A stretch of DNA of 64,000 bases from NCBI GenBank assembly GCA_021234155.1, contig JAJEKV010000017.1:2848885-2912884 (forward strand). The letters are read 5' to 3'. Below, one piece after another: positions 1 to 64,000 of this stretch. The translations under genes and the position numbers were made by a program. Within the stretch, counting starts at the first letter, position 1. Every line of letters starts with the position of its first letter. The notes under the pieces are model-generated. The model did no database searches, had not been told where the DNA came from, and was given only the letters and a program-made list of their open reading frames with translations. Origin of the DNA: Isoetes taiwanensis (lineage: Eukaryota > Streptophyta > Lycopodiopsida > Isoetales > Isoetaceae).

Positions 1-378
1 CGGGTCTGCCTGCTGGGGAACGCCGCACCAGCCTATGCCATTAACGAATCCAGGTTCAAACGGGGTTTCAACAAGTAGGTGAGTCTCGGGGTGCTAGGGC
101 TGGAAAGAGGTCTAGGGTTAGGGTTTATGCCTATATAAGTTAGGTCCACCTAGGATGCCACGTGGCACCAATCGGGTGAGTCCTGTGTGGCGGTGCCCCA
201 ATAGGTTAAGGCCACGTGGATAATGGTCTAAGCCTATGGTTGGCTAAGTTATGAGAATAACTTAGCCATGCCCCCTAGTGCCACAATCTATGGTATACAA
301 GGCTATAAGGATAGACTTGTATGGTGACGGATCCAGGAATATACGTATTTATGGCGTATATTCCCCTGGACCGTCACA
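1..378 (-). mobile_element. LTR-like segment cut by the window edge
   Basis: Read on the minus strand, this begins TGTGACG at 378, exactly where the LINE coding sequence to the right starts abruptly. The first 55 bases form an imperfect hairpin (TGACGGATCC at 325 against GGACCGTCA near 376, enclosing ATATACG/CGTATAT). The minus-strand LTR at 38549-40094 also starts TGTGACG and has a similar internal hairpin, so the two may be related LTR families. The other end lies outside the window, so whether this is a solo LTR or part of a full element cannot be seen. No coding sequence is recognisable. Confidence 0.4.
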
Positions 379-806
379 ATGCGCCTTAGTGCTCATCATT
401 TGGGTGTAGAGGTGGGCAGATGGTATAACATACAACGAGAGTATCGGACCTGCAGGGCGTGTGGCTCAGATGAGGTAGAGGATGAAAACCACGTAATAAT
501 TAAATGCCCAGCCTACCAGACACTGAGAGACAGATTTAATGTTCAACCATCTAGCTTGCAACAATTTTTCGATATGTCGGGCACCATAGTTGGTAGCTTC
601 CTATTGGACTTGATGAAGCTGCGGGAAGTGGCAATCAAATATGTTATCGAATCTAGTGGAGATGAGATAGTAGAGAGCAATGGCGAGATACTCGATGACG
701 AGTTCTTACCGGATGATGATATATTTTCTTAGTGATGTAAATATTTCTGAATTCGGTCTTATGGATCTGATGGTCTGAAAAGACGAAATAATACAATCCA
801 CTCCAC
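379..806 (+). mobile_element. LINE 3' fragment (zinc-binding C-terminus), copy a
   Basis: An open frame at 379-732 encodes the C-terminal zinc-binding domain of a non-LTR retrotransposon polyprotein: LSAHHLGVEVGRW, then CRAC, then ENHVIIKCP (a Cx2C...HxxxxC arrangement), then YQTLRDRF. The 117 residues end in an acidic tail. The same domain recurs at 4417-4808, 9277-9617 and 47480-47802. Everything upstream (endonuclease and reverse transcriptase) is missing; the fragment starts where the LTR-like segment ends. A non-coding 3' end follows to about 806 and runs into (CT)n at 811-833. It is a dead 5'-truncated LINE. Confidence 0.75.
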
Positions 807-810
807 TTCT

Positions 811-833
811 CTTCTCTCTCTCTCTCTCTCTCG
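811..833 (+). repeat. (CT)n microsatellite at a LINE / reverse transcriptase junction
   Basis: A short CT run separates the LINE 3' end from the truncated 5' edge of the first Penelope-like reverse transcriptase. The homologous copy at 5368 has coding sequence upstream of the same point, so the CT run marks a breakpoint. Confidence 0.85.
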
Positions 834-1957
834 CAGACATAGGGCGTACTTTGACCACAATATTTACAGAACTTGAGCCTTTGATTAAAAGGGAATGTGC
901 AAAAATGAGAAAGATTTATGCCCAATTTTTTAACGTTAAGTCCTCAGCCTTCTGGCCCTGTAAATCTAATACGGAATTCTTTTTAAATCTACCCTCTAAA
1001 ATTACGAATATCTTTTGTGTAGACATAGCTAAATGTTACGAGAATATTCCGCTTATTGGTGATGACGGGATTATTCAAATTATGGAAAAAATGATAGACT
1101 TAGCCTATAATAATTTGAACCTTAGGGAACGAGTGATTTTCAAACCACTTGAGCACTCCATCACATGTAAAGTTGTAACTGATGTTCCTAAAGGATGGAT
1201 GGTCTTGGATAAGCCCATGGTTATAGAATGGAATACTTGGCTTTTGAACTGCGGAATCATCAGGTTTGGCAAAGAACTCTGGCGGCAAATGAAAGGAATC
1301 CCAATGGGATTTTCATGCTCACCTCTTTGGTGTAACTGGTATTTATCCTTCTATGAGATTCAGTTCTTTAAGAGATTAGCTAGACTATGTAGATATGATC
1401 TAATGGAACTGTTCAAGCATTCCTTCCGCTACATAGATGACCTTTCGATTCTAAATAATCCTATAGCTTCAAATTTCTTGCAACCAGAACAACCAAGAAG
1501 CTTGGATAATCCCTTCTGGATTTACCCAAATGAACACCTAAAGTTTGAACTTCAATCCAATGATCTAAAACAGGGCCATTTTCTTAGAACATTTATTGAC
1601 TGCTCTGATGTTGAGAATGTATTAATCAGTAGATATGATAAAAGGCGTGCATTAAATTTTAAGGTTTTGCAATTTATTCATCTGAACTCCAATAGACCTA
1701 TTGGTAATGCGTATAAGGTCATTCTCTCACAAATATTTCCACTCGTTTACTGCTGCAATTCTATTGAAGCTTTTTTGAAAGAATTGAAGATCTTGATCCA
1801 AGCGTTCAAATCCAATGGTTTTCAAGAAGCGAGATTGGTAATGATGATACGCAAATACTTGTGTAACAATACGTTCCCTGGTGCTAAGATTGACGTCAAT
1901 ATGGTTGTCTCTTCTACACTCTTACAAGACAAAGACATGGCACAAGCATGGTATTGA
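834..1957 (+). mobile_element. Penelope-like reverse transcriptase, copy 1 (5'-truncated)
   Basis: A 368-residue open frame at 851-1957 encodes a reverse transcriptase. Motif A is FCVDIAKCYENIPL, motif B is KGIPMGFSCSPLWCNWYL, and the catalytic motif C is FRYIDDLSILNN (YIDD). A thumb-like C-terminal part with FIHLNSNRPIGN, LSQIFPLVYCC and SNGF matches the C-terminal pattern of Penelope-like elements (S..P...K.ii..Q..R...C...f....L...F..GY). No GIY-YIG endonuclease is visible downstream. The N-terminal part seen in copy 2 (PYIMGIFKAHK, RWLTNASG) is missing here, cut at the (CT)n run. The frame is otherwise open. The copies are about 70% similar in protein, so this is an old duplication. A related non-LTR or group-II-like reverse transcriptase remains possible. 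Confidence 0.65.
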
Positions 1958-2615
1958 CAGTAATTTGAACGTTTTTTAAGTCTATTGTTATTCTTTGTAT
2001 TATGGTTTCAGATATACCCATTTATGTAGACATGGATGGACGTGCTAAAATGCTAGTATTAAATGTATATAGATAGTTGAAGATTTCGCATTGTTATTTA
2101 AACTGTGCTTTTTCGCCTTGATCCAAATCATACTCTGTATCATCACTAACTTGATCCTTTTCCTCACTTGCTGGCTACTCTGGCCATTAAAAGAGTAGAC
2201 TTTCACATAGTATGGCAATCATATAGGTAGAAATTGATATTAATAAATCAAAAATAATTTTTCCATGGAAATTTAACCCTATCTCAATTTGGGCTACGTT
2301 TTTTGCCCTAAAACCGATCATGCTAATCCCCTTGTTGCTGATCACGATCTCACCAGCACTTCAACGCCTTGATTTGGAAACTTGCCGCTTACTATCACCG
2401 GTTTGCCCCTCCAGCTTACGAAATACCAGGTTAGTTGTTGAATCCCACCGCCAGGTGTAAGGCTACTGCATGATTCAAGCTCTTATAAATTAGAATTGGG
2501 CCTTCTGAGGCTTGTACTGCATAATTCGACCCCTTAGCATCTTGCTATCATTAATTTTGTCTGGCTGCCAGCTTGATTCTTACGTGGGTAGTTTTTCTGG
2601 AGTTCAATCTGTGAA
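1958..2615. other. Non-coding stretch downstream of reverse transcriptase copy 1
   Basis: AT-rich, with no recognisable coding sequence. Around 2300-2430 there is a more balanced block ending AAATACCAG|GTTAGT, which looks like a 5' UTR exon and splice donor for the small gene fragment that follows. That reading is inference only. Confidence 0.35.
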
Positions 2616-3528
2616 ATGGCATCTAATTCCGGACTTTTGGATGATACAGACTCTCCTAATCAGGTCTGTGATATCAGCCCTGTTTAATGTTAATAAGGTT
2701 TAATTTATTTGCATAACAGACTGATGCATAACAGCCCATTACTTCCTCTGTTCGCATAAGGTAGTATGCTCATGTTTATGGGCTTTTTTCCATCCTACTT
2801 CATCGTTAAATCTGATCTGAAACTGGACTCATTTTGTTTATGCTTTATAATGCACGTACCCATCTTTTTGTTACATACTAATCCTGCTTTGGCTGATTGT
2901 GTTATCTAAATACCTTATTAAAGAGTTTTATGGCTGTGACAACATCATTAAAATACTCCAGGAAAATTAAATGATTGCTTTTCTTATTCATGATGTTTGG
3001 ATTTTATGGTAAAGTTTTCGTTGTTGTCAAAATCCATGTAACTACCTTCACGATTATTTGGTTTTTACTAGCCACTATTATCTGAAATCAATAAGAACAG
3101 TCATGATTGTCTAATCCACTACTGGCATTGCTAGATACATCTTAATTGGTTTATTTGCCCTTGAACACCTTTGAACTATCTCGATCGGCAGATAACCACT
3201 TCAAATTAACTTGTTTACATTAGCTATTCTTCTCATTTTAAGGAAATCATATCTCTGAACCATACCATGTTGCTGCTGCATAACAGGCTTTTGATCTTGT
3301 TTGAGTTCATAATTGTTTATTTGCATTGTTTTATGACAGTATTGACCGTGTTTTTACATTCATAAATACAAAAAAGGTTGGACATGGATAACAACTGGTT
3401 CTTTGCTACGACACCTGTAATACGGATTGCAACTAACTCCGTTTGTTTGCTTTCTATGGATGCAGGTAACAGCAAAGGCCTTGACCTTTGATGTATTTGG
3501 ACAACAGAATTTTCCTTCAAGGGAGTAG
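2616..3528 (+). pseudogene. Host-gene 5' fragment with HAD-like motif, copy 1
   Basis: Two exon-like blocks lie in the same phase. The first, 2616-2663, reads ATG to CAG|GTCTGT and encodes MASNSGLLDDTDSPNQ. The last, 3466-3528, follows a good acceptor (GGATGCAG) and encodes VTAKALTFDVFG, then eight residues and a stop. KALTFDVFG resembles motif I (DxFGT) of type II haloacid-dehalogenase-like hydrolases, but the T and everything after it are replaced. The paralogous unit at 7085-8292 has the same two blocks. This is probably the 5' end of a host gene carried in the duplicated unit and cut short; no catalytic domain remains. A peptide LDMDNNWFFATTP is also readable at about 3382-3420. The HAD assignment rests on one short motif. 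Confidence 0.4.
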
Positions 3529-3663
3529 ATTGTTCTGTTTGTCTGAATGTTTTATATTATTACTCTAAAAAGAATACTCTTACGGTCATATATGTAACAC
3601 TATCCTACAGTAAGTTGGTTAAGATTTAGCTTCGTTGAGTTTAGCTTTTGCTAAGGTGTTCTA

Positions 3664-3665
<2 letters not shown>

Positions 3666-3757
<92 letters not shown>
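3666..3757 (+). repeat. (CT)n microsatellite, 92 bp
   Basis: A nearly pure CT run. It marks a sharp step in identity between the two duplicated units: about 80-85% identity to its left and about 99% to its right (compare 8095-8440 and 8622 onward). Confidence 0.95.
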
Positions 3758-3758
<1 letters not shown>

Positions 3759-4872
3759 GACAATAGACACATGTGATTCATATAAGTACTTGGGGCTCGT
3801 CATAAGCAGGAACCATAGGTGGAATACTTGCATAATACAAAGAATTGAAGGAGGTCTGAAATCCTTATATGCTATGCAAAGCATGTGCAGAAGAATCTCA
3901 CTTTGGAATTGACAATTAAAAAGCAGATTATTTCAGTCATTAGTGCAAAGTGTTGTTCTATATGGCTGTGAGATTTGGGGACCGGGGCTACCTAAATGCT
4001 TATGGGAGGATGTAGAACAAGTACTAAAGAAATTCCTGAGACTCGAATTGGGAGTGAAGATACAAACGCCATATCAAATGATGCTAGCTGAATGCGGTTT
4101 AATGCCCCTTGAGGGTGAAGCGATACTCCAATGCATCCGATACCTTAAGAAAGTGAGGAGAATGGATGGTACCAGAATACCACATCTTGCCCTGCAAGCA
4201 AGTGAACAAAAAGGATAGCTTTCAGGTGTAAAAAAATGGTTAAAAAGATGGGAGATCAATTGGGAGGATGCAGTCTTGTATGATGGGGACCTTAGACAAT
4301 GGGTATATGGCATGGTGAAGCGGAAATTATGGCAGAGACCTTTGACCAAAATGCTCCTGTACAGGCAAAATATGAACCCAGGATTGGATGTTGCAAGACA
4401 CTTGAGGGAAGATATATCTGTCAAAAAAAGACATGCAATTAGTAGGATACGTCTAAGTTCACACCGACTTGGAATTGAGGTAGGAAGATGGGGACAGTCC
4501 ATTCCCAGAACGATGCGAGAATGCAAGGTATGTGGTAGCGGGGATGTGGAAGACGAGGACCATGTTTTGATATGGTGCCCAGCATATAAAATGATACGAG
4601 ACCGGTTCGGGATAGAGGCAAATGATCTTACTGCATTCTTTCTACTCCAGGGTGATAAGATAGGGTCATACTTAATAGAAGTGCTGCTCTATAGAGAGAT
4701 ATGTACACGCAATGTAAATATTTTCTTAAATGAAAATGATGATGAGAGTGAGAGTGAGGAGTTAGATGAGGAAACTGAAACTCATCGACTTTTTTATGAA
4801 GATATGTAAAAAATGTCGTCTTATAGGCCTGAGAGGCCTCCACAGACGTAATACATTTCATTTCATTTCATT
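3758..4872 (+). mobile_element. LINE 3' fragment, copy b
   Basis: This is the C-terminal third of a non-LTR retrotransposon polyprotein. It begins inside the reverse transcriptase thumb (DTCDSYKYLGLVISRN), passes through VLYGCEIWGPG and the LGVKIQTPYQMMLAECG block, and ends with the zinc-binding domain (SSHRLGIEVGRW, CKVCGSGDVEDEDHVLIWCP) and an acidic tail; the stop is at 4807-4809. The frame is interrupted by a stop after SLWN near 3912 and another near 4218. The 3' end carries a short (ATTTC)n tail at about 4853-4872, typical of LINEs that end in simple repeats rather than poly(A). It is 5'-truncated at the (CT)n run and 99% identical to copy c. Confidence 0.8.
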
Positions 4873-5120
4873 TCTCTGTGTGTGTGTGTGTGTAAAAAAC
4901 AGGTCATATCATATGACAAAGAAGCCACTTAAATTCATAAATTGTTCACTGAACAAAAACATCTCATTGGGATGCATAAATTACATGAATTCACATGATA
5001 TAATATAATATAAAAAGATTTTTTCCCAACTATCTGAAAACAGGAATTTATTTTCTGGAATAAAAAAAAACATCTAGCATGGTAAATCTCAGGAAGTTCA
5101 TAGGAAGGATCTCACCACAT
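4873..5120 (+). repeat. Non-coding tail shared with 24623-24872
   Basis: A TG run followed by about 230 bp of AT-rich DNA, almost identical to the sequence after LINE copy c at 24623-24872. Homology stops at CACCACATCCT. To the right here is reverse transcriptase copy 2; at the other copy it is unrelated DNA. Confidence 0.8.
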
Positions 5121-6480
5121 CCTTTATTTGCAAAAGTTTCATTCAAGAGAAAGCTAGGGAAAGGCTAAACACATCTGACTTTTCAAAAATCTCATCCTTA
5201 GAGTTTGACTTGGATTTCTGGTTTCTTAAACTAAAGGAGGAGCTGGATAGGATATTCCCATATCTCCCTGTCTCTAAACACAAATTCCCATATATTATGG
5301 GCATATTTAAAGCACACAAGTGCAACTTCAGATGGCTCACAAATGCAAGTGGTTGCCTTGTCTCAGACATAGGGCGTACTCTAACCACGCTGTTTACTGA
5401 ACTCGAGCCTATGCTAAAAAGGGAATGCGCTACGATGAAAAGGATTCATGCACAATTCTTTAATGTTAGTGCATCCTCTTATTGGCCATGCAAATCCAAT
5501 ACGGAATTTTTTATAAATTTACCTCCCAAAATTGAAAGCATCTTTTGCTTAGACATTGCTAGGTGTTATGAGAATATTCCATTAGACGGTGATGATGGAA
5601 TCATCAACATCATGAATAGAATGATTGACATGGCCTTTAATAACTTTACCCCTGGAGAACGATTATTTTTCAAGATATTTGGAAACAATATAAAATGCAA
5701 GGTTGCTAATCGTGTTTCTAATGGTTGGGGTTGCCTTGATAAGGAAAAAATTAAGACATGGAATATGTGGCTTTTGAAATGTGGAATTATTAGGTGTGGC
5801 AATGACCTTTGGCAGCAACTAAGGGGAATACCCATGGGATTTTCGTGTTCACCCTTGTGGTGCAACTGGTACTTGTCATTTTATGAAATCTATTTCTTTA
5901 AAAGATTAGCTGCTTTAGCTAGGTATGATTTGATGAAGCAATTTTCACACTCTTTTCGCTACATTGATGACTTATGCATCATAAACAATCCCAATGCTTT
6001 GATTTTCTTTCAAGCTGAATAGCCAAGGGCTGCTGATAACCCCTATTGGATCTATCCAAGTGAACACTTGAAATTTGAGCTCCAATCCAATGACCTACAT
6101 CGTGGCCATTTCCTTAGGACACAAATTGATTACTCTGTCCCAGATAATGTCCTAATCAATAAATACGATAAAAGGAGAGAACTGTGCTTTAAAGCTGTAC
6201 AATTCATTCATTTGAAGTCTAATAGGCCCATTGGAAATGCATACAAGATTATTCTTTCACAAGTGTTTCCACTTGTTTATTGTTGCAATTCGATGGAGGG
6301 TTTTATAAAGGAACTGAAAGTCCTAATTGATGCATTCGTAGTCAATGGCTTTCAAGAGCTAAGATTATGATCACTAGTCCATAAATATTTGAGAAAAAAT
6401 TTATTCCCAGCATCTAAGTTCGACGTTGTTATGGCAGCATCCTCAATATTATCAGAAACTAAACAATAGCAAGGTATGGT
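5121..6480 (+). mobile_element. Penelope-like reverse transcriptase, copy 2
   Basis: Longer at its N-terminus than copy 1. Coding sequence starts at the junction near 5121 and reads through LDFWFLKLKEELDRIFPYLP into PYIMGIFKAHKCNFRWLTNASG, the RT motif-1/2 block typical of Penelope-like elements (Y..G..K.HK...R.I....G). Then come motif A (FCLDIARCYENIPL), motif B (RGIPMGFSCSPLWCNWYL), motif C (FRYIDDLCIINN) and the thumb (FIHLKSNRPIGNAYKII, FPLVYCCNS). It is broken, with about two in-frame interruptions, so it is a dead copy. No endonuclease domain is visible on either side; one could have been lost at the 5121 junction. Terminal repeats were not recognised. Confidence 0.65.
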
Positions 6481-7084
6481 TGTGCTGGTATTAAAATTTA
6501 ATTTGCCACAAAGTCTTTTTAGCCTAGTTATTTTATGAACGACAGTACCCTGAGCTCATTTACATGGTAAATTACGTTTGTTCTCAAATTTCCATGACAA
6601 AATAAGGGGCTTATTCTTGTTGTTCATTGTACATGGTCTAAATTGTTCATGGTCCGTTACAAATTTTAATTTTCAGACTATACCTTTGTTGGTTAACCTT
6701 AGTATTAACAAAACTTGGAAATAACAACCGAAAAATAAAAAAAACCTTTTTTCCTTCATCGATTAGAGTTCGTGGGTTTGAGCGGAATGAATGACAGATG
6801 GTGCCACCGATTTTGAAAGCCAAATCCTTCTTATGGCATTCCGGACACTGGGAGGTCATGCAAAAATCTTTTTCCAGATGATGACACTTGTTTGGCTTCT
6901 AGTCCAGGTAAGAATTGTCGGTGTTGTGTTTAAATACAGCTGATAGACGAACTCTAGATTAGACAAAGCCAAAAATTCCGTTGTAATTTCTCTTAAACGC
7001 TTTGTTTCATCCTCTTGAAATAGTGGCAGCAGTTAAACAGTCTTGTTTCGAATTATTTCCAAAGTATCTTCTACAATCCAAATT
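6481..7084. other. Non-coding stretch
   Basis: No gene is visible. Near 6880-6920 the sequence TAGTCCAG|GTAAGAATTG looks like a splice donor after a possible 5' UTR exon, in the same relative place as the donor-like site near 2430 in the first unit. Confidence 0.35.
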
Positions 7085-7112
7085 ATGGCATCTGCGTCCG
7101 AGCTGGTTGATG

Positions 7113-7114
<2 letters not shown>

Positions 7115-7155
<41 letters not shown>

Positions 7156-7366
7156 TATTTTAACGTCACGCCACTAGGCAGCATCCAACTGGACATGTGA
7201 CCACACACCACACTACATTGCTCGGTTGGGCCCTGCCCCCAACTACCTTACATTGCGTCTGTTAGGATTTGACCCCCAACAGTACCGAGTGCGATTCTGG
7301 GCGGTCTCGAACTCGAGACCACATTGCTAAGGAACTAGTGTATTACCACTAGACCAAACAGAGGGA
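7115..7366 (-). mobile_element. tRNA-derived SINE with (TATC)n tail
   Basis: On the minus strand a tRNA-like head starts near 7366: TTTGGTCTAGTGGTAATAC fits a Pol III A box, and GAGTTCGAGAC, about 40 bases later, fits a B box. A tRNA-unrelated body follows down to about 7157. The element ends in a simple repeat, (GATA)n on the plus strand at 7115-7156, a common SINE tail. It sits inside the first exon-like block of the host-gene fragment. A clear target duplication longer than GAT is not visible. Confidence 0.7.
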
Positions 7367-7399
7367 TCTTCAAATCAGGTCAGATATTTTAATGGTATT

Positions 7400-8235
7400 A
7401 TGAAGTCTATTAATTCTGTCTTCTCAAGATTCTGCTTTGGGCATAATTTACGGCAGTTTCAGACCATAATTGCATCCATGTTCTGTTGCATTTTAACATT
7501 ATATACAGATTGCTTTTCTATTGTAAGAATAATGGGTTAAAATTATAGATTGTTGGCATGGTATTTTTTTATCTCCACATCATAGACTCAACTAATGGTC
7601 TGGTTGGGGTAATAAAATTTCTTTCTATGAATTATCTGTGTGCTTCTTGTAAATTATGGGTTCTAGGCTCAGTTCAAATGGACATACTGGTTTTTTTACC
7701 TCTACGTGATGGCTGAAAACTAGCCCTTTTGCTGGTCTGATAAAATTTAAACCCATAGCCCATTAAATTATTTGAATCAAGGTTTATGTATTTGTTCCAC
7801 TTTCTATTCTAAATATCTCCATGACTGAGCTGAATGATTACTACGAATGGTTTCAATTGGTTAACACTTATCGCCATATGGATGTTTTGATGTTTCAGAC
7901 TTATGCTTGCCTCTCTATAATATGGTTTATGGTTTTTTTTTCCTTAAATCTTCATATGTTTTTTATTTCCTATCATACACGGAAGGTAATGCAATGCATT
8001 TGGATGCTTAAGCAAGGTTTGTTCTGTTTATGTTTTTGCTCCGGAATATGTAGCGAAATTAGACTGATACAATTTAAATATGTGCTACATTCATTAATGT
8101 AATTCTTTCTGGACCGTATTTTACATTCGTGAATACTAATAAGGTCTGACATCGATAGCAAGTGGTTCTTTGCGACGACACCTGTAATACGGATTGCGAA
8201 CTAACTTCGTTTGTTTGCTTTCTATGGATGCGGAA
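7400..8235. other. Intron-like non-coding stretch
   Basis: AT-rich, between the two exon-like blocks of the second host-gene fragment; no ORF of note. From about 8095 it aligns with 3330 onward of the first unit. Confidence 0.4.
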
Positions 8236-8438
8236 GTAACAGCAAAGACCTTGACCTTTGATGTATTTGAACAACAGGAGTTGCCTTCGTAGAAGGGAGT
8301 AATTTGTTCTGTTGCTGTGAATGTTATTTTTAGTTTACTTTAAGAGAACAATGTTACGGTCTTATTTTTTAATACTATCATACATTTATTGTGTTAAGAA
8401 TTAGTTTCATTGGGTTTAGCTAAGGCTAAGGTGTTCTA

Positions 8439-9617
<1,179 letters not shown>

Positions 9618-12600
9618 TGTTGCCCCCAAAGGGCAACATGCTAATGGAGATCTATATGTTCAAACTAGGTCAATTCATTTTAGAAGACTAGTTCAAAAGT
9701 TTGGAAGATTCCCCTTGTTTGGCTCTATTCCCTTGGAAGGTGCTTCCAGGTAATGTGTGTACTAAGCTGTTGGGTATTCCCTTTGGAGGGGATGTTTCCA
9801 TGGGGAGGGTGTGGGATGAGATTTTGCAGGGGTTGCAGAAACACCTCAATTGGTGGAAGGGTAGCAAGTTGTCCATGGCAGGTAGGATCACTATTGCCAA
9901 GTCAGTACTTTGTAGCACTCATGTGTATACAGCATCTGCGATGTTAGCTCTGAGGGGTAAGATCTGGGCTTTGGATAAGATTGTTCAAATTTTGTGTGGG
10001 GCGGGATGATGAAGGGGCGGTTGTTAAAGTGGCTTGGTGGAAGTGTCTCCGCCCCGGGAGGATGGGGGCTTGGCCATTCCTGGATTTGGCACTTGCATAG
10101 TAAGGTGTTGGTCTCTAAGTTTATTTGGAGCATTCCGCAGATGGAGCATCTTCTCCTGGTGCGGCACTATTGTGGCAATCTCTTAGCCATTGTGTGGCAT
10201 TTGGAAAGTCGTGCATTGCATGTAGAGTTGCCACAGGCCTTTGTTGTATGGTCTCCGGCCTTTCCCACATGCATCCCCTTTTCTCCACGGGGGTGTTGGG
10301 GCTTGGGATCACGCGTCGCGTGTGCTCTTCCAGCTAGATTATGCCTCGGTTTATCACCACTCTTCTCCTTTCTTGTGGGTTCCTCTACCCCCTAGCGTAC
10401 TTGCCCTTAGGCGCCACTTTGTGCATGCTTTCGACGCAGCCCGTTGGAGGCGAGCTCTTTGTGTTCACCTTGGAGGATTGGTATTGGGATGGTCGGCTAG
10501 CCGTGGGAGTTCTTTTCGCTTCGCTTTACGCTGAAGGGCGATGGCCGAGAGCTATCACGGGAACAAGTGGCGGGGAGTATTCCGCTACACATACCTATAG
10601 TCCCTCGGGGTGATGTGGTGGTGCGAGGTTTGGAAGGTTCATCCGGATGTTGTATCTTCTTGTTTTGTGCAGTCTTGTTCAACAATGGGTGTTGGCTATT
10701 CATGACACCTCCCCCTTCGTGCAAGTGGTCTCTGCGGCCTTCCTTCTCGATGGCGCTCGGTTTGGGCGTGGACATGGAGCTCACTTCCCCACCGGAAGGT
10801 TCGGGTGCTTATGTGGCGGTGGTGCACCACTGTATCGAGGTGAATGTCCTTGTGAGTCGGGTTTAGGCGGGTGTGAGCCCTCTTTGCCCTTGTTGTGGCC
10901 TTCATCGTTGAGGCCGTGGAGCATTATGCCGTTTTATGCCCTCACTTGCGGGTTGCACGGATTGGGTCGGGGCTCTGTTTGGTGAGATTGAATAGCCAAC
11001 AATTGCTTTGCTTCATGTATATCCACGGTGCTTGGCAGCCAGACGCAGCAAGCCTTGCATCCGTCGTGGCTTGGTTGGTGTGGTTGATTTAGGCGGCGGT
11101 TGTGGATCTTCGGGGGATTGACTGCGGCCTCTCTGATTCCTCGACTCAGGTACAAGCTATTTCAAAGCTTTTTGGTGTTCCCGGGATTAGTAGAGCGGAA
11201 GTTTTCCATTTGGCGGGACTTCCTGGGTGTGGTAGATGGTGATGGCCAGTTTGTACAGCAGTAGAGTTGCAGTTGTTGTGGAGTGTCGAGGTATCACTGT
11301 CTCTTTGGGGCAGTTCTCCTTCCTCCTCACTTGCTTTGTAACATTACCATTCTTTTAATATATTGCTGACACAGTTCTTCAAAAAAAAAAAAAAGTTTGG
11401 AAGATTCTTGGCATTCAACATTGATATGGAGGTCAAAGGGTATTCATTCTTCAAGTCAACAAGTGCTCAAGGATCAAAAATTCACATGAGGTATTTTATT
11501 TAAGGTCAAAGTGTTTAGTCAAGAATATGCTCTAGAAGATTCTGGGTTAAGAAGTTTGAAAGGCATTTTTTTGAAGATTGGAGGTTCAAAGTTTGGAAGA
11601 CCCTATGGTATTTGGTTCCATTCCCTAGCCATTCTCACTCATTTTTATTCTTGCCCTTTTAAAATTGCCTAGCCTTTTTTTTCCTATGTTTATACTTCCT
11701 TTGTTCACTCTTGCATACTCTATCATATCTTGCCTAATTTTTCTTCCCTCATACATCCTTATCCCTCCATAATTTACTCCCACCATTTCCCCCATGTCTT
11801 TTGCCTTTTTTCCTATGCCATGTTCTTGCAAATCCCTCCCCATACCTATTCACCATTGTGCTATAAAAGGGCCATGTTATGTGGAATATTCCCCCTCATA
11901 ATGCTTAAAATCGGGTATATTCCCCCAAAAAATTAGGGTTGCCCTTGCTCCAATGGCTCACTCCTTCAATGTTTTTATGGGTAACCCTTCCAAACCTTAG
12001 TCTAGCTTTTCAAAAACTCAGAATACGGAATATTCATGGTTTATACTTTGAAAAATACGGTGACCGTATCGCGCAGATCTTCGAAAATACAGCTGAGCAG
12101 ACCTAAAATTGGAAACAAGCTTGAATCACGCCGGAACCAAGTTTTTAAACCTGAAGACCTACCTAAACCTGGATCCCTGCTCTTAAGCATCAAATTAAGC
12201 CTAAATCTAAGCCCTAAGATGCCGGAATCATTAAATTCAAACTCATATACCAGGGAATCAACAACAGAAGTTTTTCGAAGGCCCAGACGCGTCAAACCTC
12301 GACATTGATACATGCTGAGCATGATCTGAAGACGTTCTTGAAGTTTCTGAGTGTTCCACAGTTTAATCTGAGAAGATTGGACTGATACTATTGATTTGAT
12401 ATTGTTATTGACCTCCTAAGCTACATTATTGACTGATATATGTTCCTAAGATCCTTATTCACCTTGTATTACCTTCATATCAATGAAAATTGATTGCCAA
12501 GTATTCAAAAAGTCTACTGTCATGATCCTTTAGCATTCTTGTATCACAAACATTTTTACAGAAAAGAAATTCCCTATTTTTTCTTGCATAAGACCATTTG

Positions 12601-13221
12601 CACATCATATCCCATCTTATTTGCACCTGTGTGCACAAACATTTCAAAAAAAATCCATCTCAAACTCGAGTTACCATTTTTTGCATTCTGTATGATACAA
12701 ATCCAGACTGATATCCACAAAACAGTGCCAAAAAAATAGTTTTAGAGATTCAAATTTTGATTTGGCAGCATGCTCCTTACCTCTGAAGTCTAAAAAGCAT
12801 CCTAGTTTTGGAATTTCCTTGAAATTCAATTTACAACTCAAGTTACAAAACTCTGAGCTCTGTTTGCCACATTGACTGGTATTGACCAAAAATTGACCCA
12901 ACTTTGAGATCGAATATCTCACAGATCAAGACTCATACTTGGTCAAGATCTTTACCTTTGCTTGCCTACAACTTTTCTGAGTAAGTCACAGTCATCTGAC
13001 CTTGGAAATCAATCTGCATACGAGATCTGTGTTGATTTGAACAGGGGGTCCAAAATCCAGAATTGGGAAAGGTATAAAAACTCTATGATTCAGCTTTTTC
13101 TTTGGAAAATTCCTGTGTAGATTGATCACCTTAAGTGATCTGGAGGTTCTAACTCCAACTTGGGTGAAAACTCAAGTTGGCTTCTTGTGTTTGACTCTCT
13201 AGGCCAGGTTGAGGTTCAACA
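9618..13221 (+). repeat. Left LTR of the Ty3 element (with L1 inside)
   Basis: Starts TGTTGCCCCC and ends GGTTCAACA just before the primer site. Without the L1 insert (9712-11394) it is about 1.9 kb. The segment from 11492 on matches the right LTR at 22767-24498 closely. A TATAAAAGG box near 11861 lies inside and is a plausible promoter. Confidence 0.9.
9712..11394 (+). mobile_element. 5'-truncated L1-type LINE with poly(A)
   Basis: Flanked by a direct repeat ending AGTTTGGAAGATTC (9695-9711 and 11391-11407), with a poly(A) run at 11381-11394 at its right end, the hallmark of target-primed insertion. Coding remnants begin FPWKVLPGNVCTKLLGIPFG and continue LQKHLNWWKGSKLSMAGRIT, then SKVLVSKFIWS. 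These align with residues after the reverse transcriptase of the longer L1 at 41095-46819 (FPWKVLPHGKATKLLGIP, SKILISKFI). Several frame changes are present. It is absent from the right LTR, so it arrived after the Ty3 insertion. Confidence 0.85.
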
Positions 13222-13224
13222 TCT

Positions 13225-13242
13225 TGGAGGTCCTACCGAGAT
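13225..13242 (+). promoter_or_regulatory. Primer-binding site, tRNA-Gln-like
   Basis: TGGAGGTCCTACCGAGAT starts 4 bases after the left LTR. It matches the complement of the 3' end of plant tRNA-Gln as I recall it, with about two mismatches. Position and TGG start fit a minus-strand primer site. Confidence 0.65.
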
Positions 13243-13262
13243 CTTCCTGGATCTCAGAACTC

Positions 13263-14576
13263 ATGGCTCCAAAGCAAAAATTTCCAGCAGAATCAGAACC
13301 ATTGGAGGATGTTGATGTATCAGATCATTGTAGAGAGAGGCCATTGCCTTCAAGCTTCTCAGCTAGCTTACTTCAGAACATGCCATACCAATTTGAGTTG
13401 AATGTCCCTGTTCCTTTGCCTACCTTTGATTCCAGTATGAGTGCTAACCACTTTTTGAGAATATTTGAAGACTACTACAGGGATTATGGTTTCAAGAAAG
13501 GATGCAAGCTTTCAGAATTTGAAAAATGTTTCAAAGATGAGAGTGAAGCTGGTGCTTGGTTAACTTATAAAAAGTTGATGGGTACCACCTCATGGGATGA
13601 ACTTATCAAGAAATTTCTGGATAGATTTGGTAAGTTAGCTGCTCCACAAGATTTGGTTAATGAATTGCAAGGTTTTTCTATACATGCAGGAGAAAGTGTG
13701 AACCAGTACAAGGAAAGGTTTAGTACATTCATGAGCAGGTGTCAGAAAGCACAAATCACCATCCCAACTCTGTTCTTAGTTACTGCTTTTATTAATGGTC
13801 TGCAAAGAAGACCAGATATCCAAAGAAAACTGCTCAAAATCCAAGCTGCTGAAGGGTTTGATTCCATATACAAAGTCTTTGCCAAAACCACTGATTTAAC
13901 CCAGATGCTTTCTACTTTGCCTGACAAGCACCATGCTCCTCATCATAATCATGACCCGTTTTATCCTGATGTTACTGATGCACATTATGATCATCATCCT
14001 TCTATTCCAGTCTATGCCATACAAAAAGAGAAAAAGAAATCTAAAGAGGAGGAAGCCAATTCTCAAGTTGCAGAGGTCAAGTCAGACCTATCCAAGGTTA
14101 CTGAAGCCTTAGCAGAAATAACTAAACAATTAGTTGAACTCAAGGCTGCAAGAGCAGGTAAAACTTACCCTGAATGTATTCATTGCAATAGGAATTCTCA
14201 CCCATCAGAAATATGCTATTGGCAAGTGTGCCCCAAGTGTAATAGAAAAGGTCATTTTGGAAAGGAATGTCCTGTTTGTTCTTTTTGTAAAGAGGTTGGC
14301 CATACTGATGCTAGGTGTGCTGTTAAGGAATATTTTGCTAAACAGGAAAAAGAGAAGAGACCGAGTCTAAACCCCCGTGAGAGATTTCTTGAACCAAGCA
14401 CCTCTATAAGATTTATTCAAGCTCTGAAGTTCCTAAATCAAGAAGTTATGGTGGTGCAAACCGGAAGCATGAATGAAGCTCAAGTACATGTTGAACCAAG
14501 TAGGCATTCTACTGCCAGGCCTGTACCACACAGTAGTAGAATCACCGCTCAAACCATAGCTCCACCCCTCGCCTAA
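13263..14576 (+). mobile_element. gag region of the Ty3 element (fossil)
   Basis: The coding region opens with ATGGCTCCAAAGC (MAPKQKFPAE) at 13263. A retrotransposon gag capsid domain spans roughly residues 60-210 (FLRIFEDYY, AWLTYKKL, WDELIKKFLDRFG, QDLVNELQGF, VNQYKERFSTFMSRC, FINGLQR). A His-rich linker and a coiled, charged stretch follow (EVKSDLSKVTEALAEI). Two adjacent CCHC-type knuckles come last (CPKCNRKGHFGKEC, CSFCKEVGHTDARC). It would form the particle coat and bind RNA. Part of an inactive element. Confidence 0.85.
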
Positions 14577-15023
14577 AATATGGTAAGAAAGATCAAGACT
14601 TTGATGAGGTAGATGTTTTGCTTAAAAATTCTAAGGTGAGTGTGGATCTTTTTTACTTTATTAAAGATTGCACCTAGTTATAGAAAAAGGGTACTTCAGC
14701 AAACTAATAGTGAGGTATTAAATGCTTGTGTGAATTTTACCGATGCCACTCGACCTTATTCTAGCACAAAGATGAAGAAGACCCCGGAGCATTCACATGT
14801 TCACCGCTTTAGGAGGGTATACGTTCTCTCTAATGTGTTACTTGATGGGGTTCCCCTCTAAATATCATGCCATATCATATTATGAAGAAATGTGGTTTTG
14901 AGGTGGATAAGAAAGCTTCTATGTTATTAAAATCTTTTTATAATGCTAAGATTTCTCCTATTGGTGTGGTGACTAAAGTGCCTGTTAACACGAAAGGCAT
15001 AACTCAGAAATGCTAACTTTATT

Positions 15024-16121
15024 GTGGTGGCTTTTGAAGATATAGGAGATGAATCTGATATCTATGACTTACTTTTAGGGAGGAGATGGTTAGCCGCTGT
15101 GGATGCCAGGCCAGTCTGGTCCCAAGGGAGATGTACCATCTCCAATGGCTCTCAGACTGTTACAATTTATAACCAAGAGGGCTCCTATGACTCCAAGGAA
15201 GAGGTACATTTTATTAAAGAAATGCTAATTGAAGAACCTTTGGGATCTTACAGGGTAAAAAATATAAGACCAAGAAAATATGAGATGGTTCCTCTTATTA
15301 TGGAAAGTGCACCTCCCAGCACACAAGGACCAACAGGGTTCTTATGGTTTGATGGAGGTATTTCTAAAAAATTAAATGTTGCATCATCTGCTGCTATTTT
15401 GAAGGACTCTTCTCACAAACTTTTAGCTAAAGTAGGAAGGATCTTTCCTCAAGTCACTTCTAATGTGGCAGAATATAAAGCTTTGATTGCAGGTCTCCAG
15501 GAAGCTAAATCTATGAATATTGCCAATATTCACATTTATGGTGATTCACAATTAATATGCAGACAAGTTTCAGGAGACTATCAAACAAAAAATGCAGATA
15601 TGGAGCTCTTGAAGAATCAAGCAATGGGAGTGCTCTCGAGTTTTGCTTCATGGGAAATCACTCATATCCCCAGAGAACAGAATTTTGAAGCTGATGCTTT
15701 GTGTAGAGAGACTCTCATGTCACATTTAACTGAGGGAGCTATTCCTGAAGATGATCTTGATGACAATGAGGTAAAAGCACTCTGTCCTATTTTGACCATT
15801 GATGCATCAGAAAAAAAGGAGACTGAAGAGATTGTAATCACTAAGAATGGTAAGACTCGAACCTTGTTTGTTGGGGATTTGATTGAATATCAAAACAAAG
15901 AGAACATACAAGTGTTTTTTGAAGAAAGCAAAGATGTATTTGCTTGGAATTATTCAGAGCTATCAGGTATCAAAACTGATGTATGTCAATTTGAAATTAA
16001 GATTAAAGAAGGTTGTAAACCTGTTTTTCAAAAATTAAGAAGGATTAATGCTTCACTAATGGGACTAATTAAAGATGAATTGGATAAGATGTTGGATGCA
16101 GGTGTTATTATTGAAATTATC
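15024..16121 (+). mobile_element. Ty3 pol, part 1: protease end and RNase H upstream of RT (fossil)
   Basis: It begins with the end of a retropepsin-like domain (YDLLLGRRWLAAVDARPVWS). An RNase H fold domain follows: FLWFDGGISKKLNVASSAA, VAEYKALIAGLQEA, IYGDSQLICRQVSG and NFEADAL give the D, E, D, D catalytic pattern of the RNase HI family. After a linker comes the start of the reverse transcriptase (CKPVFQKLRRI, ELDKMLDAGVIIEI). An RNase H of this type placed before the reverse transcriptase is unusual; in Tat-lineage Ty3 elements the extra archaeal-type RNase H usually lies near the canonical one, after RT. The composite element begins right after this part. Confidence 0.75.
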
Positions 16122-16240
16122 AATATGTAGCATTATAACAGGGGGTTTTTTTCTGTTTTTGTACTGTTTTCTCTAAGGTTTTCATATGATTTGGTGGCCG
16201 TATTCATCGAGGTGTACTAAATAGTATTTTTAGAGTGCAT
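16122..16240 (+). repeat. Conserved left head of composite element A
   Basis: Begins AATATGTAGCATTATAACAG followed by GGGG and a T-rich run. It continues through TTTTCATATGATTT and TACTAAATAGTATTTTTAGAG and ends at AGAGTGCA. The same order of blocks occurs at 34543-34661 and 61120-61238. It may be the left terminus recognised during mobilisation. Confidence 0.75.
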
Positions 16241-16928
16241 CCTTTTGTTAGCCGTTGATTTTAGAAAAGGGGGCAAATCCTGTGGTGAATAATTAGTTTT
16301 AGGGTTTTTTTTAGGGTTGTGTGGATTAGGGTTTGGTCTGGTTTTTTTTAGGCTAGGTCGAAGCAGGCAAATTCCTAGGCCTATATTTTTGTTAATTCTC
16401 GCCATGGCAGAGATTATGAATGCCTGCTCATAGGAACCGTCCGAAATTGCTGGAAAAGAGGGGAAAAGCTTTGAGGTAGAAGTTTGCCGGAATTGAAGCC
16501 AAAAACAAAAAGTAGTTTTGCTTCGTGAAAAGGACCGATGGGTGGGTTCCTATCTTTGAATTTACGTCTACATCAGGCTTCTATTCCGTTTCCCTTGAAA
16601 ACTTTGGCTCTTTAGCTAATCCATGAATATCTAGCCAGATATGATGGGTGGGTTCCTGGCTAGATCGTTGAGTCTTTATGTGTAATGTGTCTTCTCTGTG
16701 AGTCAAAACTGTAAAAGACATGGAGCTCAAAGGTGGGTCACACCAGAGAATGACCAGGGATTATGCAAACTGACAGACGCTTTCTCCAAAGTTTAAGTGA
16801 TCCAAATCTCAGATTCAAGCAAGATCGTCTGCAGCCATTTTTGTTAGAGTTTTTCTTGGTTGTCTGGTGAAGGACTCTGCAGCAGTATTGAGCATGTTCT
16901 TCATGCATGTTCGTGCGACTGAGAATCT

Positions 16929-17740
16929 GTGAGTTTAAAACCCTATGCCTTTGATGGAAAAGGTTTTGAGGGGTGGAAGCAAATGATGTGTCGGTTTCTA
17001 AAAGCAGAGCTTGTTTGGCAGATTGTTGATGGCGTTGAGCCATGCCCCAAACTTGAAGACGAAGACGAAACTGACGTGGATCAGTTGAAGGCACAACTCT
17101 TGTGGCAGTAGCGTGACGACAGAGCCCTTTCTTGCATCGCCATGTGCCTTTCAAAGAATCAACTTCAACTTGCCAAAGGTGAGCTTGATTATGGAAGCAA
17201 ACACCTCTGGGATTTGTTGAATCACAGGTATGGCAAACATAGTGAAGTGGATATTATGCAGCTTTTGAATGAATTAGAAGATATTCAATATAATGATCGT
17301 GATGACCTCAAGGTGCATATCTCCAACCCCACTAATTCTGCTTCTTCTTCTGCTCCTGCGATCAAACAAGCAGCCCAATTAGTAGAAGCCTAGGGTCAAC
17401 TTCAGAAGTTCCTATCCAAGCTATTGGGATCTTTCGACTGCCTCTTGCAGATGGAAATTTTGCTCACGTCCCAAATGCTTTGTTGGTTCTACAATTGAGG
17501 AAGAATAAGTACTGACCAACAGATAAACTTTTTTTTTTATCAAGACTCAGTCTATTTTTATGCTTCAGATGCTAATGTTTCTGATACTTTGCTTGCTCAG
17601 GGCACTCGCAATGGAAATCTTTATGAACTTCCTCTTCCTTCTTTTGAAGAAACTGCCTACTTTGTCAATAGTGATGCAGCCTCCATCCAATTATGGCACC
17701 GCAGATTGGCCCATGTCCATACCCGTCTTTGGCTTTATCG
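16929..17740 (+). mobile_element. Ty1/copia gag and pre-integrase fragments carried as cargo (fossil)
   Basis: YAFDGKGFEGWKQMMCRFLKA, WQIVDGV and LWDLLNHRYG are typical of copia gag (UBN2-type). Further on, IGIFRLPLADGNFAHVPNALLVLQL and SIQLWHRRLAHV match the gag-pre-integrase region. Pieces only, in a broken state, with the intervening polyprotein missing. They lie between the head and the PPR piece of composite element A. Confidence 0.65.
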
Positions 17741-18050
17741 AGGGGCGGGCGGTTCATCTTCACATTAATAGAGGTTTACACAGTAGTCCCTTTATTAGGA
17801 ACCTGCTCATTCAGATGTATGTACGTGGACAATGATAATTTCAGCTTATGCCCAAAATGGGCACGGTGATGAATCTTTGCGTCTTTTCCACAAATTGTTG
17901 GATGATAATTTCAAATCAGATAAGATCACCTTCATCACAGTCCTTGATTCTTGTTCCAAACCACCTGTCCTGGAAGAAGGTAAGCTGGTTCATGGACATA
18001 GGTAAGCTGGTTCATGGACATGTAGTTGTTAACAGATTTCAAATGCCCTT
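17741..18050 (+). pseudogene. PPR (pentatricopeptide repeat) gene fragment, captured
   Basis: Translated in two frames, this gives PLS-type PPR text: GFIEGRAVHLHINRGLHSSPF and RNLLIQMYVRG, then AYAQNGHGDESLRLFHKLL, DKITFITVLDSCS and LEEGKLVHGHVVVNRF. This is the plant pattern of E.G+.VH, N.Li.MY, AYAQNG, F..L, and TF..VL..C. Such proteins bind organellar RNA. The fragment covers about two repeats, contains stops after VRG and at least one frame change, and is joined directly to copia sequence (LAHVHTRLWLYRG). Its second half (from 17936) is repeated in inverted orientation at the right end of the element (19553 leftward). Confidence 0.7.
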
Positions 18051-19553
18051 TCTGAACTTGGCTGCGGGATGGGTATGCATCAGCTCACATTCGAAGAAGT
18101 GCAACGACTTATTGTTAGAGGGAAAAAAACCTTGGTGATAATAACCTGGAGCGTGCTCAGTATATGGAGCAACTTGTTAACTTGTTTCGAATTATCCGTT
18201 TTTCAAATTTCTGGAAACAACCATTAGGAATAGGGATTACCCAACTTTGTTATAAAAGTACTTGTGACATTGCCAATATCTAGCATTATAACAGGGATAA
18301 TGCCATAATGTGGTTTTCCCAAAGAAGAATTTGCAATCTTGGCAGCTCGGGGATGATTGTTTTTGATCCTATGAATATTCTTATTTATTTATGCAATGGG
18401 AATAATTTGTTTGTCTTGATGTTATTGTGCTTTTTAGTAATTAATATTTAGGCCCATAAAGTTTATCTATGTTTGCTTTAGTTAGGGCCCGAAGGGCCCA
18501 AAATTTTTTTTAATATAACAATCAACATACAACTACCATTAACGTTATTAACACAAACCATTGCATTTAACACATTTAAATTAAAATCCCCCTTAAACCC
18601 CCTTGGGTTTGGGTGCATATTCACACGGGGGGTTACTCCGGGCAACGAGAGCTGTCGGATAGGCATATTTGCCCGTTATTCCAAGATTTGGACCGTACAT
18701 AGCGATCCTCGTTTGTGGGGTATGCATGTACAAGTTTCTGTATACTGTATATTAAAGTTTGCAAAATACTATAAGGTTTGAGAGAATGTACTTAATGGTG
18801 TTAATTTTGTACATGTATTGTAAATATATTTTTGGAGCTCTCGCTGCCCTACGCAACCCCCCGTGTGAATATGCACCCAAACCAAAGGGGGTTTAAGGGG
18901 GATTTTAATTTAAATGTGTTAAATGCAATGGTTTGTGTTAATAATGTTAATGGTAGTTGTATGTTGATTGTTATATTAAAAAAAAATTTGGGCCCTTCGG
19001 CCCCTAACTAAAGCAAACATAGATAAACTTTATGGGCCTAAATATTAATTACTAAAAAGCACAATAACATCAAGACAAACAAATTATTCCCATTGCATAA
19101 ATAAATAAGAATATTCATAGGATCAAAAACAATCATCCCCGAGCTGCCAAGATTGCAAATTCTTCTTTGGGAAAACCACATTATGGCATTATCCCTGTTA
19201 TAATGCTAGATATTGGCAATGTCACAAGTACTTTTATAACAAAGTTGGGTAATCCCTATTCCTAATGGTTGTTTCCAGAAATTTGAAAAACGGATAATTC
19301 GAAACAAGTTAACAAGTTGCTCCATATACTGAGCACGCTCCAGGTTATTATCACCAAGGTTTTTTTCCCTCTAACAATAAGTCGTTGCACTTCTTCGAAT
19401 GTGAGCTGATGCATACCCATCCCGCAGCCAAGTTCAGAAAGGGCATTTGAAATCTGTTAACAACTATATGTCCATGAACCAGCTTACCTATGTCCATGAA
19501 CCAGCTTACCTTCTTCCAGGACAGGTGGTTTGGAACAAGAATCAAGGACTGTG
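17936..19553. repeat. 717-bp-arm palindrome (right end of element A)
   Basis: The left arm 17936-18652 and the right arm 18837-19553 are reverse complements with very few differences, around a 184-bp loop. The inner 170 bp of each arm and the loop are the core shared with elements B and C (GGGTGCATATTCACACGG, TTAAATTAAAATCCCCCTTA, GGGCCCGAAGGGCCC). The outer about 550 bp is private to this copy and includes the PPR piece. The right arm ends at the junction with Ty3 pol. A motif TAGCATTATAACAGGG resembling the head occurs inside each arm (18282 and, inverted, about 19196). Confidence 0.9.
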
Positions 19554-22050
19554 GAGAAAAAAAATGGTGCTTTAAGAATTTGCATTGACTATCGAGACCT
19601 CAACAAAGCTAACCATCAAAGATTGTTACCCTTTGCCCTTTTTAGAAGAGATCTTATATGCTGTAGCAGGTAAAGAGGTGTACTCATTTTTGGATGGCTT
19701 CTCAGGATTCAATCAGATTAGTATTAAAGAAGAAGACCAACCCAAGACCTCTTTTATTACCCCTTGGAGAACTTATGCAATGAAAAGAATGCCTTTTGGA
19801 CTAATGAATGCACCTGCTACTTTCCAGAGAGCCATGGATGTTATTTTTAGGCCTATGTCTCCTCAAGAATTCAGAGTTTATTTGGATGATCTTTGCTTAG
19901 GATCTCACCCTACTAATCATTTGGAATTGTTGGCAAAAATATGTTCTTTGTGTAGGGAATCTGGAGTCAACCTTAATCCAAAGAAATGTATTTTTTTTGC
20001 ATCCAAAGGACAACTTCTGGGACACGAGGTATCCAACAATGGTATACAGCAAGACAAGAAAAAAGGTTGAAGCTCTCAAAAATTGGTGCCCCCAAAAACT
20101 TGAAGCAGTCAAAAGTTTTATTGGCATGACTAGTTTTCTTAGGATGTATATTCCTAATTTTGCTCACATTATAAGTCCTATTTCTAAGCCGACAAGAATA
20201 GGCGGTGGGATTTCCAAATCGAGAGCAAGTATGTTCCCTGCCACATGGTCATCAGATTGCCAAGAGTCTTTTGAGTTGCTTATAAAGTCCATTTGTGAAG
20301 CAACTCTCCTAAAAAAACCAGATTTGGCCAAGCCATTTGAAGTCTACATTATTATTACTAAAAAGGCCATAGGCTTAGCTATTCTGCAGGACAAGCACAC
20401 CATAGCTTTTGCCAACAAATAGTGGAGTTCAACTGAAGAAAAATACACCAGAATGGAGAAAAGTGATGTTTGCTCTCATGTTTCTCATTGATGACAAGGT
20501 CATTTATTATTAAAGAGTTCAGCCTCAAGTTTATATGAAGCAAAAATCCAACAGGTTTGTTATTTGGTAAGGCCATCTCTAAACCAAAAATTCAAAGGTG
20601 GGCTTGCAAGTTACAAACCTTTGATATTTCTATAAAAGAGTTACATCAAGAAGAGTCCCAATCTTTTATTTACCTTATATTTTCTTTGACCATGAGGATG
20701 TAGTAGAAGTTGTTGATTTTGTGGATGCTTTAGCTTATTTACAGCAGGTGTGATGATGAGCAGGGCCAACAGATCTGGCAACTACCTATAAAGAATTTTC
20801 TACAATTCAAGGAGATGCCCTCGATTGACCTCGAAATCAAAAAAGGAGATTTAAAGAAAAGTGCGTTCAAAATGATTAATGATGTTTTATGTAAAGTCAA
20901 CAGGGATGGACTATTATTGAGGTGTGTCAATGAAGAAGAATCTGCTTTGATCATTAGAGAAATGCATGAAGGAGTATGTGGAGGCCATTTTGCTGGAGAT
21001 ACTACTGCCAAGAAAATTCTCAGGTCAGGTTACTATTGGCCTACAATATTTAGAGATTGTTATACTGCTATTAAATCTTGCCACAAGTGCCAAATATTTG
21101 GCAAAAGAATCCTTCTCCCAGCTGCACTAAACCCCATAATTTCTCCAGGACCTTTTCAAATTTGGGGATTAGATTATATTGGTCCTATTAACCCCTCTTC
21201 TGCAGGGCAACATCAGCACATTATTGTAGCTACAGATTATTTTACCAAATGGGCAGAGGCAATTCCTTTGAGACAGGCTAATGCCTTTACAACAGCAAAG
21301 TTCTTACATGAGTATATTTGTGCACGGTTTGGTATTCCTCTACAATTACATTCTAATAGAGGTACTCCTTTTGTGAATGAAGTCATTGCTAATTTATTGA
21401 CCATTCTTAAAGTCAAACATACCAAGAGTTCCTCCTACTATCCCCAGGGTAATGGTCAAGCAGAAGCTACTAATAAAGTTTTGAAGGGCATTTTGCAGAA
21501 AACAGTGGATGATAATAAAAAAGATTGGCATGTTAAACTAGTGGATGCCCTATGGGCTTATAGAGTCACCATCAAAGCAGCAACCACTCACACCCCTTTT
21601 AACTTAGTTTATGGCATTGAAGCTGTGCTTCCAGTAGAACTTGAGCTTCCATCTCTAAGGTTAGCTCATAAGTTGTGTTTGCCTTTTGAGTATGCCTTGC
21701 AGGAAAGACTGGATACCCTTTTGCATTTAGAAGAATATAGAATGGAAGCTGAGAATGCTAATTTGCTTAAAAAAGCCAAGGATTTGGCTGCTTTCAAAGC
21801 TGCTCATAAAATACAAGGGACCTTCAAGACTGGAGAATTAGTTCTAAAATGGAATAAATCAAGGGAGGATTCAGCTAGTAAGTTTGAAAATCTTTGGGAG
21901 GGCCCCTATGAGGTGTTGGAACCTGCAGGCACCAATTCTTATTGGTTGAAAGAATTAACTTCAGGGATGCCACTTCCAAATCCTATCAACACTATTCACC
22001 TGAAGAGGTACTGGGATCAGCACATTTGCTTGTCTCTTTTTATGCTCTAG
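19554..22050 (+). mobile_element. Ty3 pol, part 2: reverse transcriptase, RNase H remnant, integrase (fossil)
   Basis: The RT core reads KKNGALRICIDYRDLNK, YSFLDGFSGFNQI, MPFGLMNAPATFQRAMD, then FRVYLDDL (the YLDD catalytic motif) and LLGHEVS. A weaker RNase H remnant follows near 20330-20520. Integrase spans about 20815-22050, with the HHCC-type zinc region (HEGVCGGHFAGDTTAKKIL, CHKCQ) and the D,D,E core (GLDYIGPI, FGIPLQLHSNRGTPF, YYPQGNGQAEATNKVLK). A C-terminal part has GELVLKWN and FENLWEGPYEVLE. The region is inactive, with several breaks. Confidence 0.88.
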
Positions 22051-22059
22051 AATTTAAAT

Positions 22060-22766
22060 AAGTTAGAATTAAAATTAGGCTTTAGGTAGATTGGATTTCA
22101 CCCTGTTTTAAATTTAGAACTAATGTCTTCATTAAGTTTATGTTTGCAGGTTAGCCAGTATGAAGGATGAGGGAGCACCCTTTTTTCCATTTTCATTCAC
22201 CTATTTCATTGTAGTCCTGCCCCCATTTAGCCATGCTCTTCCATTTTATCTCCCCAAATGTGCACTCTGCAAATTCAGCTTCACCATCATAGCAGAGTTG
22301 CAAGATATTAAGACTAACTAGTTTGTATGTTTCCATGACAGGTGCACCCTTTTCCCATCTTTATTCATCTGCCATAAGTAGCCCTGCCTTTCATTTGACC
22401 TTTTCTTCTTGTTCTTTCATTTCCCTAAGAAGAAAGCACTCTGCAATTCAGCTTTTCCATCCTAGCAGAGTTGCTCTTGGAGATATCAAGGAGACACACA
22501 TTCTTTTGTTTTGGCGAGACTTCAACATTCTCACATTTCCCCCCCATACACCCCATTCCCATCACTATCCTATCATACTCATACTCATTCTCATTCTTTT
22601 TCACTTATCATATCCCACTTACATCTCCCCTCCACCATATTCACTTCTGTTCCACCAACATTTGCACATTTCATTCTCCCTCTACCATGACTCTCACTCA
22701 AGCACCTTGGCACAAGATTGAAGACCCTTTATGGCTGAGGGGACCAGCCATTCTTTTGTTTTGGCG
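22060..22766 (+). repeat. Ty3 3' non-coding region with a diverged tandem repeat
   Basis: Two copies of a block of about 140 bp (GCACCCTTTT..., CACTCTGCAA, TTCAGCTT, ATAGCAGAGTTG) lie at about 22178-22315 and 22342-22490. A GC-poor, pyrimidine-rich stretch follows, up to the point where the right LTR sequence begins. The words ATTCTTTTGTTTTGGCG occur at both ends of the pyrimidine-rich stretch (near 22500 and 22750). Confidence 0.6.
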
Positions 22767-24498
22767 GGTATTTTATTTAAGGTCAAAGTGTTTAGTCAAG
22801 AATATGCTCTAGAAGATTCTAGGTTAAGAAGTTTGGAAGGCATTTTTTTGAAGATTGGAGGTTCAAAGTTTGGAAGACCCTATGGTATTTGGTTCCATTC
22901 CCTAGCCATTCTCACTCATTTTTATTCTTGCCCTTTTAAAATTGCCTAGCCTTTTTTTTCCTATGTTTATACTTCCTTTGTTCACTCTTGCATACCCTAT
23001 CATATCTTGCCTAATTTTTCTTCCCTCATACATCCTTATCCCTCCATAATTTACTCCCACCATTTCCCCCATGTCTTTTGCCTTTTTTCCTATGCCATGT
23101 TCTTGCAAATCCCTCCCCATACCTATTCACCATTGTGCTATAAAAGGGCCATGTTATGTGGAATATTCCCCCTCATAATGCTTAAAATCGGGTATATTCC
23201 CCGAAAAAATTAGGGTTGCCCTTGCTCCAATGGCTCACTCCTTCAATGTTTTTATGGGTAACCCTTCCAAACCTTAGTCTAGCTTTTCAAAAACTCAAAA
23301 TACGGAATATTCATGGTTTATACTTTGAAAAATACGGTGACCGTATCGTGCAGATCTTCGAAAATACAGCTGAGCAGACCTAAAACTGGAAACAAGCTTG
23401 AATCACGCCGGAACCGAGTTTTTAAACCTGAAGACCTACCTAAACCTGGATCCCTGCTCTTAAGCATCAAATTAAGCCTAAATCTAAGCCCTAAGATGCC
23501 GGAATCATAAAATTCAAACTCATATACCAGGGAATCAATAACAGAAGTTTTTCGAAGGCCCAGACGCGTCAAACCTCGACATTGATACATGCTGAGCATG
23601 ATCTGAAGACGTTCTTGAAGTTTCTAAGTGTTCCACAGTTTAATCTGAGAAGATTGGACTGATACTATTGATTTGATATTGTTATTGACCTCCTAAGCTA
23701 CATTATTGACTAATATATGTTCCTAAGATCCTTATTCACCTTGTATTACCTTCATATCAATGAAAATTGATTGCCAAGTATTCAAAAAGTCTACTGTCAT
23801 GATCCTTTAGCATTCTTGTATCACAAACATTTTTACAGAAAAGAAATTCCCTATTTTTTCTTGCATAAGACCATTTGCATGTCATATCCCATCTTATTTG
23901 CACCTGTGTGCACAAAAATTTCAAAAAAAATCCATCTCAAACTCGAGTTACCATTTTTTGCATTCTGTATGATACAAATCCAGACTGATATCCACAAAAC
24001 AGTGCCAAAAAAATAGTTTTAGAGATTCAAATTTTGATTTGGCAGCATGCTCCTTACCTCTGAAGTCTAAAAAGCATCCTAGTTTTGGAATTTCCTTGAA
24101 ATTCAATTTACAACTCAAGTTACAAAACTCTGAGCTCTGTTTGCCACATTGACTGGTATTGACCAAAAATTGACCCAACTTTGAGATCGAATATCTCACA
24201 GATCAAGACTCAGACTTGGTCAAGTTCTTTACCTTTGCTTGCCTACAACCTTTTTTGAGTAAGTCACAGTCATCTGACCTTGGAAATCAATCTGCATACG
24301 AGATCTGTGTTGATTTGAACAGGGGGTCCAAAATCCAGAATTGGGAAAGGTATAAAACTCTATGATTCAGCTTTTTCTTTGGAAAATTCCTGTGTAGATT
24401 GATCACCTTAAGTGATCTGGAGGTTCTAACCCCAACTTGGGTGAAAACTCAAGTTGGCTTCTTGTGTTTGACTCTCTAGGCCAGGTTGAGGGTCAACA
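22767..24498 (+). repeat. Right LTR of the Ty3 element (shortened)
   Basis: Matches the left LTR from 11492 to 13221 with roughly 20-25 differences by eye and ends GGGTCAACA at the GAGAG target duplication. Sequence corresponding to the outer part of the left LTR is not present. Confidence 0.88.
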
Positions 24499-24872
24499 GA
24501 GAGTGAGGAGTTAGATGAGGAAACAGAAACTCATCGACTTTTTTATGAAGATATGTAAAAAATGTCGTCTTATAGGCCTGAGAGGCCTCCACAGACGTAA
24601 TACATTTCATTTCATTTCATTTCTCTGTGTGTGTGTGTGTGTAAAAAACAGGTCATATCATATGACAAAGAAGCCACTTAAATTCATAAATTGTTCACTG
24701 AACAAAAACATCTCATTGGGATGCATAAATTACATGAATTCACATGATATAATATAATATAAAAAGATTTTTTCCCAACTATCTGAAAACAGGAATTTAT
24801 TTTCTGGAATAAAAAAAAACATCTAGCATGGTAAATCTCAGGAAGTTCAAAGGAAGGATCTCACCACATCCT
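24499..24872 (+). mobile_element. LINE copy c, right part, and shared tail
   Basis: Continues copy c after the Ty3 insertion: the acidic codons, stop, (ATTTC)n tail near 24600-24622, TG run and AT-rich tail identical to 4749-5120 at all but a few sites. Homology ends at CACCACATCCT (24872). Confidence 0.85.
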
Positions 24873-25230
24873 AAAAATTTCAATGCAAGCATCTACATTT
24901 TTGCTCAAGGGTAGAGGCGTGGTACCTGCAGACCATCCAGGAGCTTAAGTTAGTATAGTAATAGTAACTAGACCTGGGAACTGCAGGTGTCATAGCCACC
25001 ACCCAGTTGTTATCCATGTCAAAGCTAAAATATAGATCTAAGCATGAAACTTTAAGAATGATAACATCATATATTCTTAAAAAGACATACATTTTAGGAA
25101 TTTTCATCTCTACTAGCAATCTCAAATTAGTGTTCAAATCACTAGGATAAAATCCTTCAAATAAAATTCCTTACTGCTATGTATTTATGCATAGCAGTCT
25201 TGTGTGTATCCACAAGGTAACTGCTAATAT
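24873..25230 (-). other. Possible exon remnants of an unidentified gene
   Basis: On the minus strand an exon-like piece around 24985-25030 is bounded by TATTTTAG and CCCAG|GTCTAG and reads FDMDNNWVVAMTPAVP. A second begins after CTGGTCTGCAG-like sequence near 24920 (YHASTLEQKC). The peptide DMDNNW..A.TP is also encoded at about 3385 and, altered, about 8150 on the plus strand. No family recognised. Confidence 0.3.
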
Positions 25231-27475
25231 CATTTAAGTGGCAAGGGAGATGCATTTCAGGAAAATGAACTTAACATAAAACAAAGAAGCACAAATAGCC
25301 TTTAAACAAGAGGTGCAACAAAGCAATGAAAAATACACACAAAGGACTGTTTAAGAACACCATAAGAGGCCCGCTTCAGAAACAAGAGAAATACTACCCA
25401 GAAAATACAAAGCACACGGGCAAAGGGTAAATGTAAAAAATAAATAAAAGGACCAGCCTGGACTGAGATATCACTGTTCTAAGAAGCAAGGAAAAACAAA
25501 ACCTAAAACTACTGATCAAATGGAAAGCCATACCTGGGAGCAAATTGCAAAGAACTTCTGAACATTAAGCAAAGAGGACATTAAGCAACAAGCAAGCAGC
25601 AGCTAAAGGCAGGAAAAAGAACAAATATAGCAAAGGAAATAAAGGCAAAGGCCAGCCTGCCGCAACTAACAGATGAAGAAGCACCACACAGGCAAATTGT
25701 TAACAAAAAGGAAAAGTTACAGAAATATGCAACAAGCAAACGATAGAAAAGCAAAAGCAAACAGAAAAATTTTAAAGCAAAGAGCACTTAGACAACTAGG
25801 CAAAGGAAATGCCTATTAGAGTGGCTAAAGGCAGGAAGAAAAGATCAAACAAAACAAGGCACAAAATAAATTGGCACAAGCTGGTCAAAAGGGCAAATCA
25901 AAGAGGCTAATTGCCATAGGACAAAAATGGCATAGGATAAGCCTACTGCAGCAGGTACAGGCTGGAAAAAAGAACAAATATAGCAAGGGAAAAAGACATA
26001 TCCAGCACGCCACATCATGGCAAAGAAACAAGCACAAGATAGGCAGAATGTTAGCAATTAGCCCAAGAAAGGTAAAGGGAGGAAGAAATTCAACAATTAG
26101 CATCAATCAGACAATAGCATAAAGTAGCATACTAGACGAGGACAGCAAAAGAGGTAAGGGATAAATTATAGAAAATATCAAGGCAGAAGGGCCATTCAAA
26201 CAATCAACAAGCCATGACTCATGAGACAATAAAGGCACAGGAGCAGTCTATAACAGCAGCTACAGGAAGGGAAAAATTAAAATTGACAAGGGAAAAGGAA
26301 AAGAAGCCATCGCCAGCACGTTAAATCTGGTAAAGGTAAAGGGAAATTAACAAAGGTAGAAGGGAAAAATATAGAATCAATGAGCCACTAGAAAATAAAG
26401 GTAGAGGAGACGCCACCATCAATAGCAATAGGCTGGAGCAGGATCAGATCTAGTAGAAAGGCAAATTGAAAAAGCAAAATGCTAAAAGAACACAATGCAA
26501 AGGAGAAGCCTACTGCAGCAAATAGAGGCAGCAATGGAGATAAAGGCACGATCCAGCACACCACACGTGGCATATGCACTGCATAACATACACTGGCATA
26601 ATCTGGGCAGAAGGGCACAACAAAGATGCATAATGCCATAAGAAAAACAAGTGACAAAAACAAAAGGCACAAGAGGTGCAGCAAATTGTTCAGCAATTAG
26701 AGGCAGGAAAGGGATCAGAAAAAGCAAGGAAAAAAGTCAGCACATCATAGCAACCAAATGAACAAGTACAACAAATGCAAATTGTAAAAAGAAGTTTCAA
26801 GAAAGGTAAGGGGAGGAAGAAAATCAACAATTTAAAGTGATCCCAAAGAAGAAAGAGTACAGAAAAAGGCAATAATCAAACAACCAAAAAACAGCAGCAA
26901 ATAGACAATTTGGAGAGCAAATTCAGAAGCAAAGACCATACATACTGCTCAAGCATACCACGAAAACAGAATTACATGACATCCCTTAGAAGAAAGCCCG
27001 AGGAAAAGAGAAGGAAACGATGAAGAAGAGAGAGTGCAAGAGACCAGCGAAGGATAGGAACCAGGCCGGAGCTTATGAGATGGACGACAGAAGAGGCACA
27101 CTAAAATTTCAAGAAATAGGCAAGCGGGAAAGGCCAGAAAAGGCCAAGCACGAAAAACTGAAAAAAAAAACAACCTCAGAGCCACTAAAGGAAATAATAG
27201 AAAAGGTTAAAGTAACGAGACAAACTTCCATTAAAAGATCCTAACAACTAAAGGTTGACACCATGGACACGAACCATAGAGGAGGCCAAGAAACTTGGCC
27301 AAGCAACCATAGAGGAAGGAAGGCCCAAGTAAAAAACTACCAACATAAAAAAAATATATGTGGAAGCCCACAAAGTTGGGATAAGCAAATAAATAAAACC
27401 ACAAAGGAACAAAAGGGAAAAAAAGCCAAAGAGACTCCAGTAAAAAAACCCAGCTACTCAGCAGAGGAATTGTGT
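25231..27475. repeat. Purine-rich degenerate tandem array
   Basis: About 2.2 kb in which the plus strand is very poor in T. Landmarks such as CAGCAGCTAAAGGCAGG (25596), CTGCAGCAGGTACAGGCTGG (25951), AACAGCAGCTACAGGAAGG (26251) and CTGCAGCAAATAGAGGCAGC (26516) recur every 265-355 bp. They are followed by related words (GAACAAATATAGCAA, GGCAAAGG, CCAGCACGCC). This reads as an old satellite or a repetitive transposon interior. The hydrophobic minus-strand frames through it are a by-product of composition. Confidence 0.6.
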
Positions 27476-27483
27476 GTGGGAAT

Positions 27484-28393
27484 CATAGTTACGAAACACG
27501 GCCGTTTCGGCCGTGGCCCACGGCTACCATGGTATTTTGGAGTAATCCGCTATGAACACGCCGCAAATCGAGGGCGTTTTTGTCCGATACTAAACCACGG
27601 GCGTGGTTCAAATTTTGAAACACTGTGAGCGGGAGAACAACGGTCGTTGTTTTCCAGTTTTTCAGAGATAAGAGTTTTTCGTTGTTTTCCAGTTGTTCTA
27701 GCTTGAAACGGCCCTTCTGTTCCCCCATTCTTCCATTTTTTCGCCTGGACTACTCTTCTGGAAGCCCTTGCTTTCGCCTGGACTACTCTGCCTTTTGCTT
27801 TTCGCCGATCGCTTTCCGGATCGCCTGGGTTTGTGTGGTCGAGTTCCGTGGTGTTAGGTGTTGTGTCTGGCCGGATTGAGATGCCAGGATGAGATATCTG
27901 CCCGGAAATCTGATGGGGGATTGAAGCATCTGTCAATATCTTTATCAATATTCAGCATCTGTTTCAAGCATCTGTCAATATCTGTTAATAATATACATTT
28001 CATTGAAGTATGTTGCCGAGCATCTGCTTTGCATTGAAGCCGCCACGCTTGAAGGTCGCAGCAGGCATTGAAGCCCGTGGTCTTCTCGCCTGACATCAAC
28101 AATCCTACAATACAAACAGATAAAGAAATATATAATGCCATAGTCGATTCTACAGGGCAGATAAAGAAACAGTGTATAATATATCTTACTGTCACACCAT
28201 CAGGACAGTTCTTCTACAGTGGAAATTTCCTTTTTGAATTTTGCTGAAATTTCCATTTTTTTTTATATATTTTAGAAACTTTAAGTATTTTAAAGAATAT
28301 TCCCGTGTTATTCGTTTCCGTGTTCTGTTGCCGTTTCCGTTTTCTAAAATTTGGGGAGCCGTTGTGTTTCCGTGGCCGTGTTTCGTAACTATG
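27484..28393. mobile_element. Non-autonomous hAT-type element (MITE), 910 bp
   Basis: Terminal inverted repeats CATAGTTACGAAACACGGCC at 27484-27503 and its complement at 28374-28393 are flanked by an exact 8-bp duplication GTGGGAAT (27476-27483 and 28394-28401). The 8-bp duplication and CA...TG ends with a CATAG start are typical of hAT elements. There is no transposase inside; small ORFs are not convincing. The duplication is perfect, so insertion is not very old. Confidence 0.88.
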
Positions 28394-28401
28394 GTGGGAA
28401 T

Positions 28402-28742
28402 CCTACATGGATTGGAAAAATTACAAGGGTAGTAAAGGAAAAGGCAACCACACACATCAGTTAAACCTACAACCGTTTAGTAAAGGGAAAAAAGGATAAG
28501 GACATGCAACCATAGAGGAAAATACAGCACAAGACAGGAAACCAGCCAACCACACCCAAAATGGAAGCCCACTAGGGTGGGATCAAAATACAAGGGTAGT
28601 GAAGGAAAAAATAGCCAAAAACCAGTTAACATTCCAGCCACTTAATATAGGAAATTAAGGAACCTTTCAAGCTAGTTTGCCACTACTGAAGCATTTGACA
28701 GAGTAGGAATGTAGTAGAGAGCGAGAGAAAGAGAAAAAGTAA

Positions 28743-28745
<3 letters not shown>
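28402..28745. other. Non-coding, continues the purine-rich array
   Basis: Composition and words (ACAAGGGTAGT(A/G)AAGGAAAA, CACACATCAG) resemble the array to the left, so the hAT-type element appears to have landed in it. No gene seen. Confidence 0.4.

Positions 28746-28807
<62 letters not shown>
28746..28807 (+). repeat. (TG)n microsatellite, 62 bp
   Basis: A pure TG run that abuts the broken edge of the LTR at 28808. Confidence 0.95.
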
Positions 28808-28809
<2 letters not shown>

Positions 28810-28926
28810 ACAAAAATACCCTTAGGTCAACCCCCTAGGTTTAACATACCCCATGGTGGCGTATTTCTACTACGTGACGTGTCAGTATATTTATACGTAT
28901 ACCATATAAATATGTGGAACGTCACA
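28808..28926 (-). repeat. 3' LTR remnant
   Basis: Matches the outer end of the LTR at 39941-40094 (CCCCATGGTGGCGTATTTC, CTACGTGACG, ATTTATACGTATA, GTGGAACGTCACA) with modest divergence. Confidence 0.75.
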
Positions 28927-28938
28927 TTCTCCCCACCT
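28927..28938 (-). promoter_or_regulatory. Polypurine tract
   Basis: On the minus strand AAGGTGGGGAGAA directly precedes the TGTGACG start of the 3' LTR, as expected for the plus-strand primer. Similar CTCCCCACCTTA words occur at about 29012 and 31093 on the plus strand. Confidence 0.55.
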
Positions 28939-30070
28939 TAGAAATGATGTTGTCCTCAGCATCAAGACTGCTCTTGCTCTGGGCCAACACACGAGATGTT
29001 GGAAGCAAGTCTCCCCACCTTATAGAGAGCGGACCTATCAAGGTAGGTGATATTAAGGATATATATCAAGCTTTTTTGAAATATATTCAAGACACTATAT
29101 GTTATACAACAGTACATGATCGTATTAATAATGACATGTAAATTTTAACATTACTTACACAGACTCGGTGAGTTTCATTTTATGACTTTGGGTTTCCAGC
29201 AACCCTGATACACATTTTATTTTAATATCATATAGACCGTCATAGTACAAAAAGTATTTTAACAAGACGATCATGAACAACCCTAGTCCATGCTAGAGAT
29301 ATCTTAAGGGAATTAATTCGGATAGTAAAATTATATTTAGGGTAGGACTTAACAAGTACAGTTACACAAGTAATATCTAGACAATAATGTTACATAGAGA
29401 AGGTGTTAATTAATGTATGGAAGGATTAGACACGTGCTCTCATGCTCCTTGTTGGGTACTGCATTAGCTTTATAAACATATCGTATAGAAGGCAGCGTTA
29501 TGCTATCATTACGATGACATTTAGCTTAACAATAAAGGACATTAAAGTTTATAACACGTGTTGTCATGCGGAGTGCTGGCAATGCACCCGCACCTTAATC
29601 TATCTTAGATTACATATATAATAATTAAGTTGTGGTTGAAGGAATAGAATAGAATAGAAAAAACCACCCCCATAAGGAAATAGAAAAAATTAACTACAAG
29701 GGTTCCTATCATGCCTATGGTTTGCCATTCATAGCGGCATAAGGAATGGTCATGTTCCTATTATCGCCGAGATGAACGCGGTCTATCATCTACATGCCTA
29801 GGATGCATCTACCCCACCAGGTCTCTGCATGATCCTTGCTGGACCAAGCCTTCATTGGCTAGTGTGCAGTCGGGGTTGATCGCATCGTTGATGGCGCGGC
29901 GCTGGAGTACCCCCCTGTTTAAGCTATCTGAGCAGAGGCACTAGCAGAAGACTACTATTAGCCACCTATATTAAAACATGGCTTGGGGCACTAATGATGA
30001 TGCCTACACCTGGCCGAGACGGCGTGAGCCACTGGGACAAGTGCTTTTCCTATCCATGAGTGGTGATGAT
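28939..30070. other. Interior of the LTR element, no gene seen
   Basis: AT-rich with short ORFs only; nothing recognised apart from the terminal peptide mentioned for the LTR element. Confidence 0.4.
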
Positions 30071-30846
30071 CAGGGCTCGAATTTGACGGCTTTCACACCT
30101 GCTTTTTGGATTTTTGCCCGTAAAAACAGGTGGAAATTTTTTTTGTATGGCAAATGAAGTGCAGCACTTGGGCAATTGCCCGTCATAGGGAAGGACAACT
30201 ACAAGATATACTCGTCATTTGAAAGGCTAGGAACAGAGAAATGCCCGTCATTTTTTCTTGCTATACATCTATATATAAATTTAAATAGATTATTATCCCA
30301 TTTTTTAAAATATACATTCTAGAAACCAATGAACCATTGACTTAGAAATATCTTGCATGTTGTATTGGATGCACTTGCTAGGAGGTTTAAAGATGTGAGT
30401 GAGATATATAATGCCATGAAGTTCTTCAATCCATCTGCATATGCTGTGGATGATGTTGTAAGGGATGACAAGACTAAAGAATGGTTGGAAAAATTGCTTG
30501 CCAAGTTTGCTTCAAAAGTAGACATGGCTAGACGTTTGAGTGAGCGGGACGATTTCGTTGAGACACTTTTCAGGGCTGCCAAGAACAAAGGGATGGTGAT
30601 GGCTTGGACTATTTGTAGAGATGAAAATGGAACATGTGACAGTTGGTGGGAAAGTTTTCTAGTATGGCAATATTGGTCATTCCTGGAAGCATGACCTCTT
30701 GTGAGAGAGGTTTCTCCCGTCAAAATGCTATTAAGAGTGCTATAAGATCGACCATGAACTTAGAAACACTTGATGCCACAATGTGTGTATCATTGTGGAA
30801 TGAACCTTTTGAAAGCATAAATTGGCAAGCATATTACAAGGACTGA
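30071..30846 (+). pseudogene. hAT transposase C-terminal fragment
   Basis: Two overlapping frames at 30353-30694 and 30643-30846 encode the end of a hAT transposase. A helical stretch (VVLDALARRFKDVSEIYNAM) leads to DSWWESF, and after a frame change to LAILVIPGSMTSCERGFSRQ, NAIKSAIRSTMNLETLDATM, the hAT dimerisation domain (a.l...i..s...sER.FS......k). The stop is at 30844-30846. The catalytic RNase-H-like core is absent. CAGGGCTCGAATTT at 30071 resembles a hAT terminal repeat, and AAGCCCTG near 31728 could be the opposite end, but the flanking 8-bp words do not match. Confidence 0.75.
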
Positions 30847-32440
30847 TATGAAGCGAAGCAAAGGAGAGAATGCCACTTGAGTGGCCTTCTTTCTATCCGT
30901 CTATGTTTTTTGAGGAACAAAACTAGTTTCTGTCATATTAAATTTTTTTATTGCACCTACACCTACGTGACCTCCGGTCATGTGCACACGCAGTGCATGA
31001 TGGCATAAGGAACTTTTAAGATGATCCCATCGTCGCCAACAATTATCTGCTTAACATGTATGCATCTTAGATACATGAGGATATATACGGTCTCCCCACC
31101 TTATTGACTCACTTGCTAATATATAATGCAAGGTGACATTCCCGGGAATACCAGATGCCCTCCACCCATCGAGGCTGTGTCGTCTAATTTGGAGATGAGG
31201 TGGCCGTTGCGTTGAATATATAGGTTCTCGACCGTAAAAGATTATGTGGTTGTCTTAAGGTATTCATTTAGTAGCCCTAGCTAAGATACTGATTAGGTAT
31301 GATGGATGCAGTTATCATGTAACATTTATCCCAATGATGCAAAAAGTTTACAAAATTACTTATGACAATGCTACCCGGCAAGGTTCTGTCATGATGACAT
31401 CCCTTTTGGTTCCAGAAGATTAGGAAACTAATCCTAAATATATAATACATGCTGCTATTCTAGAGAGTTGCCCTGTCGTTGTTAATCAAATTCTGGAATT
31501 AGTCCCACCAAGTGAGTTGATGTTATCATAGCAAGTTGGCCGAACTTGCTAGATTACTTCGTTTCATGTGGGGGTCTTTATTTATTGGTGGTGTACAATA
31601 AAGCAGTCCAGGACATAGGGTGCTGGTTGCCCTTCAAGCTACCCTTCATTGCCCTTCCCTTGCCCTTCAAAAAATACTGGGATGTTCTTTAGTTATGTAT
31701 AACATAATGAGCATATTGGTAATGTGAAGCCCTGATCACACATGTTACCTATGAAGGTGTTGATTTAGTGCTTGAATTTCGTTTTTTTGTACACCACTAG
31801 CAAAAAAACACCCGTGGTCGGTTTATTCCTAGGGGATACTAGCTTTATATATGGTTAACATTATCCTCGTAATGTTTCCTGCTTAGTAAGGTGATCAAGC
31901 TCACCAAGTGGACTCAATACGTTATATGTGCTAACAGTCATGTATAAGTTTAGTTAATCCTGCGGATTTCCTTGCCATGCATTGAGGACTTCCTCAATTC
32001 TTGGGGTGATAGCTCGTACTCGGCATGTACGAGAAATGCTTGACGAGCGTATCAGGCGTGATATTAGTCGAAGCCAATGCTACTTAACTTATCGAACCGT
32101 ATGCAGCTGGAAGCGTGCTAAGAGTTCGTCCAGCTACTGCATACTCAATCGGTTTGTTGAAGGTGTGTTGTTCGTTGATGTAGAGGTTGGCTTTCTTCAC
32201 TAAGGTCCTGCTATTAGCGACGGTTTGATGATGTAGCTGACAACTTGATGTGTCCTTGATCGCATGACAAAAGTTTGAAAGAGACGCCTTCGAAAAAAAA
32301 AAGATCCATGTTGAGTTCTTCATCTCGGCGTCTAAAGGATGACCGTGGATTTTAATATTATCGCGCGAACTCCACGGAAGTCCCTATTATGGAGTCGGTC
32401 TCTTATGGATAGAGAGGTCGCATCAATAGGCAAATTACTG
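30847..32440. other. No gene seen
   Basis: Mixed composition. Contains a CCCTTCAAG / CCCTTC cluster near 31630-31670 and CTCCCCACCTTATTG at 31093 but no recognisable coding sequence. Confidence 0.4.
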
Positions 32441-32449
32441 ATGTTATAC

Positions 32450-33310
32450 TCCGAAATATACATATTATATTAACAGTAAATCACAATATACGCAAATTAA
32501 ATGAAAAAACATTATGTAGTTTAAACACATTTATCCAATTGTAAACGATACATATGCGCAGATGTAGATTATTTCTATTTGGTTATAGAGAGTGATACTC
32601 CCGGCACTGGACGCTGGAAGTTATTCCTTGTGGTTTTCAAGTTCTTTGTATACGCCTATCGGGCTCGGCTTTTACTTGAGACTTCTTTTTATTATACCAT
32701 GCTATAAGTTTGATTGACTATAATTCTCTTGCTTATTGCTTTATGTTGTTAAATAAGTCATGTGTTGTTACCCTCAGTAGTACAGATACTCATTAGATTT
32801 ATATATATATTTTTTTATTATTATGTTATACCATACAACATAGTCCTTTAGTCCTGACAACTGTTAATTCACAGATATACAGTGAATTATATGTGACATT
32901 GGTAGGTATATAGGCAAAGATTATTTAGACAGAGGGGTTCTTAGGTATTTATCATTCATATAATTCCTTGATAATGATAATCCGAGTCGCAATATTTCTT
33001 CTAAAGGTTTTATAACGCATAGTAATGATATTCGTCGATTTCATTATATTAACACTTCATGATTCTACACTTAAATATATATGGGTATCTTACATTTAGA
33101 TGTGTATTCATTTTCGTCATTATTTACATCTATTTTTATTTATAGACATTAAACACACATCCAAACTCTCCTATAGTTGTTTTTTGTTCCATTTAGAGAC
33201 ATTTATCTAAGTGTAGACGATACACACTTGTAAGTGTAGGTTACCTCTATTTGGTTATAACAGTGATAATTCTGACAGTGGGTACTGGAAAGTTATTCCT
33301 TATGAAGGCA

Positions 33311-33343
<33 letters not shown>

Positions 33344-33790
33344 TACATCCGTATCAGTTTTATTTACTATAATTTGCTTAGCTATTGTTGTTGACTCTTA
33401 AACAAGTCATATAGTGCTGCCCTCTGTGCTATACCTATCGATCAGATTTATACTTTTATTATATTAGACGATACAGACGTAGTTATTTAGCCCTTACACC
33501 CGTTAATACCATATACATCTCAAGGATTGTATCTCTTATGATTAGGTATATACGTCCTAATTATTTAAATAATACATACATAATTCCATGTTTATATTCT
33601 ACTATATTTACATTTCAGCATTCCATATTTACACATATCTGTATCTTACATTTATATGTGTATAGATTTCAAGGCACTATGTAGGTCGGTTTAAATTTAT
33701 AAACATTAAGGACGCATATAGATTCTCTTATAGTTTTTTTCCATTTGCGGAGATTATTTACAGATACAGACGTTTTTATTCTATTACGGC
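32450..33790 (+). repeat. Diverged direct repeat of about 560-670 bp
   Basis: Two AT-rich units and part of a third. ACATTTATCCAATTGTAAACGA (32528) pairs with the ACATTTATCTAAGTG block (33199). The following TATTTGGTTATA, AGTGATA and GGAAAGTTATTCCTT words pair in the same order. GTATCTTACATTTA recurs at 33084 and 33641, and TATAGTT.TTTTTCCATTT at about 33175 and 33735. Identity is low, so the repeat is old. A 30-bp T run lies at 33313-33342. Confidence 0.6.
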
Positions 33791-34542
33791 ACCAATATGT
33801 CTCGCAGACTATTTGTATGTGACACGGTCAAGGTGATGTTGTTGGCGAAAAGCTAGACAAAGGAAATAATATATCGCTGTCCGTGCATGCAGTGGCGATG
33901 GGGTCTTCCTGTGTTATGAAAGGGATTTGGGGTGAGACGCACGCATCCTAGTCCGAAGATTACCGGGAAGTCGTTCAACGTACGGCTTTGAAGCTTGGTT
34001 TGTTGGAGGAGTGGGCATTCGAGACTCTACGTGGAGTATAGCGAGCCTTGAAAATTTGAAAAACTGTGTTGAACCTGCACTTAATGCCTATTATGCCATT
34101 AACTGCTGCGTATGCTGCCCATCAAGTACGAGCCGGACCGGTAAGGTGGCTGATCGAGCTTTCGATTACTTCAAATATCTTTCATGGGTTGAGTATCGGA
34201 TTCGAAAGAGTCGCTGGTGTCTGAGGAAGAGGTGGATGTGACCGCAGGGCGTGGACGTTTAAGACATTGAGAGTGCGCAGGCACACGAGAGTCCGTAGGC
34301 GGAGGTGCGCATTGCTATCTATAAATGAGAAACTTGTATGAAACAAATCAAGAATAATTGAGCATACACAATTAACATCCATAGGTAGAAGATCCTAACG
34401 GTGGTCTGCGGAAACAAGATTATCAGAGTGACACAATGGTAGTTTGGATAAGGAGAGTCGAAGTGAATGGTTTATCCAAAATTATAGGAGGTGCCCTGAT
34501 GATTCTAGGTACTTAGCAAAGTAAAGAGCATGATAAAACATG
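33791..34542. other. No gene seen
   Basis: Mixed-composition DNA between the direct repeat and composite element B. ORFs here are short and not recognised. Confidence 0.4.
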
Positions 34543-34725
34543 AATATGTAGCACAATAACAGGGGGTTACTTTTAGATTTTTATACGTTTTTTCACATGG
34601 TTTTTCTATGATTTCGTTGTTGTATTCGTTGAGGTATACTAAATAGTATTTCTAGAGTGCAACCTTTATGGGCCGTTAATTTTTGTTGGTTGGAACAATC
34701 CGAGGGTTGTTGTCTTTCTCTGCAT

Positions 34726-34870
34726 GTGTTTGTGCATGAACACTGCGCATGTGTATGCATGTGCATGTGTGTGCATGTGCATGTTCATGTGCATGTGCAT
34801 GTGTATTGTGCAAGTGCAAGTGCAAGTGCAAGTGCATGTGTGTGCATGTGTGTGCATGTGTGCATATGCA
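34726..34870 (+). repeat. (GTGCAT)n / (GTGCAA)n microsatellite
   Basis: A degenerate run of TGTGCATG and AAGTGC units. It generates Cys/Val/His-rich spurious frames on both strands. Confidence 0.9.
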
Positions 34871-35440
34871 TGTGTACTTGCCCTCTTGGATTCTTATTGC
34901 CGGAGTGGATTTTACTACCACGAGATGGATTTTTTACTCACACTTACAAAGGTATTTGTTTTTTAATGTTTCTTCAGTTAGCATAATGTTTTCTTTTACA
35001 AGGTATTGGTTTCCTGATTCTACAATGTAGTGCTGCAAAACCCCTTTTTGTTTCCTTCCTAAGATTTGCTGCAGATTCAAGTTTAGGCCCTCTGTTTGCT
35101 TCCAACTCTTAGATATTCCCCGGGTCACGGGATTGTTCATAGCAAACCGACCTTTAGCTTCAATCAACAAACGGATTCTTATATGCACAACAAAGCGGAT
35201 TATTCCACCCTTTTCCATGTCATGCGATCACCAAACAAGCGGGGCCACAAGAATGCATTTATATTGTAGGTTTGGAACTTTAATCGAACCATAAGGTGAA
35301 TCATGCATTACCTTTAAGCTAGAGATGGAGCATCCAAAATCATATGGATTGATAAACAATGGTATCATTGTGAAAGAGAAATAGTTGTAGCAGAAGTAAC
35401 AATATGTAGCATAATAACAGGGGGTTTTCTTTGTGTTGCA

Positions 35441-36472
35441 AACTTTATGACTTTCAGAATAATGGGATCAATCTGCTCTATCTTTATGGTAACTTTTACT
35501 TATGTTCTATTTGTTTTATTGTGATCAAATTCAAAAGCTATAGGTGATGAAAGCCTCAAATGAATTCTAGTTTTTTTTTGGTTTGAATTCTAAAATTTTT
35601 GTCACATCGGGGGTGGCGTCCCTAAGGCCCCCGGGAATAATTTTTTGCAACACAAACCATTAACATCCAACATATAAAAATTAAATCCCCCAACACATAA
35701 CAACCATCACATAATAATCATTGACATTAACAACCAACACATAACTACCATTGACATTAATTAACACAATCATTGGGTCCAACACATTTAAATTAGAATC
35801 CCCCTTAAACCCCCTTTGGTTTGGGTGCATATTCACACGGGGGGTGACATAGGGCAGCGAGAGCCCTCATAATTGTATTTTGCACGTACGAAATCAACAC
35901 CATATAGTATTCCGCTTGAAATCTTATAGTATGTTGCGAATCTTGTTATACAATATAGCAAATTTTGTACTTGCATACCCCACAAACGAGGAACTTTACG
36001 TACGGTATAGATTAAGGAATAAGGGGTGAATATGCCTATCCAACAGCTCTCGTTGCCCGGAGTCACCCCCCGTGTGAATATGCACCCAAACCAAAGGGGG
36101 TTTAAGGGGGATTCTAATTTAAATGTGTTGGACCCAATGGTTGTGTTAATTAATGTCAATGGTAGTTATGTGTTGGTTGTTAATGTCAATGATTATTATG
36201 TGATGGTTGTTATGTGTTGGGGGATTTAATTTTTATATGTTAGATGTTAATGGTTTGTGTTGCAAAATTTGGTTGGCCTTCGGGGCCTTAGAGACGCCAC
36301 CCCTGCAGTGACAAAAATTTTAGAATTCAAACCAAAAAAAAACTAGAATTCATTTGAGGCTTTCATCACCTATAGCTTTTGAATTTGATCACAATAAAAC
36401 AAATAGAACATAAGTAAAAGTTACCATAAAGATAGAGCAGATTGATCCCATTATTCTGAAAGTCATAAAGTT
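35441..36472. repeat. Palindrome with about 425-bp arms (right end of element B)
   Basis: Left arm 35441-35863 and right arm 36045-36472 are near-perfect reverse complements around a loop of about 180 bp. The inner part is the shared core; the outer part (AACTTTATGACTTTCAG...) is private to this copy. Beyond 36472 the sequence (CAAAGCTAAGG) is not mirrored. Confidence 0.9.
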
Positions 36473-37560
36473 CAAAGCTAAGGAAAGGTGGAGTACGGAT
36501 CATTAGGCAGAGGTCACCTGGTTGGAAGGTCACTACGCGCACAAATTTGGGGGATGAGTTGCATACTGTGCGGGTATGATTATACGGGAAGTCTAGGTAT
36601 GGCATAAGTTTGGTATAGAATAAGGGTATAAGAAATAACAATGCAAGGATCTATAAAGATGGTAAGACATAGAGATCAAATGACATATAGACTACTCATT
36701 ATGTGTGGCTATCGAGGTGCAAAGGCTATGACTTTGACAAAGATTTAATAGATGGCTAATGAAAAATGATGGCAATTTCGATGATGGCATGGTAAAGAAA
36801 ACGTGTGGAAAGAACTTCTGATATAAGGGGTGACTTGGAAGGTGCCTGGGTGATATCAAGTTTTGGGACTCGTAAAAATCACTTGAGAGACGTAAGCTAA
36901 GCTATAGATGTAATGACAATCAAGAACTAGGATAATAGCCGAAGATTTTGCTCGAACCACGTCGGGATATCCTAGGGAGAGTTGACTAGACAACAATGGT
37001 TGGTCTGCATTAGATTGATATACTAGAACAATTCTAAGAGAACGACTAAAAGGAATTCCAGTATGGTAGAATATCCTTGTGTAGAATTGGAACGAGTGAA
37101 GATGTACTGCAAGTTGAGATAACAGTAGGTAGAGTCATGTGGCGGTTCAAAGTGATACATGGAAGAAGCATCTAGCTAACTGAAGATTAAGGACGAAGAA
37201 TTTCTAGACTAGAATGGTTTACATTAGGAAGACAGAGCTACTACTGAATAGTAGAGAGATGGGTTATTATATCCATTGAATACATAGAGGAGGCATTTCC
37301 TCATCGTAATGAATGGAGGTAGAATAAAAAGACAAGGTTGCATTCTAGGTGTGCGTGGATAAGATATTGGTTGCGTCCCACGATTACAAAGTTCCATGAC
37401 GAGCATCTGTCGCGGCAGGGAAATGAGGAATTCGGTCTCCTTCCTCGAATCGCGGGTCCGTTCGCCACGTTACAGAGATTAACATCGAACTTGGCCATGT
37501 CGATGTAAGTGTCGTAAGGCGCTTGGCAAAGAAGAAAAACGATAGTGCAGGAGCAGTCGG
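36473..37560. other. No gene seen
   Basis: On the minus strand about 36480-36590 reads FVRVVTFQPGDLCLMIRTPPF, which has the flavour of a retrotransposon integrase tail (GDL), but the match is short. The rest is unassigned. Confidence 0.35.
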
Positions 37561-37568
37561 CGGAGGTC

Positions 37569-37676
37569 GGCTACGGCAAAAATGCTTGCTCCGGCGGCTA
37601 TGGCGAAAATGCTTACTCTGACGGCTATGGCGAAAATGCTTACTCTGGCGGCTATGGCAAAGAGGCATGCTTCGAT
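37569..37676 (+). repeat. 27-bp minisatellite, four units
   Basis: GGCTATGGCGAAAATGCTTA plus a 7-base variable end repeats with starts at 37569, 37596, 37623 and 37650. In one frame it encodes GYG(E/K)NAYSG-type units. Confidence 0.9.
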
Positions 37677-37763
37677 GGAGTTGTTACCTTCACAACGTGG
37701 GTTTACAGAAGGCAGACCTCTAATTCATAGATACACTATGGATTATATCCCTTCAAGAAAGAA

Positions 37764-37830
37764 GTTGGCTCATTGGTAAAGGTGTTGGTTTGGGTGTAGA
37801 AGGTCAGGGGTTCAATCCCATGATGTACGT
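37764..37830 (+). mobile_element. tRNA-like SINE head
   Basis: TTGGCTCATTGGTAAAGG matches a Pol III A box and GGTTCAATCCC, about 35 bases on, matches a B box exactly. No cloverleaf with a proper acceptor stem is evident, so a tRNA-derived SINE is more likely than a tRNA gene. A weaker look-alike is at about 37940-37970. Confidence 0.5.
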
Positions 37831-37989
37831 TTTGCTTAAAAGAATGTTTAACTAGACAAAACAGAATATTAGATGTGTATAGATAAGACATAAAACATAT
37901 GTTACATAAGAAGTGTTGGCAAGATAGAAGGGATGTTGGGTTGGAAGTGGGAGGTCATTGGTTCAACATTGGGCGAATATAAAAAAATT

Positions 37990-38360
37990 AGCCGAAAATG
38001 TTTTTTTAAAAGTAGGCAGAATTCGCGTTTTTAGGTCTGCGGGCAGGCCCTATCGCGACCCCGCCACAGACGCTAGAAAACCACGGGTACCTGCCCGTCG
38101 ATTAGGGTTTCACCCCCCCCCCCTTTTTTTCGTTATATTGGCGGGCGGGCGCGTAAACCTGCGCGCTGCCCCTACCCGGCATTTCCTACGGGCGCTAACG
38201 ATTCGAGGGTATACCCAGTGAGCAGGTTTAGGGTTTCGGCCGATTTCGTGGGGTCCACACTCGCTCGACTGTCATCCCAGGTCGCCCGTAGGTCAATTCC
38301 TAGGTCCTGGGTTCGATGGCGCCGCCCTATTTGCGCGTCTGATGCGAGATATGGTCGGCC
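37990..38360. other. GC-rich island inside the LTR element
   Basis: About 370 bp rich in GC (GGCGGGCGGGCGCG, CTGCGCGCTGCC) with a C13-T7 run near 38107-38128, in otherwise AT-rich surroundings. No coding sequence recognised. Confidence 0.5.
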
Positions 38361-38535
38361 CAAATCTGCTCTTACAAAGAGAACTAAAAGTTTACACACT
38401 AACAAACTACTTACTAGCAAACCCATCAACCACAGTACCAAAGAGGTCTAAGGCTACTCTAAAGCTATCCTCTCTACTTAACGGTGTAACGCGTTAGTAC
38501 ATGGCCAGTGCAATGGCTTGGTCTACCAAGAACAT

Positions 38536-38547
38536 GCTCTGATACCA
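38536..38547 (-). promoter_or_regulatory. Primer-binding site, tRNA-iMet type
   Basis: Minus strand TGGTATCAGAGC, one base after the LTR end ATCACA. It is the standard initiator-methionine-tRNA primer site of plant LTR elements. Confidence 0.85.
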
Positions 38548-38548
38548 C

Positions 38549-40094
38549 TGTGATGCTCCTTGAATATATACGGCGCTCCGGACGTATACATACAGGGACT
38601 TCCCCCTCCCATGGCAATCAGCTCACCATGAGCAGAGCCCTCCGTCTAACTCGGACCATCCATAGAAAGATGCACGGGTGAAGGACACCGAGGTGTCATT
38701 CGGCCCACGCCTTCAATGGGACTCCTAAGTCGCGGAAGCGTGAATACATGTTAGCATACAACATAAATCATACATAAATCACCACCACGAAGGGTGGCAC
38801 ATCCATCCAAGTACTAACGGCAAAGAAGATGCATCTGATACTAAGGAAAACGCCCCAAACTCCAGGTTCTACCCCGGCTCAGACTCCTGTGAGGATGGAC
38901 TGATGGCTCAGTCTCAAGAGATCAGCAGACAGAGGTATAATCTGGCGTTGGCTGGCATAGAACAGTGGCTAGGGTAGTCCACTCCATCCGCCCCTCCTCC
39001 GCACACTTTGCAGATAAGCTGAATCAAGCTATGGCGCCATTGTAGCTTTCCGGAGACGCAATCCCAAGGAATCACCCTTCGGGACTACTCCGGGTTACAT
39101 CTCCCCGGTCTGATGAGGCAGGTCAGAGAGGCGTCTCCTTCCAGAGTCGCAGTGAATCCATGGGTGAGCTCGAGGAGGAGATCCCTCAGCATCTCCTTCC
39201 GTACCCGACTTACTCCCCTAACTTTATCATCAAAGTACGAGATGCCCCATTCGGGTCACACCTCTGTACCCAGGGAGTGTCAGACCCACCCCGGTCCTCT
39301 ACGTGACCGACTATTAGGCCTAGCTCACTTAAAGGAGTCCCCGTAGCCTTTTATGCTCAGGCGAGACCCCACCCCACACTTCATCACTACGGCCCCTTAT
39401 CTGGTGCTTCAATAATGCCATAGATTCCACAGCTCGGTGGGATCTTGTGCACAGGCCGCATCTAATGGGAATAATACAGGGCTCTATCTAGGAGCATACT
39501 ACAATACATGGGCTTAGAGGTTTCTATCCCCCGTAATCCCCCATCTCCGGAGTGCTAACTAAGCAAAGAACTACTAAACCATCAACCAAAGCACATACAG
39601 AGACTAGAGATAAGAATACTCACCATATCAATCAAGGGTTAGCCTAACAGGTAAACCACAGAGAAAAACAGAGAGAGAACACACCACAGAGACGCGCTAT
39701 GCTATAGATCAACAAAGTAACCTACTAACTAACTGTCAAATCGGCCTTGGGCTGCTCCATCTCGACTAGCTGAAGGGTGCCTGGTTGCTGCTTCTCCTCC
39801 TCCATCTCCAACTGCTCCTAATTCGAATTGGGGCCCAAAAACCCTAATTTGGGTGTCCCAATTGGAAGCCCTGCCTTGCCCAATCGATTTGGGCCAGGTG
39901 GCATGTCATTAATTAACTAATTAAACTAATTAGGTTAATTAAGACAAAAATACCCTTAATTAGGTTTTAGCATAGCTAAATTAATCCCTTTTAGGTCAAC
40001 CCCCTAGGTTAACATACCCCATGGTGGCGTATTTCTACTACGTGACGCGTCAGTATATTTATACGTATATCGTATAAATACGTGGAACGTCACA
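38549..40094 (-). repeat. Complete 5' LTR, 1546 bp
   Basis: Minus strand TGTGACGTTCC...GGAGCATCACA, i.e. TG...CA ends. Its start contains a hairpin-like pair (GTGACG / CGTCAC). Right edge at 40094; no matching target duplication can be tested because the other end of the element is lost. Confidence 0.78.
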
Positions 40095-41078
40095 TATGTA
40101 GAGTGCAGACTATTTGGGCGTGATCCAAAAGCTCTTAATATAGACTGGAGACTTGTTGGGCATGATCCACAAGCTGTGGCACCATATATAGAACTAGCTT
40201 TATGTGGCATCTTCTTATTATTGGGGATTGAATTGCGAAATTAGCATGTTGCTAATTTCGAGTCAAGGCATATGAAATATGCTCTTCAATGGTTGTCAAA
40301 AGCCCTTAGGAATAGGGCCACATAAGCATTTGACCCCAGCCCTTGCTGAGGTGTACGCATGGGATGCTTCTAGAGGGAATATTCCTCAGTATATTCCCCC
40401 ATCAACATTTGGGAAATTGCTACAGGTTCCATCAACCATAATCAAGCTACCAACCTACAAGTGCAAGTTAGACAATATCTTGAGTTGCCAAGAGGGTCAA
40501 CTCGACACATTTAAGGTTCGTCAGATTTGTGTCAGAAGCTTGAAAGTGACACAAATTCATTTGATTGCGTCAATACTTGTGTCAGTATAGTTGTGTCAAC
40601 AACGTCATTTTTGTCACATATTTGTGTCAAAATTTTATCACTTTTTTCTTAGCATTTGTAATGACGATTACATCATGTATTGTGAAAGGATTATGACATA
40701 ATTTAAGCTAAGAATAACAATAAGTTTATCTCCACTATAACATAGTCAATTTTGTAATGCATTTGCGTCACATTTTATGATATCTTCTTGTCACCTTTTC
40801 TAAAACGTTTGTGTCATTTTATAGTGTCAGACACATCGGCAATTTTATATATTGTGGCACTTACATATCGTGATTGCGTCAAAAAAGTGTCAATATAGTG
40901 ACATTGTGAAGTAGAAATACATAGATATCTTGATGCAAAAAGGGCTAAGTCTGACACAAATGTGCCACTAGCTAGTATGAGAAAAACAACATTGCAAATA
41001 AACATTTTATAGTATTCAATTAGATTGGCACACCATACTATGCACACCCTATTAGACCTTGACTTCAACCTCAATGCA
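40095..41078. repeat. TGTCA/TGACA-rich region, no gene
   Basis: Between 40500 and 40960 the words GTGTCA, GCGTCA, GTCACA and TGACAC occur well over a dozen times in both orientations, like the subterminal repeats of CACTA elements. A possible terminus CACTAGCTAG lies at 40963. The open frame at 40279-40590 is not recognised. The L1 to the right is inserted in sequence that resumes at 46836. Confidence 0.45.
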
Positions 41079-41094
41079 CACCCTACTTTGCACA
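41079..41094 (+). repeat. Target-site duplication of the L1, left
   Basis: CACCCTACTTTGCACA, exact copy at 46820-46835 directly after the poly(A). Confidence 0.95.
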
Positions 41095-41301
41095 GAACTT
41101 TTATGATAGATTGGTGGAACCCTAAACGCCATGTAGTGATCGTCGTGCACAGAATTGGTCGTAACTTTCTTCTCGGGTGTCAGAATTTGATGATCTTTGG
41201 TGCGTTGGAAAGCTGATTTTGAGAGCTTTCCGAGGTGTGATGCATTAGGTACTTCTTTGCTGCTAGACCTGCCGGATTTTCTGTTTTAAATCTCGGCCAT
41301 T

Positions 41302-43032
41302 ATGGCGTTGCGAGCTTCTTCTTCCAAAGTGGCTCTGCAGTCTTCAATTTCCTCTCTGCCAGTGTCAGGTGAGTATGTAGCGATGCACAATAATCCTTTG
41401 GCTCATCCTGAGGGTCCTGCATCTGAAGGAGGGGACTCTAGATTCTCTACAGATGATTTCCCTTGGTTGCCTCCACGAGGTCATGTTTCTGTTATTCCTG
41501 CACATGTTGTTTCTACTGCGGGTCAGATTGCATCTTCTGGTAACGCTTCCACTCCCCCTGTTTCTCCACCTTCAGCCTCTCCGCCTGCCTTACCTTGGAG
41601 AGCAGTTGCCACTGCCAACAGAAACACAAGAGAACGATTTGGTGAGTGGATTAAGAAGGACATGCCTTCAGCCATTTCTTCTGCTCGAGTCTCTGCTGCT
41701 ATTGATATGATGGTTCAGAATAACCGGAAGGATATTGGTAGTTTGCTTAGTGAGCTTCAGGCAAAGGAGAGTCAACTTGATTTTGAATTACCTCATGTGG
41801 ATGTCTTCTATCAAACAGAGGTGTGCAGAGATACTTTAGTGGCATCTGGCTACAATGTTGTGCGGATTGATCATGATTTGCACAAGAGATGTATCAGTAA
41901 CTTGATGTCATTTGGTGTGGTGGGCCATTATACTGGTGCGTATCTGGATATTAGGAAGCTTAGTTACTGGTTGACAGGCCATCTCCGCATGATTGGTCTT
42001 CCTGCTTATTGCACCTTGAAAATGCTTGGGAAAAACTTCTTTTTGGTTATGTTTGATGATGCTGCTGTTGCTAATCAATTGGTAGCTCGTGGTGTTGATC
42101 CTATGTGGAGTGATTACGTGTTATACCAACCTTATTCTCCTGGCTTCTCACCGGGTATGTGTAATGTGCCTTGTTGGTTTTCTATTCCAAATCTTCCACC
42201 TGATCTACTTGTGTCGGACTTCCTTGTGAGTGTTGCTAATGGTTTGGGTACTCACTTGGCTCACTCTATAGTTGATGGTGCTAAAATTTGTGTGTCTCTG
42301 CCTTGTGGTCGAGCTCTGCCTAGTTCAATTATCATCAATAGTGGCCCTATGTTCCTCAAATTTGATTTGCAACTTCTGAATGGTCCTCAACTTGCTGATT
42401 TGTTCCTCCAACTTGAACTCTTTGCAAATTTTCGTGCTAAGCGGGATCGTCCTGCCAATGTTCCAATTTCCTCTTCGCCTCTCCCTGCTACTTCCCCTAG
42501 AGCTGTGCCTCCTCAGTCCACGTCTTCTAAAGATGCAACTGACAAGGATGTTGATATGCCCTCCACCTCTAATATGCAGTCTGTGCCAGTTTTTAGTGCT
42601 GATGCTAGAGCCAAATTGCAAATGATTCAAGAGCAGCAGGAACGGCGTGAAAGAGCTACAGATGATTGGACAAAAGTTAGTTTGAAGAAGGCTGCCCGTA
42701 ATAAGTTTGCTCAGTCTGCCTCTCAGGCGGCACATCCTAGTGGAGATAGACATGTTACTGCACAACACCATGCCACAGAGGATGAGGTTCTCCGTGGAGG
42801 GCCAGAGCAGGGAGGTGGCTCTCCCTTATCACATTCTGCTCATAATATGGAGAGGGTGGAGCAGAGCGGAGGCTCCCCTCTGCCAATTGTTCCAGGACAC
42901 AATGGAAGGGTGGAACAGAGAGGAGGCTCCCCCTTGCCACTTACTCGCACAATGCATGGGCGCACCTCTCGTGCGCTTAATCCTCCCGGGGCTACTGAGA
43001 TGGATGTGGAGGTCCCTCAACTGCCCACATGA
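41302..43032 (+). CDS. L1 ORF1, DUF4283-type nucleic-acid-binding protein
   Basis: A 576-residue open frame, uninterrupted. The N-terminal 110 residues are Ser/Pro-rich and disordered. Residues of about 190-370 match the plant L1 ORF1 (DUF4283) pattern: LMSFGVVGHYTGAYLDIRKL, SYWLTGHLRMIGLP, FFLVMFDDAAVANQLVARGV, then PCWFSIPNLPPDLL. It would coat L1 RNA in the cytoplasm. The C-terminus (about 395-576) is Pro/Ser-rich with three repeats of an EQ-GGSPLP motif. The usual CCHC knuckle is not seen. The ATG chosen follows the 5' UTR. The stop overlaps the ORF2 start as ATGA, which would allow re-initiation. Confidence 0.85.
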   Translation: MALRASSSKVALQSSISSLPVSGEYVAMHNNPLAHPEGPASEGGDSRFSTDDFPWLPPRGHVSVIPAHVVSTAGQIASSGNASTPPVSPPSASPPALPWRAVATANRNTRERFGEWIKKDMPSAISSARVSAAIDMMVQNNRKDIGSLLSELQAKESQLDFELPHVDVFYQTEVCRDTLVASGYNVVRIDHDLHKRCISNLMSFGVVGHYTGAYLDIRKLSYWLTGHLRMIGLPAYCTLKMLGKNFFLVMFDDAAVANQLVARGVDPMWSDYVLYQPYSPGFSPGMCNVPCWFSIPNLPPDLLVSDFLVSVANGLGTHLAHSIVDGAKICVSLPCGRALPSSIIINSGPMFLKFDLQLLNGPQLADLFLQLELFANFRAKRDRPANVPISSSPLPATSPRAVPPQSTSSKDATDKDVDMPSTSNMQSVPVFSADARAKLQMIQEQQERRERATDDWTKVSLKKAARNKFAQSASQAAHPSGDRHVTAQHHATEDEVLRGGPEQGGGSPLSHSAHNMERVEQSGGSPLPIVPGHNGRVEQRGGSPLPLTRTMHGRTSRALNPPGATEMDVEVPQLPT

Positions 43033-46000
43033 ATATTCTTTCTTGGAATGTTAGGGGAGTGGCTTCTTCCCCAAGCAAAAGGAGTAGATTGTCCCTCTAT
43101 CTATCTAAGTTCCCCATGGATATATGTTGTTTTCAAGAGCACAAATGCCGTAAAGGCGGTAGGTTCAAAAGTCAAGCTAACATTTTGGGGCGGATTATAA
43201 CGCGCTTGTATACCGCCGATTCTCGCTAAAGCAGTGTTCTCACCGCATGGAAGCCCTCTTTGAATGTCACTTTCACTCAAGTGGATAGGTTTGGTCGCTG
43301 GATAATTGTTAAGGGAATGAGCGGGGCAAGAATGTGGTTTAGTGAATGTTTATGCTCACAATTATCCGCGTCAAAGGGGAGAGCTTTGTGGGCCCTCTTA
43401 AGCAAAGTTCTCGTGCTAGGCAATAATGTGGCATGGTTGCTCATTGGAGATTTTAATATGGTTGAATTTGAGGCGCATGATGTGGCGGGGGATCACGTGT
43501 GGTTCGTGAATTTGAGCTGGAGCAATGGCAACCGGCTTTGATATTTGGCCTTGTGGAGATCGAGGGTGATCAATCCTTCACATGGTGGCAATGGTAGAGC
43601 TTATGCCTGACATGATTGTGGCTATTATAATGCAGTAGCTGCTGATTTTCTTCAGTTGCAGAGAACTAATCTCTTGGATAGTGCAGTCTCAGATCATAAT
43701 CCGCAATGGTTCTCTACCGGGCAACTTTTATGGCGAAGAGCTACACAAACTTACTTCAAGCTCAATACTAAACATTTGAAGGATAGTGAATTCATTGCAG
43801 GTTGTCAGAATGCATGGTCTCATGAATTCTCTCGTTGTGGTGGCATGGCTGATATTGTTGCCGCCTCGTGGTCAGTTAAATCCTTTGCAAAGCAAAGGGG
43901 TCATGCACAGTGGTCCGGGACTAGAGGCCAATTAACCGGGTTGTATCGAGTTACGAGATGCCGTGGTTTTGCCCCTTCTTCCGGTATTAGAGAGAAAGCA
44001 ATCTTGGATGAGATTAAAGCCATTGAGACGGCCCATGTGAATCAAGCCGATAAAGGCCGGACTAGAATGGTTTAGATCCGGTGATAGATGCTCTCACTTT
44101 TTTTTCGGGCCGCTAAGAGAAGGCGATGATGGCCTCTATTAACTCCCTTTACTTTGCCTCGGTGGTTCGAGTGTTCTGATCCGGTTCAGGTTGAACCAAG
44201 ATCTTCACGACCACTTTTCCTCATTTTTTCTAGACATCACCGCCCTTTCGTGAGGATATGCACCTGCAGCTTTGTCGGGGTCCACTCCATTGTGTCACGA
44301 GCAAATGCGGTACAGCCTAGAAATCGACATCACCATTAATGACTTGCATTCAAATTGCTTCTCGCTTAAAAAAAGACAAGTGCCCCGCCTAGATGGTTTC
44401 CCAAAGGAATTTTGCCAGAATGGTTGGGTTGCGATCTTTATAATGCTTTCGTGAGTTTCAGAGGTTCAAAGTTTGGATAAGATCCTTAATACTCGGTCAT
44501 TTCTCTTATTCCCAAGTGTAAAGAGTCAAGACAATATCCGACCGGGCCCTATCACATTATTGTCTTCCGTGTATAAAATATTTCATGGCCCCCTTGCGCA
44601 TAAATTGGTGATGTCTTGGTCAGATCAATCTCTCCCACTAACTGGATTCTTGCCAAGGAGGAGCATTTTAGACAATGTTGTCACCGCTATGAGGGTATGT
44701 ATTGGGCCAGATTGAAAGGGCAGCGTATAGTCTATCTTAAATTAGATTTTGCCAAGGCATATGACAGTGTACATTGGGAATTTTTGGAAAAAAGCCTTTT
44801 AACATTGGGGTTTGGTCAGCAGTTCACCAGTGATGTTATGAAGTTCCATATCTCGGCACGGTCTAATGTGTTGTTTCAGGGGGAACCCTCCAATCGCTTT
44901 TTTCGGGCCATGGGTGTTCGCCAAGGATGCCCATTAGCTCAACTTTTTTTCACAATAGTAGCTGAGGTCCTCTCACAACTATTTGCTAAGGCCGTGCAGG
45001 ATGGGATAGTACAAGGGTTGAGTATGGAGGATGGTTCACATGAGATTTGTAACCAGTATGCTGATGACACGTTCCTCTTTCTTGTTGCTGATACGGACAA
45101 TCTTCAGAGTGCAAAGCTTCTTCTTGATACTTTCTCTTTAGCATCTGGAGTTCTTGTTGGTTGGCCAAAGTGTTCTGCATTATGGACGCTTGATGGGGTT
45201 GTGCCTCCTTGTGTTGCAGAGTTTCCTTGGAAGGTGCTTCCTCATGGAAAGGCTACTAAACTTCTTGGTATTCCTGTGGGCATTCATATTTCTACTTCTG
45301 ATGCTTGGGATATTATCATAGAAGGGTTGCGTAAGCATTTATTTTGGTGGAATACTGCTAAGCTCTCGTTGTCAGCGCGACATGTTTTAAGTAATTCCCA
45401 TGTCTATATGGCCTCTGCCCTTCTGGCTTCTCAGTCAAAATTTCAGGTGATTGTTACTATTGTCCGTAATTTTATTTGGGGTGGGACTGAGGAGCATGCT
45501 GTGGTCAAGGTTGCATGGTCCAAATGCACCAAGCCGAAATTTGCAGGTGGTTTGGGTATGGCAGACTTCCATTTGCAGAGTAAGATTCTAATTTCTAAAT
45601 TCATTTGAAGGATCCTCAAGGATATGGTTGATTCACCTGGAGTGCGGTTGGTGAGGCAGTCACTTGCAAAGCTTCATTAAAACTGCTTCTTCCTTGGAGT
45701 CTCTTTTATCAGCTATGTCCTTTTTCTAATGCCGCTCCTTTTTTTGAAAGGCTTGCTGGAGTCTTGGGAGACAATACGGACCCTATTTCGTATTGATCTT
45801 GTTGCATGTCATCAGTTGAGTGCCCCTTGTTGGTGGATACCTGTGGAAAATAGTCTTCCACTTTGTGCCTCGGTTCATCCATTAACTCAACGGTGCTGGA
45901 GGTTAGTAGGAATCTTGACAAATTCTGCAAAGATGGTATGATTCTCGGCGCCGCTTAGCGACATGGGAAATCTTTCAAACAAAATTCTCATTGTCTCGAT

Positions 46001-46480
46001 GGGGACAGACCTATTTGGCAAAAGATTGCCGGTACTCGCCATTGGTTGCTTCCAGAGGATATTGAAGGGTGCATGTGGGTTTCCCACCGAGGCGTTCACG
46101 AGCATAGGTTTGTGAACTCTATATATAGGTCGCTTGTCAATAGTGATATCCTTCCGCCATCCACTAGGTGGTCCCTTCATCTTTCACCTCATAATTGGAG
46201 ACGATGTGGACTTGGGCTTGGGATAAATTACTCCATCCTAAGGTGGCGGTGCTTTGGTGGCGTATTCTTCACGATGCCCTCGAAAAAACGTGCTTGTCCA
46301 CGATTTGATCCTCGAGTGTCGCGATTTCCCATCGCGGTGGCAAGCAAAGGGACGAGACCATTGAGCATTGTTTCTTTTATGTGTTCATCTCCACCGCTTT
46401 GTCTTGGTTGCTCTCTTTTTCATGTGACATTGACAAGCCGCAAGTGCTTCGCTATTTATCCCGATGCTTGGAATAAGTTA
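43029..46480 (+). pseudogene. L1 ORF2 (endonuclease / reverse transcriptase), decayed
   Basis: ORF2 starts at the ATGA overlap with MNILSWNVRGVASSPSKRSR, the apurinic-endonuclease start, then DICCFQEHK. It stops near 43227; later pieces give WLLIGDFNMVE and VSDHNP (endonuclease D and H motifs). The reverse transcriptase runs at about 44520-45608: ITLLSSVYKIFHGPLAHKL, YLKLDFAKAYDSVHWEFLEK (motif A), MGVRQGCPLAQLFFTIVAEV (motif B) and CNQYADDTFLF (catalytic YADD). The post-RT part LLGIPVGIHISTSDAWD and a zinc-binding end (WRILHDALEK, ETIEHCFF near 46250-46370, frame-shifted) follow. There are at least six frame changes or stops, so no active protein is made. Confidence 0.85.
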
Positions 46481-46819
46481 TGAGCCAAGCATTTCATTTA
46501 GCATCGATGGTTGTTGTGGTCCATCCGAAGCGCTAAGACCGTATCTTTCGTGGTTTGGATATTCCTCCCCGCAGTTGTCCTCCGTGACGCACAATCTAGA
46601 ATCGCTAAGGCATACCATTTGTTCTTCGCTTGCTCCCCGCCAAGCGGCGCTTGATATTTGAGTCCTATCTCGAAAGTGTCTTTGCCTTATGCATAGGCTG
46701 GTGGTTCTACTCAGTGGATCATGATTATCCTCTGAGACTTTATTCCCGCCTCTGCATTTGTATTTTGCTTTTGGCTTGGAGTTTCAATAAAGTTTGTCGT
46801 TCTTCAAAAAAAAAAAAAA

Positions 46820-46835
46820 ACACCCTACTTTGCAC
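46820..46835 (+). repeat. Target-site duplication of the L1, right
   Basis: CACCCTACTTTGCACA, identical to 41079-41094. Confidence 0.95.
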
Positions 46836-47132
46836 ATCCTATTATAAACCATTAGTGCATTCTACAAATGATCTTGCAGAAGCTTTGGAAAATGAAAAGC
46901 ATCTCGCCTTAAAAGGGCAGTTCAAGAAGATAAATAGGGACACCTTCCCACTTGGGAGCATTGCTGGCCTATCATTTACAAGTTCCCAACTTATACACAG
47001 CAACGTTGGGCACCATTACTAGTATCCAATATGTATGTGTGTACAAATATATGTTCTTCGGTGTTATACAACTAAATAAACTGCAAGAAAAGCAATTTAG
47101 AGCAGACTTTTACATAATATTCAACATAATTA

Positions 47133-47336
47133 TCATAAAGCATTGAACTGACCTTCAATATCATGCTCAATATCGTCCAATTCATCATCATCCAAATGCA
47201 AACACAAATTTGTATGCAAATTAAAATGTGAAGCAATGTTTGGAACTAATTCGTCTTCAATATAGTCATCACTAATGCCATCGTCACTTAGTTGTCCACT
47301 GCTTCCAGCCTCATCTCGTGGAGGAGAATTCATCAT
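47133..47336 (-). pseudogene. CACTA transposase, acidic C-terminal remnant
   Basis: A 67-residue frame, very rich in D and E (DDGISDDYIEDELVPN, LDDDELDDIEHDIEGQF). An acidic tail is common at the end of CACTA TNP2-type proteins. Assigned mainly by position, so uncertain. Confidence 0.4.
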
Positions 47337-47439
47337 TGGAGGTCGAAAAATAAAATCAGTATCTCCTTCATTGATATCATCATTAATATCTGATGGTTGA
47401 GGTAATGAATCATTTGCACCTTCATTATTCTATATAGGT

Positions 47440-48030
47440 GTAGTATTGCCTTCGATACTATCAAAGTATGATACATCAACTTCCCTGAAAAAGCGCAGAC
47501 TCATTGCCTCCATTCGCACAGGTGCCCACCATCTTCGCATCGAGACGGGCAAGTGGATTGGGGAGCCCCGCCAGGACAGGCTCTGTCAGTGCTGTCAAAC
47601 GGGTGCCATTGAGGATGAGTCTCACACTTTCCAGAGTTATCCAGCGTTCAGTCAGATCCGGGCCAGATACGCTCCCTTAGTACAGCCGGACTTGCCCTTA
47701 CATTTGCTGATGAACACACCGTCAGTACGTGCCCTGGGGTCGTACATTCAGGAGGTACTGGACCTGCGAGGTCACCTTAGCCCCCGCCTGGCTGCTCGCT
47801 GATTAGGCACTGCGGGTGCGGTGCATGACTGTATATATTTGGGTGTTTCTGCATTTTTTATGTTAGTTTGTCAGCAGGCTGATTGCTGCCACGGTTTTTC
47901 CCTCGAAAACCCTTCGGGGCGGGGTTTTTTTAATCCGGGCAGTAATCCGCTTGCTGCGTTTTTGTATTGGGTCCCATAGACCGATTGGTCTCCGTGGACG
48001 ATAAAAGTACCTTCCTTCCTTCCTTCCTTT
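47440..48030 (+). mobile_element. LINE 3' fragment, copy d, with (TTCC)n tail
   Basis: The frame 47446-47802 encodes the same LINE zinc-binding C-terminus as copies a-c: KKRRLIASIRTGAHHLRIET, GKW, CQCCQTGAIEDESHTFQSYP, QIRARY. The usual CP is SYP here, so one metal ligand is lost. The 3' UTR runs through CCGATTGGTCTCCGTGGACG and ends in (CTTC)n near 48010-48030. The same 3'-end words (GGTCTCAGTGGACGATAAAA) recur at about 53912, a trace of another copy. It is 5'-truncated and inserted in the CACTA locus. Confidence 0.75.
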
Positions 48031-48157
48031 CTATTACAAGCGTAAAATCCTCTGCTATATGCTCCGATTGCCGATCTTCATCATTAGATATTGGCTTAAT
48101 GTTGTCTTCAATTGCAGGATTTCCAATCACACGACGGGATCTAGGTTGAGAAACTCC

Positions 48158-50113
48158 CTACTGATTCTCCAAGTGTTTCTGCTCTTGCATGTGGCTTTTG
48201 TAATGGATGAGTGGCAGCAAAGCAGTCTGTCGCTCAACTTGATTTGGAAAAACAAATGGCTCATCCATATCCGCTAGCACTTTTGTGGAGTCAATCTCCA
48301 TAAATCCAGAAGCATGTGTTTTTATTGTTCTTCCACGACCTCTATAAACAACTCTAAACCACTTTGCTTTCAAGACACTTATATGAAATGTCCGATAGTT
48401 TAACTCAATGATATTGGATATGGTTCCAACATAACATAATTCCATCAATTACGTTACGATCCCTACTGCTTGCTTGACTTTTTTGCTCAAAGTGTGCCAT
48501 GATTCCAGAGTCAAAAGTAACTCTATGTATCAACATTATTGATACGAAAGTGTTGTCCGTAAGCCCACATAGATGTATGAAATCGCGCCTAAATAATAAA
48601 AGTGTAATTAGCAAAATCAAGTTTTCCAACCTTATTATATTTTCCAATATATGACTTTTTCATGAAAGAAAAGGAATACTTTCATTCCATACCTTTTTTA
48701 TTGCATCCAATAGCAATCTCGTAATCATCATCCGGAATGACTTGTCCACTACATCTTGCTTCATCCATACGAGCTAATAACCAATCATTGGTCATGGTGT
48801 CTGCCAAAGCACATTGTTCAATTGTTGAACCACGTCTGTGTGAGCCATTCCTTCATACTTCCTCCTTTTTATTCATACATGTCTCGCCAAGGTTGCAAGG
48901 TTGTTGTGTTATTTATAATGAAGGCATTTACAGAACGAAACATTTCATCAGTTAGATTCTGCTCCACACCATTGCCTTGTAAAATCTCCGATATAATCTC
49001 ATCCGCTTCTTTTTCCTCCCACATTTGAAGGCCATTTGGATTGCATGCAATGGTCACATCATTCAAGAAGAAAAGAGTTTCTTGTATGAGATGACCTTCG
49101 GCCATACACCCTTCTGGCTTAGCCATTTGGCATACAAATCCTTTGAGCACTTTCATGTAACGCTCGAGGAAGAACATCCATCATGCAGGGGCAGGTCCAG
49201 CTAATTTAATCTCATTTGGAATGTATATTAATAGGTGCACCTACATCAATGTCTTCCGTCTCATCTCATTAGTTAGGGAAATATATACATGTCAACATGG
49301 GAAAAAAATGGACGTAAGGATAATGTCATACTTGTAGATCTAAGGAGCTAGTAGGAAACTCCTTTTCAATATCGCATAACAGTAAAATAGCTTCCTCCTC
49401 CATCTTTGTAATCTCAGAGACATCAATTTCCTTTGAGGATACCCATCTCACGAATTTTCCTAATCAGTATATGATACTTCTTATTGCCGGTAAGTAGTTT
49501 TCAATGATGCATGGAAGAATATGCTACAACAACAAACAATAGTTCAACATGTGCAACTATGTAATTCCAATCATTAAATTTGAAGAATAAATTACCTGAA
49601 GAAATTTGTGCCAATCGTGTGTTTTCAACCCACTAAGATCTCCATCTTTTGTAAATGCTTTCCAGTCAGTGTTCAACTTTTTTGTATTCTCTTATGCACT
49701 ATTGCAAGCTGTTGTTTCTCTAACACCCAAGATCCTTTTTTTTCATGTGGTTCCTCTGCCAGCCCTTTCGTTTGGCCATAAATCTCTTCTTATTCCTCTT
49801 TCTTAAGGTCCTCTCTAGCTTCTAATGTCTCCCATTCACCAGTTAGATGCCTCCAAAGAGAGTGTGCAATGTTCTTGAATATATTCATAGGATCCAGTAA
49901 ATGCACGACTTCCAAGTCTGCCCAATACTCCAATCGATAAAATATAGATAAACATTTCATTCCAGGTGGGAGATTTGTATTGCTTTCTCCGGCATTAGCC
50001 AAGTAATCCAAATCTAAGTTTGCATTCTGCCAAGCATCCAGCCAATCCCTACTTGTCCAATGTTTTGGTGGAGGCATCACCTCACGCCCACGTGCATGAT
50101 GCTCTTCAGGCAA
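48158..50113 (-). pseudogene. CACTA transposase, C-terminal half
   Basis: Frame 50113-49790: HHARGREVMPPPKHWTSRDW, MKCLSIFYRLEYWADLEVVH, LLDPMNIFKNIAHSLWRHLT (the core block with the HxxDxMHxxKN-like motif). Near 49600-49640 it reads DLSGLKTHDWHKFLQ, the LK.HD.H signature. Frame 49177-48869: FLERYMKVLKGFVCQMAKPE, GCMAEGHLIQETLFF (DUF4218-like). Frame 48448-48158: LCYVGTISNIIELNYRTFHI, SVLKAKWFRVVYRG, DEPFVFPNQVERQT (DUF4216-like). Several stops and gaps separate the blocks, and the gene is dead. Confidence 0.8.
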
Positions 50114-50117
50114 ATAT

Positions 50118-53100
50118 TTTTAGCACGCCAGCCTAACCAAGCGTGCAACCCTCCTTGCAATTCTAGGCTATCCACATAGCATGTCCACCTCATAAAAAAC
50201 TGACGTGGCAATAGTTTCGCCGTCAGATTTTTTTTCTTTAAAGATCTACGGCCAAGAAAATTAAAAAATGGGTAAAAAAAAGCCCGGAGATGGAAAAGGC
50301 CACAAATAACTGGGTCCTCCAAGTTCATCAGGCGCAGCTCAGGAGGGTCCTCCCTTATCCGGCAATTTTCCCATCCCCTAAGAATAGTTTTTTTTTGCAT
50401 TTCTTTCTGCCGCCCATTGCGAAGGCTGTCGCGAATTGGCTCTATCCATCCGTTTACCCAATATTAGGTGCTGCATTTACAGCGGACCCGGATCTGCTCT
50501 GCCTAGATGCAGACTTTCGAAATTTAGGGAGAATGGATGGGGCAAGTTTTGCCCAATTTCTTCCTTCCATCTTCGGCTCCACTTCTGGTAAGTTTTCTTC
50601 TCCGTATTCTTCTTCTTTTAGATTATGCCATTCTACCTTAGCAAACGACACTTTTTCTTTGAAAAGGTTTCGGTCTTCATTTGTGATTTGTTTCTGCACT
50701 TACTTGCTCAGCGCATATCTTTAACAATTTGTTGCAGAACCTTGCACCTAGCTTCCAGAATCGATGCTGCTTGCAAAATCGAGCTCTCTGTAGACACATG
50801 GTACTCTATGCCTATTTAGTGAAGATTTAGATCTGAGTTTTGATATTGGCTTTATAACCCAGACTCGCATTTCATTTCGGCACTACCAATCAGAAAGAGT
50901 AAACCGCCAATGCTTGCAAAGTAGATCAATGAATCTTCTGGGTAGGTTCTTTTGCAAACATAGGGTTTTTGCAGTGGTTCATCATAGTAAAAACTTTGGG
51001 TACAAGCGTTGTTGTTCACAAAGAAAAGAAGCTGCTTACGTTCCTTTTTCCAGGTGATCGTTCTTTAAGTATGTTTATTCTCCTGATTATGCCCCTTTAT
51101 CTGATTTTTATTGTCTGATTTGTGGATGATTCAAATACCTAATGCTAATGTATGAATCTTAATGTTGGTACTTGGCTTTCCTTTTGAAATAGAGAGATAT
51201 TAATGAGCTCTTGCACCTAGCGAGCTATCATGAGTTGTAAAGAGTAACATGGAAACAGATAGTTAGCAGTCCGTCAGTGCATGCTAGGTGAAGACACATC
51301 TATCTGTGTTTTCTACTGTTAAATTGCTTGCTCGAGTGGATCTGTCCCCAAGTGTATGCTGCGGGCTTTGAAATGGCTATCCTTGATGCTTCAACATGCA
51401 TAAAAGACAACCTCTTCTATCTACTCTTTGTAGGAATCTTCTCAAAGCTTTTGCATATGCAGCATTGGATCATCAAACCTCAGAATTCATAGTAAATTGT
51501 TTTTTTTTTTTTGTTTGAAGTGACCTTGACAAAAGTTCACCCTCTCTAGATACGTTATGTTGATGTTCTGTAACCTATATGAAAGAAAGGTGCTATGGTA
51601 TCAAAACCTGCGGAGCTTTAATCGCATGGTTATTTTGTCAGAAAGTTTCTCTGTGATTCTTATGCAGGATAAAAAAGAAGCTGCATTGAAAAAATATTTT
51701 TGAGCATATAGTCAGAATACCGGTCCTGAATCACAAAGGTTGGTTGCTTCTTATGCCGCAGCTTTCCTTTCTCTGAACAGACTTCATTATTGTGCGTACT
51801 GTAGGAGTCATGCATGTTAAAGCATACGAATTTTCACTTTTCTTTTTCATTATCCTTGGCCATGTTTCTCTAGACTGAGACAGTTGATGCCAACAGCTAT
51901 AAGAGATACATTGGAGGGGCCGACTTTATATAAACTATGTAGCGCTATGCATGGAAAGCATGAAGAAAACATCAAAGTTGGCATCTCTCCAATGCATGTT
52001 AATTAGAACAACAACATATTTCAGTGCAATGTAGGTAATACAACAGGGATCTGCTGGGCATAATTTTCATTGTTCTTTTCAACCTATCTCATCTCCAACT
52101 GTAGTTGTTCTACAGCTACCCTTTGAGGTAAAATGGTCAGAGAACAACAGAAAATAGTTGCAACAACATGCTTTCTATTTCTGTGACAGAGTGTGCATTC
52201 TGCTCGTTTACATATGTTGCATTAACATTGCATGTGCAACATGTGATTAGTACTTTAAATAATGCATAAGAAAGCCTTCTTGGCCATTCAACTCATCGTA
52301 TGAGTTTGAATTTTTATTTCCTTATGAGCTGCCTGACAGGTTTTGAATTCCAATAAACAAGTGAGAATTTTTAGTGACAAAAACCCTGCAGCTAAAAGAA
52401 GCTCCTTGACTTTGCTCACAAACAATCCCATGGGGTTTTGATGTTGCTGCCTGAATGCAAGAGGAACAATGTTGTCAATGTTGTTAGTTTCTTAGAAGAA
52501 TTGTGCTTTTGAAGCCCATATGTGTCCCCACAATCTAGACAATGTAGCTTCAAAAAATTGCTTTGCCCCATGTCAGAGTAAGGTGTTTCATTGTTGTTGT
52601 TGCTGTTGAAAGTGCACATACTGATCATTAGTCAAATCTTCAAGAATCTTAGACCAATCCTTCAAATGATCTTGTATCACAAAGGACTCTTGGAAAAACC
52701 TAATTTCGTTCATAAATTCTTAACCAGCTAATTATAAAGGACTCTTGTAAAAGTACGAAGTGTACCTAAAGAGCACGCATTTAATTTTCCGTTTAACAGT
52801 TAAGTTCAAACATTAAATTCAGGGATATATAGGCTTGTGATGTATAGCTAACTTATTGTCCCATGGCAGAGTTTCTTTTGAATTTCTTCTGCCATTTTTC
52901 TGGAAACTTCATTTTTAAACAGCGTGATCATAGATCTGACAGATTTCTATGTTGAACCCTCCTGTTATTTTCTAAAAATTGATGATGACTTTCATAGTGC
53001 ATTTCTTTCCCTAGAATGTACTTATAGTTCGTAAAATAGGCTCATGACCTATTTTATTAGTCCTCTTGTTGAGATAACGAATGATATTGGGTTGCATCCT

Positions 53101-54480
53101 AACATGAAATGGTTCGATGAGTAACTCCAAACGAGCTGTTGGGCTTGACGTAGTACGTACTTATAAGAATGTACTGTATTCTTTTGTGGATTTTGTCCTT
53201 ATGCAACCTGATAGCTATAGTTTTTGTTGTGCTTGGGATAATCTAATTTAAAAGAGTTGCGTCAACGTGTATCAATTTAGCTCTTCGATGATGTTTACAA
53301 AGCAGTGGAATCTTTCCTGAGTCATCCTAAGTCACGAGTAAGGATATTATAACTGAAAACTCAAACTCCCGGGATAATTTGTTTAACACCTGGCCTCATT
53401 TACTTGTGGCCATCACCATGTTTAAGGATGTTGTATCATGTTTAAGTCATCAGCATGTTCTATTGCATTAATTAAAGAAGTACTAACAAGAACACTATTG
53501 AACAGAAACACAGTATTATCTTAACCATTAATGGCTGTAAAAAAACATCTAGTGAGCTAAGTTAGTTTATTAGGAGGATCAAGAATCTCCACATTACATA
53601 ACCATATAAAACTTCTTGTGGCTATCAATGGAAAATAAAGCAACCAAGGACCTTTAACAAACTCCAACTTGGTGGAGCTTGTTGCAAAATTAAATTGTAG
53701 CGCGCACATTGAAGAAAGATGCGATTTAAAAGGAATTGCTCATGCAATGTATTGCTTGGTGGGATGGTGATTTTCTCCATTGTGGCTCTTTATGAATCAA
53801 GGTTATAGCTTAGCAGAAGCATGGTATCAAACAAGTGGTTGACACATGTATAAAAACATGCAGGAAATCCTCCAGGGAACGTGTAGTAAACTTCAGAAAC
53901 TTTTTTGGTCTCAGTGGACGATAAAAATCATTCTTTATTTCTTTCCTCCAAGAAACATGTAGCAAAATTCATAAAACCCTTAGAAGAAATTAACTCCTTT
54001 TTGCAAATATCCTTCCTAGATTTGAATCTCTACCTAGATTTGAACCCCTAAGTATGTGTGCAAAGATGAACACAAAGCAATGAGCATTCAACATATTAGT
54101 GCAAAAAATGCACACACCAACTTTAATGTGTTTCTTCTAATTAGCATTCTGCTTTCTAGGAATCGAGCCCTGGAATCGAGCCTATTTTCTCCTTTGTGTG
54201 TCTAGATGTCAATAAGCTCTGGAATGATATGATAACACGTCCAAATAGGTTAAATGGTTTATGTAGATTGGTTTCTATTCTATTCTATTCATTGTTACTT
54301 AAAATGAATCTTGTTAAATACCATTGTTACAACAAATGCATCCTGTCAAATTCCACAACTTAATATACCACAACTTAATATTGTTACTAACAATAATACC
54401 ACCAAACTTAAATGCCTAATAAATTTGACCTGACCAAAGTCTTCTTATGCGCGCAACAAGCATAAAAGCTTAAAAAAGTA
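50118..54480. other. 4.3-kb insert within the CACTA locus, mostly non-coding
   Basis: AT-rich and unassigned. The plus strand at about 50290-50600 has a GC-richer block (KAVANWLYPSVYPILGAAFT, LGRMDGASFAQFLPSIFGST) ending at a donor-like TCTG|GTAAG, with an acceptor-like TTTGTTGCAG at 50727-50736. It looks like the first exon of some gene or a captured fragment, but no family is recognised. Around 53900-53940 lies a LINE 3'-end remnant. The rest shows no genes. Confidence 0.4.
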
Positions 54481-55860
54481 AAGAAAAAAGGGACCTTTAT
54501 TACATTGCATAACTCGACCACAGCCCCTGGCGTGCCTTTTTGCTAGTTTGTGACCAAAGTATATTTGCTTCTTGAGATGTGTGGATCTATACGATGTTAG
54601 GCTAGTTCCACATGAAGAATAACCATATGCTCCACTCGTTTGTAGACCTATTGTGTTACAAACAACAAATTTTTTACTATGATTTTTGAACAATCTAAAC
54701 ATTTCTAAACTATGCCATTTGTAATTAATGGAACTTACCAGATGCCATAGAAAAGCCTGGATAGTCATGAATAGTGAAACATAGCATACCATGTAGCGTG
54801 AAATCATGTGGCTCTCTTGAAATATCATACATATGAATCCCCTTCCATAACAATTTCAATTCCTCTATCAAAGGTTCCATATATACATCCATATTTTTAA
54901 CTTGATATTTTCCTGCAAAATGCATACATGTTTATTGGTAAATGGATTTGAACGGCTTCAACAACTGCATCTTCTCCATTCAATTCAATTCATATTTATA
55001 AATAGCTATTGAATAAAAAGTAAAATAAGTACCTGAAACAATCAACGTCAACATGGTATGACCAGGTTTGGTAGCCATCCACGGTGGAATATTATAGTTC
55101 ACAATAGCTATTGGCCACACACTATGTTTTGATGCCATAGATCCCTAGGGGCATATTCCACTGAGTCCTAGTCCAAGTCTAATATTGCGAGACTCCAATT
55201 TAAATTGTGGCCATTTTTCTTCGATATTTTTCCACGACTCTCCATGTGCAGGCATCCTCATTTTTCCATCAGTACTACGGTTCTTTGCATGATAATTCAT
55301 AAATGAGGCAAGGGATGGAGATCGAAACATATGACGTAAACAGGAATGATAGGCATGTGTCGCAATGTTTTCCTTGCCACCTTCGACCTCCTGCCCTCCT
55401 CATAACGTGGCTCAGTACATTTTGGACATGATTGATCTCCCGCATAATTGTTGCAAAATAATATGCAATCATTGATGCACGCATGTATACAATTATATTC
55501 TAGGCCCAATGAATGAAACAACTCTCTTGCCTCTCTCCTCGACTTTGGAAGACAATGCCCATCTGGTAGTATTTTGCCTAGTGAACTAAATTAATATTTT
55601 CATGTGTTAGTACTTATTAGTAATTATGTGCTTAAGAAAACACAAGTTATAAAAGTTGTACATACATACCTGAAAAGCTCAGAGACGCTATTGTTGCTCC
55701 AACCAACTTTATGTTGAAGATTCAAAATTAGCAAACACGTGGCAAGACGAGACACACGCGCATTTGGATACAATGGGGTTGTTGCCTCATTGCATAGGAA
55801 TTTTGCCTTATCCCTAAATCCATTGTCAAACTCGTGATTTCCATCATCGTAATCTTCTGT
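54481..55860 (-). pseudogene. CACTA transposase, N-terminal half
   Basis: From right to left: FRDKAKFLCNEATTPLYPNA, LATCLLILNLQHKVGWSNNS (the N-terminal block ahead of the core); FHSLGLEYNCIHACINDCIL and SCPKCTEPRYEEG (the C.NDC and CP.C signature); KMRMPAHGESWKNIEEKWPQ, RNIRLGLGLSGICP; MDVYMEPLIEELKLLWKGIH, DFTLHGMLCFTIHDYPGFSM; then LQTSGAYGYSSCGTSLTSYR, YFGHKLAK. These are diagnostic of Transposase_21 (TNP2). There are stops and frame changes between blocks. It is cut at its 5' end by the Ty3 element. Confidence 0.85.
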
Positions 55861-56493
55861 GTTAGTCCTGTACGTCCTGGTACAGAACTATTCATGCATA
55901 TGACAGACCAAGTCAAGGCCAAGGACCCACAGTCAGGCACAGGTCAGTCGTCAAAGGCCCCGCAGAAGACCAAGCAGACCACGCAGTCAAAGACCACGCC
56001 TGCCGTCAAGAGGAGGCGCTCAGACAAGTGACGGCATGTCACCGCCTGCGTCAGCGTCAGCGTGATTTCAGGCATTTCAAGAGGCACCGCCAGCATTCCT
56101 ACAAATCAGGCCTCCTTCCAGTAGTCGGCACCGAAATCAGTCAGAGTGTCTATATTGGGCCAAAGGCCATTATACTATATATATGAGTAGAGCTAGCACA
56201 TGGGTTTTTAGATGAGTTTTGAGTCTTGTCTCACTTCAGTTTTCTCTCGATAGCGAGAGCTCATGTACCTTCATTGACATCAAGGAAGTTGTTCTCATTA
56301 TTATGATCTCATTGTTCTCTTTTGTTGTCTCTTCTCTTTTTCCTTGTTCTTTTTGCAAATCCCGCGTGACACAGCTCCCGGATTCTCCTGTTAGATCCAA
56401 GGGTCCTCACAGAGGGCTGTCTTGCAGGAGTTCCCGAACCCAGACCCCAAACACTGTCGCCGCTGCCGGGTCTGATCTTTCTTTTCTTTCCAT

Positions 56494-58345
56494 CATGTCG
56501 GCTCGAGGATTCACTCCTGAAGAACTTCTTTGCCAAACGGCGGCTCGACTGGAGCGCCATCAACATCGCGAGGTTGTTCGGGACATGTATGACACTGCTT
56601 ATGACATTGAGGGTGGTCGTGTCTGCTCCAGAGCTCAGTCGGCACCTCCTACCCCTCGTGTTCATTCTCGCCCAGGGTCTCCCCCTGTGTGTAGGCATTG
56701 TTCTCAACCTCAATCTCCACAGCATACCCCTGTTCAGCCCACGCCTCACTATTTCCAGACTCCTGACAGCACCTACATTACTACACCTTCCGGCCACACC
56801 CCTCAGCCGTCACAATCTTCTTCACCTCCTGCTAGGATGGGCTACCATCAAGTGTCCTTTGGCCCTCCCCACGTTCACGAGTTTCAGTCTTCTCCATCTT
56901 TTCAGCACGCTCTTCCTGTTTACCAAACCACTGATCTCAAGCCTAATGAGGAGGGCTCTCATGACCCTTCCCCACCTGATGCTACTTTCTTTGGACCACC
57001 GGGTTTTTCAGTTCCACCCACTTGCTCTCAGTCTCAGGCAGTTCCACCTCTCTATGCTTCTGCATATCCTCCACCAAATCCACCTGTCTATGCGCTCGTT
57101 CCGCTTTCTCTCCCACTCATAATTTGAAGCTGACTTATCCCACTTTTGGCAACACTAAAGGCAAACCTCTGGATCAGAGTGCTCAAACCCACATGGAGGA
57201 ATTCGAAGCCTTGGCCATTCTGAATGGTCATGCGCAGCCACAACTCAAATTTCATCTCTTTTCGACCACGCTCAGAGGCGCCCCTCATCAGTGGTTAATG
57301 GCCAACAAAAGTCACTGGAAACAAAGTTGGCATGAAATGAAAACTGCCTTTCTGTCTCATTATGGCACCACGGACGATGATCAGTTACTCCTCAAGCAAC
57401 TCAATGACCTTCAGCAAGAACCCATGGAGTCAGCCAGGGACTTTGCGGATCGTCTTCACATTCTTGTCAATAAACTCCAGGAGTACCCCACGCAAAGCCA
57501 GATTCTTGTCTGGTTTCTGCAGGGCCTTCCTCCTGCCATTCAACTCATGACAGAATACCTGCGTCCAAAGTCTCTGGAGCAGGCCATTGAATTGGTCAAT
57601 CACTCAGTCAATGTTTCTTCTCGAGGTGTTGCTCTCACTGAACTCTCTTTCATGCCCCCCATCATGGTTCCACAAAATTCTGTTCAGCCTCAGTAAACAA
57701 ATCCACAACGCTCACAGATCTGGTGTAATATTTGTAAATATCAAGGCCATCTGGCAAATGAATGCAACTCCTCAAATGGACCTCCTCACTGTAAAAGGTG
57801 CAATATGTGCAATCACGCCACGGAGGAATGCACTCGTTCTCATCCTACACCCTTCAGGAATAAAATGGTCTTTCAAGTTCAGACCACGCCTCAACAACAA
57901 CAGTCATATCCGCCTCCGCAATATCAAACTCCACCCTCTCAGCAGTATCAACAAACGCAGCAATCTCAGCAGCCACGAGGACAAGGCAACCGTCCTCCCT
58001 TTGATCCTTCAAAGGCTCAATGTTATCATTGTCATGAATGGGGTCACACCACCACGGCGTGTCCTCAACTTCCTCAAGTTCAACTTCAACTTCCGGGCTC
58101 AAATCAGCCCGCTTCCGTACGCCTCACGGCTTATCAACTATGGGTGACCAATGGTAAACAAGGCCCCCGTCCTGTTTTGAGGAAGCCACCACGGCTGCCT
58201 CAACAACAGCGTCCTCAGCAAGTTGCATCAACCTCCAATCCTATGGATCAACAAGCTCAAGAGGAAATTTATCAGGCTCTCAACCCTCCAGTTCAGCAGT
58301 CAAATTGGGTTGGTTTGGTCTCACGTCAGACACGGGCTTCACGCC
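56494..58345 (+). mobile_element. gag region of the second Ty3 element (fossil)
   Basis: A Pro/Ser-rich leader (MSARGFTPEELLCQTAARLE) leads to the capsid domain: MEEFEALAILNGHAQPQLKF, LRGAPHQWLMANKSHWKQSW, HEMKTAFLSHYGTTDDDQLL, ESARDFADRLHILVNKLQEY, LVWFLQGLPPAIQL. A Gln-rich region with two zinc knuckles follows. Codon use is GC-richer than in the 13-kb gag, so the two elements are different lineages. Confidence 0.75.
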
Positions 58346-58799
58346 CTTGACAATCATCCCTCACGACACGCAGCCAGCTTTTGCTGTAGAAACAGTTCCT
58401 CATGAAGATGATAAAAAAGTTCATTTCGCGCCTGATCTTGACAAACTCATGCCTCACGTCATGCCTAAAGTGAGACAAAGTATTCTTAAACTCATGCAGG
58501 TTGCGGAAGGTCGCACATTGGCAAATGTTCATGCCACCACTCGAGCTCAGCAGCGTCAGGCGGCGCCGTCTTCATCCACCAGCACGGGCTCTCAGCCATA
58601 TCCAAATATTGATGCTGAGGTCGAGCTCCTCAAAGAAGTCTCCGCCTCTTTACCACAGACTCTGGCTCCACTGGATCCTGCGGACCCCTTTTCTCATGTT
58701 CCTCTGGAACTTCAGGAAGAACTTGCCAAGATCAAGATTCCTTTAAGCCTGGCCACCATTTTGAAACTCTGTCCGGCTCTTAAAGATCAGTTACCTCTT

Positions 58800-61102
58800 C
58801 CCACGGTTCTGGTAGGAGCTGTTGCGACCTCAACACCCATGGTGCATGCCACGGTGGGCAATCAGCAAGTCAATCATGTCCAAATTGATGGTGGTAGTGC
58901 CGTCAATCTTATTACTGATAAGCTCCGAAAGCAATTGGGCATCAAACAATTGTACCGTGCCCCTTATGACATCAAGTCGGCCAATGGCCATATCAGGCGC
59001 CCTCAAGGTGTCACTCCTCTTCTCCATATCAGCATTGGTGATCTCAAATTCCCCTTGGAATTTGGTAAAGAAGGCATCACCACGGATCCCGCTAAAATCA
59101 GTTGTGTATTAAAGGCTCAAGCACCATCTAATATCAAAGAGACACGTTCTTTCCTGGGTAAGGTTAATTACTATTCCACCTTCATTCCTGGACTTGCAGC
59201 TATCGCTGATCCCATTCATAAACTCACGGGTGATGAATCCACTTGGGCTTGGAATCCCCAAGCGGAAGCTGCTTTTCAGAAGTTGAAGCTGTTACTTATC
59301 CAGGCCCCGGTACTTGTTCCTCCTCAATGGGACAAGCCCTTTCACGTTCATGTTGATGTCTCAGCCTTTGCCATTGGTGCTGTTCTTTCTCAGGCCTATG
59401 ATGAACACACGGATAAACCGATCCGCTATGCCAGCCGGAAACTCAATCTTGCTGAGCACAACTACTCTGCCACGGAACGAGAAGCTTTAGGCTTAGTTTT
59501 CTGTGTCCAACGTTTCCGACATTATTTGTTGGGCAGCCAGATCAAGTTCCTTGTTGATCATCAAGCTCTTCTTTATTTGATCAACAAAGCCACGCCCACG
59601 GGTAGAATTTCCCGTTGGGTCCTTCTTCTGCAAGAATTCGCTCCCTTCGAAATTGTTCATAAGGCATGCAAGTCTCATGTGGTGCCTGATTATCTTTCAC
59701 GCATCCACACGGATGATCCCTCCACGGGTCCTTTCCAGACGCTCAATTGTTCCTGGTCACGGCCACGCCCCATTGGTTTCACAACTTTCAGCAATATCTT
59801 CTCACTGGCGCTCTTCCTCCAGAAGATCCGACGCTCTCTCCAGATAAGCTTCGCTCCCACCGCCGTCAGTTTCTCAGAGAGGTCCGTGACTACACTATGG
59901 TTGTAGGCCATCTCTACAAACGCGGTAAAGACATGGTCCTCCGTCGTTGTGTCCTTCCTCATGAGGTGCTCGATATTGTTCGACAAGCCCACGACGGGCT
60001 TGGTGGTGGTCATTTTAGTGGTGACGCCACGGCACGCAAAATTCTTCTGGCAGGATATTTCTGGCCCACGCTCTTCAAAGATGCTCACGCTTATACTCGC
60101 ACGTGTGACGTCTGTCAGCGTGTGGGAAAGCCCACGGCCCGTGACGCTCTGCAATTGACGTCGATCGCCATGCCACTTCCCTTCAGCAAATGGGAAATGG
60201 ACTTTGTGGGGCCCATGGACCCACCGGCGCGGCACCCCCGTGCTCGCTACATTCTGGTCATCACGGATTACGCTACCAAATGGGCGGAAGCTTGTGCACT
60301 TCCAGACAACACTGCTGCCAGTACCGCCAAGGTTCTCTACACACACATCATCACGCGTTTTGGTTGTCCCACGGAACTTGTTAGTGATCGTGGCGTGCAT
60401 TTTGTAAATCATATCAAGGAGCTAACAGATTATCTTCACATACAGCACAGGAAGAGTACACCTTACTATCCTCAAGGAAATGGCTTGGCTGAAAGTACCA
60501 ACAAAACTCTCATCACTGTTCTAAAGAAAATTTGTGACACTTCTCGCACAGATTGGCAAGACAAGTTGCCTACTGTTCTTTGGCCTTACAACACCAGTTT
60601 TAAAATTGCTACTGGCCACACTCCCTTCAAATTAGTTTATGGTCAAGAAGCTCTTATGCCCTTCGAATATATTCTTCTGACTCTCCGTTTCCAACTTGCT
60701 ACAGCACATAATCCACCTGCTACACTCAAAGAACGGGTTTATCAATTGGAACAGTTGGATGAACTTCGGTGAGATGCTTACATTCGTGTTCTTCATGGAC
60801 AACAGTTGCAAAAATCGTTGCATGACAAACGTCTCAAGACAAAAACATTCAAAGAAGGTGATTTGGTTCTTCTTTATGATTCTCGTTACAAAAATTTTTC
60901 GAGCAAGTTAAAGTTCCGATGGCTTGGTCCTTATCAAATTATTCAGGTTGTTCAACCCAGTGTTTTCAAGCTGGCTGAGTTAGATGGCACTCCATTACCT
61001 ACTCCGATTAATGGCTTTCGCCTTAAGCAATTTCATACAGACGCTACAGACAGTTCTACACAAGATGCACCACAAAGTTCTGAATCCACAGATAGTGACT
61101 AA
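58800..61102 (+). mobile_element. pol region of the second Ty3 element (fossil)
   Basis: Retropepsin-like QIDGGSAVNLITDKLRKQLG; end of RT and RNase H (IRYASRKLNLAEHNYSATER, FRHYLLGSQIKFLVDHQALL). The integrase has its zinc region (AHDGLGGGHFSGDATARKIL, CDVCQRVGKP) and catalytic core (WEMDFVGPM, VITDYATKWAEA, FGCPTELVSDRGVHFVNH, YYPQGNGLAESTNKTL). A C-terminal domain contains GDLVLLYDSRYKNFSSKLKF and RWLGPYQI. It closes with TDSD at 61102. Inactive. Confidence 0.85.
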
Positions 61103-61119
61103 AGACGCATATTTATATT

Positions 61120-61238
61120 AATATGTAGCATTATAACAGGGGGTTTTTTTTGTGATTTTATACGCTTTTTGGCATGGTTTTCATATGATTTCATGGGCGT
61201 ATTATGCGAAGCATACTAATCAGTATATCTAGAGTGCA
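61120..61238 (+). repeat. Conserved left head of composite element C
   Basis: The same block order as 16122-16240 and 34543-34661, roughly 75-80% similar by eye, ending at AGAGTGCA. Confidence 0.75.
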
Positions 61239-61383
61239 CTCTACATTTTTATGGTCTAAATCCCATATCCCCAATGGTTTACCCCTTTTTATTTTTATTC
61301 CTTTTTATTTCTTTTTATTCACTTTAGGGTTATTTTAGGTTACTTTAGGGTTCGTGGAGGTGGCCATACCTCCCACATCTATG

Positions 61384-61760
61384 CCATCCGCCTCCCTGGG
61401 GTTGAGCCCTTTTGGCCAATGCAACCGGAAGATAGAAGGGAAAAGAAGCTGCCCTCTTGTTTCGATAAGGATATATTCAAGGAGCTTGATTCTTGGCTAA
61501 GCAGCAGGCCTGTAATCAGTCCAAGTTCTATTTTAGATTGTGAGGTTGATTTGGAGAATTTGGGCATTGATCCAAATTTGGGGCAAGAGCTAAGAACTGG
61601 TGCGATAGATGCCATCCGTATGCAATCAGGTCAAAGATCCTCTCCTTTTTCCTTGTCCTGGTAGATTAAAGTAAAGGATGATTACGTTTTGGTCGAAATG
61701 GATGAAAAGAGGCATTTTTGGATTATGGCGAACCGACCAACACGGTAAGTAGTGACCCTT
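61384..61760 (+). pseudogene. Captured exon-like fragment, unidentified
   Basis: Open from about 61384: RREKKLPSCFDKDIFKELDS, WLSSRPVISPSSILDCEVDL, ENLGIDPNLGQELRTGAIDA. A second short piece near 61668-61736 (VKDDYVLVEMDEKRHFWIMA, NRPTR) ends at a good splice donor. The sequence looks like plant coding DNA, but I recognise no family. It may come from the same source gene as neighbouring cargo or from another. Confidence 0.4.
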
Positions 61761-62128
61761 TTTGTGTTGACCACGGATATAGAAGGAACCCCAAGCCACA
61801 AAAACAAAGACTGTTTTTGATGGAAGATGATCTGAGAGGCCATGCATGCAATGGCAAAGGCGATTGAAGAGCTTGTGAAAACCCTTCAAGGTCCCACCGA
61901 ACTGTAAGCACACAATGATCCTATGCACACATCTCAGTCCGGTAGAATTTGGTGGAAGTGAAAGGAGACAACCTCATTGTGCCGATCTGCTCCGGTTCGT
62001 TACGCTCCGGCTCATCGAACATGTAAGTTATCACCTTCTCGGGTTACCATCTCTATTGGAAGACATTCGGATAAAGTCAAGTTTTCGATTCACTATACAA
62101 TCTTGTCCTGCGTAAACCCGGTCTGATA

Positions 62129-62422
62129 ATGTCTGATTTCATGCGGTCATTGAACAAGAAACCCTTAGAAGCATCTATTAAAACTTCAATAGATAAATTT
62201 CAGCTGCTTCCAGCGTTTCTAAAGGTATGTTATTTCCTCACTGAAACGAAATTGTTTCCATGTGAGGCACGTCATTATGGTTTTCCTTGCAGGTCAGGGG
62301 GCTTGTTAAGCAACACGTTGATTCTTTTGATTATTTGGTTAACTCGAAAATTAAAAAGATCATCCACGCCAAAAGCAAATGAAAAAGTAACAAGTGACGT
62401 GGATCCCAATTTTTATTTAAAG
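62129..62422 (+). pseudogene. NRPC2: RNA polymerase III second-largest subunit fragment (captured)
   Basis: Exon 62129-62224 encodes MSDFMRSLNKKPLEASIKTS, IDKFQLLPAFLK. A 68-bp intron (62225-62292, GTATGTT...CCTTGCAG) follows. The next exon continues VRGLVKQHVDSFDYLVNSKI, KKIIHAK and, after a one-base insertion, ANEKVTSDVDPNFYLK. This is the N-terminus of plant NRPC2, whose known start has the same KFQL.P.FLKVRGLVKQH.DSF.YF pattern. It ends at a donor-like AAAGTGAGC. About 90 of some 1,100 residues are present, so it is non-functional. Keeping the intron shows DNA-level capture, not a retrocopy. It lies inside composite element C. Confidence 0.85.
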
Positions 62423-62537
62423 TGAGCTTGCAGCAGAGATTTTCTATTGTTTCATTCTTACGTAAAAGCTCAATATATTTTCCTTCTCCCTATTTGCATG
62501 GCGTTATCCTACATATAATTGGATAGGAATCTAAGGC

Positions 62538-62668
62538 AATGCGTATGTGAAATACAACTCTACTTGGCTATTATGGCTTCTACATTTGGCTGTATATATG
62601 ATTAATGCGTATGTGAAATACAACTCTACTTGGCTATTATGGCTTCTACGCTTTGGTGATATATGATT
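62538..62668 (+). repeat. 66-bp tandem duplication
   Basis: AATGCGTATGTGAAATACAA and the following bases, 46 in all, are repeated exactly with a period of 66 (starts 62538 and 62604), with a near-identical spacer ATATGATT. Confidence 0.9.
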
Positions 62669-62735
62669 GCCATAGTAAATTATAAATGATTAGTTAGTTC
62701 ATTCTTCTTGGTTAGTTTTCCAACAAGGGTGGCTT

Positions 62736-62815
62736 CAACGTAGCATAGTGGAAGAGCAATTGCGGTTATCTAGCATGCTAAAACTACTAGGATATGATGG
62801 GTTTAAATCCCCTAA
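62736..62815 (+). other. tRNA-like sequence (SINE head or tRNA fossil)
   Basis: GTAGCATAGTGGAAGAGC fits an A box and GGGTTTAAATCCC resembles a B box about 45 bases later. Stems are poor, so a functional tRNA is unlikely. Confidence 0.35.
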
Positions 62816-63038
62816 GATAAGGTGTGGTAACATCGAAGCTGAAGAGGCGCAATTAAATTACATTATCCTATAATATTATACTTATTCAGGCTTCTTTACA
62901 GATTTCCTTTATTTTTGTTATAATGTTAAATATTAGATTTCACATATTTGCTACATGTTTTGCATGTTTTACATGTTTTTACGTATGTTTTTTTTCGGGC
63001 CCGAAGGGCCCAAAAATTTTTTTGGTATAACAACCAAT

Positions 63039-63498
63039 ACATAACTACCATTAACATTAATGAACACAACCATTGGGTTTAACATATTTAAATTAAAATC
63101 CCCCTTAAACCCCCTTTGGTTTGGGTGCTTATTCACACGGGGGGTGATGTAGGGCAGCGAGAGCCCTTGTGATTATATTTTCCACGAGAGCCCTTGTGAT
63201 TATATTTTTCACGTATAAAACCAACACCATATAGTATTTTGCTAAAAATCTTATAGTATTTTGCATATGTTGTTATACGGTATACCAATTTGTATACTTG
63301 CATACCCCACAAACGAGGAACTTTACGTACGGTGTAGATTAAGGAATAAGGGGTGAATATGCCTATCCAACAGCTCTCGTTGCCCGGAGTCACCCCCCGT
63401 GTGAATAAGCACCCAAACCAAAGGGGGTTTAAGGGGGATTTTAATTTAAATATGTTAAACCCAATGGTTGTGTTCATTAATGTTAATGGTAGTTATGT
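63039..63498. repeat. Palindrome with 126-bp arms (right end of element C)
   Basis: Arms 63039-63164 and 63373-63498 are nearly perfect reverse complements with the shared core words (TTTAAATTAAAATCCCCC, CCAAACCAAAGGGGG). The GGGCCCGAAGGGCCC word lies just outside the left arm (62999) and is not mirrored on the right. A 27-bp duplication (CACGAGAGCCCTTGTGATTA...) lies in the loop at about 63155-63210. Confidence 0.9.
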
Positions 63499-63605
63499 TA
63501 AGGGGGCAAATTTTTACAAAATGAGGGCAGAGGCCATCTATTTCCGCTATGGGCAGAGCCTTATGGGCAGCGCCCTATTTACAAAATCCTAAGTTAAAAA
63601 CCCCT

Positions 63606-63866
63606 CTACTCCGGGTTTGGAGCAGAGGTGATGCGGAGGATGTGGTAGTAGTTCTGCTCCGGATCCCAGCGCAGATGCACCACCACTTCCATGGGGTTCG
63701 TCAGAGGGTCAGGATGCTCAGCCATCCCACTGCACCAGCCATCCATAGGGATGCCACGATTGTGGCATTTCCAGAGATCCAGACAGTTCATCTTGCAAGT
63801 AATCCATTCCTGACAGTTCGTTGGCATCGTGCAGTTCTCGTTCAAACCAGCCGCTGCCATACTCAT
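63606..63866 (-). CDS. Small cysteine-rich hypothetical protein with TATA promoter
   Basis: The ATG at 63866 opens 86 codons: MSMAAAGLNENCTMPTNCQE, WITCKMNCLDLWKCHNRGIP, MDGWCSGMAEHPDPLT, then a C-terminal VVVHLRWDPEQNYYHILRIT. Six Cys lie within residues 12-47 (C12, C18, C24, C28, C34, C45), suggesting a disulphide or metal-binding module. No signal peptide is evident. An in-frame GTG lies 10 codons upstream, but the ATG is preferred. Codons are GC-ending, unlike the AT-rich surroundings. A TATA box lies about 40 bp upstream. The family is not recognised; it could be a real host gene or a chance frame in element-derived DNA. Confidence 0.4.
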   Translation of the reverse strand: MSMAAAGLNENCTMPTNCQEWITCKMNCLDLWKCHNRGIPMDGWCSGMAEHPDPLTNPMEVVVHLRWDPEQNYYHILRITSAPNPE

Positions 63867-63900
63867 GGTCACCAAGAGTGTCTCAGCTTCGCCCACTGCT

Positions 63901-63912
63901 CGTCTTATATAG
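63901..63912 (-). promoter_or_regulatory. TATA box
   Basis: Minus strand CTATATAAGACG, a strong plant TATA element 38-46 bp upstream of the ATG of the 86-codon ORF. Confidence 0.5.
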
Positions 63913-64000
63913 CCCCACCGACGGGAATCCTGTCGATGTGGACCAACCAGACCAATCGCCGACGTGGTTGCAATGCAAGGCCGTTTCTAAATTGGAATCT

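Follow-up and report, generated by a model that had tools for sequence, protein, structure and literature searches.

The window (the whole 64-kb stretch of Isoetes taiwanensis DNA that was analysed) contains three composite elements, termed W1, W2 and W3, each consisting of a head, cargo and a palindromic core in which two inverted arms flank a loop module, M; loci from elsewhere in the genome carry L-numbers. The parts of the three elements are as follows:

16122..16240, + strand: W1 head, left terminus AATATG...
16241..18484, + strand: W1 cargo; copia gag, GAG-pre-integrase, PPR and other pieces on the head-sense strand (basis Pfam)
17931..18621, + strand: W1 left palindrome arm; made up of private cargo and the shared core arm, putative template of the right arm
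18485..18499, + strand: W1 short hairpin GGGCCC-GAA-GGGCCC before the left core arm (direct reading)
18622..18867, - strand: W1 loop module M, CACACGGGGGGT...ACCCCCCGTGTG; in the opposite orientation to those of W2 and W3
18868..19558, + strand: W1 right arm; near-copy of the left arm, terminating in 5 bp of microhomology to the gypsy target
34543..34661, + strand: W2 head
34662..35440, + strand: W2 cargo; second short head inside (35401-35437)
35441..35833, + strand: W2 left arm; private plus core
35834..36076, + strand: W2 loop module M
36077..36472, + strand: W2 right arm
61120..61238, + strand: W3 head; a gypsy integrase-like ORF lies upstream of it (by eye)
61239..62996, + strand: W3 cargo; includes a piece resembling the second subunit of RNA polymerase and holding an apparent intron (by eye)
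62997..63133, + strand: W3 hairpin (62997-63011) and left core arm
63134..63403, + strand: W3 loop module M; its 3' end is paired in the fold
63404..63498, + strand: W3 right arm; 0/95 differences to its own left arm

The initial annotation described one head at 16122, 34543 and 61120 with a palindromic core downstream of each; both are confirmed, and all three belong to one very large family. Pairwise alignments of the heads (16119-16262, 34540-34683 and 61116-61238) span 123-147 columns with 79-81% identity (E 7e-16 to 2e-21), and self-comparison places the inverted arms at 17931-18653/18836-19558 in W1 (98%), 35441-35864/36046-36472 in W2 and 63039-63169/63368-63498 in W3; the W1 core is inverted with respect to those of W2 and W3. 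Palindromes 1 and 2 include private, element-specific sequence, which palindrome 3 does not, and a PPR frame runs across 17931, the start of the W1 left arm. The head that belongs to palindrome 2 is uncertain because a second short head lies directly to its left at 35401 and both arms of palindrome 1 hold a 22-bp head copy (18275/19193). Pairing the head with a reverse head at 19193-19214 and 62913-62934 would give simple terminal inverted repeats; this reading was discarded, since that second copy carries 5 mismatches (E 0.035) and the element runs past both. Rfam (gathering threshold) and tRNA scans of the 64-kb window gave no matches, and self-comparison matched neither head nor core to the window's Penelope-like RT region.

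In the 1.66-Gb genome the head 23-mer has 1,278 exact copies (reversed control 0) and 17,070 copies with up to 3 mismatches, and the loop 19-mer has 6,464 copies (control 0); the W1 head is 96-100% identical to 40 scored genome copies. Separate genome searches with head and core, as the initial annotation had proposed, found that most heads pair with a downstream core: among exact heads checked by position the core marker lies 0.8-4 kb downstream in 14/18 and upstream in 1/18, and 17/20 fetched heads have a downstream core, the three without one being L009, L014 and L015. This directional pairing speaks against heads and cores occurring independently, whereas the roughly 5:1 excess of exact core (M) motifs over exact heads makes some independent cores conceivable; heads with up to 3 mismatches outnumber exact core motifs. 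In L045 the 3.07 kb to the left of the core, the side covered, contain no head. The three window elements belong to a very abundant family, rather likely a high-copy, non-autonomous DNA element that carries gene fragments; the literature listings and abstract openings searched contained no paper on a head/core family of this kind.

The left terminus proposed from the window holds as a sharp boundary at AATATG. All 23 of 23 aligned heads begin AATAT[G/C] (L010 lacks the first A) and the preceding bases vary, being G or C in 17/21 and A in 2/21. Exact tail-to-head junctions (...CCCCCCGTGTG joined directly to AATATGTAGC...) occur in 22 genome copies (control 0), which suggests, from sequence, that the canonical ends are AATATG...CCCCCCGTGTG; L040 is a tandem dimer in which both units have the same cargo, and of 3,460 exact copies of the tail CCCCCCGTGTG, 3,350 continue with AATA. 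The five target sites reconstructed (n=5, L024 from its own flanks alone and L021 with a weak right side) comprise losses of 25-29, 9 and ~50 bp, one clean site and one probable duplication of 9-13 bp. Since AAT or A may be common to target and head, the placement of the cut carries an ambiguity of up to 3 nt. The 25-29 bp loss is that of W1, whose right junction shows the 5-bp microhomology when compared with empty gypsy copies, and in 5/5 sites the target continues with A[A/T].

The palindrome, proposed as the right terminus, does not seem to be a fixed one: it differs in length from element to element, and its right arm has the look of a fresh copy. Right ends fall in the loop, the stem or the right arm, or run on as a private palindrome, and they differ within one lineage (L022/L023/L027; W1/L011), while those of L021, L024 and L028 lie at almost identical loop positions; the end of the W1 palindrome coincides with its insertion junction. 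Beyond the loop module, left and right arms of ten elements differ by 18 edits in 1,090 (gapped edit distance; 0/111, 0/112, 6/74, 4/97, 0/98, 0/96, 3/87, 4/160, 1/160 and 0/95, over lengths picked by best-scoring extension), whereas the 30 nt beside the loop in the same elements hold 4-12 differences each, 56/300 in total (gapped); in L023 the distal arm has 0/98 and the loop-proximal stem 7/30. W3 and L027 carry in both arms the changes specific to W3 or to the lineage of L022 and L027. Arms are also similar between W1-like elements (2-5 of about 110 positions differ, against 12-16 for W2 and W3), so the contrast of own arm with other arm is clearest for W2 and W3; in L019 and L020 the arms are imperfect copies, and the stem asymmetry is weaker in that lineage. 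The ~245-bp M occurs in both orientations in 5/6 multi-copy cargo lineages, and its fold leaves the 3' end paired (two copies tested, z -5.4 and -7.0).

The cargo, described from the window as different in each element, does vary between lineages; that of L011 is the same as that of W1, and a stretch of ~80-110 bp near the right end of the W1 cargo is common to several elements. Pfam domain matches lie at 7 places in 5/6 scanned cargos, all on the + (head-sense) strand and none on the - strand; the RNA_pol_Rpb2_1 match of W3 (E 9e-4) is below the Pfam cut-off. The argument that a retrocopy would have lost its introns is upheld by one piece with an apparent intron, seen by eye. Longer members encoding a Rep/helicase or transposase, which the initial annotation had suggested looking for, were absent from a small search of six Rep-gene upstreams and six element cargos. 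PF14214 has many representatives in the genome (1,813 candidates, 150 of them scored). In six RepHel genes no link to Helitrons of this kind was found: the head occurred in 0/6 of the 6.5-kb regions upstream, with one weak 22-bp match (E 0.08). The six scanned cargos contain no transposition-enzyme domain apart from copia gag pieces, and no reverse transcriptase domain.

Pack-MULEs combine captured fragments with long terminal inverted repeats and a 9-bp target duplication, and foldback elements have long inverted repeats at both ends. The family shares captured fragments with the former and long inverted repeats with the latter, but its long repeat lies at the right end. Pack-MULEs had been set aside from the window, and rightly: no inverted pair joins both ends (23 loci, self-comparison, E 1e-8), and target changes are variable without a regular 9-bp duplication; L013 and L025 contain a second, inverted head. 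A foldback element was rejected on the right-end position of the inverted repeats, the larger L025 palindrome excepted. In AAV and other parvoviruses a self-primed terminal hairpin yields flip and flop orientations (rolling-hairpin replication), a likeness to the present family, in which, however, the hairpin is at one end only, the other end is a plain head, and the element is chromosomal.

Canonical Helitrons (Helitron1) begin with 5'-TC, end in CTRR-3' and insert between A and T without target change; all of these are lacking, and this type was rejected. The aligned heads start AATAT[G/C], the tail at junctions is CCCCCCGTGTG with CTRR at 0/17 right ends listed, A precedes the head in 2/21, and target changes are variable. 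A 3' hairpin is present, as M folds with its 3' end paired, but it is far larger than the usual 16-20 bp. The initial annotation was therefore right that TC...CTRR ends are missing, while other Helitron types are possible, because Helitron2-type ends are non-canonical (PMC5148889). Further likenesses to Helitron1 are gene-fragment capture, tail-to-head junctions, tandem copies and 3' ends truncated or read through, as in Helraiser experiments (PMC4778049); the large inverting stem-loop, the copied right arm, the variable target changes and the absence of a linked RepHel in the small test set the family apart. Among Helitron2/Helentron elements, which are marked by asymmetric terminal inverted repeats and a T-rich insertion site, the short GAA-loop hairpins at FoHeli ends resemble GGGCCC-GAA-GGGCCC by eye, but insertion there is between TTTT and T/C, in TT, or at TNAT/A (PMC5148889), in contrast to the G or C that precedes most heads here. 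Replitrons, HUH transposons reported from lycophytes among others, are described with direct terminal repeats of 5-11 bp and duplications of 2-8 bp (PMC10741241), whereas AATATG and CGTGTG are, by reading, not direct repeats.

The account favoured, and considered fairly probable, is a Helitron-like rolling-circle element that uses its 3' hairpin to prime its own copying, with flip/flop resolution and variable right joining; a rolling-circle or hairpin-priming enzyme remains the best guess for the mover. A putative HUH/rolling-circle enzyme would cut the 5' end of an element bounded by AATATG and CCCCCCGTGTG and join it to targets resembling the element's own tail-to-head junction. The 3' tail would fold back, and pairing of its terminal CGTGTG with the left-arm CACACG would prime a copy of that arm, sometimes of cargo too; the closed hairpin may then be opened at a variable place, inverting M and determining how long the right arm becomes. 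End-joining or microhomology would attach the right end to the target, leaving small deletions or a short duplication, and cargo may be gained by reading from the head through to a more distant tail. Counting for this account are head-core pairing, the 22 junctions, the L040 dimer and AATA after the tail; near-identical own arms, M in both orientations and variable right ends; and the W1 microhomology junction, A[A/T] targets, + strand cargo and the M fold. Counting against it are the lack of a head near six RepHel genes and of an enzyme domain in six cargos, target changes unlike those described for Helitrons, the capacity of gene conversion to homogenise arms, and the fivefold excess of exact M motifs over exact heads.

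An unlikely alternative is a retroelement inserted by target-primed reverse transcription of RNA. The 3' end of that RNA would correspond to the reverse-complement head and its 5' end, often truncated, to the right end; the right arm would form when the end of the cDNA snaps back, and tail-to-head junctions would be template jumps. Such a course fits a precise left and a variable right end, variable target duplication or deletion, the three of 20 heads without a core, and the nearly identical loop position of the L021, L024 and L028 right ends; yet the RNA would have to be antisense, because cargo matches are gene-sense on the would-be cDNA strand and one piece has an apparent intron, poly(A) or simple repeat was looked for at the head and not seen, and plain snap-back leaves M unflipped although 5/6 lineages hold both orientations. 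Inverted repeats are well known to undergo gene conversion and to mediate inversion, which lends some credit to a fixed palindromic right end whose arms are kept alike by conversion, whose M is flipped by inter-arm recombination and whose right ends vary by later deletion; this also predicts AATA after nearly all exact tails and agrees with the small differences among left arms of W1-like elements, but it is improbable given the private cargo in the W1 and W2 palindromes, perfect distal identity beside differing loop-proximal stems (as in L023), and the stop of the W1 palindrome at the insertion junction. That head and core are separate repeats, neighbours in the window by chance, is highly improbable despite the commoner exact core motifs and the headless left side of L045, as it is already contradicted by the directional pairing, beside which stand the 22 exact junctions.

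With the self-priming rolling-circle account, the family appears to build a new mirror-image right end at insertion, unlike the gene-capturing transposons compared. It is tentatively proposed, with some doubt, that this is a plant transposon class combining rolling-circle ends with one-sided parvovirus-like hairpin replication, in which the left end is enzyme-joined and the right end is made at each insertion by self-primed copying and flip/flop of the terminal stem-loop, giving one-ended integration, gene capture and thousands of copies. If true, rolling-circle transposition would be linked with rolling-hairpin replication, and a eukaryotic transposon would have left in thousands of copies a readable record of its self-priming terminal hairpin, opening hairpin-primed end formation to study from sequence alone; lycophytes would also have an additional shuffler of gene fragments, one expected to escape finders built on canonical Helitron ends.

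The positions given for three heads and for three palindromic cores in the initial annotation of the window were confirmed, as follows.

16122, head, and 17936-19553, core: element W1
34543, head, and 35441-36472, core: element W2
61120, head, and 63039-63498, core: element W3

The heads, conserved left termini beginning AATATG, share 79-81% pairwise identity when the three are aligned. The genome searched comprises 1,658,258,908 bases in 1,110 contigs, with the window at C985:2848885-2912884; it holds 1,278 copies of an exact head 23-mer (reversed control, 0), 17,070 copies at up to 3 mismatches (control, 1), and 6,464 copies of an exact 19-mer from the core loop. The proposed pairing of head and core held in a check of the 18 exact heads on C1-C54, where the exact core marker, among the matches listed, lies 0.8-4 kb downstream in 14 and upstream in one. 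Twenty of the 40 heads scoring best for similarity to head 1 were fetched and read fully; a core match follows within about 3 kb in 17, that of locus L025 being a 134-bp piece only, and no core match was found downstream of the heads of L009, L014, and L015. In L009, homology to the cargo (the captured DNA between head and core) of L010 and L012 ends ~1620 bases past the head start; within a few bases of this point lies an exact 13-nt stem motif, GGGCAACGAGAGC, followed by unrelated DNA, and this copy is possibly a remnant of module M, the ~245 bp loop module between the core's arms. Matches to other loci start at most 11 bp from the head start (references W1, L012, and L022); L045, a core without an exact head, has no head in the 3.07 kb to its left, the side fetched.

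Comparison of loci shows that cargo is common only to small lineages. Module M is oriented as in W3 in 12 of 19 elements and flipped in 7 (L009, L014, L015, and L025 omitted), and of the six multi-copy lineages that have M, five contain both orientations. In predicted single-stranded DNA folds of M from L012 and W3 the 3' end is paired (z -5.4 and -7.0).

Cargo lineages and orientation of module M
W1/L011: both orientations
L009/L010/L012: both (L010/L012)
L016/L018: both
L017/L026: both
L019/L020/L021: both (L019-L020/L021)
L022/L023/L027: the only multi-copy lineage without both
L015/L025: partial sharing, 400-bp stretch
L014 with the L010 group: partial sharing, about 250 bp

The tail, the 3' end of module M (...ACCCCCCGTGTG), directly abuts AATATGTAGC in L018 (one mismatch), L025, and L040, the last a tandem dimer whose two units carry the same cargo (95.6% over 1.65 kb); the exact 29-mer tail-head junction has 22 genome copies (reversed control, 0). 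From these junctions we infer that the element unit would be AATATG...CCCCCCGTGTG. AATA directly follows 3,350 of 3,460 exact B-type tails in the genome, a count that takes in left arms of flipped copies, where AATA normally comes next; among 26 tails of either arm from the fetched loci (L001-L008 and L041, as duplicates, omitted), the next sequence is AATATGC in 20, the head in three, mutated AATA[A/G]GC in three, and anything else in none. L039 (C469:40252-49251) is a three-unit tandem array with a 3.3-kb unit, about 460 bp past the core in every complete unit, and ctgtttg directly followed by AATATG at the junction; a read-through concatemer or a tandem duplication is possible. In L025, a larger inverted dimer, an inverted head pair lies between two cores that face one another, and the 1-kb palindrome arms are 90% identical. 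The right flank of L024 carries a diverged head-like sequence (AATATCTAGCATAATAACAAGAGG) roughly 200 bp past the right end.

In ten elements with a comparable right arm, the left-right edit distance past module M is 18 in 1,090 nt (0-6 per element), over distal lengths of 74-160 nt picked by best-scoring extension with a ceiling of 160; the 30 nt beside the loop in the same elements hold 56 differences in 300 (4-12 per element). Between elements the distal stretch shows 2-5 differences in about 110 nt for W1-like copies and 12-16 for W2 versus W3; since W1-like copies differ little, it is in W2 and W3 that the contrast between own arm and other element stands out most. Both W3 arms carry changes private to W3, and both L027 arms carry those private to the L022/L027 lineage. 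The mirrored part of W1 extends >550 bp past the core arm into PPR-containing cargo; the PPR frame enters the palindrome from the left, and the left arm is therefore taken as the template. The right end thus looks newly made. Its position, set by eye where family homology stops, varies even inside one cargo lineage.

Right-end positions (L018 excluded, its module being rearranged)
In loop: L013, L021, L024, L028
In or at stem: L011, L016, L017, L022
In arm: L010, L012, L019, L020, L023, L026, L027, W3
Extended: W1, W2

L021, L024, and L028 are flipped copies with different cargo whose right ends fall in the loop only a few bases apart, at or directly past CTGTAT(ATT), a site that may be favoured for nicking or stopping.

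Compared with the empty gypsy copies L042 and L043 (...GAAATTATT^AATCC..., with C for the last T in W1), the W1 insertion lost 25-29 bp of target, with its right junction over CTGTG. L011 lost 9 bp relative to a window paralogue; L028, compared with the gypsy of the window at about 70% identity, lost none and shares a single G; L021 lost about 50 bp, its right side being weak; L024 probably has 9-13 bp duplicated, as judged from its own two flanks. In all five sites the next target base is A, then A or T, as at the element's own junction, the exact cut being ambiguous by up to 3 nt because the head starts with AAT. G or C precedes the head in 17 of 21 (L018 and L025 omitted). Inspection by eye places an ORF containing an RNase H-like stretch upstream of the RT break in the gypsy hosting W1, and two related ORFs elsewhere in the window, 74% identical in DNA, are reverse-transcriptase-like and presumably Penelope-like by eye.

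11490-13221 and 22767-24498: long terminal repeats of the gypsy, 98.7% identical
779-1957 (+): reverse-transcriptase-like ORF
5078-6022 (+): its relative, the only one matching RVT_1, and only at E 8e-4
3666-4756 and 8529-9619: 1.09-kb direct repeats (99%) around ORF 5078-6022

A six-frame Pfam scan of six cargos gave eight family matches on the + strand, at seven places in five elements, four of them below Pfam's own cut-offs; the - strand of the six gave none, and the L028 cargo none on either strand.

Pfam matches in cargo, + strand
L015: Na_Ca_ex
L016: ABC_membrane
W1: Retrotran_gag_2, gag_pre-integrs, PPR_2/PPR
W3: RNA_pol_Rpb2_1
L024: PPR_2

The RNA polymerase piece in W3 retains an apparent intron (by eye), which argues for capture at the DNA level.

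The chief alternative to the proposed rolling-circle reading is a target-primed retroelement; it accounts for the variable right ends and variable target changes but leaves the flipping of M and the sense-oriented cargo unexplained. A fixed palindrome kept alike by gene conversion is the third reading. The Helitron Rep domain PF14214 is very abundant in the genome, with 1,813 candidates and ORFs of up to 2,964 aa (e.g. L029-L032), although the paper describing the genome (PMC8566536) does not use the word "Helitron" in its main text; none of six RepHel genes examined has a head within 6.5 kb upstream. An HUH/rolling-circle enzyme that would act on the element fits the sense capture, tail-head junctions, tandem copies, precise 5' end, and junction-like targets. 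A 3' end that would fold back and prime its own copying, with hairpin opening at a variable place that would resolve the copied end, fits both the flipping of M and the copied right arm.
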